Below, one piece after another: positions 1-64,000 of a DNA stretch of 64,000 nt. Location: contig NC_087077.1 in NCBI RefSeq assembly GCF_026151205.1, forward strand, positions 372,001-436,000, in the 5' to 3' direction. This stretch comes from Bolinopsis microptera (lineage: Eukaryota; Ctenophora; Tentaculata; Lobata; Bolinopsidae). The notes beneath the pieces are model-generated. The model ran no database searches. It was not told the origin of the DNA and saw only the letters and a program-made list of their open reading frames with translations. Position 1 is the first letter of the stretch, and the number at the start of each line of letters is the position of its first letter. Position numbers and translations under genes: made by a program.

Positions 1-3000
1 AAATGTTCATGTTGGTGAACTCTAAAGTAACGATTATATACTTGTCAGGTCAAATGTTCATCTTGGTGAACTCTAAAGTAACGATTATATACTTGTCAGG
101 TCAAATGTTCATGTTGGTGAACTGTAAAGTAACGATTATATACTTGTCAGGTCAAATGTTCATGTTGGTGAACTGTAAAGTAACGATTATATACTTGTCA
201 GGTCAAATGTTCATGTTGGTGAACTGTAAAGTAACGATTATATACTTGTCAGGCCAAATGTTCATGTTGGTGAACTGTAAAGTAACGATTATATACTTGT
301 CAGGTCAAATGTTTATGTTGGTGAACTCTAAAGTAACGATTATATACTTGTCAGGTCAAACATGTTCATGTTGGTGAACTCTAAAGTAACGATTATATAC
401 TTGTCAGGTCAAATGTTCATGTTGGTGAACTCTAAAGTAACGATTATTATATATTTGTCAGGTCAAATGTTCATGTTGGTGAACTCTAAAGTAACGATTA
501 TATACTTGTCAGGTCAAACATGTTCATGTTGGTGAACTCTAAAGTAACGATTATATACTTGTCAGGTCAAATGTTCATGTTGGTGAACTCTAAAATAACG
601 ATTATATACTTGTCAGGTCAAATGTTCATGTTGGTGAACTCTAAAGTAACGATTATATACTTGTCAGGTCAAATGTTCATGTTGGTGAACTGTAAAGTAA
701 CGATTATATATTTGTCAGGTCAAATGTTCATGTTGGTGAACTCTAAAGTAACGATTATATACTTGTCAGGTCAAACATGTTCATGTTGGTGAACTCTAAA
801 GTAACGATTATATACTTGTCAGGTCAAATGTTCATGTTGGTGAACTCTAAAATAACGATTATATACTTGTCAGGTCAAATGTTCATGTTGGTGAACTCTA
901 AAGTAACGATTATATACTTGTCAGGTCATATGTTCATGTTGGTGAACTCTAAAGTAACGATTATATACTTGTCAGGTCAAATGTTCATGTTGGTGAACTC
1001 TAAAGTAACGATTATTATATACTTGTCAGGTCAAATGTTCATGTTGGTGAACTCTAAAGTAACGATTATATACTTGTCAGGTCAAATGTTCATGTTGGTG
1101 AACTCTAAAGTAACGATTATATACTTGTCAGGTCAAATGTTCATGTTGGTGAACTCTAAAGTAACGATTATTATATACTTTTCAGGTCAAATGTTCATGT
1201 TGGTGAACTCTAAAGTAACGATTATATACTTGTCAGGTCAAACATGTTCATGTTGGTGAACTCTAAAGTAACGATTATATACTTGTCAGGTCAAATGTTC
1301 ATGTTGGTGAACTCTAAAGTAACGATTATATACTTGTCAGGTCAAATGTTCATGTTGGTGAACTCTAAAGTAACGATTATATACTTGTCAGGTCAAATGT
1401 TCATGTTGGTGAACTCTAAAGTAACGATTATATACTTGTCAGGTCAAATGTTCATGTTGGTGAACTCTAAAGTAACTATTATATACTTGTCAGGTCAAAT
1501 GTTCATGTTGGTGAACTCTAAAGTAACGATTATATACTTGTCAGGTCAAATGTTCATGTTGGTGAACTGTAAAGTAACGATTATATACTTGTCAGGTCAA
1601 ATGTTCATGTTGGTGAACTGTAAAGTAACGATTATATACTTGTCAGGTCAAATGTTTATGTTGGTGAACTGTAAAGTAACGATTATATACTTGTCAGGTC
1701 AAATGTTCATGTTGGTGAACTCTAAAATAACGATTATATATTTGTCAGGTCAAATGTTCATGTTGGTGAACTCTAAAGTAACGATTATATACTTGTCAGG
1801 TCAAATGTTCATGTTGGCGAACTGTAAAGTAACGATTATATACTTGTCAGGTGGAATGTTCATGTTGGTGAACTCTAAAGTAACGATTATATACTTGTCA
1901 GGTCAAATGTTCATGTTGGTGAACTCTAAAGTAACGATTATATACTTGTCAGGTCAAATGTTCATGTTGGTGAACTGTAAAGTAACGATTATATACTTGT
2001 CAGGTCAAATGTTCATGTTGGTGAACTGTAAAGTAACGATTATATACTTGTCAGGTCAAATGTTCATGTTGGTGAACTGTAAAGTAACGATTATATACTT
2101 GTCAGGTCAAATGTTCATGTTGGTGAACTCTAAAGTAACGATTATATACTTGTCAGGTCAAATGTTCATGTTGGTGAACTCTAAAGTAACGATTATATAC
2201 TTGTCAGGTCAAATGTTCATGTTGGTGAAACTGAACTCTAAAGTAACGATTATATACTTGTCAGGTGGAATGTTCATGTTGGTGAACTCTAAAGTAACGA
2301 TTATATACTTGTCAGGTGGAATGTTCATGTTGGTGAACTCTAAAGTAACGATTATATACTTGTCAGGTCAAATGTTCATGTTGGTGAACTGTAAAGTAAC
2401 GATTATATACTTGTCAGGTCAAATGTTCATGTTGGTGAACTCTAAAGTAACGATTATATACTTGTCAGGTCAAATGTTCATGTTGGTGAACTCTAAAGTA
2501 ACGATTATATACTTGTCAGTTCAAATGTTCATGTTGGTGAACTCTAAAGTAACGATTATATACTTGTCAGGTCAAATGTTCATGTTGGTGAAACTGAACT
2601 CTAAAGTAACGATTATATACTTGTCAGGTGGAATGTTCATGTTGGTGAACTCTAAAGTAACGATTATATACTTGTCAGGTGGAATGTTCATGTTGGTGAA
2701 CTCTAAAGTAACGATTATATACTTGTCAGGTCAAATGTTCATGTTGGTGAACTGTAAAGTAACGATTATATACTTGTCAGGTCAAATGTTCATGTTGGTG
2801 AACTCTAAAGTAACGATTATATACTTGTCAGGTCAAATGTTCATGTTGGTGAACTCTAAAGTAACGATTATATACTTGTCAGGTCAAATGTTCATGTTGG
2901 TGAACTCTAAAGTAACGATTATATACTTGTCAGGTCAAATGTTCATGTTGGTGAACTCTAAAGTAACGATTATATACTTGTCAGGTCAAATGTTCATGAT

Positions 3001-3165
3001 GGTGAACTCTAAAGTAACGATTATATACTTGTCAGGTCAAATGTTCATGTTGGTTAACTGTAAAGTAACGATTATATACTTGTCAGGTCAAATGTTCATG
3101 TTGGTGAACTCTAAAGTAACGATTATAAACTTGTCAGGTCAAATGTTCATGTTAGTGAACGTGAC
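1..3165 (+). repeat. 51-bp tandem array carrying the PAS-exon 3' splice site
   Basis: About 62 head-to-tail copies of a 51-bp unit fill the start of the window and run directly into the channel's PAS exon. Each unit holds TATATACTTGTCAG (a good 3' splice site), then GTCAAATGTTCATGTTGGTG, which nearly equals the first bases of the PAS exon. Translated in the exon's frame the unit reads MFMLVNSKVTIIYLSGQ, and the exon reads MFMLVNVTIPSFP, so the unit is a duplicated intron-exon boundary. Variants include single-base changes (ctc/ctg), +2 (aaacatg), +3 (attattatat) and +6 (gaaactgaac) insertions. The left end is cut by the window. Confidence 0.95.
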
Positions 3166-6100
3166 GATACCAAGTTTCCCGGTGGTGTTTGTTAGTAACG
3201 AGTTCACCACTTTCTATCGATATTCACGTAACGATGTGTACCTGAAGGATGCTAGACTAGCGTTTATGATGGGACCCTGTACCAGAAAGGGAATATTACG
3301 TGAGATAAAACATACTCTTGAAGCCTCAAACGAGAATACACTGGATTATGTGCTCTACACTAAGGATGGTATACCTGTTCCCACCACTATTGGTCTCTTG
3401 CGAGTCAAAAAACCGGATCATCACAACAACGACTCGTACTTTGCCATGACGTTTGATCCGTTCAAGAGTAAAGATGGACCTGTCGAAGGAGGTATAAAGT
3501 TTATTACTCTTGCAGTAGATTATGTGGAATGAATTCTGGTAACCAGACTTAAATGTTCTTGCATGAACTCTTCGTAGATTTTTTTTCGTGACACGTGAGT
3601 AACGTCGTTATCCGCAGAAAAAGACCCGGAGAAAGAGTTGAATGTTTGGTTGGGAGAAAAGTCTCTTGTTGCACCGATATTGAAGAACAAGGATAAAGTA
3701 TTGTATACGAAACATAAATCATTCAAAAGGTGTGTGTCCAAAAAGATTATTCGACTCTATTTATATTGTTGGGTCCGGGTCATTTTCTATCAGGTTTGCT
3801 ACCGGTCGCGGTCCCATTAGAATTGGTTGTAGAAATGTGGTTGAAGCCGAACTTTTAATTTCTACCACATTTCCAGACCCGGCCCCATTTCGAATGGACC
3901 GGTAATTTTTACATGATACCCTTGGCTAACGAGTCCTTAAATTTTTCAGGAAGATATTCCAAAGATTTACACAATTGTTTGAGAGCGTTAACCTTCTGGC
4001 GGACTCAACTATTCGTAAAACATGGGACTGGTTTATACTTCTTGCCAGTATCTGGGCAACTTTTTCAGTTCCTGTTCAAGTCTGTTTCGATGAAAAGATC
4101 TATTACTCCAAAGATGTAAGTCGTTTCACTACCTATTTTTACATCAAATTGAATTGAAGTTGCATATCAAACCTATTTCAAGCTTATGATTTTGCTGGGT
4201 TCTATCCTTTGTTATTATATTGGCTTCGTGATTGCTTCTAAGTTCTACAATCTACAACGATTTAATCGTTCAAACTTATTCCAGATTGATTTGATAACGG
4301 ATATTTTGTTTCTCATTGATATGGTAATGAACTTCCGCACTACATTCGTAAACGCTGATGGGCTTGTCATCCTGACTAGTAAAAAGATGGCGACCCATTA
4401 TTTGAAAGGGTGGTTTATTGTTGATTTATTGACTGCTGTACCCTGGCAGTTTCTACAGCTCATCAAGCCAGCCAAGGTAAGTTGACAATGGATTAATTTC
4501 CGAATGAGCCTGCGTAGATGTTTAGTTTTAAAAGTAAATTTTTTCCCGATCCATGACTCCTGTGCTGAAGGCACAAAAGAGCCAAGGACAAGGGTTAGCG
4601 AACGAGGTTTTTCTTTTCGTATATAATGGTAGCTTGCGACCGTCGTGCTTCGTCATACAAATGTGCCATCACGGATCGGGAAATTGAGCAGCCTTCCACA
4701 AAAGAAAAGCGGCTGCATTCCCTGCATTTCTTGTTTTAACTTTTGCTCTCTTATTTTTTATCAGATTTTCTAAACAACATCGAATTCCAGGCGTTTAGGT
4801 ACCTCAAGCTCACAAGGGTGTTGCGTATGGCTAAAGTGGCCTTTCACTTAGACGAGTACACTAAAAACGGTCCCATTTCCCTGATCCTCATCATCATGTA
4901 TTTCATTATGTTGGGTCACTTGATCGCGTGCGGCTGGTTTTGGTTGGGGCGGAGTGACTATGAGAGTAATATTGCTGGCTGGGTAACTTATCACCTTCAG
5001 AATAACCATTTCGTTCTTACTCCTGATATTGTTGGCGAACAAGGTTTTTAGTTCACATCTTTTTGATTTTAATTTTATAGTTGTTTATTTTATTATAAAA
5101 CTTAAGATGCATCTTGCTTGTCATAAACTATCAAATTATCATCTTTATTGTTTCTTTTGTTAAAATGAACATGTTCACATCAAATTTTTCTCATTGAATT
5201 GGCTTTAATTTTATCCTGATAAGAAAAGCCTCAATTTTCATATATATCAAAATGCTACCCACAGACTTACAAGAGGATTTCTACTCAGCCTCCCTTTATT
5301 TCGTCATGACTATTTTCTGTACCGTTGGATTCGGAAACATTGCACCCTGGAACGTTTCGGAACAGATTTTCTGTGTCATAGTCATGTTGATCGGAGGTGG
5401 GAGCATTATTTTTAATGCTGATTTTCTGTAATATATATAATAGATATCTTCCGTCATTTTCTCATCCCGTCATTTTCTCATCCCGTCATTTTCTCTTCCT
5501 ACTTAATTTGCTGTTAAAAATAATCTTTAGAAAATTACTGATATAATGTTAAAATTTCTACTTTGCAGCGTTCTTCTACGCTATAATCTTCGGGTCCGCT
5601 ACGAATATCATTATGAGAATGGGAGCCCAGCAGTCTCGGTTCCTGGACCAACAGAAAGATCTGGATCTATACACCTCCGTCAACAAGTTTCCTCTTGATC
5701 TCAAGGTTACCAATCTTGCTGTGATTCATTATTATAAATTTTTTGTCGGTTCTGTCCCTGTTCCACACAGAAATGTATACAAATTGTATACAAGTAAACC
5801 CTCATCAGTCTGTTGTTATCACTGATATTTCAAGTAAACCCTCATCAGTCTGTTGTTATCACTGATATTTCAATTAAACCCTCATCAGTCTGTTGTTATC
5901 ACTGATATTGTATACAAGTAAACCCTCATCAGTCTGTTGTTATCACTGATATTTCAAGTAAACCCTCATCAGTCTGTTGTTATCACTGATATTTCAAGTA
6001 AACCCTCATCAGTCAGCTGTTATCACTGATATTTCAAGTAAACCCTCATCAGTCTGTTGTTATCACTGATATTACAAGTAAACCCTCATCAGTCAGCTGT

Positions 6101-9100
6101 TATCACTGATATTACAACCTGGCCCTCATCAGTCTGTTGTTATCACTGATATTTCAAGTAAACCCTCATCAGTCTGTTGTTATCACTGATATTTCAAGTA
6201 AACCCTCATCAGTCTGTTGTTATCACTGATATTACAAGTAAACCCTCATCAGTCAGCTGTTATCACTGATATTTCAAGTAAACCCTCATCAGTCTGTTGT
6301 TATGACTGATATTACAAGTAAACCCTCATCAGTCTGTTGTTATCACTGATATTTCAAGTAAACCCTCATCAGTCTGTTGTTATCACTGATATTACAAGTA
6401 AACCCTCATCAGTCAGCTGTTATCACTGATATTACAAGTAAACCCTCATAGGTCTGTTGTTATCACTGATATTTCAAGTAAACCCTCATCAGTCTGTTGT
6501 TATCACTGATATTTCAAGTAAACCCTCATCAGTCTGTTGTTATGACTTATATTTCAAGTAAACCCTCATCACTCTGTTGTTATCACTGATATTGTATACA
6601 AGTAAACCCTCATCAGTCTGTTGTTATCACTGATATTTCAAGTAAACCCTCATCAGTCTGTTGTTATGACTTATATTTCAAGTAAACCCTCATCAGTCTG
6701 TTGTTATCACTGATATTGTATACAAGTAAACCCTCATCAGTCTGTTGTTATCACTGATATTTCAAGTAAACCCTCATCAGTCTGTTGTTATCACTGATAT
6801 TTCAAGTAAACCCTCATCAGTCTGTTGTTATCACTGATATTTCAAGTAAACCCTCATCAGTCTGTTGTTATCACTGATATTTCAAGTAAACCCTCATCAG
6901 TCTGTTGTTATCACTGATATTTCAAGTAAACCCTCATCAGTCTGTTGTTATGACTTATATTTCAAGTAAACCCTCATCAGTCTGTTGTTATCACTGATAT
7001 TTCAAGTAAACCCTCATCAGTCTGTTGTTATCACTGATATTTCAAGTAAACCCTCATCAGTCTGTTGTTATCACTGATATTACAAGTAAACCCTCATCAG
7101 TCTGTTGTTATCACTGATATTTCAAGTAAACCCTCATCAGTCTGTTGTTATCACTGATATTTCAAGTAAACCCTCATCAGTCTGTTGTTATCACTGATAT
7201 TTCAAGTAAACCCTCATCAGTCTGTTGTTATGACTGATATTACAAGTAAACCCTCATCAGTCTGTTGTTATCACTGATATTTCAAGTAAACCCTCATCAG
7301 TCTGTTGTTATGACTTATATTTCAAGTAAACCCTCATCAGTCTGTTGTTATCACTGATATTTCAAGTAAACCCTCATCAGTCTGTTGTTATCACTGATAT
7401 TTCAAGTAAACCCTCATCAGTCTGTTGTTATCACTGATATTACAAGTAAACCCTCATCAGTCTGTTGTTATCACTGATATTTCAAGTAAACCCTCATCAG
7501 TCTGTTGTTATCACTGATATTTCAAGTAAACCCTCATCAGTCTGTTGTTATGACTGATATTACAAGTAAACCCTCATCAGTCTGTTGTTATCACTGATAT
7601 TTCAAGTAAACCCTCATCAGTCTGTTGTTATCACTGATATTTCAAGTAAACCCTCATCAGTCTGTTGTTATGACTGATATTACAAGTAAACCCTCATCAG
7701 TCTGTTGTTATCACTGATATTTCAAGTAAACCCTCATCAGTCTGTTGTTATCACTGATATTTCAAGTAAACCCTCATCAGTCTGTTGTTATGACTGATAT
7801 TACAAGTAAACCCTCATCAGTCTGTTGTTATCACTGATATTTCAAGTAAACCCTCATCAGTCTGTTGTTATCACTGATATTTCAAGTAAACCCTCATCAG
7901 TCTGTTGTTATCACTGATATTGTATACAAGTAAACCCTCATCAGTCTGTTGTTATGACTGATATTTCAAGTAAACCCTCATCAGTCTGTTGTTATCACTG
8001 ATATTACAAGTAAACCCTCATCAGTCAGCTGTTATCACTGATATTTCAAGTAAACCCTCATCAGTCTGTTGTTATCACTGATATTACAAGTAAACCCTCA
8101 TCAGTCTGTTGTTATCACTGATATTTCAAGTAAACCCTCATCAGTCTGTTGTTATGACTGATATTACAAGTAAACCCTCATCAGTCTGTTGTTATCACTG
8201 ATATTTCAAGTAAACCCTCATCAGTCTGTTGTTATCACTGATATTACAAGTAAACCCTCATCAGTCAGCTGTTATCACTGATATTACAAGTAAACCCTCA
8301 TCAGTCTGTTGTTATCACTGATATTGTATACAAGTAAACCCTCATCAGTCTGTTGTTATCACTGATATTTCAAGTAAACCCTCATCAGTCTGTTGTTATC
8401 ACTGATATTACAAGTAAACCCTCATCAGTCTGTTGTTATGACTTATATTTCAAGTAAACCCTCATCAGTCTGTTGTTATCACTGATATTTCAAGTAAACC
8501 CTCATCAGTCTGTTGTTATCACTGATATTTCAAGTAAACCCTCATCAGTCTGTTGTTATCACTGATATTTCAAGTAAACCCTCATCAGTCTGTTGTTATG
8601 ACTTATATTTCAAGTAAACCCTCATCAGTCTGTTGTTATCACTGATATTTCAAGTAAACCCTCATCAGTCTGTTGTTATCACTGATATTACAAGTAAACC
8701 CTCATCAGTCTGTTGTTATCACTGATATTTCAAGTAAACCCTCATCAGTCTGTTGTTATCACTGATATTTCAAGTAAACCCTCATCAGTCTGTTGTTATC
8801 ACTGATATTACAAGTAAACCCTCATCAGTCAGCTGTTATCACTGATATTTCAATTAAACCCTCATCAGTCTGTTGTTATGACTGATATTACAAGTAAACC
8901 CTCATCAGTCTGTTGTTATCACTGATATTGTATACAAGTAAACCCTCATCAGTCTGTTGTTATCACTGATATTTCAAGTAAACCCTCATCAGTCTGTTGT
9001 TATCACTGATATTTCAAGTAAACCCTCATCAGTCTGTTGTTATCACTGATATTACAAGTAAACCCTGGCCCTCATCAGTCAGCTGTTATCACTGATATTT

Positions 9101-12100
9101 CAATTAAACCCTCATCAGTCTGTTGTTATCACTGATATTTCAAGTAAACCCTCATCAGTCTGTTGTTATCACTGATATTACAAGTAAACCCTCATCAGTC
9201 AGCTGTTATCACTGATATTTCAATTAAACCCTCATCAGTCTGTTGTTATGACTGATATTACAAGTAAACCCTCATCAGTCTGTTGTTATCACTGATATTG
9301 TATACAAGTAAACCCTCATCAGTCTGTTGTTATCACTGATATTTCAAGTAAACCCTCATCAGTCTGTTGTTATCACTGATATTACAAGTAAACCCTCATC
9401 AGTCAGCTGTTATCACTGATATTTCAATTAAACCCTCATCAGTCTGTTGTTATGACTGATATTACAAGTAAACCCTCATCAGTCTGTTGTTATCACTGAT
9501 ATTGTATACAAGTAAACCCTCATCACTCTGTTGTTATGACTTATATTTTAAGTAAACCCTCATCAGTCTGTTGTTATCACTGATATTTCAAGTAAACCCT
9601 CATCAGTCTGTTGTTATCACTGATATTACAACCTGGCCCTCATCAGTCTGTTGTTATCACTGATATTTCAAGTAAACCCTCATCAGTCTGTTGTTATCAC
9701 TGATATTTCAAGTAAACCCTCATCAGTCTGTTGTTATCACTGATATTACAACCTGGCCCTCATCAGTCTGTTGTTATCACTGATATTTCACTTTCTCAGA
9801 ACCGAATGGAGGACTATTTCTACTACCACTGGTTCAACAGTAAAGGTATTGAGCACTCCCAGATGATGCAGGATTGGCCCAGGACCCTCAAGGAAGACAC
9901 TTCTCTCTTCCTTCACAGGATTCTGTTTGCGGAGTGGCCTGTGTTTAACGAGGCTAGTACAGGCTGTAGACGGTCTCTGAGCTCACTTGTTGAGAGGCAT
10001 GGTAGGTACTGGCTGTATACGGTCTCTGAGCTCACTTGTTGAGAGGCATGGTAGGTACTGGCTGTATACGGTCTCTGAGCTCACTTGTTGAGAGGCATGG
10101 TAGGTACTGGCTGTACACGGTCTCTGAGCTCACTTGTTGAGAGGCATGGTAGGTACTGGCTGTAGACGGTCTCTGAGCTCACTTGTTGAGAGGCATGGTA
10201 GGTACTGGCTGTAGACGGTCTCTGAGCTCACTTGTTGAGAGGCATGGTAGGTACTGGCTGTATACGGTCTCTGAGCTCACTTGTTGAGAGGCATGGTAGG
10301 TACTGGCTGTATACGGTCTCTGAGCTCACTTGTTGAGAGGCATGGTAGGTACTGGCTGTAGACGGTCTCTGAGCTCACTTGTTGAGAGGCATGATAGGTA
10401 CTGGCTGTAGACGGTCTCTGAGCTCACTTGTTGAGAGGCATGGTAGGTACAGGCTGTAGACGGTCTCTGAGCTCACTTGTTGAGAGGCATGGTAGGTACT
10501 GGCTGTAGACGGTCTCTGAGCTCACTTGTTGAGAGGCATGGTAGGTACTGGCTGTAGACGGTCTCTGAGCTCACTTGTTGAGAGGCATGGTAGGTACAGG
10601 CTGTAGACGGTCTCTGAGCTCACTTGTTGAGAGGCATGGTAGGTCACACTGGATCATATTATCAACGCTTCTAGTACGTAACGACGGAATGATATGATTA
10701 AATAACCATACAATATCAGTCGAATTATTGATGAATAAAATTAGAGTATTGACAACTTGAATGTTTACTGTAGTTTTACTGTAGTTTTACTGTAGTTTTA
10801 CTGTAGTTTTACTGTAATTTTACTGTAGTTTTACTGTAGTTTTACTGTAGTTTTACTGTAGTTTTACTGTAGTTTTACTGTAGTTTTACTGTAGTTTTAC
10901 TGTAGTTTTACTGTAGTTTTACTGTAGTTTTACTGTAGTTTTACTGTAGTTTTACTGTAGTTTTACTGTAAGTTTCAATGTAGGTTTCACTCCTGGAGAT
11001 TACATAGTCCACGAAGAAGACTGTGTTGATGCAGTGTACTTTCTGGTTCGTGGTCACGTGAAGATTCTGAAGGACGGTGACGTCATTGGAATTCTAAGTA
11101 AGTCTGTAATTTATTGGAGAATTTTTAAATCGTATCTTATATTTCGTGTAATTGTAAAGCATTTTTATTTTTACCTTTGAGCGTTCGATACGTTTATCAT
11201 GTTTCTTGTTTAGCAATGGGAGACACATTCGGAGAGAAATGGTGGCCGACAGCCGCGTCAGGCAAAGCAAACGCAGACATACAAGCAATGACATACGCCG
11301 AAATCGAGGTGTTGACCCACGAGGTAAACATTTATTGTTTCTACGGATTTATAATTTAAATTTACCAAAATTCACCAAATTTAGCTGACACATGTATGAA
11401 TTGTAATTAATTAATGAATTGCAAACTACCTACGCGCTACGATCACAGTGTAGCACTGAGACCCAGTTAACCGGTTCTTTATCAGCGTTTGAAGGACATC
11501 CTGGTCAAGTTCCCAGATTACTGGTCCATGTGGGAGCAGAAGCTGGACATCACGTACGAGTTGGCTAATCGAGCAGACCAGAATATCTTTGTGAGTTCTT
11601 ATACTTTTCAGATTTACAGACGGTATTAGGTAACCTAAATCACCGTCTCTAATATTGTTGTACTTGTTTACTCACAAAATAATTGATGGTACCAAGCTGA
11701 GGAATAAGCTCGAAAAAATATGAGCCGTTAGTCGAAGACGAGTTATTTGAAAGCTTCTGAAACCCCTCTTCTGAAACCCCTCTTCTGAAACCCCTCTTCT
11801 GAAACCCCTTATGTATTTGTAAGTGCACGTCACAGATTGTGAATCAAGAAGTCGCAAATCACAATCATCTGTAACATACCTATCACGTACTTGATTACTT
11901 ATCGAACATGCTTTTTTAGATTTAAAATTGATTGAGTTCCATTTTGAACAATCTTTCCAGAGTCACGAAAAACAATTGACTATGATTAATTATAGTTAAT
12001 AATATATAGTTATTTTAATGATAGTTAATATATTATATTTACAATGAAAAGTTGTACTCCAATTTTTTTCAATAGTTGTTTATGATCATTCATTATAATT

Positions 12101-14405
12101 TGTAAGTCGAAAACGTATGATTTGCATGAAAATCGATTATATCCAACCCCCTCGCTCCGGCCTCCTTTCTTCTTCTTTCCTTTCAACCCCTTCCTTTCTT
12201 CTCCTGTCTGCAGTTCAATTCTTCAAAGTATTTGTCCGCGTCATCATCCCTTTCAACAAAGAACTGGCAGGAATGTACATTTATCTTAGGTTTACCTTTT
12301 TTGGACATCACGTATTCACGAGGAAATTTCATGATGTACTCTTACTCTAGTAGCAGGGTGTTTCTTTGCGTTTCTCGAAATCGTGAGCTCGTCCACAAGC
12401 CGATGAATCCTTGAGGGTTTTAAGGCGGATTTCTTGACCTATTTGGGCCTCCACTTTTGTACCCTGTCTATATATTTTGACCACTTTCGCCAGAATGGTA
12501 AGGTCATGTCTCTTTTTGTTACGTCTGCCCTTTCCAATCCACCTCAGCATCTTTATAGCCACGACTGGTATATCCGAGTATTCGTCATTCTTGTCTGTCT
12601 GCATACAACTACAGCTCAGGATAAACTAAGTTCTAGTGCCATTCAGAACATTAATACTAGACTCAATCTTACCAACTTTCTCATCGCTTCGGAAACAACA
12701 ACTGAGTTAATGTTAGTGTTAAGTGTAAACAAATGTAATGCACAAAGTACACATTTCATTTTGTTATTTCTTACGATATAGATTTTGAATCAATTGATTA
12801 AAATGCTGATAAAATTGAGTCATGGCTAAAGCCAGCAGCATCTAAGCTATTTATGGAGCTTTCAACCGCAACCCGACCGAATTGCATATTCGTTCAGGCC
12901 CTTGAGTCCCTTCACACTTTGTTTCTGTCTAGTTCTAATGTACCGTCACAATAGTGACTTTAATATTATCTTAAAACAATATATAATTAATTCAAATAAA
13001 GATCAGTTGTTGTAGACACCGATAAAACCACGATTAACGGTGCTAGAACAGATAAAATTGGACAAAATCTGCAATTTGGCAGCGAAACAAAATCAAAATT
13101 GTCGTAAAATTAAATCACCACAGAGGAGGCAAAGTATTTGTGTGCTCGTTATGATCCTCAGCAGTCAGAAGTCAGCAGGTATACACCATCAACACTTAAC
13201 ATGCACATCGTCGTAGTTTCCAGTTGCAGTGTTTAATGATTATGAAAATGATGGCGTTGTTAATGCGGTTAATTTCTTTTAAGTAACACCCTAGATTTGT
13301 TTATGCACGTTAATTTGCTTGCGCGAATCTGATTTTGAGTAGAAAATTTAACTAGTTGAGAGTCGTGTTGAGGTCCATTGCAATTTAATCACGTTTCTTT
13401 CAAAGTTTCGTCTTTGTGCTTCTTGGGCTATTATATTGGCTATTATATCGGTTACCTGATATTGGTTACCCGATCCTACTTTTTTATTGACCTTATTCAA
13501 GATTTGTGATTAATATGACCTTCGATATATGATATTATAAAAATTGGAATAGGGTAAGTTACACTGACATTGCAAGACGTGCCTTGATGTCTTGGTGTTC
13601 CTAACTTGGTTTTTACTTCTTAATTAGTTAAGACGACAGTGAGAGGATACTTGAAAATCCTGAAGATGCAAGAAAATAAATTACTGCCTTTTATTTTGTG
13701 GCTACTGTCTAGATGATGCAATTGGACTACGTTTCTTTCGGAAAGCATTTGAGGTTCTGCATCCTTGTTGGTAACCTTAGCATACATTACATGTTACATG
13801 GTAAGGTCTCCTCCTAGTCGTTGGAGTGGCCTGCATCACACACATCGCGTTGGCGGCGTAACATATGTCTCCACTGTACTCGGTTGGTAGCCAAAGCTTC
13901 TGTTGTGTTGTTGTCGATGTTTTCAACACCTCTAAACTTAGCAGCATCTTCGAGTACGCAGAATTTCCAGTTCTTACGGGGTCTGCCCCTTGACCTCTTT
14001 CCATAATTTGGCTTCCAGTTCAACAGAAACCTCGGTAGTCTAGAGTCTAACTACATGTCCATACCAACGTAGCCTGGCAGCACTGATGAAAGTCTTAACA
14101 GACTTGATGCCAGCCCTCCTAAGAACTTCTTCGTTGGTCACATGAAAGAACCATTTAATCCTAAGGTAACCTTAGCAACAGACCGAAAATCAATTAGGGA
14201 ACCCTTCTATTTTTATCTAACCCAGTAAACCACCATATTTCAGGATAATCTGCCGGCAGATTTGAAGATCTACGTTGCGAGTGAACGTACGCCTGTATAC
14301 CAAGGAGATCAGCAAGAGTTCAAGGAGGGTGACATGGGTGATGAGGAACTTTTAAAGAATACTCAAGATACTATTAACCGACTAACTAAACTAATGCAGG
14401 GGTAA
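3138..14405 (+). CDS. KCNH-type (ERG/EAG-like) voltage-gated potassium channel, 5' end missing
   Basis: Plasma-membrane K+ channel subunit, expected to act as a tetramer. Exons read from matching splice phases: 3138-3491, 3618-3729, 3950-4115, 4285-4476, 4791-5043, 5265-5396, 5569-5705, 9800-10001, 10984-11097, 11214-11323, 11486-11590 and 14244-14405 (stop TAA). Order of domains: PAS (FPVVFVSNEF in exon 1), S1 (WDWFILLASIWATF), S2-S3 (DILFLIDMVMNFRTTFV, a KCNH hallmark), S4 with spaced basic residues (YLKLTRVLRMAK), S5 (LGHLIACGWFW), pore with filter TVGFGN, S6 (IIFGSATNIIMRMG), C-linker (EASTGCRRSLSSL) and CNBHD (FTPGDYIVHEEDCVDAVYFL, then KANADIQAMTYAEIEVL). The phosphate-binding cassette lacks the usual Arg-Thr/Ser-Ala, as in KCNH proteins that do not bind cyclic nucleotides. 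C-terminal detail (LTYxE/DL and LDITYEL) looks closer to ERG than ELK. The distal C-terminus is short (53-residue last exon). Exon 1 starts in phase 1, so upstream exon(s) with start codon and PAS-cap lie outside the window. High confidence for family, moderate for subfamily. Confidence 0.93.
5783..9790 (+). repeat. 40-bp satellite filling the S6/C-linker intron
   Basis: About 100 copies of a 40-bp unit (core AACCCTCATCAGTCTGTTGT, then TATCACTGATATTTCAAGTA) occupy almost all of intron 5706-9799. Variants recur: agtcagctg for agtctgttg, ttac for tttc, gacttatat for cactgatat, a gtataca insertion, and cctggccctc near the right end. Between about 7441 and 7920 a three-monomer, 120-bp block repeats nearly unchanged, so there is higher-order structure. 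The array stops about 10 bases before the acceptor ctttctcag at 9799. Confidence 0.95.
9955..10645 (+). repeat. 49-bp tandem array: 14 copies of an exon end with its 5' splice site
   Basis: The last ~43 bases of the C-linker exon (GGCTGTAGACGGTCTCTGAG onward to GAGAGGCATG) plus the donor GTAGGT are repeated at exactly 49-bp spacing; GAGGCAT occurs from 9994 to 10631, which is 13 x 49 bp. Copy 1 is the exon itself. Because 49 is not a multiple of three and copy 2 introduces a stop at 10040-10042, only the first donor (10002) joins in phase to the exon at 10984. Confidence 0.95.
10764..10983 (+). repeat. 11-bp array of 3' splice-site-like units
   Basis: About 18 copies of TTTTACTGTAG lie directly before the CNBHD exon. 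Each unit is a pyrimidine run followed by TAG, so each looks like a 3' splice site. The array ends with the slightly different actgtaagtttcaatgtag, whose last TAG (10981-10983) is the acceptor that keeps phase with the exon at 10984. Confidence 0.93.
11591..13780. other. Intron DNA before the last channel exon, left part
   Basis: No channel exon was found here; exon 11486-11590 exits in phase 0 and exon 14244 enters in phase 0, so none is required. It holds a four-copy 14-bp repeat (cttctgaaacccct, about 11754-11812) and a coding-like stretch on the minus strand (listed separately). The rest is AT-rich and unrecognised. Confidence 0.6.
12180..12604 (-). pseudogene. Unidentified coding-like sequence with a frame break, inside the channel intron
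   Basis: Two adjacent minus-strand open stretches look like pieces of one charged protein. The first (12604 down to 12347) starts MQTDKNDEYSDIPVV and is rich in Lys and Arg; it stops at 12347. In another frame the sequence continues as YIMKFPREYVMSKKGKPKI and then FVERDDDADKYFEELN, ending near 12180. I do not recognise the protein. It could be a retroposed gene copy or a transposon fragment; the frame change argues against a working gene. Confidence 0.35.
13800..14160 (-). mobile_element. Degenerate 3' end of a non-LTR retrotransposon ORF
   Basis: The minus strand encodes TNEEVLRRAGIKSVKTFIS, RLRWYGHVVRL and, after a break, KRSRGRPRKNW and VQWRHMLRR. The order L-RWxGHxxR ... GRPRxxW ... WR is typical of the region downstream of the reverse transcriptase in many animal non-LTR elements. 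A stop codon after GHVVRL shows decay. It sits in the last intron of the channel gene, opposite to transcription. Confidence 0.65.
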
Positions 14406-15267
14406 TTTAGTGAGGGTTGGAATTTTTCTCGTTTTTTAAATTGTTGTTTATAAATTATTTTCAGATAAGAGCAATACGCTCTGGATCTATATGCAATTTA
14501 ATCTATTTTGCAACTACCTTTGCTTTCTACTTTTTGATATATTATACTTCGGTGTATATATATATATATATTATAGGTTTTGCTACTCCAATTTTTTTGT
14601 AATTTATTTTGATTTGAACTTATGTGAAGTGTAATAATTCGAAATTTATTTGAACGAATTACTGCCCTTTTTGTAAATTTAAGTTGCCATTAATTGTCAA
14701 TTAGATTTTAATACCAAATCAAACACGAAAATCAAATTCATCTTTCTAAATCTGTTTTCCGCACAGTTCCAAAATTCTGTTAAAACCACATTCTATTAAC
14801 AATTATTTAATCAATCGTGTGGGTGATAAGATGGTTATTAAACATAGTCTAATCCAAGAACTTTAAGGTTACAAATCACTGCCATACCTATGTTAAACTT
14901 AAAACATTAGAAAAATATAAACATTTTACATATTCTCCCTTCCATCACATTTCCCACACGAGGTTAACAACTTATATTTGGTAACATTTATCGATGGCCG
15001 CAACAGACATCCGTCTCCTGGGAAGAATGTTCTCACACGAGTTTACATAAACTGTAATCACGTGACATTTAGGTCACGTGGTTGCTATTTCTCAACCTCA
15101 TAACAATACTATGTAGTTCTAGTCAAAGGGCCACCAGATTGTTACTGGCGAGTCATCGTGGTGTCACTGAACTGGCATATTTTCATATGACTAAACAAGT
15201 TTCATGACGACATGACGTGTGCATGCTCTCCACCAAAAAGGATCTCTAATATAAATTAGAATCAGTA
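14406..15267. other. Downstream flank of the channel gene, no gene seen
   Basis: AT-rich sequence holding the probable 3' UTR and then unrecognised DNA. A short TA run lies near 14555-14570 and two CACGTG motifs lie near 15059-15080. No canonical AATAAA close to the stop stood out. Confidence 0.5.
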
Positions 15268-16183
15268 TTTATAACACACATAACCCCGGCATGCGCAGGG
15301 ATTATATTTCAATTTTTCCCGCGACGCGCGGGAAAAATTTATAATAATTTCGAGTGCGAAGCACGAGGGATTATTATGAAAATAACCCCGACGTGCTTTA
15401 GCACGAGGGGTTATTTTAATATAACTTAAGCGTGCCGGTGTTATGTGTTATAAACCCCTCCGGGTAAGTGCTAGGACCAACAAATTTGACATTTTACTCT
15501 TAATTCTAGCTATATGAGATCATTATGGAAAATATGAAATGGAATTGGGGACTTCCAAATAAATACAACTAAGGTACTATGACTTTTGAAATTGGCGTTA
15601 TATCTAAACACGTTGAATGAATATGAATATCGATAAGGGGCGTCGAGTTAAGCCTGGCAAGCGATAAAAGCTAATAATGATATCGTGTCATGAAGTTCAT
15701 CAAAGTAGACGACTATAATACATGGCTTATATCAAACTCGACAAAATTAACCGAACCGGACAAAATCAAATGTAACCGTCGAGACAAGTTTTGGAACTGG
15801 TCCAATTAATGTAAGAGTTTAAGTAATGTAGTGTGCTGGAGTTTTGCCAGCGCCTGCAATTAGACCGATACGTAGATCGAGTGTATTTATAGTTCTTACG
15901 TTAAGCCATAGGTCACGTGACATTTTTTACCAATGCGCGTCGTAGTAGTTAGTCACGTGATACACGTCATCAAAACACGTGACAGTACGCGGTTGAAATT
16001 CTCATGGAATATCAAAACAAAACAAATCTTGTTGAGCCAAATTAGCGGGGCGGGATTATAAAAGCTGTGCCGGGGTTATTTATTCAGCGGGAAAAAACTA
16101 ACAGCGGGAGCCGGGATTATCAGAATCTATTTAGCGGGAGCCGGGATTATCAGAATCTTATTCTATCCCGGAGGGGTTTATAA
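15268..16183. mobile_element. Nested foldback/MITE-like elements
   Basis: Two nested inverted repeats are visible. TTATAAACCCCTCCGGG at 15448-15464 is matched by its reverse complement CCCGGAGGGGTTTATAA at 16167-16183. TTTATAACACACATAACCCC at 15268 is matched imperfectly by GTTATGTGTTATAAA ending at 15453. Inside the smaller one are further dyads (cccgcgacgcgcggg; gtgctttagcac). Near the right end ttagcgggagccgggattat occurs twice. No open reading frame of note lies inside, so it would be non-autonomous. Confidence 0.6.
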
Positions 16184-18000
16184 TAAATATCTGTGTTCTT
16201 GGAAGTACATGACAGTATGATAACAGTTAACAGTACCTATAAATTTAGTAGCGTAAAGTCAATAGAAGTTTCTCATGAACTTAACGGCTAGGTCTTGGGA
16301 GGCTGGAGTAAGGAGGAGGCAAATCATCTTTTGAAAAGGAGTAGGGAGGAGGGTTTTGTTCGCTTGATGTGTAGGGCTCTTCAGGGACGGCAGTGGTAAG
16401 CAGCAGCTCGAGGGTGGGGTTTGAGGGGTGGGAGGTGCAGGTAGTATATGGAGTGGGTGGGGGCCAGGATAGGGAGGAGCATGGGGAGCAAACAATAACC
16501 CCAGAAATGTGGGCTGGAGGGAGGATGGGAGCTGGTGGAATGTGGGCTGGTGGACCAGGAGTTTTGTGATGAGTGTGGATTGTTCTTCAGGACGATTGAG
16601 GTTAAGGGCAGATATCCCGTTGAGGATCTAAGTGACATATTTGGACGTAGTTATATACATTTTGTTATCCTGATTATCTTCTGGCGTAGGACTTGCACAA
16701 GAGATTGCTTTACTTCCTATACCACCGATAGTTAGATGTATGTTGAATGAGCAAAAAAATGTAGCAATGACCGAGTTACCCTATATTGTTTTGATTGTTG
16801 TTATGCAGGTGAAGATGACGAGGATGCCTGACACTGCCAAAAGCTCCAGCCAACTTCCCAACCCACTCTTGGCGCCAAAAACCAAAGATGACTGATTGCT
16901 TGCAGGAGTAACGTAAACAATTCTTTCTGACCGTGAATTGGAGGCAAACCCCCAACAGAATAATTTCTGGGTCCGGCCGATTGGTATTTATCTTCAGTTG
17001 CCTCGCGCAGGCAGAAGCAACTGAGCCGAACCTTTTTCAGGGATGTGTTTGCCATTATGACAATTGGATGCCAGTCCCATAATTGGGATGGTGCAGTATG
17101 TGTAGATGTCCCTGGTGTTTTGGTGACTGTAATAGTTAAAATAATACGAATAATGATGTTTGGTGCAGTAAAGTGTCAAGTATCCGAGATTGTCACCGCT
17201 GAAGTTCAGTATGAGAGATCCCACAAACGTAAGAAGTCCCTGAGCCAGTTGTTTTCTTACTTCTTGTGGCCGTTATGAAACCGCAATCAATGGAGAGGGT
17301 GACCAGCAGAAACCACAGTATCCCCTCACTTTCTGCAGATTACCGAATCGTTCCAGGTGTATACTGACGCTCTGTATATGATTCTTTGATAAACAAAAGT
17401 TGGGCAAGAAATCCGGCCAATGTCATACCCGGATTAGGGAGCTGAGCCATTTTCAAGCTGTAGAAAATGTATCGGTAAAACTTGTTTATCGCCCCCTCCT
17501 CCCTAATGTTGAAAACTATAGGTTTTAAATTACTGATAGTTGGATATATATCTGGTTGGATATTAAGGAACTTGTAACTAGCTAAGGACTGGAAAGTAAT
17601 TGGTGATTATTTTTCTGCCAAGCTAAGTACTCAACTGAATTAAAACTAGAAGCATGAACTAACGACAACAATTGAAACTGAATGATTAAACGGTAAACAC
17701 AGAAGGTAAAGTTTCATGAGATCATTGAGGATGTATCACAATATAAACCAAACACAGAGCACCCAGGTAAGATAACTTGAATACCTTACACTGATTCATG
17801 TACACTTAACACATTCCTGTCAGCCTTGGCTCTTGAGTGTGACAGAAAAGTGATTTCAACCGAATTATATCGATACAACGGGACTTGTAACATGCCTGTA
17901 TGAGTTTAGTCTCCTTCTAAGCTAGACAGGACTGGGTAATAGCGGGAACTTGTGCTGCAAGTTAGTTTTGACACGTGACAGCAATGTGGGATTTGATAGA
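16184..18000. other. Intergenic, no supported gene
   Basis: A purine-rich stretch (about 16300-16560) is followed by AT-rich sequence. Open frames of 66-85 codons on both strands at 16800-17280 are hydrophobic in places, but they overlap each other, lack a recognisable motif and show no convincing splice pattern, so none is called. Confidence 0.5.
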
Positions 18001-18005
18001 TCAAT

Positions 18006-18137
18006 GCTGTACAGTGTACAGTGTACAGTGTACAGTGTACAGTGTACAGTGTACAGTGTACAGTGTACAGTGTACAGTGTACAGTGTACAGTGTACAGTG
18101 TACAGTGTACAGTGTGCAATGTACAGTGTACACTGCT
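18006..18137. repeat. 7-bp tandem repeat (TGTACAG)
   Basis: About 18 near-perfect copies of TGTACAG. The unit contains the palindrome TGTACA, so both strands look alike. Because seven is not a multiple of three, every frame cycles through the same peptide, which explains the spurious open frames here. Confidence 0.95.
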
Positions 18138-18144
18138 CGACAAA

Positions 18145-19800
18145 TAACTATCACAGTATCACGTGTCAAATTAAACCTAGACTGTTGCCCACGTTTATAA
18201 TTTCATTGTTTTTGCCATCGACCACGGTCCGGACGAGAAGAACTTACATAATCACATCATAACCATACATGATAGTTTATACAGAGAATCTACTATTACA
18301 AACTGTACGCTCAGCTGGTAGTGACAGTTTATCTACTTAAGTTGCTTAATTCAATAGCTATCGGTGTATCTAGTTTCAGTTTCTAATATAACAATGTTTG
18401 ATTTATTCAAAAACAAAATGATTTCTTCACAAAAAATAGCTGCTTTTACCTAAAACTTCAAAATCAATTCAACAAAGATAAATCTCAGAACGAGTCATAA
18501 TTAAATTAAGCTGAATAAACTGCTACTTTCTAACTACCAACAATGATGTTAACCTTAGACATGTACATGGGGTCAATTATCATATATAACAACTTCAAAC
18601 AAAGCTACTGAACATGTAAACGTGTGAAGAGTATTACGAGTGTATTATGAGTAGCCGAGTGATTGAATTATAAATCATGAGTGTGAAGCGGCGTCCACCA
18701 CACCAGGTGTGTGTGTGTGTGAGCTAGAATAAAAAACACGTACTTATCGTGGATTTTACTGCAGCTCTCTGTTCGATTAAAATTTAATTAAGATCAGTCT
18801 TATGATTTATTCATTATTTGTTCGTTTGTTCGTGAATCCAGGAGTAAATTTACCTTATATGTTGTTCAATATGATTGTTGATTATATCTTCTAGTAGTTA
18901 AGTAGTAAGCTACACTGACTACACACAGTAGTTAAAAACATTCATCATATTCTACGCGGACAATGAACAATCGCTCATTCATAACAACTTAACAACTTAA
19001 CAAGTTAAACAAAGTACGTAATCAACAGCTCAATTTCAAAGTATCAGAACTCAAGACATTTAAATAAAAACATGGCGACAAAACGGGAATCTATAAATAG
19101 CAAAAACAAATTTAAAATTTTTCCCGATTCGAACGGGTTATAGACCAAGTACCAACTATAAAGTAGGAAAGACTAAAACTATTCGACTGCGATAGAAAAG
19201 GAAAGAAAAGCACGTACACTGACTTTTCAAACACAAAGCTAATGTGTGACGAAGTAGTTAGTTTATCTCTGCGTGTGGTAGAACGCAGTCTAAATCAGAT
19301 ATCACACCGATCAACGGAATGTTAAAATGTTCAGCTGCATGTTAGGACAAATAAATTTAGTAATAATGCATATTATGTTTGTGTTATGAAAATGCGGCTT
19401 AAAATTGTAAAACTCTAGCTCTGCTTGTTGTCTGAACGTAGGAAAATGTTGGAGACATCTAGGTACTTGTTATATCAAAGTGAGATTAAGACTAATAGTT
19501 AGTATGTAGTACCTATTTGTGATCTTTGCTAAATAGCAGATAAATACGACACAGCTAAAGACGATATATATGAAGCAAGAGTTGGGACTGACTAAAATCT
19601 AATCAGGTTAAACAATTTTCTATCACATAAAATATTCACTGAAATATGATATGTTTTACATTATGCATCTCATCACACACGATCAATAAATTAAGTCGTA
19701 CGAATCAAATTATATATTTGTATATAACACTGAACATTGGTCATCGTGACCCTGACCACATGACGTGCTATACGTGATTGGGCGATTTAAGTGGACGATT
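18145..19800. other. Intergenic AT-rich DNA
   Basis: No coding region, RNA gene or clear transposon was recognised. A short GT run lies near 18705-18720. Confidence 0.5.
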
Positions 19801-19809
19801 AGGTTTAGC

Positions 19810-19945
19810 CTCTATACGGCCACTATACGGCGTCTATACGGCCTCTATATGGCCTCTATACGGCCTCTATACGGCATCTATACGGCCACTATACGGCATC
19901 CATACGGCCACTATACGGCCTCTATATGGCCTTCATACGGCCATC
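19810..19945. repeat. 12-bp tandem repeat (TATACGGCCTCT type)
   Basis: About 11 copies of a degenerate 12-bp unit, TATACGGCC followed by tct, act or a related triplet. Variants (tatatggcc, catacggcc) are interspersed. Confidence 0.9.
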
Positions 19946-19996
19946 AAGGTACTGGAAGCAGTATAAACGGAGAAAACTTTGAATGTTGATTATGTG

Positions 19997-20020
19997 ATAT
20001 GTCCTACCGGTAGGACATAT
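19997..20020. repeat. 24-bp perfect palindrome
   Basis: A self-complementary sequence with arms ATATGTCCTACC and GGTAGGACATAT and no spacer. It is isolated and its role is unknown. Confidence 0.9.
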
Positions 20021-20742
20021 TCGAATTTCAGCTTTCCGTGACCCAAATTTCACTTTTTTGACTGAATTTTTGTTGAATGACCATCTTACAGGATCACTGA
20101 AGATGGCACATTGTAGACAGTTTGGTTGTAGACAGCTTTTTTTGCGTGATATTTTGTTTGCAGACCGAGCTGTCATTCTGTTAGAGTTTAAATTATGATA
20201 ATTTTGGATAGGAATGGAATTTTCCCTTCAAATAAAGAGCATTTTGTTGCTGACCCTAATGGTTTTCCAGTATAATATGATAATTTTCTATGGATAATTA
20301 ATTATGTTAGCTTGATTTTATCTTTTGTAGCAAAATGAAACAGTTCCCTAGACACCTGGAAAATCTCTATCGCTGTACCTTGCCACCTGGTCCTTTTGTT
20401 TGCTCAAAGCCCCCCACAAACGAAGAGGTGTGGAGAGTTTAGGAGCATGGTGGGTCTTTATTTATTTATTCAACGAAGTTTTAATTCGCATTTTTAAAAT
20501 GTCGTATTTTCAAAGTCTTGTGAAAACTAAATCGCTCAGTTTGTAACGGGTTTTTATTTTCAGCACGTGGTTGCCCAGACATCTGACCACGGAAATGCAT
20601 CTTCTGTGGCTAGTTGTGTGGCTGGTTTGATTACAGATTGGTGGCTGAATACCAACATCCCCTCCAAGGTTACCTGTCTTATCCGTGATATGGTTTTAGA
20701 GATTAATGCACGGTGAACTGTTTTAATGAAACAGCGGACCAA

Positions 20743-20832
20743 AACCAGGGATCAGCTGATACAGTACTGAAGGAGGTTATCAGCATGCTTCAGGGATCAG
20801 CTGATACAGTACTGAAGGAGGTTATCAGCATG
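20743..20832 (+). repeat. 45-bp direct duplication
   Basis: GGGATCAGCTGATACAGTAC followed by tgaaggaggttatcagcatgct occurs twice in tandem. It lies in the decayed transposon-like gene. Confidence 0.85.
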
Positions 20833-20954
20833 CTACAGAAGATACAGATAAACACGTCACTGATAAATGTTTGACACAACCAGCGTCGATTATGGGATCC
20901 ACAAGGGTGTTCGGCTGGAGGGGCACCTCAACAGATCTCTGCTACAATTTGCCT

Positions 20955-21136
20955 GTCGGCATCATGTTTTAGAGATCTGGGGAGGTGCTGCCTGCTCAGT
21001 GGTGTATGGAGACACGGCATCATGTTTCAGAGATCTGGGGAGGTGCTGCCTGCTCAGTGGTGTATGGAGACACGACATCATGTTTTAGAGATCTGGGGAG
21101 GTGCTGCCTGCTCAGTGGTGTATGGAGACACGACAT
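20955..21136 (+). repeat. 59-bp tandem triplication inside the decayed gene
   Basis: Three copies of a unit running from atcatgtttyagagatctgg through GGTGCTGCCTGCTCAGTGGT to gtatggagacacg. The unit is not a multiple of three, so the copies read in different frames. Confidence 0.9.
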
Positions 21137-21624
21137 CTCCAGATGAGAGCTGCTACAAGGCTTTCTGCGGTGTATGGGAATGCATCAAGACCAGCGACTA
21201 TTCCCTGCCAACCATTTCTGGGAGTTTCTTGAAGGGGCTGCAGGCCTCCACATTCCTTACAGAATTTGTAAAGGACGAGGATTCGTGCTGCACTCTGCGG
21301 TACGATTATCCTGAACTTGCAGAGTTAGCTCTGCATCTGCTTGGGGGAACGTGGGGATCCTGACGGGATCAAGTTCAGGGCACCTGGAGCCACCCACCAT
21401 GCCAGGTGGATGGCAGGAATGCTGTACACATTTAAGATAACTCTGTTCAGAAAACAGCTATCTGATGTGTTCTAGGAAGATTGCCTTGACCTGATAGAAG
21501 AACTGGGTACCTCGCACTATTTTACGTGCAGTACTGGCTGTGCTGCACAAGTGCAGTACTAGCTGTGCTGCACAAGTGCCGCTGATGCTCCAGCACAGGA
21601 CCTAGCTCTTACGACACTGTTCAG

Positions 21625-22065
21625 CACTTGTTAGTAGTGTTACAAGCACGTTTAAAGAGCTGGTTAGTAATGTTACAAGCACGTTTAAAGAGCTGGTTAG
21701 TAATGTTACAAGCACGTTTAAAGAGCTGGTTAGTAATGTTACAAGCACGTTCAAAGAGCTGGTTAGTAATGTTACAAGCACGTTTAAAGAGCTGGTTAGT
21801 AATGTTACAAGCACGTTTAAAGAGCTGGTTAGTAATGTTACAAGCACGTTTAAAGAGCTGGTTAGTAATGTTACAAGCACGTTTAAAGAGCTGGTTAGTA
21901 ATGTTACAAGCACGTTTAAAGAGCTGGTTAGTAATGTTACAAGCACGTTCAAAGAGCTGGTTAGTAATGTTACAAGCACGTTTAAAGAGCTGGTTAGTAA
22001 TGTTACAAGCACGTTTAAAGAGCTGGTTAGTAATGTTACAAGCACGTTTAAAGAGCTGGTTGAAG
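21625..22065 (+). repeat. 33-bp tandem array in coding-derived sequence
   Basis: About 13 nearly identical copies of TTAGTAATGTTACAAGCACG plus tttaaagagctgg. The length is a multiple of three, so long open frames appear on both strands (LVMLQARLKSW repeats on +, SLNVLVTLLTS on -). In the third frame the unit reads SNVTSTFKELV and leads into VEARWQLG, probably the original frame. Confidence 0.95.
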
Positions 22066-22424
22066 CCAGATGGCAGCTGGGCACCTTTGGTATTTGAGCG
22101 AAAGACTGGTGCCTCTCTTTCTCAAGTCATCTGAGTGATACAGAGCAACACGGGATGACCCAGCAAACTCTTCGTCACAGGTCCCAGCCCATGAAGAAGC
22201 AGCAGCAACAGCCCCTCACTGACCGGTTTAATAAACGGAAACTGAAGGAGTTTGTGGGTCCTGATTCATTCACGTTCTTTGAACTATACGGAGTGGAGCC
22301 AACTTTTCTCTGTGAACCAGTCAGCAGTTGGGATACAAACACTAACTTAAGGACACTCAGGGCAATGGTTCGAGCCACTTCTGTTGTCAACGACTGTGCT
22401 GAACGGGCATTTGGTGTTCTCACT

Positions 22425-23140
22425 GAGTGTCACTAAGGACACAGCGACAAGCTCTTCTCCAGGTGTCACTAAGGACACAGCGACAAGCTCTTCTCCAGGT
22501 GTCACTAAGGACGAGACACAGCGACAAGCTCTTCTCCAGGTGTCACTAAGGACACAGCGACAAGCTCTTCTCCAGGTGTCACTAAGGACACAGCGACAAG
22601 CTCTTCTCCAGGTGTCACTAAGGACACAGCGACAAGCTCTTCTCCAGGTGTCACTAAGGACACAGCGACAAGCTCTTCTCCAGGTGTCACTAAGGACACA
22701 GCGACAAGCTCTTCTCCAGGTGTCACTAAGGACACAGCGACAAGCTCTTCTCCAGGTGTCACTAAGGACACAGCGACAAGCTCTTCTCCAGGTGTCACTA
22801 AGGACACAGCGACAAGCTCTTCTCCAGGTGTCACTAAGGACACAGCGACAAGCTCTTCTCCAGGTGTCACTAAGGACACAGCGACAAGCTCTTCTCCAGG
22901 TGTCACTAAGGACACAGCGACAAGCTCTTCTCCAGGTGTCACTAAGGACACAGCGACAAGCTCTTCTCCAGGTGTCACTAAGGACACAGCGACAAGCTCT
23001 TCTCCAGGTGTCACTAAGGACACAGCGACAAGCTCTTCTCCAGGTGTCACTAAGGACACAGCGAAAAGCTCTTCTCCAGGTGTCACTAAGGACACAGCGA
23101 CAAGCTCTTCTCCAGGTGTCACTAAGGACACAGCTCTTCT
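22425..23140 (+). repeat. 36-bp tandem array derived from a coding motif
   Basis: About 19-20 copies of a 36-bp unit (CACTAAGGACACAGCGACAA then gctcttctccaggtgt). One copy at 22506 retains a 3-bp extra gac/gag and reads TKDETQRQALLQV, the likely ancestral motif; the rest read LRTQRQALLQVS. Sequence after the array resumes as unique coding-like DNA and then AT-rich flank. Confidence 0.95.
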
Positions 23141-23210
23141 CCAGGTGTCCGTGGTTCAGCAGTAAGCTGCTGCCACTAGTACAGAGAGGTGTACAAAAGC
23201 CACAATAAGT

Positions 23211-23600
23211 AAACTAAATTACAACATTGTATTGTAATTATTCTCATTTTTTGTTTGTGTTTGATTAAAGTATATCTATTTATTACATTATATTGCCTTT
23301 TTGTTAGTAAGCAATAAACAATATTTGTCATCCGGTCGTATATTTTAGCTTGGATTCTAAAATGGTTGTTATTTTAGTTTTTAATAATTACATTACTGGA
23401 CGGTCGCCAGCCTCTCTTTCTCTGCCGCATAATCTACCCTAAACAATAAATAAATGTCATTTATTAGATTTGATGAATCCAGATTTTTAAAACCAAATTG
23501 GAACCAAATTGGAACCAAATTGGAACCAGTGGACAAAATTGGGACATGCGTTTATTTGCCCTAATAAGCCATAAATGGTGCAAAAAATAATTGTAAATGA
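23211..23600. other. AT-rich flank, no gene
   Basis: Contains a short triplicated ggaaccaaattgg (about 23499-23527) and otherwise nothing recognised. Confidence 0.5.
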
Positions 23601-23605
23601 TGCAA

Positions 23606-24018
23606 TGGATATACAGTTATAAGTTAGGCCTAGCAGTTATTGAAAGTCGCACAAAATGACCCAGGCTCATGGAATTAACGGAAATTAACGAACCAAGTTC
23701 GAGAATCACTGCATGTCTAGAACTGATGTGATGGTGGTTCCAAAATCTAATTGTGTCCCAATAATCCTCATGAGTATCCAGATTTTTGAAACCATTTTGG
23801 GGACATAGAAGTATTGGCTGTATTTGAGTGCTGGAAAGCCTTAAGACAAACACAAACTCTTTCCGACCAATTTTGAACTATTCTGAGCACTTTCAGGATA
23901 ATATATATTTTCGTTAATTTCCGTTCATTCCATGAACCTGGGTCATTTTGTGCGACTTTTGATGGCCCCTAGGCCTAGCTTGTAACGACATGTGTATGTG
24001 TAATGTATATCCATAATA
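23606..24018. mobile_element. MITE-like element with long terminal inverted repeats
   Basis: The left arm includes GTCGCACAAAATGACCCAGG (from 23646) and continues ctcatggaattaacggaaattaacg. The right arm has the complement, cgttaatttccgttcattccatgaa then CCTGGGTCATTTTGTGCGAC (about 23912-23956). Outside these, ttaggcctagc and ctaggcctagc, then ggatatac and gtatatcc, extend the inverted similarity. There is no coding capacity inside. Confidence 0.7.
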
Positions 24019-24019
24019 T

Positions 24020-25188
24020 AAAACCGAATTTGGGCTTCCCAGCCCTTAATAACTGCTAAGCAACACTGGTCCCTCTTTATTCTCGTCGATTTCGTTCATT
24101 TTGTTCATGTCATGAACAAACTTTGTGAAAAACGATCATTAACTATTTACTGTATTCATGACTAAGTTTAAATACCTGTTATAGAAGTTGGAGATAAAAA
24201 AACCACCTAAAATCATGTTTTAAAATTTGTCCCATTTGGTTCTAAATTTATGGATTCATCTTCTGCATCTATCGGTCGGGCGAAAAATTGATAATTTTAT
24301 ATCAAAAGGATCCCACAGCACATTCACTGTGGCAGAAAGTACGCGCGCGCAGAATATGTACGACCGGACCTGTCGACGGATGTGGGAATTGGGATCAATT
24401 GAACCCTATTATATGCTATATATGTAGTTGCTGTCGATGTAAAAGTGACTTATTCAAAATGTTTGCTGCGACGAATCTACGACAATGCCAAATTCCTCAA
24501 ACTTATTTAATGGTACACCGGTAATCGGCATATTGTATATATTCGAATTGGAGCACTGTGTAAATTCATATACGGTCATTTGTAGTGAAAGGGCTCAGAG
24601 TGCGCCATGAAAGTAACCGTAGAAACTGAAATCAACGTGTATGAACATATACAGTGTCTCAATTCTATCCGCCACCCGGTTTACCGCACTTAAACATACA
24701 CATTATGCAGACTGGAGCTGGACAATTATACGAATCATGTTCCGCTCCAACGGATTCACACAGTTTATTCGAGGTTTGGTATAATCAAAGAGCAATCCTA
24801 CAAATTTAAACACAAATGTCGAATGATAACACAAAGCCCATTTTAAAATCTGAATCCGCTTCTTCGTGCATAATTTATTTCTTTTCTGCCAATGTAGATG
24901 GTGCCAGGAATGTAGTCATAATAATTTAAATTTCGCGCGCTCCAAAATGTACCCGAAACGAGCGGACTGTATTGCCATTGGATAATCTGGACAAGAATTG
25001 TATAGTAAGATGATGTCCCTAAAGTTAGTCACTATCATTCGGTGCAAAATGCGTGCAGAAATAATCTTAGATCAGTTATCTGGTTTGGAGAAGACCGTCA
25101 TGAGCAGGGTAGTCTAAAACCACGTTTAAATTTAGTTTTTATTGGGTCACTATGTCATATGGTATTGCATTAACACACAAAGACATTT
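24020..25188. other. Intergenic, no gene seen
   Basis: AT-rich sequence without recognised genes or repeats. Confidence 0.5.
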
Positions 25189-25514
25189 AGGGGTAGTTCA
25201 CATATTACGTAATCAATATTTTAGCAATTTTTACCCCCGAAATCATTGTTATGATATCCGGCCAAACTACTTACTTTAGCAGCCAGATACCCGATCCATT
25301 CCTAAATTTGTTCACTATCAGAGTGAAATTGAGTGGAATTTGAATTTAAATATTGTCAAATTGTTATTATTCTAGAGGGTATTTAAAAGAAAATTTTGAT
25401 TACGTAATGATCAGCCAACCAACAGCCAAGACCCCCCCACCCCCCGTAATCAACCGTAATCATTAGGGAACCTCCTTCCCCTCGGCTGATTACGTAATAT
25501 GTGAACGACCCCTT
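25189..25514. mobile_element. MITE, ~326 bp, with ~27-bp inverted termini
   Basis: Left end AGGGGTAGTTCACATATTAC then gtaatca; right end tgattac then GTAATATGTGAACGACCCCT. The interior is AT-rich, has a further gattacgtaatgatcag, and encodes nothing. A target-site duplication could not be fixed by eye. Confidence 0.75.
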
Positions 25515-25832
25515 AACATGTTATACGTTGAAATCGGAATATAATTTGTATCGTAATTAATGGTTCCTGCATGCCAAATAACAGCTTAAGCTAGTCCAGG
25601 AGAGAACTTCACCAACATGGATCAAATTTGTGTAATTGGATTTCTATAGTATTACACTCCTACTAATGTGATATGCAGAAATGATATTTCAGTGGACGAC
25701 ATTCTTACAATTCCGATTTCCGAGAATAAACTATTATATCGTTACTTCGTCTGGAAAAACTCCAAGAGTTTACCAGTATGACACCTGAGATCTTTTTTTA
25801 CATGGGTAATATCGTTTGATAAAGCTAATTAA

Positions 25833-26560
25833 GGGGACCGGGGGGGTCTTCATCAAAGTTCTCTCGAAATTGACTTTATAGTTGTTTCTGGTAGAAGGGA
25901 ATAATATCTACCAGCTGCTTTTGATCCCATGGAAAAATATTGTTCCTAGCCGAAATTATCGCCGGTCTAAGGTCAGCGCTTATGTGTAATTGTATTGCGC
26001 GAGCGATTTTCAATCGCAAATTCTGAAAATCGAGTCTAAAAATCTATCTTCTCCTACATTTTTTGAGCAATCACCCTGAAACTTTCAGGATATGTTCTAG
26101 GGACCATTTAAAAGATTTGATCGAGCCAAAATTTTGAGATAGGCCTTTAAACATTTTTTATTCAATTTTGAAAATCTTGGACCTTTTTTTTACGATTTTT
26201 TCAGGTCCAAGATTTTCAAAATTGAATAAACAATTTTTAAAGGCCCATCTCAAAATTTTGGCTCGATCAAATCTTCTAAATTGTCCCTAGAACATATCCT
26301 GAAAGTTTCAGGGTGATTGCTCAAAAAGTAGGAGAAGATAGATTTTTAGACTCGATTTTCAGAATTTGCGATTGAAAATCGCTCGCGCAATACAATTACA
26401 CATAAGCGCTGACCTTAGACCGGCGATAATTTCGGCTAGGAACAATATTTTTCCATGGGACCAAAAGCAGCTGGTAGATATCACTCCCTTCTACAAAGAA
26501 ACAACTATAAAGTCAATTTCGAAAGAATTTTGATGAAGACCCCCCCCCCCCCCGGCCCCC
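25833..26560. mobile_element. 728-bp near-perfect palindrome flanked by TTAA
   Basis: Two arms of about 355 bp are almost exact reverse complements around a short T-rich loop (about 26187-26200). Outer ends are GGGGACCGGGGGGG on the left and CCCCCCCCGGCCCCC on the right, each bordered by TTAA (25829-25832 and 26561-26564). TTAA target duplication is the signature of piggyBac-type transposition. The arms contain, for example, TGCGCGAGCGATTTTCAATC on the left and its complement on the right. There is no open frame of note, so this is a non-autonomous foldback element. Confidence 0.85.
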
Positions 26561-26564
26561 TTAA

Positions 26565-27104
26565 AGGATCGTTTTTATTTCTTTTATAGGATCATTCAAT
26601 TTTGTGTAGGGATTCTCTTTTCTATTACTGAAATTGTGTTCTAAAGGTACAGTCTCCTATCTTAAATGTTGCACGATACAATCAGCTCTACGCTGGAATA
26701 TTTGGCTGCATGACTCAGAGGGCCTCCCGAATATTTCATCACCATTTTTTAATATTTAATATTTTTATATTTCTCTGTGATATTTACGTATTTCAAGGGG
26801 ACTGACGATGAGGGCCGAGGGGTTCCTTGACGTTTTGACCACATCGGGAAAAACTCGCAGAACAGTACGTAGGACGAACCCCAAGAATGCCTACCTGACA
26901 CGCTTGGTCTTAAAAACTGAAACCCTCGATTGCTAATCATGCTAATGGTTTATTACCAAACTAGGCAAGGCGGTGATATTAATTCATAGTATTTTCTACC
27001 ACTGATTGAGCTCCCTGCTGCTGTAATTCAACGTCGAAATCGACATGACTAGCATTCTTTAGATCTGCAACAACGATTTAAAAGGATCATGTAATTAGTA
27101 AAGC
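26565..27104. other. Intergenic, no gene seen
   Basis: AT-rich unique sequence with no recognised feature. Confidence 0.5.
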
Positions 27105-27525
27105 ACTTCAATTTGTTACCAAACATTCCATTATTTTCTTTCTGGGTACAATATAATGGTGCTTGCAATTAGTTACCAAACATTCCATTATTTTCTTTCT
27201 GGGTACAATATAATGGTGCTTGCAATTAGTTACCAAACATTCCATTATTTTCTTTCTGGGTACAATATAATGGTGCTTGCAATTAGTTACCAAACATTCC
27301 ATTATTTTCTTTCTGGGTACAATATAATGGTGCTTGCAATTAGTTACCAAACATTCCATTATTTTCTTTCTGGGTACAATATAATGGTGCTTACAATTAG
27401 TTACCAAACATTCCATTATTTTCTTTCTGGGTACAATATAATGGTGCTTACAATTAGTTACCAAACATTCCATTATTTTCTTTCTGGGTACCTACAATAT
27501 AATGGTGCTTACACTCTTGAAACCG
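27105..27525. repeat. 57-bp tandem array
   Basis: About seven almost identical copies of a 57-bp unit beginning TTAGTTACCAAACATTCCAT and ending tataatggtgcttgcaa; the last copy has a 4-bp insert (cctacaatat). 57 is a multiple of three, which makes long but meaningless frames on both strands. Confidence 0.95.
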
Positions 27526-28900
27526 TAAGATGAGAAGCTGATGTTGTTGCACTTGCAAGTAAATTCACTACGATAAAGTATCTCCCTATATTTCAATATT
27601 TCTTCAGTTTTCTTTCAATCAACAAATTTCTCAGCTGTTTGTCAGCAAAATGTTATTACCATCATGTCCTTCTGGGGGCTTTGTCCAAATCTCGCTACTC
27701 TATATACTAGGTACTGATGCGGTTGTTGTTGATTAGAAACAGATATGTTGCGGCTCCTCGGTAATCTTCCCATGTTTGGCAGCAGCTAGGTATCACATAT
27801 TATCAATCTACGAGAGTGTGATACTTCGGGGGAAGTACAGGGTGGGCCAAAAGTCAGTACCCATACGTTGCCCTTTATAGCTCAGTCACTGAGTGCCCGA
27901 TTGAAATAATTCTTTCTGGTATGACTTAGTATCACCACTGGTTCGAGGAATTTGTCAACTCGAAAAATATTAGTGTTAATTTTTTTCAAATGAAGGTTCA
28001 TTTTCGCATTTATCTGATAGTTTGTATAGTTGGATCGAGCTAAATTTTATTAAATTGTGTTTGGCCATTCGAATTACTTTTGTCCTGAAAAATAGAGTTG
28101 TAGCTTCTCAGATGACCGAGATACGAAGCAAAACGAGTTTATTCATTACGTGTGATCAGGTGATTGGCTTACCTAATCACGTGATAAGGTGACCCCGTTA
28201 ACCACCCTTAATTAACGAGTGGTTAATTTAATCATTAAATAAACTAAAGACTAGTTTCCATTGTTTGTTGAATAAGCAAGCTAACTTTAAGAAGGATTGT
28301 ACATTTTTTTGTACCTTTCATTCTTGATCGTAAAAACATTCGTCCTCGTCAAAACATCCATCTTTAACTTTCTGTCGTCCCAACAGTCCCCGGGTTAAAC
28401 TTTAGTCTCTTGTTATGTGAGGTTGACCCCCCCCCCTCTTGTTACGTGTATGAGACTTGAAAGTGAAAGTGATAATTGGGCTATCACGTGACTATGAGAT
28501 CTGGTTGATCTTTGATCACGTGGTATCGGAGTAATGAGATTATGTATTTCTATTCATTACATATGTAGATTCCTTAGAATTCGGCTTGGATCCTAGACTA
28601 TACTGGATGGAACCTTGATATAACGACGAGTAACGAGTAATAGGTAATAAGATATTACTCTCTCTGTAGGTTACACACCTACAATGTTTAAACAAATGTT
28701 TAGGCTCGCTTCATATATTGTATTAATAAGATGTTTAGATCTGACTAGTTCATCGACTAAGACTAAAGACCCTGCTGGTTGCCATTGTCACTCACTTCAA
28801 GGACACCTGTGATAAGACCTGCTTTACAAGCTGCAGCCTCTCTCACGTGATGTGACGTCATGTCACGTGTGAATGGTGCACCTGCAGTTTAATGAGAGCA
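27526..28900. other. Intergenic; possible transposon end at 27838
   Basis: ACAGGGTGGGCCAAAAGTCA at 27838 resembles the termini of Tc1/mariner/IS630-type elements (cagggtgkyccaaaagt), but no matching inverted end was found in the window. A C-run lies at 28427-28435. No gene was seen. Confidence 0.35.
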
Positions 28901-28913
28901 GAACATTACCCTG

Positions 28914-29026
28914 AGGAGCGACTCATCAGTTTCTTTAATTTAGGAGCTAGCTTTATCTTGTAGATTCTAGGAGCGACTCATCAGTTTCTTTAATTTAGAA
29001 GCTAGCTTTATCTTGTAGATTCTAGG
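28914..29026. repeat. ~57-bp direct duplication
   Basis: AGGAGCGACTCATCAGTTTC followed by tttaatttag(g/a)agctagctttatcttgtagattct occurs twice in tandem with one mismatch. Confidence 0.9.
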
Positions 29027-29279
29027 TTTCTTGCATACTCTGGTTATCCTTTCCTCTTACGTACCGCACCCCAGAAATCTTCGCATAATCTAAAATCTAG
29101 GGGGTCTTGTTTTTGACAAAGTCAGATGTCCTGCTAATTTGAAATGTTGTTGTGACTGTGAAATCCTTAGACATTGTCCCGGATTCCCGAACGTCTCAAA
29201 TACACCGTCATTTAGAGTTCATACACAATCGGCAGTTTATGAGGATTAATTGTGTGTTTATCTTCACGGCATTGAATGT

Positions 29280-29342
29280 TTGAACAATTAATACGACCTC
29301 TTAGTTTGGAATAATTATTAAAGCGTCGTATTAATTGTTCAA
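29280..29342. repeat. Perfect 18-bp stem inverted repeat
   Basis: TTGAACAATTAATACGAC (29280-29297) is matched exactly by GTCGTATTAATTGTTCAA (29325-29342) across a 27-base spacer. It could be a tiny MITE or a hairpin; no further clue. Confidence 0.85.
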
Positions 29343-31849
29343 GATTTACGCTGCTACAAGAAATGAACATTCTATAACTACATTTTATGCGGTCTATGAA
29401 CAATCTTCCATACAGTCAACTCGTCGAATTTTGTATTCAATATTTTGCCATTAAGCCATTTTGATATTAAAGAAAATGTATATTTGACACTTGATCCCCC
29501 GACCCCCATGTGAAGCTAATTGTTACTATCTAGACTAAATCCTAGAGTATGCTCACTTCTTTTAATTGTTTCAGTGTAATTATTTTCATAAACATCGCAC
29601 ACAACTTCAACAGTTTAAATTGTTTCCAATAACAGCGTTTATAGTTATGAAGTCTCTTACTAGTTTCTGTTAACGTTGACTGACTGCGTAAAACTAATTT
29701 ATTTCAAATCAAACATATGCTGAATAAACCTAACCAGCGTTTGTACAGCAGTGTGCCTTTGTACATTTAAATTATCCTCCAGAGAAACCAGTGAAAGCTT
29801 GACCATTATACTGCAAACTCAAAGGTTCATTTTTATATTTTTTAAAATAGTCATTCGTCCTGTTAATCCTGTACCAGTCTGTTAATCCTGTACCAGTCTT
29901 GCCCTAACAACGAACAATTTCCATCAAAGATAAGCTACGTGTTCAGAATGGTATTTCAGCTAATTCTAAACTTGTCTTGATTCAGATTTTTTCAGAGTTA
30001 ATCATCATCTATAGACAGCATGAGAGTAGGCCCTGCCATCTCGATGTAATAATAATAAATAAATGTTTCGCAGCTTGGCAATTGATCGGTGTAGTTGGTG
30101 TTGTTGTACATACTGCATTGATAATAATATATCACGTTGTACGTGTAAATAGTGAATATATGTGAATATATTGTCTTGATTCAGTTTTGATTCCCTTTTG
30201 TTATTCAATATTCGCCAACTGGCGACATCAAATCAATGAATCTTGTTTAAAAAAAACTTTCTTACACTCTCCAAAAGCTCCACCCTTTTGATGATTGAAT
30301 GATGGACAGAGGACAGAGGTGATCGAGGATGATTTATGCTTAATTTGGCTAATTTTTTCGCCTTCTCACTTTCAAAAGAAATTACATAGCATTCCAAAAC
30401 CGATTAGTGTTTGTTAGGATAGGTCCACAAGACCACAGAAGCTGTGATGACAACCAGCTAAAAAACCGCCTGTCTAATTTAAAGTTAAGTTGCATCTCGG
30501 AGGCCTTGCATTTCAGTATTTCTATTTCATATTACTTGTTTGTTAGCTGTTGTTATAGCGTGCTCAACTTCAAGGGAGGATGAAATCGTAGATAGAACTT
30601 AAGGTGTCATCCACTTTGCACCATTTCAAGCCTTTGAAATGAATAGATGGACCGACATGATAGGGTGGGGTGGGGGGGACGACATGATAGACGGCTACTT
30701 CTCGTCAAGCGTGTCTGTAACAAAATCATTGAAGAAAATATCTCAAATTGCTGTCTCTAATTTAAGGAAATTACACACAGAAGAGTTGATGAAATAAAGC
30801 AATTATAGAAGCTTAAAACTGGATGCAAGGGCTCAATTGGGGGAACTAGAATATCAACAATTACATTAAGGCTTCGTCAATTCTCGGAAATGTAAGCACT
30901 GTATTTGGAGATATCACATACTTAACGCCACTGTTCCACGTTTCTAACACTTCCACATTTTCTCTTTTCTTTGAGCCACGACCGGGTCATTGTATTGTAT
31001 CCTTGTGTCACATACCTTCATAGGCGAATATCTGCGAGCAGTAATAGTCTGTTGTCTTTTTTTAGCGTAAATATTTCTTGATTAACATTCGTACGAATGC
31101 ATCATTGTATCCAAATTAGTGTATAAGATTGATATCTTGCAAGTTGCACTGAAACAAGGCAAAACACAGCAGATTAGTCCTTATTCGTAACCACATTCCC
31201 TATCGAGCTGTTTTGGAATAAATAACAACTAGTGAAATCGATTAAACCGAACCTTTCTATCGGCTCAATAACAACTTAACGGCCGGTGTCTCTCTCTCCC
31301 TTCGACCATAAGTATATGGGCTGTTTTGTTACAACCGTTCTCTGCCCAATTCTACAATACTCTCTCAATAATAATTCTGGCCCTCTCTATTATAGTAACA
31401 TCGCTATAGAGAGGGGAATTTTTACCGTGTTTGTGCTTTGTTCTGAGAATGTTTTAAATAACATCAATCATAAGTCTTTGATAAAGGTGAAGATATCAAA
31501 AATGATAAATGAATTCTACCGCACATGATGTATCTACTACCACACATCATGATGTATCTACTACAATACACTAATGTCCGGATTACGGTTAAGGTTTGTG
31601 TCACACCCCAAAAATTAAAATTTTACGCTTTGTTAAAAAGAATGTTGGCATATTATCACTCATCACTTTTACACTTCAGAAGCAGAATAACTACAAACCA
31701 TTTCGTGTTATCCACTCATTCTACTGGTATAACACATTAGGATGCAGAATACGATGAATAGGGACATGCCACCCCATGGCAACATAACATCTATTTATCG
31801 TATTGACAGCTCTGAGCTCTCTAGCTCTCTAGTCCTTTTCTGCTGTTGG
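29343..31849. other. Intergenic AT-rich DNA
   Basis: No supported gene. Short direct duplications occur (tgttaatcctgtaccagtct about 29870-29898; catgatgtatctactac about 31525-31563). Confidence 0.5.
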
Positions 31850-33235
31850 GATTCTTTTTTTTTATTGAAATCTTTCAAATCAGTCAATTACATACAAGTT
31901 TACACAATGAATTAGTTAAATATAATATTGTCCTCTAAGCATGGATTGTCAAAGTTGAAATTGTCTCGGACAAAATGTATGTAACCAAAGGACCTGAGGG
32001 TCACCAAAACACAGATATTGAGTGCAAATGCAGCTCCTGCACAAGCATGGGCCCTTATAAAATTGTAATAAGTTACTTTAAACAAAATCACACACCCATT
32101 CAATCAATTCATAAAATATTGTGCTGTGAGATGAAATTGAGAAATATGTGAATGCAGACAGCAAGAATAGATAATCTTGAATAAACTATTTTACGGATTT
32201 GTTTCTATTGAATAGTCAAGTTCAGAGTCCGAATCCACCGGGATAATTTTCCCCCACATGTAAGTGGAAAGTTTACTTTTAAAATCAGTGATACTCTCTA
32301 TCTCACGGATATCTAGAGGAATGTGATTCCACTTAGTGTGGGTCCTATAGAAGAAATTCTTGGCAAAAGCGTTGGAGCTAGCTCGAGGTGAGATAGAGCT
32401 TACAAAACATAGAGAGTCCATATGACTATTTCTGAGCCTTGAGTGGCCTTGAAATGGTTGCAAATATGAGGGTAAAGTGACAGGTATATGTTGCTTCACA
32501 ATTTTAAAGAAGAAGATGATATCCAAGAAGTCAAAGCGGTCTTCAATCGGCATAATCTTCAGCTGTCTGCATTTTTGAATGTATGTGGATAGTGGATAAC
32601 TCATATACTCCTCGTGAAGAATCCACTTAATAGCACGCTTTTGGAGGCCCTCCAGCTTGCTTATCTGGGATTTTGTGACTGGTCTCCATATAACCGAGCA
32701 ATGCTCAAATAGGCTCCTCACTAAAGTGAGATACAGTACTCTACGACGATTTACGTCTTGGACAAAATAACAATTTCTTCTCGCCATGCCTAATTTTTGG
32801 TTTGCCTTAGAAAGGACTTTGGAATTGGAGCACTGATCTTTCCAATCGAGATTTGATGTCACAATTACACCCAGATCCTTTTCATGATCAACATAGTTAA
32901 GTGTGATTCTTCCCATGGAGTATACAAAGTTAAAGAGTGGTAGGACACTAAGGAGGGAAACTGTTTCGGATATCCTTCCTGCGACGGTGAGGACCTTACA
33001 TTTGTCGGGATGAAATCTCATTTTATTAGAAAGTGACCAGTCATGGAGATAATCAATGTCCTTCTGCAGTCGCAGGATATCAGACTCCGAAACAATCTTA
33101 CGCCAAATTTTAGTATCATCGGCATACAGTGACAGTTGTGTGCCTGGTGAAATCCCCACTGATATATCATCAATGAACATAATGAACAGCAATGGTCCCA
33201 GCAATGGTCCCAAAAATTCTAGTTGTCTCCCGTTA
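31850..33235 (-). mobile_element. 5'-truncated non-LTR retrotransposon (LINE)
   Basis: The 3' end of an element lying on the minus strand: a T-run at 31854-31863 would be its poly(A) tail, followed by about 330 bp of 3' UTR and an intact 340-codon open frame (33213 down to 32191). The element breaks off at about 33235, typical of truncated LINE insertion during target-primed reverse transcription. Confidence 0.85.
32191..33213 (-). CDS. LINE reverse transcriptase, C-terminal part
   Basis: Copies LINE RNA into DNA in full-length elements. The visible part starts at GPLLGPLLFIMFIDDIS (from residue 2), then the catalytic LYADDTKIW (about residues 28-36), then the thumb-like region NKMRFHPDKCKVL and VDHEKDLGVIVTSNLDW, and the conserved tail LVRSLFEHCSVIW and LEGLQKRAIKWIL. 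The fingers domain and endonuclease are absent because the insertion is truncated; the first Met is simply the first available codon. The frame is uninterrupted for 340 residues, so the insertion looks fairly young, though it cannot be autonomous. The CR1/Jockey-type affiliation is a guess from motif spacing. Confidence 0.88.
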   Translation of the reverse strand: MGPLLGPLLFIMFIDDISVGISPGTQLSLYADDTKIWRKIVSESDILRLQKDIDYLHDWSLSNKMRFHPDKCKVLTVAGRISETVSLLSVLPLFNFVYSMGRITLNYVDHEKDLGVIVTSNLDWKDQCSNSKVLSKANQKLGMARRNCYFVQDVNRRRVLYLTLVRSLFEHCSVIWRPVTKSQISKLEGLQKRAIKWILHEEYMSYPLSTYIQKCRQLKIMPIEDRFDFLDIIFFFKIVKQHIPVTLPSYLQPFQGHSRLRNSHMDSLCFVSSISPRASSNAFAKNFFYRTHTKWNHIPLDIREIESITDFKSKLSTYMWGKIIPVDSDSELDYSIETNP

Positions 33236-33760
33236 TAATTATTTGGTTTTCAGCTGTTTTCAGTTACTGTATCGTAAAGTGTCTGGATTCTTATTTTATT
33301 TAATTGTCTCTAGTCTACTTTATGCTTGTAACCTTATGTTATGTGCGTAGTCTGCTTCTTCGTCTCACTTTGGTTGTTGTAATTTAGTTTTCTGTCTGAT
33401 TGATTGTGACTTTTTTAGTCTGTTATGTAGGTCTTATATTATTATATTATATTATATATATATTATATTAGGCTTCTGGTGTTCTGGTGTTCGCATTTCT
33501 TGTTGTAGTTTAACACGACCTATTATTTTCACGAAGATAAGGTGATCCTATCACACGCATCATATAAAGATATATCTCTGATTGGGATAACAAGTTCAGA
33601 TGCTCTACCGAAGCTGCACCTACTATCTGGAGATCTAATGATATATATTTTTATTTTACTCCAACTTATACACTATTAACTATTAACTATTGACTCTATT
33701 GTCTACATTAAAACTAAAAAACATCGAATTGTCAAAGGGAAAGTACGGGTATCGGCATTA
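33236..33760. other. Flank of the LINE, no gene
   Basis: Contains an AT microsatellite (tatattat type, about 33434-33470). Nothing else was recognised. Confidence 0.5.
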
Positions 33761-33762
33761 CA

Positions 33763-35460
33763 AAATGACAGGTCTCACAAAATGACAGTCCACATAGACC
33801 ATGCTGTAGCTTCGGTTCCCTATAAATTGAACCCTATTCCTTTTACTGTATGAAAGAAAAAGAATTGATTAACACTTCCAGAGGAATGATAATGACATAG
33901 AATCTATATTTCTTACAAAAATATGAACGTTTTTGCTGTTCAGTCATTGCCCCGCCTAACTGTTACCCAGAATGGAGACCAAAGTTTAGAATTTAACCCC
34001 AGGAAACCAGGTACTACCATGACTTATGTCAATCAAAGACTACTCTGGTCAAATAAAATGACCTAGCCTCACAAACTGACAATGTTATGCCTCACAAAAT
34101 GACAGTTTTATTTTATGATACAAAGATGGCATATGTATATTGGATGCCCCTTGCCTAATTATTGGTATTCTAAAACCCAGTAAGCTTATGATGAGCCTAA
34201 ATGTGTTTATTTGATCATCAATTTTGATCAAAATGCCTCCCAAAATGACACCGAAAAGCCTTACAAAATGACAATGTTTCAGATTGAATTACTTTCATCA
34301 TCTAAAATGGATCAGAAACAGTCAATACAAGAAGGAGTTAAAAATAATCATAATCTGACAGTTAACAATCAAGTAGCATTAAAAAAGTGCAGCTCTGATA
34401 TCAAAACTTTGATTTCAAACTCTTTGATTTCAAACTCTGATTTCAAAACTCAACGAAATAAAGCTTCTATTTTGTGAAAGCAGAGAGTAATAACAACTCC
34501 TAAAACAGCACGAATTATATCTTTTTGTACTTTACAACCCCGTACAAATGCCGCAAATTCTTAATCAGTAATTATAATCTCTCGTTATAGATCACGATAT
34601 TTTATATTTTGATAATTGAAAGTTTTCGTTATCTTTAATGTAACTATATTATCTTTAAAGATAATATAAAATATGTTTAATAAAGTGTGTTTATAATTAT
34701 GGTACATTGTTATTTATTATATTTATATTTTAGGATGTAACCTTATTAGTTCAATGGAATAAACCTAGCATGCCTTGGTTGCAGCATCGCTTCACTTATA
34801 GGTGCATATAGGGCCCGATGTAATTGCTTTGACCAGTTTACTGGTCAACTGGTGTTTCGGTGTCCCTAATTTTGTTTACACTCGGTCACTTGTCAAGGCA
34901 TGTAAGGTCATTCGGCGAAATTTTCTTTGAAATAAAATGATGTATTTGTGTAACAATTTGAAAGTTTATTGATTTAAAAAAAAAGTCAAACGTTAACTAA
35001 ACACTGAAAAGTGATCTATCTAGTCATAGAAAATATCAAATATAACCAAATACTGTGTTCAAGTATGAAAACAAAAAATGATTTTTACGCCTCACAAAAT
35101 GACATTTTAAAAATTTATTCAAAGTATTAAAAATGTTCCTTTTTTAATATATTCTGGTAAAAACAGAACTGGTATAATATAAACAACATAATATATATCT
35201 AACAGTAAGACACGTGAAAGAATAATGAAACTTTTTCCCAAATCGGATTTGAAGTGATGCCGTTTTTGGTTGTCATTTTGTAAGGCACTATCTCACGCGA
35301 AATTGCCCAACTTTTTCAATCATCCTTTTTCCTGTAAAAGCTGTTCTAATCCTCAATCTATTATATTTATCTAACTGTCCTAGGTGAGATCAAATTTCTA
35401 TAGGCTGCTGTTAAAAATGACAGCCGTGACGAAATTGTCATTTTGTAAGGCATGTTTTTT
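33763..35460. mobile_element. Probable non-autonomous DNA transposon with subterminal repeats
   Basis: The motif GCCTTACAAAATGACA (or gcctcacaaaatgaca) recurs in direct orientation on the left (about 33763, 33778, 34068, 34087, 34232, 34257) and at 35091, and in inverse orientation (tgtcattttgtaaggc) at about 35271 and 35438. Clusters of such repeats facing inward from both ends are typical of transposase-binding subterminal repeats. An open frame of 88 codons inside (34211-34477) is AT-driven and not recognised. Exact ends and target duplication are not resolved. Confidence 0.5.
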
Positions 35461-38400
35461 TGGAAGATTTCAAAGATGACAATTTTTATCGCCAAATTTA
35501 CGGTTTTTCAATCAAATCAACCCCCGGGTAGAAAAATATACTTGTTGAACTACCTATCTGGATAATAAAACATGAGTTACAAAACTCATTCTTGTGCATT
35601 TCAGAGCCATCTCCTTATTACATGTCGCACTACAGTACGTGTCGCACTACAGTATGTGAATCTTGTTCTCGCTCAATGTGGTTGCAACTTACCTGGAGAT
35701 CCCAGGCTATTATGTTCATAAACATATATTGAGAGATTAGAGATTCGGCGGAATGACAGGCTGAGCGCCTCCCAGTAAGGTTGCAACCTTTCTCTTTATT
35801 TAATATTTAAATACTTAATATAGCTGTTGTGCGTCACTCTTATGTATTATATATGTACATGTGTATATATATACACACTTCTTATGAATATGTATATATA
35901 TATACACTTCTTATGAATATGTATATTATATATATACACTTCTTATGAATATGTATTTCAGGATTCATCTTACATTACGATCTGATCTCCTTAGTTCTCA
36001 ACCTGCATCTCTCTTACATGCGTCTCATTCATCCTTCAACAGCTTTTTAAAAGCAAGTTTAACTAATCATTTATTGATCAAATTTGTCGCAGTTTAATCG
36101 GGGTTTTACACTTGAAATCTTTAAACAACGCTTGTGGTGAAATAATTTCAAAAGAGGTGATTAGAGCAAAACACCTGTATTAGTATGTCACTTAGAAAAG
36201 AGCGGGAGTCACACCAGTGTATTAGCGATAGGTACGATAAACATTGTGATAGCTGAACATAACCAATTACCAATCAGACTCCAAGAAGCCAGGATAGTGT
36301 GTTCCTGCCTAGTAATAACCGAGGGTTTAACTCTCTTGACCGTGAATACTCACTGTGTAACGGCCGTCACAAAACTACATAGTTATATTATCCAGATCCT
36401 AATGGATTGGTTGGTACTGGTAAATGGATTATGTTCAGCCTAATTGTTATATGTAATTCTGCAGTTCTTTGGCAGCGGACCTGAGTTTGTGATTGTCCAA
36501 AGGTTTTGTGCTCTTGCTTACGTTTGCCGTCTTGCCGATCACGATTGTCATAATACCCATCTTGTATTTCAGTCGTTCTAGGTTAGCTATTTTGCCTTGA
36601 CTGTGTGATAAAGTGCTACGGTATTTTGCAAATATTCAGGTTAGAACATTTGGTTTGTAACCGTACGAAGTTCACCGTTTTTTAAATTTGTTAGTTGTAG
36701 CTAGCAACAGAGACTGGGCCATTATCATGTCATCTGCTTGTACGCTGTTTTAAGATTAGGCTTGTACACTGGTCAAAGAATGCCATGGGAAATTCTCACA
36801 CATCTTTAGGTTAGGCAGATCGGAAGTTACACCCATTGTTTTAATACACCAGTTTGAAGTTTCTATCTTTATTGTTCAGACAAGTGTAAATCTAGAAGTC
36901 TATTTCTATTTCAAAAGATTGGAATTTGTTCCATGTGCCCACTCTGTTACGGTCTATTAATAACCATGCATTGACAGTGAATATAACGGTGATTTGACCT
37001 GAGTAGTTTGATGTTTGTTGTCTGTTTGTTTATATAGAACCCGTCCCCAATCTCGTATCGGAAAATGACTAAATTCAGGTCTGAGTGTGAATACGGGTGG
37101 TACCTGCAAGTGTGTTCATTAAGCATTAAGAGTTCTGTAAAACTGCAGTTACAATTGTGCTAGAGTATTTTTAGTATATACGATCGATATCAGGTCTAAA
37201 TCCCTACATGCTTCCAAAATTTTTAATCTCCAACTTTCTGCACAATGTACTGGAATGTTTTGAAAAAAATAAAGATAAAAATAAAGTGATATATAAATAA
37301 AATCAACGATTTAATGTTAGGAAGGTAAAATTAATTCCCTGGTTTCTTAAGTCAGCTTTATAGTCGGAAAATAAAAGTATGTAGCGTCGATACCAAACCG
37401 ATTATTGAGCGATGCGATGATAGCTAAAAAGTTGGTTCCTGGGATACAGAGTCCTCCTGATTCCTCAGTCTTTGAGTGTGGTTTTTGTTCTTGTTCAGTT
37501 CTGTCCATATTTCCTCGTGTTATGATCAAAGTTTTGGAGTGTCATGTTGTCCACAAATTATTTGTTAAGTTTGATAGATTACCCGTCAATCTGGAATTTT
37601 ATGGAAAAGTTCCCTGAACGATACGAACTGAGAAGCACAAAATATGTACCAGTGACTGCAGTACACGGACATGTTCATTAAACTTGACAATTTAAATAGT
37701 AAAAATGAAGCAACGCTGTTACGCTGCTGCAAGATGTTTTATCATTACCTTTACAGCTTTCTGCTTTCCTTCTTTCTCACTTTTTCTGTCTCTCACTCTC
37801 TCTGTCTCTCTGTCTCTTTTTTAAATTGAAGTGTAACGATCACACGCCTTAAAAATATCCAGGATCGACAGTATAAAATAATCATCGCAGCCCGCTAGTT
37901 TAACTGCCTCTCAATATATATTACACAAGCATCTGCCTTTATTTTCCAGACCCATACAAATAGTTATATCTCGTAGTCTGTTTTGTGAGCGCAGCTGCAG
38001 GAATATTGAGAATATTGCGGTTATTAGTTAGTACGAAGCAGCGTTACACTGCTGACTGGTACTTGCTTCTGGCTGTCAAACCCCTAATGTACATTCGCCG
38101 CTGTACTGAACATGTTCACTTACACTGCCTGTTTAATTGTTAAACTGACCACACTGCAGCTCATTTGACTCGTTCCTGTCATCACACTTCCAAATCAGTT
38201 TTCCTTTGTAACTGTCCTTCTTTCTCTTCCATTTAATTTATTGAAATATCCGTCCCTTTTATTTTAATTATCAATTTATTTTGATAATTCGGCGTTGGTA
38301 AACCTGTTAAACCTACTATCTAGACTACTACGTTAACAAGCTAGTTTAAGCAAGTAGCAAATCTTCAAAAATGTCCCTGATCAGTTGCCTCGTCATGTTC

Positions 38401-39540
38401 AGTTACCTCGTCATGTTAAACGTGTTTGTGATTATAGCTCTCTGCTCTCTATCCTATGGAATAGGGAGTATCAGAATTCAGAGTTGTATTATTATTATTA
38501 TATTATAGTTAAAACTTTCTATACTCCTCCTCTCTATACCAAGCACCTCGATACTATGTACATTTTATACAAAACATGTCTCAAATCTCAAAACATGAGT
38601 CTAGTAGTTTGTAAGGTCCAATTATCGAGCAAGTGTCACACACGCAGTACACACCCCCTATCAGTACAGAACCCAACAGTTTGCGGACTTCACCCCTGGT
38701 AATTCCTACACACTGTTTAATAGATCCCTGCGGAAATACAATATCTTGTTTCGTTTACTGGTTGTACATTTGGTACCTGTCGTTGGTGATGAGACTCGGC
38801 AATAGTTTCTGTCACAGTTGATACGTGTGGCATGAATTAGTGCTGTTTCTCTTTTTTTGTTTCTCTTTTTTATCACCACCTTCTCCACTAAAAAGTGGTC
38901 GTGAACGTACTTTTAGCAGCTTCAACAGTTTCACCGCTTCAATCTTAGCCAATCATTATCTTTACTGAATGAAAATATTTTTCTTCCATTTTCCTTTTAA
39001 CATTTTGTGCTGCTGATATGCTGAGTTCATTTAGGTGAAGACTAATTTTGATACTACAAAACTTAAAATGTATTATAAATCGAACGCTACTGTTTTAAAA
39101 CTAATTAATGTCCTTTGAGATAAAGATTAGTTCTTTTCTTCATGTACTTGTCTGTTGTTTTGTTAACGACCATACATTTAACAGCTCAAAATGCTAACCA
39201 TGTACTTTTCACCTTTTCTAACCGACTTAATGATAACCGATAAAATTATTTATTTACTTATATATATTTTTGTAATGCCGCAACTCTTACTCGCTTGGTA
39301 AGTTGGTACATGATATGATGGAACTAACGAACAAGACTTGGCTGCTGTTGTTATCTTGTAAAATATTGTATTGTACATAAAAATTCAAATTCCATTGTTG
39401 AAACACATTAGCTTAAATCGAAAGATTAGGTTAATTTCCTCGTGTTTTTTGTTGTTACAATCAGGCCTGTAGCCAGGTTTTAATTGGAATTATTTTCCTT
39501 TTTCAGTATTATTAATTTATAGGAGAAAAATTTATAAATA
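35461..39540. other. Long stretch without recognised genes
   Basis: AT-rich DNA. A three-copy ~30-bp repeat with TATATATACACTTCTTATGA lies at about 35865-35955, a duplicated gtcgcactacagta at 35625-35655, and a CT-rich microsatellite at about 37775-37825. Small open frames show no domain signature. Confidence 0.5.
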
Positions 39541-39589
39541 TTGAAAGATATAAGTGCACTAGCATCGGGTGCGTCGCACCCTCTATTTA

Positions 39590-39690
39590 TTTTTAGAGTG
39601 CACTTGCACCAATTGCACTCGCACTTATTGCACTTGTACCTATTGCACTTGTACCTTTTGCACTTGTACTTTTTACACGATTTTCAATGA
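39590..39690. repeat. Short repeats of TTGCACTTGTACC type
   Basis: Five or so degenerate ~15-bp units (tgcacttgtacctat) follow a small dyad (gggtgcgtcgcaccc, about 39567-39581) and inverted aagtgcact/agtgcactt. Confidence 0.7.
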
Positions 39691-40469
39691 AACGTTACTG
39701 TCAAGTGTCAAATTATTATTGATTGCCATTAAAATTCAGCTATGATCGATAATCCATCAAAAGTTATAAACTTTATTCGAGGTGCCACCGTGCCAGGCTC
39801 ACAAGTGTTGTCCAATGAATGACATAGGCAGCTAAGATCCAGTATGTGACCTTAGAACACTCTTCTTCGTAGGGGGTTGTGGTCAGGATGACTGATGATC
39901 ACTGTAAAATAGAGCATTGAAGCCCTGAGCTTGCTCCCCGTAAATTTTGTGTACGTAACCAAACAGCCACATTTCTACTAAATTACTAAATAAAATTGTA
40001 ATTCTCATTTGGAGAGCAATATGTTGGTGCAACGTGAAAACATGTTATAACCTCAGCGTGTTGTTACGTTGTATTTGTGAGTCGTTTCACTAAAGTGCAT
40101 GTTAGAAAGTCTCGGAATACAGCGATCAGCATATTCAGTAATAATTCGCTGCTATTTGTGCTTTTTGTGCTTTGTGAGCATAATATCCGAATATTCTTTA
40201 TGTTTGGGCCCTAATGTTGCGGTAGGGCGGTGGATCTTCTTTATATAGTGAGTTTGAATGGTGCCTTGCGTATCCAAATATCTTAATACTTTACTTTAAT
40301 ACTTTACTATAATACTTTACTATTTAAATAGTTGTTGGATTTGTGAAGCTGCACTGTGGCCGGGTGGCGGACCTTTGCTTGACAAATTGTATGTATAAAT
40401 GACAAAAGCATGTGAACTTTTGATGATCCTCAATCCTCATGTACTTCTTTCATTTAAACTCAAGTTGAT

Positions 40470-40775
40470 GCACGGTGCGCTGTTGTAGTGTCCCTCCTTC
40501 ACGGTGCGCTGTTGTAGTGTCCCTCCTTCACGGTGCGCTGTTGTAGTGTCCCTCCTTCACGGTGCGCTGTTGTAGTGTCCCTCCTTCACACGGTGCGCTG
40601 TTGTAGTGTCCCTCCTTCACGGTGCGCTGTTGTAGTGTCCCTCCTTCACGGTGCGCTGTTGTAGTGTCCCTCCTTCACGGTGCGCTGTTGTAGTGTCCCT
40701 CCTTCACGGTGCGCTGTTGTAGTGTCCCTCCTTCGCCTGTAACACGATGCGCTGTTGTAGTGTCCCTCCTTCATC
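40470..40775. repeat. 29-bp tandem array
   Basis: About ten copies of CACGGTGCGCTGTTGTAGTG then tccctcctt, GC-richer than its surroundings; the last two copies are degenerate and separated by cgcctgtaac. Confidence 0.95.
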
Positions 40776-40895
40776 GCCTGTAATTTTGACTTCTCATGTT
40801 CATTCTTTAAATGTTGTTAATCTTTTCGAATTTTATGTTTATTTTGGGCTAAAATGACCCTTGACAACGGGAACAGAAGGACCTAGTTTTGTTTC

Positions 40896-41056
40896 AAGCA
40901 CACTTATAACACTACACTACATGTACCTACTAACAAGCACACTTATAATACTACACTACATGTACCTACTAACAAGCACACTTATAATACTACACTACAT
41001 GTACCTACTAACAAGCACACTTATAATACTACACTACATGTACCTACTAACAAGCC
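40896..41056. repeat. 39-bp tandem array
   Basis: Four copies of CAAGCACACTTATAATACTA then cactacatgtacctactaa. The length is a multiple of three, giving a chance open frame. Confidence 0.95.
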
Positions 41057-41389
41057 ACATGAGATTGAGGACCGTCACAGGAGTTCCACTATGAAACAAT
41101 GAGGACCCATTCTTTAATACTCATTTTATATTAAGATACAATGAAACTACATGGCAACATTAAAATTCTGGCAACATTAAAATTCTGGCAACATTAAAAA
41201 ACACAACTCATATCAGAGTTGTGTTGACTATAATAAGCTTAATTACTTTGTTCCCTGTTCTACTGTTGCAATGCTGCTCATGAGTGCATTGTGCAGGTGT
41301 AATCTTGGTACATCTTATACTCTTATAGAGCCATTGCTTGCTCAATCCTGACATTCCTCTTCGTTGAATCTATTCACTTGGTATAGTTC

Positions 41390-44300
41390 ACACTTCACTT
41401 GGTAGTTCACTTGGTATAGACAGATTTATACGGCAGATTCTCCGGATTCATAATTTTTGTGCTGTTTAGTGTGTTCAAGACAACAGTTCTTGCTAGTTTT
41501 ATATTTTCTATAAATACAATATTATATGTTTTCATTCATTGATTAATTAGTGTTTTGCAAGGTGCGGTATTCTGCACACTTCCGTGTTTTGGTGACCCGT
41601 CTTTCAATACATAATTTGGGTTTCGATATACTGGCCTACTGGATATTTGGGCTATATTGTCTAGTGCATAGTGTCGTTCTCCATGCGGTTCGGCTTTGTA
41701 TCAGAGATTCCTTAAGGCAAGCTGATCGAGAATAAACGACTTCAAGTCTCCGTCGTACTCCGTTTTATCGATTCGCATCTACCTGGATATAAATTATAAT
41801 ACTATATAATGTTAGTTATACGTAAAACTCCATATATACGGTGTCCGCATCAGGCGGTTCATCTGTTTCTCTGTAGGATTTGACTTCCTTCATAAATAGC
41901 AGTAGCTTTTACTGGTACCTTACGGTCTAGTGTAGGTTCCATAAGGACTAAATGATGGAAGTAGTATGCGGATAGTTCGCCGATTTTTTCTTCTGCTTCG
42001 TACTTGTTTACATGCCATTGGGAGGCTACCATACAAAATTCTTGATCATGTTTCTCTGAAAACCCTTTTCCTTCCTATGAGAATTACCCAGCACCCATTA
42101 GGTCAACATTTTGTGTATCTTCCATCCCAAACTTTTCACCCTGTGGTCCTTTGTCAGTGTCAGGTTTCTGTATCGTAAGGAAGCAGTACGTTCACAAGTC
42201 CGCTTTGAACAATCTATAATCTTTAGGCCTTGGAGTTTTGGATATAGAATTCCATCCATATGTAGGGAACGTTTTTCCCTTTACAATAAAAACCCCTTAT
42301 CCTAGCTGTGTCTAATGAAGGGGGCCTTTAAGTACATGAAATGTCAACTGTCTATGGGCTTCCCGGTCACGATTTGTAGGCGCTAGTTCATCCGTTCCAT
42401 ATATCAGTGTCATGACTTGGCTTGACTCGTTTAGTGTAGTCCACGCTACTCGTGCCGATTCTTTCTCTAACCCGGGTAACGTCATGTAGCCTACTCATGG
42501 TCACTTCATGTTAGCGCTAATCATGTCACGTGTCATTAGCTCACTCATCGGTCATGTCATGTGCGCCAACTCTTCAGTTCTTGCTACGTACTCAGTGGTC
42601 CCAAGTCGTCGCAACATCGTCTATGGCTTGCCTAATCAGTAGGTCGATGTCATTGCAAAGTGGTCACGTGCTAAGGTTATCACCCATGTAGCGCAACTCT
42701 GCAGTGATCTCGCAACTCAGTTTCACTGTCATTAGCGTAACTTTGGCCATTGTCATTACTCGTGTCAGTGTCATGAGCGTAAGCTCACAGTGGTACTGTA
42801 TGTAGCGTAACCAGTTCTACGGTCATGTAGCAGCTTACCAGTGTCACTGTCAAAGCCTTCTGTAAAGTTATAATGTAGGAACAGTGGCAGTTTAGCGAAC
42901 TCTTGACACCCATTCGAATCAAGATGGTCCTCAGTACCTATACTCTGGTTTAGTTTGTTGCGCTTCTCAGTGTCCGTGTCGTAGAATCCATTGTGTTTCT
43001 GTAACTCAGGTAGTGTCTCGATTTTGGTTCAACGGTCATAGAACCAACTCAGTGGTACGAGTCATTGGCTAACTAGGGTCACGTGGAGCGTAAACTCAGT
43101 GCCCACGTGTCATGTATCGTAATTCTAGCTAGTCTAATTTGGTATTGTGTTGGCAGTTGGACATTAGGATGAGTTTTACATTCAATAGAGCATTGTGTAC
43201 AGAGTCTAACAATTTGATCGAAGGTGCATGTTTAGTGACTTCTGGGGCCCAATGCTTGGTCTCCCCCATGCTTCGCCCCTTAGGTGACTTTGCACTGTTT
43301 TGTACTATCCAAATGTTAAAGGGTTCTTTCGCTATATTACTGGTGCGGTGGACTGTGACATATATCATTTGCGTTTTTGTCTGGAGCCAGGAAGATAGCA
43401 AATACCTTATTTAACCCTTTACGTTGGTAGTTTCTGTGGCCAATTATCTTTAGCTTTACCGGTTATTTATGAGTTATGAGCAAGTCTGCCCTGCATACCT
43501 TCGTTTCCAGTTCCGGATCAGTGCTATCGCGACTGTTTTGGTGTTGATAGCATCGCCCGCTTCTTTTGCCCTCTTGAACGCTATTTGTTGTTCTTCTGTC
43601 AAATTTTTGTTTTTTATGCCATTTCTAAGAATTAAAGCCTGAACTCACACTTGGAGGTGCAATATTTTTTACATCCTTTCCTTTTTCTCCTTTTATTATA
43701 ATCGAGAATTTTATTGTTTGTTGGTACCTTTCTGTTACGACCGCCACGTTTTAGTATGGAAATAAAGTTTTTTAAGGTAACGTGTGTAACCTCTTGTAGA
43801 TCGATATTTTATAACTTTGTCAGTAATACGGAGCTTTTCTGTCGGCTATTTCTAATAAGCTTTATCCCTTGTACGGATATCTTGATGCGATAAAAACTCT
43901 AGACACTACCATTGCTTCGGATCCTGCGGGGTTCCGCTTTCTATCGCAAATGATAATCGATTTGATATACTTTTGAATCACCTCATGAATATAGTACAAT
44001 TACCTCTTCGCGTTCTGGAAATCTGGGTATTGGTGGGATTTCTAGTTCCTCACAGGCTTGCTACACCTTTTACAGTTAGCACTTGCTTTACCGGTTGCTG
44101 GACCTTGTTTTTTAAGCATGTGCATTTCCATGATGCTAGAAAATAATCGTTTTAAACATTTATACAGTTTGGCTTTATCTCCGCTTTCGAAATGGCACTC
44201 ACCACGTAAGTTGTTTATATTTTCCGAATTCATCGACAGTTCCCTACTATTGTTGGCTTAAGTCAACATAACATTCTAAATACCAGAGTATACCAAGTTT

Positions 44301-45750
44301 AAACCAATTGCCTTTGTCATGCTAAAATTTATTAGCTCAATTCAATCGAGGTGACTATGCCATTTTTGTTGTCCAATAAATTTTTCTAACCCAGCAGCCG
44401 CCCATTGGGGGTTATGCAAACCTAATAGTTTATATTAGGTAGAGCTTCCACGATATATGAATACTCGTTTAGTATAAATTGTATAACCGTGTCTGAATCC
44501 ACTTAAGATATGTCCCCTATCCCATCATGCATACCCTCAGGGTATTTTGTTTTGTTCTGTCTTAATTTTTTTGTACATTGAGAGTTCACAGTGTATGTTC
44601 CTTTGCACGTAATTGATTAGGGTTCACTTTTCTAAAATTGGAAAAGATTTGGGTGGACGGCCGGCCGGCGGAGGTGGGTGTGGTGGGGGGAACACTAAAC
44701 CGAGTTGGTCACGGCGGTCGTGCCAATAGGTATAGAAAATTGTTTTCGCCAGGAACTGTTAAAAAAAGATAGAAGCGACTAACCATTCCCCTGTACTGCT
44801 ACCGCTTACTGCATAATGCTACCGTCTGCAATTGCTCTTTGTCCGCTCCTGACCTGGCTACCTGTCCTCTTACTTGTCCATTGTCATTTTTCTAAGAGAG
44901 GTACATTTTGTATATACAGAAAGAAATTTTCACCTGTGTATAAAAATTAAAGCGACTGTTTATTGCAAGCACGCTACACCACAATAATATAACTATTTTC
45001 GTATCACTGCACATGGTTGCATGCCCTTTTGTTTCGGTCTTACACTATCATGCCGATTTTGCAGTTTTTGTACAAATGTTTAACTTAGTTTTCAGCTTTT
45101 ATATATTCTGTGCCTGCTTATTTGATCAAGCCTTATTAGGGGGATTATCGGTCTATATTATGTATGCTGACACTAATTTTAGGGCTGAGAAGTGTAGGGC
45201 GGCAAATCAAATGGCAAGTGTGGAATGAGGATGTGGGATGTAACAAATTTAGTTTTGAACTTATCTGGAGAGTTCAGTGGAGTAAGTTTGTAAGTGTGAA
45301 GTGAATGTGGGTATGAGGCCATATGGAGTGTTAGTCTAACCTACTGGACTGTAGAGAACGGTTGAATTTTCCAAATTATTAAAAATAATAATAGCTTTAG
45401 TAATGTTAAGTTTAGTACATAACTTAATATACTGGTTTTTTTTTACGGATACTACGGAAACGGTTTTCAAGATCTGTAAATCTGTGGTTGAGATTTAATA
45501 TGAATTAAATAACAGTTCACTTGTACGGGAGACATATTTATCGTTTCGACACAAATTCGGGGGGAGCTAAAAAAGAATTTGGTAAAAGAAAAATATGGGA
45601 TTATGTACGAAAACAATTTTTTGTCATTTCCTTTTGTAATTCAACTTTCAATGAAATAATATTTGATACAAAATCAAAAATCTTCTTTGATCAGCTGTTC
45701 CATCTTGTAAACAACTTCTCCGGAGCCTTTGAAAGCTAGCCTCAGTTTAA
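41390..45750. repeat. Segmental duplication, first (diverged) copy
   Basis: This block matches 45915-50000 in order. Paired landmarks include cacttggtagttcacttggtata (41394 / 45925), cgtaattctag..gtctaatt (43119 / 46502), TTGATGCGATAAAAACTC (about 43882 / 47400), GATTAGGGTTCACTTTT (44617 / 48329), TATCACTGCACATGGTTG (45002 / 49165) and TTTTGTAATTCA near the right end (45632 / 49941). Many indels separate the copies. The first copy stops just before the position of the sulfotransferase start, so it holds the gene's upstream region without the gene. Confidence 0.7.
42420..43115. repeat. Degenerate relatives of the 29-bp CACGTG repeat
   Basis: Irregularly spaced fragments such as gtcatgta, ttagcgctaa, gtcacgtgtcat and aactcagtggt match the unit that is perfectly repeated at 46067-46503. 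It occupies the same place in the first copy of the segmental duplication. Confidence 0.6.
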
Positions 45751-46066
45751 CTTATAATCCTCCAGAGGGTATAGGATACAGACAGTGTTTGTTATCTTCC
45801 ATTAATCCCGAAATTTCACCGCCGTGGCCGTGGTCAATAATGTAGTGACAGAGCTTGCTTATTCTTAACGGAACGTCACGTCCAAAATCGTTTTTAAAGC
45901 AATTCATGATCGAATACTAGTGTTCACTTGGTAGTTAACTTGGTATAGTAAGTTCATCCATAATCTGTAGATTTCGTTTTTATCCACACTAAAACAGATA
46001 CAAAATCGGACCAGCTGTACCTGCATGTTATAATGAAGGGACTTTAAACAGACTTTACAGTGGTAA

Positions 46067-46503
46067 GTGGTCACGTGTCATGTAGCGCTAACTCAGTGGT
46101 CACGTGTCATGTAGCGCTAACTCAGTGGTCACGTGTCATGTAGCGCTAACTCAGTGGTCACGTGTCATGTAGCGCTAACTCAGTGGTCACGTGTCATGTA
46201 GCGCTAACTCAGTGGTCACGTGTCATGTAGCGCTAACTCAGTGTTCACGTGTCATGTAGCGCTAACTCAGTGGTCACGTGTCATGTAGCGCTAACTCAGT
46301 GGTCACGTGTCATGTAGCGCTAACTCAGTGGTCACGTGTCATGTAGCGCTAACTCAGTGGTCACGTGTCATGTAGCGCTTACTCAGTGGTCACGTGTCAT
46401 GTAGCGCTAACTCAGTGGTCACGTGTCATGTAGCGCTAACTCAGTGGTCACGTGTCATGTAGCGCTAACTCAGTGGTCACGTGTCATGTAGCGCTAACTC
46501 AGT
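46067..46503. repeat. 29-bp array with CACGTG and AGCGCT palindromes
   Basis: Fifteen almost identical copies of GTGGTCACGTGTCATGTAGC then gctaactca. Each copy contains the E-box palindrome CACGTG and the palindrome AGCGCT. Two point variants are seen (gttcacgtg; gcttactc). Confidence 0.95.
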
Positions 46504-48510
46504 AATTCTAGAGAAGTCTAATTATGGTACTTGTGGGGCAAGTTAAAGGAGAGAGTTAGGAGGAGTTAATTAGAATTCAGAATAGTTCAGAACTTTAGAC
46601 ATGTCACAAGGAGTAACCAAATAAAGTCTGATGAAGCCAGTGAATGGTTAGCTGACCTGAATCTGAATTGGGGGTCCAATGCTTAGAAAGTTTCCCTCAG
46701 GCTCAGCCCGCTCAGGTGAACTGCACTGTCAGGTAATTAAACTATAAATAGTTACGTTACAATTGTCAAGCTTATAGCTTACTGTGCAGTTGCTATGACG
46801 ATATCATCATTATTGAGTTGTTGCAACCAATCGGAAGATATGTCAAATACTATTAATTTCACGTTTAGTAGCTAATTGGAGTCATGTGGCCCAATTATCT
46901 TTCAGTCATAATAGCTCGGTTATATGAGTTATGACGCAAGTCATGTTGCAATAACCTCTCGTTCAATTTTGGATCAAGTGATAATGCTGACTGTATTTGT
47001 TTTAGAAGCTGCTTCTTTGAATTGATGAGACCCGCATTTTTTATTACTCAAATGTCGAAATTCTTCGTTTTTATCCGAGTTTTAAGAATGATAAATGCCC
47101 CGAACTCCACTTTTTGGAGAGTGACCATATTGGTTGTTATGACATCCTTTACACTATCCTTTACTTTATCTTAATTATAATTCGAAATATTATGTTTGTT
47201 TGTCCTATAATGTCTGTACGACCGCCCACGTGTAAATTAGATGAAAAATAATAAGTTGCATTGTTACCATGGTAACGGTGTTGAACGCGTACGTGTAAAG
47301 ATTTGTGAGCGATATTTTAATCAACTTTGTAGTAATTACGTTGTTTTCAGTGCGAGCTACATTTTAATCAGCTGTATCTTCGGTTGTGACGGATATTTTT
47401 TGATGCGATAAAAACTCACTAGGTCACTACTATTAGCTTCCTCCCTGCGACCACGGGCTTTCTAGCACTGTATAACATGATATTGATATACTTTAATAAA
47501 ATCACCTCCATAATATTATACTAATATCCTGTCTGCGAACTGGCAGCTGAAAACGTTAATTAAGGTCGCTGCGAGACAGTAATTCTAGTTCCTACACAGT
47601 GGCTTGCTACACCTTCACAATGTAGCAACGTTGCTTTATTCCCGGTTCCGCACCTGCTCCTGACGTTGCTTGTTTTTGTAAGAGCGTGTTTTGCAATACC
47701 TTCCCATCTGCTAAGTAAAATAATCGTTTTTATTACATTTATTATTACAGTAATTATACTTTATCTTCCGCTTTCAAAAGTTAACATTTGCTGACTACAG
47801 TCCATCGTAAAATTTGTTTTATAATTATACCGAATACATCTAGCGAGAATATCTCTAATTAATTTTAAAGCTTAAGTCATACTAGTACTACATCATAAAA
47901 TACCATTGAAGATACCAAGTTTAAACTAATTGCAGCTTTGGTCATGCCTAAAATTTATATAGCTCAAATGAAAACTCAATGAAGAAAAACAAGAGAGCTG
48001 ACTCGATGCCCATTATTCTGTATGTATTATTATATATTATTATTACATAGAGCTAGAGGCCGAGGGGGGATATATGCAAACCTTAATTACATCTAACCTA
48101 ATTAGACTTAAGGCATTCTACCGATAAATCAAATATGTTTAGTTGTAATAATTGTATAACTGTTCGTGGAATTCCTAGACTTTAGAGATATGCTCCCAGA
48201 TCCACATTTCATAGAGTCATACCCTCTTAGGCGGGTATTTTGTTTCTAGTCTACACTGTGCCCTGTAAATTTATTTAAATGTAAACTTGAGTAGTTCAAC
48301 GTTTGTATGTGTTTTACAATGCTAATTGATTAGGGTTCACTTTTATTCTAATATGGAAAAGATTTGTGGGGAGGGGCCGGGGCCGGGGGGGGGGGGGGGG
48401 GGGGGGGGGCACTAAACGATTGCACGTGCTTCGTTCAAATGATGTATGATATAGAAGGGTAGATTTCTGATTTTCGCCCGGGAACAAGTTAAAAAAAAGA
48501 TAAGAAGGGC

Positions 48511-49021
48511 ACCTGTTACCTGTTACCTGCTACCTGTTACCTGTTACCTGCTACCTGCTACCTGTTACCTGCTACCTGCTACCTGTTACCTGCTACCTGC
48601 TACCTGCTACCTGCTACCTGCTACCTGTTACCTGCTACCTGCTACCTGCTACCTGCTACCTGCTACCTGCTACCTGTTACCTGCTACCTGCTACCTGCTA
48701 CCTGCTACCTGTTACCTGCTACCTGCTACCTGTTACCTGCTACCTGTTACCTGCTACCTGCTACCTGTTACCTGCTACCTGCTACCTGTTACCTGCTACC
48801 TGCTACCTGCTACCTGCTACCTGCTACCTGCTACCTGCTACCTGTTACCTGTTACCTGTTACCTGGTACCTGCTACCTGCTACCTGCTACCTGCTACCTG
48901 CTACCTGTTACCTGCTACCTGCCACCTGCTACCTGTTACCTGCTACCTGCTACCTGCTACCTGCTACCTGCTACCTGCTACCTGCTACCTGCTACCTGCT
49001 ACCTGCTACCTGCTACCTGCT
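48511..49021. repeat. 7-bp two-state array (TACCTGC / TACCTGT)
   Basis: About 73 copies of TACCTG plus C or T. Almost all variation is a C/T switch at one position; rare changes are one ggtacctg and one gccacctg. Confidence 0.95.
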
Positions 49022-49976
49022 TGTTATTTGTACTTTGTAGAGTACATTTCTTGTATAACAGGCAGATAAGTGTAAATCTTATCTCACCTTGCAATGTATA
49101 AAAGATAAGCCGAGCTCAGTTGTAGTGCAAGCAGTTACACGTATAAATAAGTATAACTATTTACGTATCACTGCACATGGTTGAAAGCCCCTTTTGTCCG
49201 GTCTTACAGCTGACGTAATGTCCATTTGTGCAGTGTTTATTATAATGTTTAACATTAACCCTTTTTCATTGAAACTTTTATTATTTCTTGTAGCCTGCTT
49301 TTTTGTGTCCTTTTTTATTAGGTAATTTCTGTCATAATATGTCAAATCTTTATTTATATTTCATAGTTGGCGACGAAGTGAGAGTCTGCAAATCAAATTG
49401 TTGTCATTATTTGTTTGATACGAGATGCAGTGCAACAAATTTAGATTTTGAACATTTCGTTGTGAATTTTAGTGTAATTATTAGTTTTGTTAAAGTTACC
49501 AAATGAATGATAGTATTGAGCATTGGACGTGATTAGATCAATACATACTGTCCTGTAAAGAAAGTTGATTTTACCATAATTATAAAACAAAAATAACTGC
49601 ACGACTTTAGTTTTACCATATAAATAATTTGAGTAATACAATTAATAAATCTGTCGATTTTCGTTATTTTGACGGATTACTACGGAAAGAAGACGTTTAT
49701 CAATGATATGAGTAAATTCAATGTGTGGGAAAATATATCACATATAATTTAAATAAACAGTTTCATTAGGTTGGAGGATGAAATATTCAAAAATCGTTGA
49801 TTAGAAATTCCGACAACATCTCGTAAGGATGAGGAAGCTAAAGAAAATGGTAAGCTCTTGCTTTATTAAAGACAATTAAATCATTGCTGATTACTGTTAC
49901 GAAAACATATTATCTCATGTCGCCCTCTTGGGTTTTCTCATTTTGTAATTCAGCTTTCCATTGCAATAATAATATC

Positions 49977-51461
49977 ATGATATCAAAATTTCAGGTTAAA
50001 TGTTTATTTTTGATTGCAGCTGCGTTGCTATCTCTTGAAGTCGTCACAATCATCATCGACGGGAGAGGCTTATTAATAAACACTTCCCAACATGAACAAT
50101 CAAGAACTGGAGGCTTAATCTACAGAAACAATCAAGTGGATCTAAGTGAAACTAATGTTCTTATAGAACGAATGCCTCAGAAAGAGTTGGCAGTGAAAGA
50201 AGATCTTGTGGTTGGAGATGATAACTCATTGCCCAAACATGGGACCAACAAAATTGATAAAGAGTTATTGCCACATGATAAATCAAGTGATGAAAAATCA
50301 AACATTCGAGATATTAGGGTTAATAGGATTGATAAAGAGCAAACAATTCAAAAAGACGTTACAGATCCTAACTTAGTTTTAAATGAAAATAGTGCATCCA
50401 ATGAAAATAACATTCACCAGAAAGATGCATCTCAAAAAGGCTTGTCTGTTCTTATCAAAGAATCAAAGGACATATTTGATCTTCTTCCGGAAAAATATCT
50501 TCCTGATTACAAAAGTTTCTGTTGGTATAATAAGGATGAGTTTAAATGTTTGGCATCGGTTTACATCGCTGGTATGCCTAAGTGTGGTACAACTGATCTG
50601 TTCGTGAAGATGATGAGACATCCTCAGCTAACTTATCAAACTCATGCTGATGGAGATCCTCCCAAGGAGTATCATTACTGGGCACGGAGTCGAGTAGCAA
50701 GAAATAAGTGGTTGTTTGCTGACCCTAAGCGTCGATCACATAAGGAATTATTTTCTAAGTTTTTGAAGGGAACTGGAGCTGAGAGAGTGAAGACAAATTT
50801 AAAAATTCAAATCGTGGATGGAACACCATCTTTGTTGTGGGACTTAGCGGGATGGGATAGAAGATACCCGAAGGCAGATGAACCACCATATTCGAATGGA
50901 GACCTAATTCACTCTGTCACGCCAGATGCAAAAATAATTGGAATATTAAGAGATCCAATTGACCGATTGTACTCTGAGTATCTCTATTTCTGGCTTAAAA
51001 AATCGGAGGTTCGTACTCCTGAAACATTTCACACTGAAGTGGTTAAAGAAGTTTTATTTTTTAATTCATGTCTGACATCAAATAAACTTAGGTCATGCTG
51101 TTATCCCTCACGTGCTATGAACACTGTTAAAATACGACTTGAGCTAGGGATTTATGTGTGCTTCGTCCAGGACTTTCTGGAAGCATTTGGAACCAATCTA
51201 TTGATATTAACTCTAGAAGAATATCATTTACACCCAGTCGATATTCTTACTACAGTATTTAATCACATTGAGGTGTCGGTCCCAGAGGATTTGCAGAAAT
51301 TTATTGAAGATTCAAAAACTGGAAATACTAACACTGGACTGAAAAATGAGGTTGGGGATATATTACCTAAAACTAAGCAGATACTGAGTGATTTCTATGG
51401 TCCTTATAATTCTCAGCTGGCATTGTTACTGCAAAATTCAAAATATTTATTCAATTCTTAA
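49977..51461 (+). CDS. Carbohydrate sulfotransferase (CHST15-like), intronless
   Basis: Likely Golgi type II membrane enzyme that moves sulfate from PAPS to a glycan; family members sulfate chondroitin GalNAc residues, but the substrate here is unknown. I prefer the ATG at 49977 (494 aa) because it puts a membrane anchor (CLFLIAAALLSLEVVTIII) near the N-terminus; the open frame extends in-frame to 49884, adding 31 residues. Numbering from 49884: anchor about 40-58, Asp/Lys-rich stem about 60-200, 5'-phosphosulfate loop YIAGMPKCGTTDLF at 227-240 (Lys233), TPSLLWD at 314-320, and 3'-phosphate loop IIGILRDPIDRLYSEYLYF at 351-369 (Arg356, Ser364). Both PAPS-binding motifs are intact. Cys pairs near 213/222 and 396/405/406 could form disulfides. 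The gene has no intron, unlike its neighbours, so a retroposed origin is possible. Confidence 0.9.
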   Translation: MISKFQVKCLFLIAAALLSLEVVTIIIDGRGLLINTSQHEQSRTGGLIYRNNQVDLSETNVLIERMPQKELAVKEDLVVGDDNSLPKHGTNKIDKELLPHDKSSDEKSNIRDIRVNRIDKEQTIQKDVTDPNLVLNENSASNENNIHQKDASQKGLSVLIKESKDIFDLLPEKYLPDYKSFCWYNKDEFKCLASVYIAGMPKCGTTDLFVKMMRHPQLTYQTHADGDPPKEYHYWARSRVARNKWLFADPKRRSHKELFSKFLKGTGAERVKTNLKIQIVDGTPSLLWDLAGWDRRYPKADEPPYSNGDLIHSVTPDAKIIGILRDPIDRLYSEYLYFWLKKSEVRTPETFHTEVVKEVLFFNSCLTSNKLRSCCYPSRAMNTVKIRLELGIYVCFVQDFLEAFGTNLLILTLEEYHLHPVDILTTVFNHIEVSVPEDLQKFIEDSKTGNTNTGLKNEVGDILPKTKQILSDFYGPYNSQLALLLQNSKYLFNS

Positions 51462-52437
51462 ATGATGATATATTACCAAATACTGTTGCTTTTAGTTATA
51501 TCAAATGCTTATCATTTCGCTTTTAATACCAACATATCAGCTTTTTAATACAGTTAGTTTATAGGTTTGTGAATATGGAGTTTTCTTTATTCAAACTAAG
51601 TGTACAGACAAATGATGAATTACAGATATGAAAATACTGTATACATACTCAGTTATATAGTAGTCGCTGTGATGTCCTGGAACAATCAGGACAGCCAACG
51701 AGACGGATCTAAAAAATTTGAAAATAAAGAATTCCTGACAATCCTTAAACAAGCTAACATTCTGTGTCTCCAAGAAACTAAGAGGCAAGTTAAAATCGAA
51801 GGATACCTTCCCTTTAATAGCACTAGCAGGAACCCGTCTACCCTAAAGTGGTGTCAAGACTCGAGAGAATAAAATAATTATTACCTATTTAATTCGCGTT
51901 TTTGACATCACTTGGGAGTCCAAATTTTGGGCACTAAAAGTCTTATGCCTTGGCCAATTTTTAATTTTTTCATGCTGATTTGAAGGCCATTAAAGCATTT
52001 GACCCAGTCAAAAAAGTTTCAGCTGTATATCTTTTACGGTTTTTGCGGAAAGTTGCGTTAAAGTTGATGCCCTGGTGTCAGTAAAATGGCACGGATCCAT
52101 ATATCCATATTATATATATATCGTCTCGCTTTATATATAGTAAGATGAGCAACCTTACAAATTCTCGCTCAGGAGGGGTCTACATTCTTGCTGAAAATGA
52201 TTTAAGAAAAGGTGTTTCCTGTCACGTGCCTTGTAGTGAATCTGACGATATTATTGTTGTTAAACTTGACAACAACTTTTAAAAACTTGATTTTGATCTA
52301 TTTTTAGTATGTTACTATATTAGCCCTGCATACTCGTCCTATGTCAAGAAAAATCCAGATTATACTGCTAAGATCTTCTCTGCTCTTGACACCATCTGTA
52401 TCAGACTATGTCAAAAGTGTAAGAACTGGAAACATGA

Positions 52438-52866
52438 GGCCCTGTGTGTAATGCAATCGGTAGTTTGGAGGGAGCTTGGGCCAGCCCCAAGTCCCTCCAC
52501 CCCTCCCCTCCCCAGTCCGTTGATTGGACACCCAACAAAACTGCCTGCCACCTCCCACGAGCCACGTCTGCCACAGTGGCGTAACTTTGCCTGTTGGCGC
52601 CCCCGCCGAAAATACGTCCCCATGTTGGCGCCCTTCTCTAAAACTGAACAAATTAGGTGATTTTAGAGGATACGCACGCGCAGGTAAAATCTCTAAAAAA
52701 GTGTGTTTCTAGAGCAAAACGTTCAGTTTTGCTAGTACCTCAGTTAAGTTTTTCAAAATTGTCCTACATTCAAACAACGATTTTGCGCCCCTAAGATGGC
52801 CCCCCCCCCCCCCCACGCACAGCAGGGTCAGCGGGGCCCTTCGTTACCAAACTGGGACACCACTGG
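52438..52866. mobile_element. Nested hAT-type fragments inside the LINE endonuclease
   Basis: 52438-52573 is an inverted, diverged copy of the left end of the hAT element at 53692 (shared AGTTTGGAGGGA, ATCGGTAGT and ctcgtggg in complement). Next to it, CAGTGGCGTAAC at 52575 and a terminus ending ccactg at 52865 look like the ends of another hAT-like insertion, which contains a 16-C run at 52800-52815. Boundaries are approximate. Confidence 0.5.
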
Positions 52867-53691
52867 AAAAATTACCTGTCACAAATACAAAGGAAGCAGT
52901 GTGGTTGACCATTTTGTAATAATCTTGTGGGCAAGAGATCATGTAAACTCTCTCCAAGTAAAAAAGTTTACATCATACTCTGACCACTGTTATGTCCATT
53001 AGTCTTGAAACTCACTACATTTGAGCCATTTGTTGCCAAATTCCAGCTCCCAGACTTTTCTAATTTGCCATGTGGCTATAAGTGGGACAGCAACACCTCC
53101 CACTCACTATTAAAAACAGCCCTTAACTCTCCCGAAATTGCCAATAACCTGGAGAACATTGAATTATGAACTGAACGATGCAATTACTAACTGTCTCCAC
53201 AGTGCTGCTGATATACTGTTAAAATTGAGAAAAACCTCCTAAAAATTCACAAGTCAACTCCTCGAGGCGCAACCTTAATAGGCTAGCAAACTGGCTAGGT
53301 AGTAAGCACTGCAACAATATTCTCAGACGTGAATAATTCAAGCAACGCAATAAGCACAGCAATCTTGTTAACAGTAAGAAATGATCTTTTCTTAAAATGC
53401 AAAGTGAAGCTATTATATACTTAAGACAGTCATTGTCAAATACACAAAATATTAAAAAGCTCTTCTCTATGCATGCTTTGTTGATCTAAAGAAGGCCTTT
53501 GACACTGTACGTAGGGACCTCCTTCTGCACAAAATGACATGCTTTGGAATAACTTCTTCAATTGCTTAAGTGATATGTACAAAAACTCAATTGACCATAA
53601 TATACAATTTCCAAACTCTTGTCCCCTAAAATTGATATTAAAGTAGTAAAAGTAAGGACACCCCCTATCACCAGACCTTTTTAAAATTTAT

Positions 53692-54266
53692 CAGAGGCGG
53701 CTCGTGGGAGCTGGCTGGCAGTTTTGTTTGGGAGGGGGGCTTGGGAGCCGGCTCAAGCTGATCCCTCCAAACTACCGATTACATGACACACAGGGCCTTG
53801 TTATATGTAATGTGTAACACTTCACAGGCGACAGCAAACAAAAACAAAAACTTATAACATGGTTGAAACAGGACACCACACGTGTACGATCTTAGCCGCA
53901 CAGTATCATAGCAGTCAATAGTTCAAACTGCAAAGGGTCCTGGACCCTCAAATCGAGGCAAATCATAATAGATTACCTGTAGTGGGATGCGCACGATGTG
54001 CTTTGTAACGTTTACAATTAACTATGTGTTAAAACTGCGCGGCTGAGTAGTCCAATGGAAGGGTTGGACTCCCTACAACACAAAATTTCACGAAGATCAT
54101 GCGTGCACTTACATTAAAACGTATGATAGCGAATAAAGAGCTTTATATTGCGATTTGTTATTTCCTAACACTATTACTAATTACTATTTCTATTTTAAGC
54201 ACCAGCCACCAGATAATAATTTTAGGGCGTCCACGGACGCCTGGACGCCCTCAATAGCCGCCTCTG
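53692..54266. mobile_element. Non-autonomous hAT element with 8-bp target duplication
   Basis: A 575-bp insertion with 11-bp inverted termini (CAGAGGCGGCT at the left, AGCCGCCTCTG at the right) bordered by AAATTTAT on both sides (53684-53691 and 54267-54274). Removing the element and one AAATTTAT rejoins the LINE reading frame as LFKIY-VNDLSS, which proves the insertion edges. Eight-base duplication and CAG-type ends are hallmarks of hAT. There is no transposase inside. Confidence 0.9.
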
Positions 54267-54536
54267 AAATTTATGTTAATGACTTGTCATCCCTCCTGAA
54301 ATATGCAGGAGGGATAGTTTTAAAATCCAAAATCCCTATACCTTAGTTGCCAAAAATTTGAGCCACGAAACATTTGGCCCTCTCACCCAAAGCTTTCGCA
54401 AAACAGCGTTTTACCAGTTTAAAGTTAAAATAATTGATGCTGTAGCGCTCGATTTTTAATTAAAATGTATTAGGGGCCATCTAATCTACTTAGGACGTCC
54501 GCCAAAATTGCAGGTTTTCAGACCACCCCCCTCCCC

Positions 54537-54666
54537 TTGACCATTGTTAATGGTCTGGCCCGGCGCGCGCTACTTCGTAGCATTTGCCATCAAGAAGAAT
54601 TTGCCATTTCGAGAAGAAAGCGGCATGCGCTACTTCGAAGAAATTTAGACGAGTAACATCCGTCAA
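54537..54666 (+). repeat. GC-rich interspersed element, copy A
   Basis: Begins TTGACCATTGTTAATGGTCT and ends GACGAGTAACATCCGTCAA; the middle has GCGCGCTACTTCGTAGCA, TTTCGAGAAGAAAGCGGC and CGCTACTTCGAAGAAATTTA. The same order occurs in four further copies within 2 kb. Confidence 0.9.
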
Positions 54667-55364
54667 CCCTCCCCCTGTCCGGGTGTGTCCGAAAAACCGA
54701 AAACAAAGTTTACTATTTGAAGATATCGCGCGTTGAATTTTGAGGTTTACCTGTCATTGTAAATGAAAACTTTAAATGAAATTGTGTTCAAAATCTATCT
54801 TCTTTTTCAGTTTATGACTTAGAACCTTGTAACTTGGCAACAATGTTCTTCAAGGTATTTTGAGTTTTTGTTATGTAACGATTTATAATATCTTGCTCCA
54901 AAGCTGAGATATGAGGTTAACCATGAGTGCGGGTTACAAAATTTACAAAATTTAAAATGGTAAACCTCATAAAAAGAGTTAGGAGCAAAATTACAACAAT
55001 CGTTACATAACAAACTTTTAAATTTATGTCAGGAACATAAGTTCCAAATTTGAGGTGAAATGGATAAAAGCTCTAGGAGAAGATTGAAAATAGGTTTTTG
55101 AGGTGGTAAATAAATTGTTCAGGAGAGTCAAAAGACTGATTCTGAGAAAATATGTTAACCTCAATTTTCCAACAAATAAAGGACATATAATAGTTCTGTT
55201 CACATTGGATGGCCAATTGATACCCATTGATAAGTTTAACTTGTGATGAGAGCAACCAAATGTTGTGAGGTTAACTGATTAAAAAGGCAATAGTTAACCT
55301 CAATTTTACGACAAACTAGGCGCTCTGGGGGGCTAAGGGTGGTGTGCAAGCGTCAGATAGTATG
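54667..55364. other. Spacer between element copies A and B
   Basis: AT-rich DNA with several short GAGGTTAAC/GTTAACCTC motifs in both directions. No gene was seen. Confidence 0.5.
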
Positions 55365-55480
55365 TTGATCATTATTAATGATCTGGCCCGGCGCGTGCTA
55401 CTTCGTAGCACTTGCTAACATTTCGAGAAGAAAGCGGCGCGCGCTACTTCGAAGAAATTTAGACGAGTAACATCCGTCAA
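55365..55480 (+). repeat. GC-rich interspersed element, copy B
   Basis: Starts TTGATCATTATTAATGATCT (the left dyad keeps its symmetry by paired changes) and ends AACATCCGTCAA. Confidence 0.9.
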
Positions 55481-55698
55481 ATAGTTGTCATACGTTGTAT
55501 GACCCGCCGCGCACGAGTGCGCGGCTCCCCCTGTATCGTAGAAACTCTACAGTGAAGCGACAGTGGGGGTCACCACGTGATACAATCAAATAGTATGTGG
55601 TCTGCCAACTGGCAAAAAACGTTTTTTCGACCTCGGACCCACCCCCCTCTTGTGGCCTTAAGTACTTAAGTAGCTATCCAATCGAATACGTTTTAAGA

Positions 55699-55809
55699 TT
55701 GACCATTGTTAATGGTCTGGCCTGGCGTGCGCTACTTCGTAGCACTTGCCATCGAGAAGAAAGCGGCGCGCGCTACTTCGAAGAAATTTAGACGAGTAAT
55801 ATCCATCAA
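55699..55809 (+). repeat. GC-rich interspersed element, copy C
   Basis: Starts TTGACCATTGTTAATGGTCT and ends AATATCCATCAA. It forms a head-to-head inverted pair with copy D across a 69-base spacer. Confidence 0.9.
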
Positions 55810-55878
55810 GTTTTAAGACAGTAGGAGGAATGAAAAATATGCGAGTTGTATCTTGGCTATCGTGAGCTGCTCTGGAAA

Positions 55879-56007
55879 TTGACGGATGTTACTCGTCTAA
55901 ATTTCTTCGAAGTAGCGCGCGCCGCTTTCTTCTCGAAATGCAATGTTGGCCCGATGGCAAGTGCTACGAAGTAGCGCGCGCCGGGCCTGATCATTAACAA
56001 TGGTCAA
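55879..56007 (-). repeat. GC-rich interspersed element, copy D (inverted)
   Basis: Reverse orientation: starts TTGACGGATGTTACTCGTCT and ends GATCATTAACAATGGTCAA on the plus strand. With copy C it would fold into a long hairpin. Confidence 0.9.
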
Positions 56008-56390
56008 GGGCTATAAACAAATATTTATACAGATTAGCATCTTATCTTGTATCTGCAAAAATTTCACATCGCCATGAGTCTTCGTGGGCGCGCGCTACTG
56101 CTATGTAAGCTCGAGGCCGACGGCTCTTGTTAGAGCAATATGCAAAAATCATTTCAAAATTAGTATTGCTTTCTTTTTACCTAGCTTGCTAATCCATTGT
56201 TCACTTTGTACTTAGCTTGCTAGTCTATTTGCTTGCTAGGTTATTTAATTTAATTGCTAGACTATTATGTACTACTCTATTCCCTGTCCAGGAGGCTAGA
56301 AAAGAGTGCTGCGCACAGTGCAGGTACTGGCGTCCCGGATTACGGATGTCAAATAAAATTGGCTTAACGGGCGATTGGTGTGTGGTGATA

Positions 56391-56524
56391 TGTTGTCCAT
56401 TGTCAATGGACTGACCCGGCGCTGCGTGCGCTACTTTGTTGTTTGTAGTACTTATCTCGGACAATATTTCGAGAAAAACGGCGCGCGGTACTTTGGCGAA
56501 ATTTAGACTAATAACATCCGTCAA
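56391..56524 (+). repeat. GC-rich interspersed element, copy E (diverged)
   Basis: Starts TTGTCCATTGTCAATGGACT and ends AATAACATCCGTCAA; the interior is recognisable but more diverged than in copies A-D. Confidence 0.85.
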
Positions 56525-57872
56525 GTGATATGTGATACTCGTTGAATATTTATTCCAAACAACATTAGTTGACGAGTCCAACTCGGCGCGCGTCCTGGTA
56601 GGTTATAAACCTACAACGTAGCTGGGCTGTGAAGGATTGACATATCGTCAATCAAGTTAATTCTAAGTATTAAGTGTAGAATCAAGCAAGTTATTACCTA
56701 GCTTGCTATATACTCTGCGATTTCTATTCGATAAATTTATTTTTAATTATACCAAAAGTTGTCTTAAAATGTGAATAAAATTGATACATGCAACGTATGT
56801 CAAGAATAAAATAATTCCACCGTGCAGCAATTTTATTTCACTGTTAACGGCGCTTAGTCGCCGCGCTCTCTCTTTTCAGTTTTTATAGTTTTTGGTCCAC
56901 AGGCCACAACCAACAACGTCCATAGTTCAGTTATTTAATTTTGAACCTGAACATTTTGAAAAAATTGGTCCTTCAAATATTATAATTTGGATACCAAAAG
57001 TTGTGTCTAAATCTGATCAAGATTATTATAGATGTTGTACAGTGTACTTATAGGCATGAAGCATTTTAAGCGAGAAATTATCCATTTTTCGTCCTTTCTG
57101 CACGCTTGCAATGCATAGCTACAGGAGACCCACATACAACTCGACCTTTTGCTAATTTTGTAAGTGGTAAGGTTACCTAGTCTGCTATTATTATTATATT
57201 GCTCGGTTATCTCACGAATATGCAAGAAGTGGAAAGAGCGCCGCGCAGATGGTCAGGTGAGGCATTTAAAACTCGTGATCGCTATTTATCAGAGGCGGGA
57301 GTGGGGAGAAAAATAATCAAAACAAGTTTTTCATAAAATGGATTAAACTGAATAAAATTAAAGGCAAAACATAAATAGTAATACGATTTGAGATATTTTA
57401 GTAACCACGCACAACGGAAATGTCGACGTATATATACCAAAATAAATGAATTTGCCTCGTGATTCACCCAAGGCTGATCAGTTTGCATTGTCATGGGTTT
57501 TCATCCCCAAATATATCATCCAAGTATAATATCATTCGCCAATATTGTCCCTTTATCAGCATTTCATCAATAATATCAGATTTGGGAAACATTTGAAATA
57601 CAAATATTCGAATTTCAAGAACAACAAGCTGTCAGCGGCAATTAAAATTATTAGGACGAACGCAATATCTCAATTCTCAGCCGTAACTTGAAGTCTCTGG
57701 GTAGAAAGGGAAAAGTTGTACTTCCACTTTCAGAGAGCCATTAAATTCGTCATATGTGTTCGTTCTGTAACACCCCGAATGCACCCAAGTGACCGTGAAC
57801 CAATGAGTGATGTTAGATTGTCAAAATACTCTCCAGTCTAAGCATGATGTTAATAAATAGTTATTCTCCGGG
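56525..57872. other. Downstream flank of MED14, no gene seen
   Basis: AT-rich sequence, probably including the MED14 3' UTR on the minus strand at its right end. No coding region was recognised. Confidence 0.5.
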
Positions 57873-60687
57873 TTAAGCGCCGACAGGGGTGGTAGGGTCT
57901 AACTGCTGGAGCAGTTCCACGATGTAGTTACAGATAGAACCCGGACCAGGCTGTCCTCCTGAGAAAAGTAATGGTATTGACTGTTGAAGATTGTGCGAAT
58001 ATGATCATTAAGGAAATGGCATCTGACGACTACAGAAAATACTCAAATGTATAATATAACGACACCAGTGATAACATTGAGAATTTTTACCTTGTTCAGA
58101 TATCTGAGCAGTAACATGTCTGAAGTGATTCTGAATCTCTGGGCCATGTAATCGTTTGGCATTAGCTCTGCTCCGGCCCTCTTCGTTGTGCCGGTCTGGG
58201 ACTCAAATACCATGGGAATTGTTACCGGATTATTGGGTCGTTGAGGGTGTTCTAGTTGTATCTGAAAATGAAATAGAAGATTATGTTTGAAACCGATTTT
58301 TGAAAGCGAAATTTTGACTTTAATTATTCATATACCAATGTGGATCGTTGATGTAATATCTGGATAGGAACAATATTTATGAGCCACAATGTTGTGATGT
58401 TTAAAGTCCAAAATTTCTCTCTTCTCGTAAAAACGTAACAAGAATTGTTGACTCACAAAAAATAGTATCTTGTGATTGGAGAAGAGAGCACCGCACATGC
58501 CGGGCTGTAAAACATTGTTGGTAGACTGGACAACTGGAGGAACGAGTGGGAACCACTTCAAGTTCCATTGGAAGCGTGGGTTGGGCTCCTGGGAGGGAAA
58601 AAGTCAGAGTTAAATTCATTTTGTAGAGTGATTTTATTTATTTACAATTACTGTGGATTGTGGTTTATTTAATAACTTAAATTGTTCAACTAAACTGATG
58701 TAGATTCATTTTAATATGTAAACCCACCAGTTCAAGTGTCATGATGTTGATGAATTGCTGTAAGATGTCTTTAGGTGCGCCCAAAATACGCAGAAAACTA
58801 ATCAGGGCATTGTACTTGAAAGGATTAACGGCGATCTGAAATGAGACATCGTTAATGGTAATCATGGTAGTCCAGAGTAACGCGGTAAATAAGACATCGT
58901 TAATGGTAATCATGGTAGTCCAGAGTAACGCGGTAAATGAGACATCGTTAATGGTAATCATGGTAGCCCAGAGTAACGCGGTAAATGAGACATCGTTAAT
59001 GGTAATCATGGTAGTCTAGAGTAACGCGGTAAATGAGACATCGTTAATTGTAATCATGGTAGTCCAGAGTAACGCGGTAAATAAAACATCGTTAATGGTA
59101 ATCATGGTAGTCCAGAGTAACGCGGTAAATGAGACATCGTTAATTGTAATCATGGTAGTCCAGAGTAACGCGGTAAATGAGACATCGTTAAAGGTAATCA
59201 TGGTAGTCCAGAGTAACGCGGTAAATAAAACATCGTTAATGGTAATCATGGTAGTCCAGAGTAACGCGGTAAATGAGACATCGTTAATTGTAATCATGGT
59301 AGCCCAGAGTAACGCGGTAAATGAGACATCGTTAATGGTAATCATGGTAGCCCAGAGTAACGACTAACGCGGTAAATGAGACATCGTTAATTGTAATCAT
59401 GGTAGCCCAGAGTAACGCGGTAAATGAGACATCGTTAATGGTAATCATGGTAGTCCAGAGTAACGCGGTAAATAAAACATCGTTAATGGTAATCATGGTA
59501 GTCCAGAGTAACGCGGTAAATGAGACATCGTTAAAGGTAATCATGGTAGCCCAGAGTAACGCGGTAAATGAGACATCGTTAATTGTAATCATGGTAGTCC
59601 AGAGTAACGCAGTAAATGAGACATACGTTTGAAACTTGATTGGCATCAACAAACTCATCGCCATTTACGTTCGACAGAAATAATTTTCTGACTCCGTTTC
59701 TAAAAGCTAATTCTCAGCCGAGAAAACCAATAACATCAAAGTTCTGTCCTATTCCTACCTTTTCGGCGAAGTAAGCGACGAGCGTATCGATCATTTTTTT
59801 GTTCCAGAATCCATCTTTAGTTGGAGTAACGCTAAGTTGTAAGGACTGGAAATTATTGGGCTCGATACTGAACCTGAAGTCGGCATCAAGGTTATTATGA
59901 TGGACTGTAAAATAAAACTGATGCATTTACGATTTCTCAGAAACGGACAAAACAACGACAATAATTTCCGGAAAATGATTTCGTCTTAACTGAAATCCAT
60001 AACTCTACCTGTAGAAGCAACTCTACCTGTAGAAGCAAAGGTCGGAATGAAGAAGAGATGTTGACATTAGCTCGTTACTGCGTATTGATAATAACTGAAA
60101 TGTATGGTACTGATATTTAGGGGCTGTTAAGAAATTTCTGAGCAAATTCACATGCAGGACTGTGAATTGAGGGGACTGATAAACAAATATAAAGTGATAT
60201 ACAACAAGAGAACAATCAAATTAATAAAAAAAATTGTAATTTATTTATTTATATATATTTTTTAATCAAAGCACTAACATTTCGTATCTTATCAGGGATA
60301 GCACTGGCGATGTGTCGTTTCAGAAGGCATGCTGATATCAGATTCTCTAGAACGCAGCACCTTCTTTTGTCTGCGGCTTAAAACAATAAACTTACATCTA
60401 GACAATTTTACAACTTTACTAGCTTAATATAGTAACACATTTATGCTGAAATAGGAAGTCTAGTTTATAGACAATTCCACAGATAAGCAAATGGAATCAG
60501 TAAAATATGGCAAAATAAGGTGTTGGTTACTGACTTGTGTTGATGTTATCGCAGGTAAAGGGGTTGTTATAGTTGTTAAGTAGGGTGTTCAACATAGGCT
60601 TGTTGATAAAGAGGGTAGTGGAGTGGCGAGGTGTTCTGGACTTGTTGGAGTTGTTTGGACTCTGGGAGAACTGTCCGGCTGGCTGGC
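57873..60687 (-). CDS. MED14: Mediator complex subunit 14 (MED14), C-terminal exons
   Basis: MED14 is the backbone subunit joining head, middle and tail of Mediator, the nuclear co-activator of RNA polymerase II. Exons on the minus strand: 60687-60535, 60370-60279, 60094-60027, 59904-59759, 58835-58728, 58588-58457, 58261-58091 and 57980-57873 (stop TAA). Phases agree at every junction except 60027/59904, which is off by one base. Residues track the vertebrate C-terminus: LENLISACLLKRHIASAI, SLQLSVTPTKDGFWNKKMID, YNALISFLRILGAP then FINIMTLEL, FQWNLKWFPLVPP, ALFSNHKILFFIQL, NNPVTIPMVFESQTGTT, and CNYIVELLQQL before the end. The first exon here enters in phase 1, so upstream exons exist; the next ~700 bp hold none I can see, and two same-strand hydrolase genes follow. 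Family is certain; completeness is not. Confidence 0.9.
58838..59635. repeat. 48-bp array in a MED14 intron, abutting a 3' splice site
   Basis: About 16 copies of a 48-bp unit (AACGCGGTAAATGAGACATC, gttaatggtaatcatgg, tagtccagagt). On the MED14 sense strand each copy contains GTCTCATTTACCGCGTTACTC, similar to the real acceptor and exon start GTCTCATTTCAG / ATCGCCGTTAATC at 58836. Length is a multiple of three, giving chance frames on both strands. Confidence 0.93.
60007..60044 (-). repeat. 18-bp duplication of a MED14 5' splice site
   Basis: On the MED14 strand, TTGCTTCTACAG then GTAGAG is present twice in tandem, so two identical donors stand 18 bases apart (exon ends 60027 or 60009). An in-frame TAG in the extra copy means only the upstream donor (60027) avoids a stop. 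Confidence 0.8.
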
Positions 60688-60702
60688 CTGGAGAGAGTCA
60701 GT

Positions 60703-60861
60703 GTAATATCAGTGCACGTGATGTAATATCAGTGCACGTGATGTAATATCAGTGCACGTGATGTAATATCAGTGCACGTGATGTAATATCAGTGCACGTG
60801 ATGTAATATTAGTGCACGTGATGTAATATCAGTGCACGTGATGTAATATCAGTGCACGTGA
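60703..60861. repeat. 20-bp array with CACGTG, next to a MED14 acceptor
   Basis: Eight copies of ATGTAATATCAGTGCACGTG, one with atatt. The array lies about 15 bases upstream (in MED14 sense) of the acceptor ctctctccag of exon 60687. Each unit holds an E-box palindrome. Confidence 0.93.
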
Positions 60862-61411
60862 TGTGGCGTCATTTGAGATCGAGAGAGATTTTCCTAAAAC
60901 TTGGGTGGTTTCCGTTTAAGAACTGCATTTCTAATTTTTCGATTTAATCTGAAGCCAATCACTTTTCGTTTTCTACTTTTGTTATAATATCTTTTCATAA
61001 ATTTACTAAATAAAGCTGGTCAAAAAACGGGAAAATTTAAAAATCACTAAAGCTCTAATTACTTTTCATCATACATTACATGAACCGTTAAGAATATAAC
61101 TGTAAGTAAAATCGTTAGATCGAATTACAGTTTGATAATTGGATTTAAACAACAATGAACAAATTTATTCGGCTGAAATCAGTAGTCGAAAAACTAATTA
61201 AATATTTTAATAGAAAAATAAATAGTACAAAATCAAGATAACATCAAATTTGGCACAACTTAATCAAGAGTGTGATAAAGTATTAAAATATTTCACATTA
61301 TTTTTGAGAAAATGAGATATCAAACTTTAATAATGTACAGGAACTAGTTGTAGTGCAACCGAAATGTCTTCATCTAAACTATCCCAAATGTTTTAAACGA
61401 CTGTTTATTGT
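60862..61411. other. Between MED14 exons and the hydrolase gene
   Basis: AT-rich. The right part (about 61020-61395) is a diverged duplicate of 62790-63193 and is the 3' flank of the hydrolase gene. No MED14 exon was found. Confidence 0.5.
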
Positions 61412-62557
61412 TTACAGCTCGGAATGTCTATCAAGTAAAACAGTGTTAAAATCCTTCAACTCTCCTGAAATGTCCCTGAACCCATCCTCAAACCTCCCCT
61501 CCATCTTCACAGCAGATTTCACACCAGAAATATCATCCAAACACAGTTTCTTCACTGACAAGTCAGTGTAAGCCCTGTAGTAGACACATCTCCGCTCCAA
61601 ATCTTTAACAAGAGTCCACCAGTTGAAGGATGGTCGACCCAGTAGGCCAGTCTCCACAACTCCATAGGGAATATCAGCCGCGGCCATATGATGGAAAACC
61701 TGGACTATAGCCTCGTTAGTAGTGGCAGGTTTTGGAGCCAGGGCGAGAAGAGTAGCAGCCTTAACAAAGCGGGAAGGTGAAGTGTAATCCCCAGGTAGCC
61801 CCAACATTCCAGATCCGGTCCATTGTGGGCCATACGAGTAGTCCTCTCCCTCGGAAGAGTATTTGAACCCTTCTCTTCCTTTGTCATTCCTCTGGAAGTG
61901 AGGATAGTTCCTGAGATTGTTCATGTGCCAGGAGTAGGTTGGGGAGTTTGTCAGTACCCCGACTGTATTGTCATACCACTTCACTCCCTCTCCTTTAACA
62001 TGTTCCAGCACTAATCCTGCCCCGGTTTTGTCGTTTATGTTGAAGTGTATTGGCAACACGATTCCCAGATCATATCCCGCCCACACAGCTGGAAAATTGC
62101 CACTCTCCAGATCTTCTTTGACTTGTTTTACCGTTTCGTAAGTAGCCAGGATGTATGCAGGGATCATGGTCTGTGGAATGGCATTATCACATGCGGCACC
62201 AGAGATATCAGAAGGATCTATGTACTCAGCATTATCTTTGAAATAGAGAACGCTAGCTGAGACTCCTGCCTCATTTATCCCATCAGCTGTTGTATTGCAC
62301 CAGTTGCCACGAAATCTCCCCAGGAAAATAATCTCTTTGTAGCGGGTAGTAAAAGAAAAAGGAGCACCAGGACAGTTGGGAAGAGCGGGCGCTTCATGTT
62401 TAGTACCAGCAGGCTCCGTTACCATGTGGAAGTCCAGGGGAATACTAAACTCCAAGCTGCGTCCGAGTACTATGCCCCCATCCCCTGCTTTGACTCGGAT
62501 CTCTTGACATGACTCAGTTAGGGTTAGTAATGTGGCGAGAATAGCAAATCCTAACAT
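61412..62557 (-). CDS. Secreted choloylglycine hydrolase / penicillin acylase-like Ntn hydrolase, copy 1
   Basis: An amidase that would cleave an amide bond through an N-terminal cysteine; known relatives act on bile-salt conjugates, penicillin V or N-acyl homoserine lactones, and the substrate here is unknown. 381 aa in one exon. Residues 1-16 are a short hydrophobic signal peptide, and Cys17 follows at once, so cleavage would expose it as the nucleophile. From Cys17, Arg33 is 16 residues on, as in bile-salt hydrolase (Cys2/Arg18); the next catalytic-site acid is Glu36 (GRSLEF) where many members have Asp. Asn204 (VLTNSPTY) and Arg263 (GLPGDYTSPSRF) match the other conserved active-site residues. 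Extra cysteines (62, 87, 123, 324, 339) would suit an extracellular protein. The start ATG at 62557 is the only one giving a signal peptide directly before Cys17. The next gene is a tandem duplicate. Confidence 0.9.
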   Translation of the reverse strand: MLGFAILATLLTLTESCQEIRVKAGDGGIVLGRSLEFSIPLDFHMVTEPAGTKHEAPALPNCPGAPFSFTTRYKEIIFLGRFRGNWCNTTADGINEAGVSASVLYFKDNAEYIDPSDISGAACDNAIPQTMIPAYILATYETVKQVKEDLESGNFPAVWAGYDLGIVLPIHFNINDKTGAGLVLEHVKGEGVKWYDNTVGVLTNSPTYSWHMNNLRNYPHFQRNDKGREGFKYSSEGEDYSYGPQWTGSGMLGLPGDYTSPSRFVKAATLLALAPKPATTNEAIVQVFHHMAAADIPYGVVETGLLGRPSFNWWTLVKDLERRCVYYRAYTDLSVKKLCLDDISGVKSAVKMEGRFEDGFRDISGELKDFNTVLLDRHSEL

Positions 62558-63209
62558 AATGCACGAATCGATTAGAATAAAGTATTAAGTTTCAGTTCTT
62601 ACAAGACAAAAATTAACGAAAGCGCTCCGATAACCTGCAGTGAGACGTAGTCGAAACAATGAAGTACAGAAGGAGTAATTATTCTATTTTTGGCAAGGAC
62701 TCCGCGTCCAACAGGTGAGAAACGGATATCTAGCCATCTGCTAGAAATATGATTTTATATTATTAGATTTGGAGTGATAAACTTATTATATAGATTAAAA
62801 GGTTCGTTGGGTAATTACCATTGCTATCTCTAATTACTATCCGTCATATATCACATGAACCGTTAAAAATATAACTGCAAGTAAGATCAAGATAAAGTTG
62901 TTCAGTAAAATTCAATCATAAATTCCATTTAGAATCATTGGATTTAAAACGACAAATTGATTCGGCTGAAATCAGCAGTCAGTACTCTAAAAAGTAAAAG
63001 AATGTTGACATGCTTCCTCGATGAAAAGGGTTTTAGAAAATAAAATAGTACAAGATCAAGATTACATTTAATTTGGCACTACTTAATCAAGAGTGTGATA
63101 AAGTATTAAAGAATATTTAACATCATTTTCGAGAAAATGAGAAATCAAACTTTAAGTTTAATTATACTCTATAGTAATTTCTTGACTCTCTCAAACGACT
63201 GTTTATTGT
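62558..63209. other. Spacer between tandem hydrolase genes
   Basis: Holds the promoter region of copy 1 (minus strand) on the left and the 3' flank of copy 2 on the right; about 62790-63193 is a diverged duplicate of 61020-61395. No other feature was recognised. Confidence 0.6.
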
Positions 63210-64000
63210 TTACAGCTCGGAATGTCTATCAAGTAAAACAGTGTTAAAATCCTTCAACTCTCCTGAAATGTCCCTGAACCCATCCTCAAACCTCCCCTCC
63301 ATCTTCACAGCAGATTTCACACCAGAAATATCATCCAAACACAGTTTCTTCACTGACAAGTCAGTGTAAGCCCTGTAGTAGACACATCTCCGCTCCAAAT
63401 CTTTAACAAGAGTCCACCAGTTGAAGGATGGTCGACCCAGTAGGCCAGTCTCCACAACTCCATAGGGAATATCAGCCGCGGCCATATGATGGAAAACCTG
63501 GACTATAGCCTCGTTAGTAGTGGCAGGTTTTGGAGCCAGGGCGAGAAGAGTAGCAGCCTTAACAAAGCGGGAAGGTGAAGTGTAATCCCCAGGTAGTCCC
63601 AACATTCCAGATCCGGTCCATTGTGGGCCATACGAGTAGACCTCTCCCTCGGAAGAGTATTTGAACCCTTCTCTTCCTTTGTCATTCCTCTGGAAGTGAG
63701 GATAGTTCCTAAGATTGTTCATGTGCCAGGAGTAGGTTGGGGAGTTTGTCAGTACCCCGACTGTATTGTCATACCACTTCACTCCCTCTCCTTTAACATG
63801 TTCCAGCACTAATCCTGCCCCGGTTTTGTCGTTTATATTGAAGTGTATTGGCAACACTGCCCCAAACTCGTCTCCAGCCCACACAGCTGGAAACTTGCCA
63901 CTCTCCAGATCATCCTTGATTTGTTTGACCGTTTCGTAGGTAGCCAGGATGTATGCAGGGATCAAGGTCTGTGGAATGGCATTATCACATGCGGCACCAG
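63210..64000 (-). CDS. Secreted choloylglycine hydrolase-like Ntn hydrolase, copy 2 (5' end outside the window)
   Basis: Same frame as copy 1 is open from the window edge (GAACDNAIPQT) to TAA at 63210; it covers copy-1 residues 120-381. The TTG at 63965 is an internal Leu codon, not a start. Conserved Asn (VLTNSPTY) and Arg (LPGDYTSPSRF) are present; the nucleophile Cys lies outside the window. Differences from copy 1 cluster in residues 131-167 (eight changes, e.g. YDLGI to DEFGA), whereas residues 168-381 differ at only one position (Asp239 to Val). Confidence 0.9.
   Translation of the reverse strand, partial: GAACDNAIPQTLIPAYILATYETVKQIKDDLESGKFPAVWAGDEFGAVLPIHFNINDKTGAGLVLEHVKGEGVKWYDNTVGVLTNSPTYSWHMNNLRNYPHFQRNDKGREGFKYSSEGEVYSYGPQWTGSGMLGLPGDYTSPSRFVKAATLLALAPKPATTNEAIVQVFHHMAAADIPYGVVETGLLGRPSFNWWTLVKDLERRCVYYRAYTDLSVKKLCLDDISGVKSAVKMEGRFEDGFRDISGELKDFNTVLLDRHSEL

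Follow-up and report, generated by a model that had tools for sequence, protein, structure and literature searches.

The window analysed here is a stretch of 64,000 nucleotides from the ctenophore Bolinopsis microptera (C6:372001-436000), whose genome totals 264.65 Mb in 232 contigs, and TRF reports 49 rows of tandem repeats in it, overlapping rows being counted. A gene at 3-12 kb of the plus strand has an Ion_trans domain over the cut-off and a PAS_9 domain just below the curated cut-off. It is a K+ channel gene, which we read as being of the EAG/KCNH type. The gene at 58-61 kb of the minus strand is MED14, in which RM8_Med14 is just over and Med14_C is below the cut-off. A decayed multi-copy gene occupies 20.7-23.3 kb. 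A 535-codon open frame with sulfotransferase domains is found at 49854-51458 (plus strand), and two adjoining look-alike open frames lie on the minus strand. One of them (61415-62584) matches PF02275 (E 8.7e-43), the family of linear amide C-N hydrolases (choloylglycine hydrolase), and the likeness of the other (63213-63998) to it is seen in translation only. The features considered below are collected in Table 1.

Table 1. Exons and tandem arrays of the window, in window coordinates
Feature	Position	Strand	Basis
51-bp array at the PAS-exon acceptor, channel gene	1..3160	+	TRF, genome DNA search, periodicity to exon position +23; exon start 3138
Channel exon with PAS-like domain	3138..3491	+	PAS_9 E 9.9e-6; donor at GTATAAAG read by eye
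Channel open frame, Ion_trans segment	4153..4482	+	Ion_trans PF00520 E 6.2e-7
40-bp array, 99 copies, channel intron	5791..9790	+	TRF; 9 bp short of acceptor (exon start 9800)
49-bp array, 14 copies, across exon end and donor	9957..10644	+	TRF, periodicity; exon end 10001
11-bp array before the next acceptor	10764..10987	+	TRF, periodicity; exon start 10983
45-bp unit, 2.1 copies, decayed multi-copy gene	20746..20838	+	TRF; aligned to relative L038
58-bp unit, 3.1 copies, coding-type sequence	20960..21137	+	TRF; L038 alignment
25-bp unit, 2.2 copies, coding-type sequence	21526..21579	+	TRF; L038 alignment
33-bp unit, 13 copies, coding-type sequence	21630..22061	+	TRF; L038 alignment
36-bp unit, 19.5 copies, coding-type sequence	22427..23134	+	TRF; L038 alignment
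48-bp array, 16 copies, MED14 intron	58839..59629	-	TRF, periodicity; exon start 58835
18-bp duplication, 2 copies, across MED14 exon end and donor	60001..60038	-	TRF, periodicity; exon end 60027
20-bp array, 8 copies	60702..60864	-	TRF, periodicity; exon start 60687

The arrays listed in an earlier note on this DNA are recovered by TRF where that note had placed them, the unit given there as 59 bp being one of 58 bp. At the junction of each named array the sequence was compared with a copy of itself shifted by one period. Exon bases lie inside the unit in three of the six named intronic arrays. The 51-bp unit comprises 28 intron and 23 exon nucleotides at an acceptor, and the 49-bp and 18-bp units comprise 45 exon with 4 intron and 12 exon with 6 intron nucleotides respectively. 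A splice junction with exon bases is thus part of the unit in the 51-, 49- and 18-bp arrays. It is not in the 48-bp array, which stops 3 bp before the acceptor with neither the acceptor AG nor exon bases in its unit, nor in the 20-bp array, which stops 14 bp before the acceptor and lacks exon bases. The case of the 11-bp array is ambiguous, its unit being acceptor-like, its TRF end lying 5 nt into the exon and its exact periodicity ending 12 nt before it. The longest array of the window, that of the 40-bp unit (4 kb), has no exon bases in its unit and is absent from the list of the earlier note.

The 51-bp array extends upstream past the window edge to about 114 copies in all (TRF 61.4 + 52.6). 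Of its 98 GGTCAAATG motifs, 89 are preceded and framed as TTGTCAG. TRF match identity is 96% for the 51-bp, 98% for the 49-bp and 100% for the 18-bp array, the last having only 2 copies. The pentamer TGAAC stands on either side of the 51-bp array, and inspection by eye gives about 2 bp of sequence shared by the flanks for the 49-bp and the 18-bp array. In the locus L001 (about 2960-3290) some 300 bp, ending in AATTCTAATTCTAATTC, split the first one or two 51-bp units from the rest; this stretch resembles a non-LTR element's 3' end inserted into the array.

The presence of the adjacent exon in each unit had been put forward as something that chance placement would not produce. An array is necessarily built of the DNA at its birthplace wherever that may be, so that a unit which copies the exon beside it does not point to a preference. 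Under random placement 2.2 exon-containing arrays are expected among nine arrays of the window against the 3 found, the introns having been delimited by eye and the 20-bp array omitted from the expectation because its upstream exon is not known.

The channel gene has undergone a recent partial duplication, its 5' part being found again on the same contig at 293-303 kb (C6:293400-303400), about 70 kb from the copy in the window. The match covers window positions 1-11471 and stops before the 3' exons, with only dispersed repeats beyond it in the stretches examined. The two copies differ at 39 of about 1,885, 28 of about 1,877 and 4 of 598 bases in three aligned pieces (0.7-2.1%), the last two of which include some array sequence. 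The arrays differ in their copy number, with 14 copies of the 51-bp unit in the paralog against about 114 at the window locus, 15 of the 40-bp unit (TRF period 44) against 99, and 10.3 of the 11-bp unit against 20. The gap for the 40-bp array, which has no exon bases, is as large as that for the 51-bp array, which has them. The 49-bp stretch at the exon end and donor is present as a single copy in the paralog and as 14 in the window, in an intron common to both. This array may have been born from the exon end and donor or may have collapsed to a single copy in the paralog, birth being the simpler reading. The intron is present in the paralog with its one copy as well, so that this site does not show a new intron.

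The decayed gene has a relative on C8 (L038), with 91% identity over the 70 residues searched and open frames of about 230 codons. The relative aligns with the units of all five arrays of the decayed gene (45, 58, 25, 33 and 36 bp), each of which is single-copy there; none of the five was found by TRF in L038, where a hexamer array alone is reported. The 33-, 36- and 58-bp units, which the earlier note took to have grown from coding sequence, are among those matched in this way, and the frames of the relative are long. Since the five arrays are single-copy in the relative, the comparison indicates that arrays can arise within coding-type DNA under relaxed selection.

The placement of arrays relative to exons has been analysed in 11 dynein heavy chain genes, whose exons were obtained from protein alignment alone, with our own spliced aligner. 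This family was chosen because two members with open frames of 3357 and 3703 codons supply the reference proteins. The first set comprises nine more compact loci (145 kb, 225 introns), and the held-out set comprises two wider genes (100 kb) for which the prediction on acceptors was fixed beforehand; other dynein loci, for example those on C12 and at C1:834,000, were left out. The exon calls of gene C4b are weaker than those of the other genes (best score 1236). At C3:8951001-8962000 and C1:6093501-6105000 (L004-L007), dynein genes in which one open frame exceeds 3,300 codons stand beside intron-rich paralogs, and may be read as cases of large-scale intron loss or as still-open retrocopies. A stretch of 435 bp of ACCCTA hexamers, the telomere-type TTAGGG on the other strand, has also been observed between dynein exons in L011 (C5:2733501-2743500, about 5123-5557).

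The introns of the dynein sample are short, with a median of 179 bp (176 bp after collapsing the arrays), and because of this a unit of 40 bp will often meet an intron edge by chance. Arrays make up 22.7% of the intron sequence of the 11 genes, the share being 1% in introns below 200 bp and 37% in introns above 3 kb. No array of period 7 or more lies wholly inside an exon among 292 reliable dynein exons (73.4 kb).

Several arrays at the junctions of these genes contain exon bases. They are found at acceptors in C1b (37 and 35 bp), C2b (35 bp) and C4b (29, 39 and, by eye, 44 bp), and at donors in C1a (18 bp), C1b (55 bp) and C2b (62-65 bp). The 44-bp array of C4b ends in TRF 34 bp before the exon and therefore stands outside the eight counted below. 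Four of those eight (C1b 37 and 35, C4b 29 and 39) reach only 3-6 bases into the exon, in part perhaps through chance extension. The 29-bp array of C4b consists of about 209 units over 6 kb with 192 acceptor motifs; the 32-bp array of the same gene has about 159 units with 159 donor motifs and begins exactly at the donor, without exon bases. Twelve splice motifs each are present in the 35-bp (12.4 copies) and 65-bp (12.1 copies) arrays of C2b. Hand-entered values for 12 junction arrays show no departure of the unit's exon share from a uniform distribution (KS P 0.77, a weak test at n=12). Copying from an excised intron, with the array ending exactly at the AG, was considered and set aside on account of this evenly spread share.

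Arrays outside reliable introns were dropped from the count by set (3 of 46 in the first and 13 of 65 in the held-out set). Among the 43 arrays of the first nine genes, 6 cover an acceptor or come within 12 bp of one against 2.4 expected (P 0.02) and 2 at a donor against 2.4. With a score of at least 200, the acceptor arrays are 5 of 10 against 0.67 expected (P 5e-5), with one at a donor. Five of the six acceptor matches come from the single gene C1b. The acceptor-preference rule suggested by these figures failed in the two held-out genes, where 2 of 52 arrays lie at acceptors against 3.5 expected; the number becomes 3 with the C2b array 45543-45976, which contains the acceptor and exon bases and was dropped in this test for an unreliable neighbour and counted in the pooled one. 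Donors have 8 arrays against 3.5 in the held-out genes (P 0.013), an excess that was not predicted and that includes one artefact of exon calls inside an array. The 17 held-out arrays scoring at least 200 give 2 against 2.1 at acceptors and 4 against 2.1 at donors.

In the pooled test all arrays of an intron were collapsed to one unit each and placed uniformly within that intron, an edge being counted only where its exon is reliable. A second null compares the coverage of junctions with the coverage of intron bases by non-junction units, giving a per-junction ratio. Both exclude introns below 35 bp, exon edges supported by under 8 aligned residues or by less than 22% identity, and two exon calls of C4b that lie inside an array. 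A 10-bp array of C8, located where the alignment begins, does not overlap any intron and is uncounted. The P values are uncorrected across the several size classes.

Exon-containing arrays number 8 in the pooled 11 genes (289 introns, 543 edges, 109 arrays) against 9.2 expected, and with the 12-bp zone included the count is 17 against 13.6 (P 0.17). At scores of at least 100, 8 of 43 arrays contain exon bases (6.1 expected), and 13 fall within the 12-bp zone (7.9 expected, P 0.018). In the largest class, with scores of at least 200 and at least 3 copies, the corresponding figures are 6 of 24 against 3.4 (P 0.08) and 9 of 24 against 4.5 (P 0.0095), the latter becoming 5 of 16 against 3.9 without gene C1b. 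The collapsed null gives for the 12-bp zone 8 of 45 against 4.9 (P 0.08) in the first nine genes, with 4 of 8 against 0.6 (P 0.0014) in their largest class, and 9 of 64 against 8.7 in the held-out genes, with 5 of 16 against 3.9 in theirs. The per-junction ratio is 0.85 (0.37-1.68), 1.54 (0.67-3.04) and 2.53 (0.93-5.50) with rising size class; the held-out genes by themselves give 4.16 (1.13-10.65) in the largest class. Array births are thus without enrichment at junctions overall, and an excess of junctions among the largest arrays is possible but unproven.

We consider it likely that these arrays result from indiscriminate local tandem duplication filtered by selection, in which junction arrays are tolerated by virtue of an outer splice site; this reading draws on 11 genes of one family and assumes uniform placement. 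Segments of about 10-100 bp would be duplicated frequently in tandem and then grow in copy number, as minisatellites do, by slippage, unequal exchange or a similar process. Amplification of local sequence by replication or repair, as the earlier note had proposed, is well supported by units that consist of the adjacent DNA, by the differing copy numbers of the paralogs and by the short end homologies seen by eye at three arrays. The initial event may be slippage or a microhomology-mediated duplication, with slippage or unequal exchange following it. Births would take place without detectable regard to exon borders, a birth on a junction giving a unit that contains the junction, and in short introns many births would touch an edge by chance. 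Those inside coding exons would be removed by selection. A junction-spanning birth would be tolerated where an intact site persists at the outer edge of the array, either the first donor or the last acceptor. The added units would stay in the intron because this site remains intact, and splicing there would leave the protein unchanged.

A process linked to transcription or splicing that makes or grows arrays preferentially at exon borders, the rule originally suggested for this genome, appears unlikely. It would account for the large acceptor arrays of the first nine genes, for the 9 of 24 largest arrays in the 12-bp zone with their ratio of 2.53, and for the held-out donors, an unpredicted excess with its one artefact. 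Against these stand the acceptor signal, which comes in five of six cases from one gene and was not replicated in the held-out set, the pooled counts of 8 of 109 exon-containing arrays and 17 in the 12-bp zone, the overall ratio of 0.85, and the 40-bp array, equally variable between the paralogs without exon bases. A preference for transcribed exon borders is therefore not upheld. An intermediate reading, to which we would give a slightly better though still minor chance, combines random births with biased growth, so that arrays containing or abutting a junction would reach large size about 2-2.5 fold more often than other intronic arrays, by a process connected with transcription, with splicing during transcription or with the junction's structure.

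The retention of junction arrays for their usefulness, as a source of alternative splice sites or of an in-frame repeat protein, is highly improbable in our view. The AG or GT motif is intact in most units of the arrays counted, and a 772-codon frame (1214-3529) spans the end of the 51-bp array, its last 1.9 kb being in frame, together with the PAS exon. The upstream part of this array is nevertheless broken into several open frames, with unit spacings of 50, 55 and 58 bp, and the period is divisible by 3 in only 4 of 12 junction arrays by hand count, which is the share expected by chance; coding use of the arrays was rejected on this ground. An assembly artefact, with misassembled haplotypes behind the arrays or the paralog, is scarcely credible. 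Assembling arrays is difficult, and the divergence of the paralogs over the three aligned pieces is in our judgement within a plausible allelic range, but both copies lie on one contig, with about 70 kb between them, and in the stretches examined their match ends at window position 11471 save for dispersed repeats. The comparison of one with 14 copies of the 49-bp unit would moreover hold even if the two copies were alleles.

Several known systems share features with these arrays. The available text of two reports (PMC4974935, PMC2891723) describes how introns are gained when a tandem duplication spans an intron-exon boundary, with the splicing signals inherited from the parent structure; the duplication across the boundary is alike, whereas here an existing intron grows. 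In human segmental duplicates, variable internal tandem repeats have been found at exon-intron boundaries, with transcripts that show changed gene structures, according to the accessible part of that report (PMC2812944). The copy-number differences between recent paralogs are similar to those seen here, where the genes alone are read and an unchanged protein is assumed from homology. The LRR genes of Tetrahymena have arrays of 90-bp exons in which the whole exon and intron are repeated and translated, as far as the excerpted account goes (PMC6564038); they share with our arrays the intragenic repetition of splice sites, and differ from them in that only junction fragments are repeated here. 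For the ctenophore Hormiphora, the accessible text of the genome paper puts the repeats found by TRF at 13% of the genome (PMC8527503). Among the matches listed for ctenophore minisatellites and intron tandem repeats there is no report of arrays across exon-intron boundaries of the kind described next, which is not a proof of their absence.

The closest counterparts are the 'mirages' of amphioxus, minisatellite-like tandem duplications across exon-intron boundaries. In the available text they are described from the globin genes BflGb6 and BflGb9 and from Adh3 (PMC3087553, PMC3902484), with TnC and PGBD5 as further cases (PMC3902484). They may affect either boundary, 5' or 3'; AG or GT is present in many of their units, their copy number is unstable and the units of Adh3 are of 10-72 bp (PMC3087553, PMC3902484); they are reported from cephalochordates and leave regular splicing undisturbed, again as given in the accessible part (PMC3087553). 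Several of these features are found in the window, with minisatellite-like arrays, boundary-spanning units (51, 49 and 18 bp), both 5' and 3' boundaries affected and AG or GT within the units. Instability of copy number is seen here between paralogs and not between individuals (about 114 against 14 for the 51-bp and 14 against 1 for the 49-bp unit). The boundary-spanning arrays of the window are an instance of the mirage-type phenomenon known from lancelets and not a new rule.

The present case differs in that the organism is a ctenophore and the arrays are far larger, reaching about 209 units over 6 kb in the dynein gene C4b against the 6 and 3 units given for BflGb6 in the available account. 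It differs also in that the frequency of the arrays has been set against random placement, while splicing at the outer site is a point that we infer from homology. The null so obtained is quantitative, in that short introns and frequent minisatellite birth lead one to expect splice-junction arrays by chance. These observations bear on the growth of introns, given the share of arrays in the dynein sample, and on the choice that the spliceosome makes among scores of near-identical sites. They extend the lancelet phenomenon to a ctenophore, at a much larger size of array.
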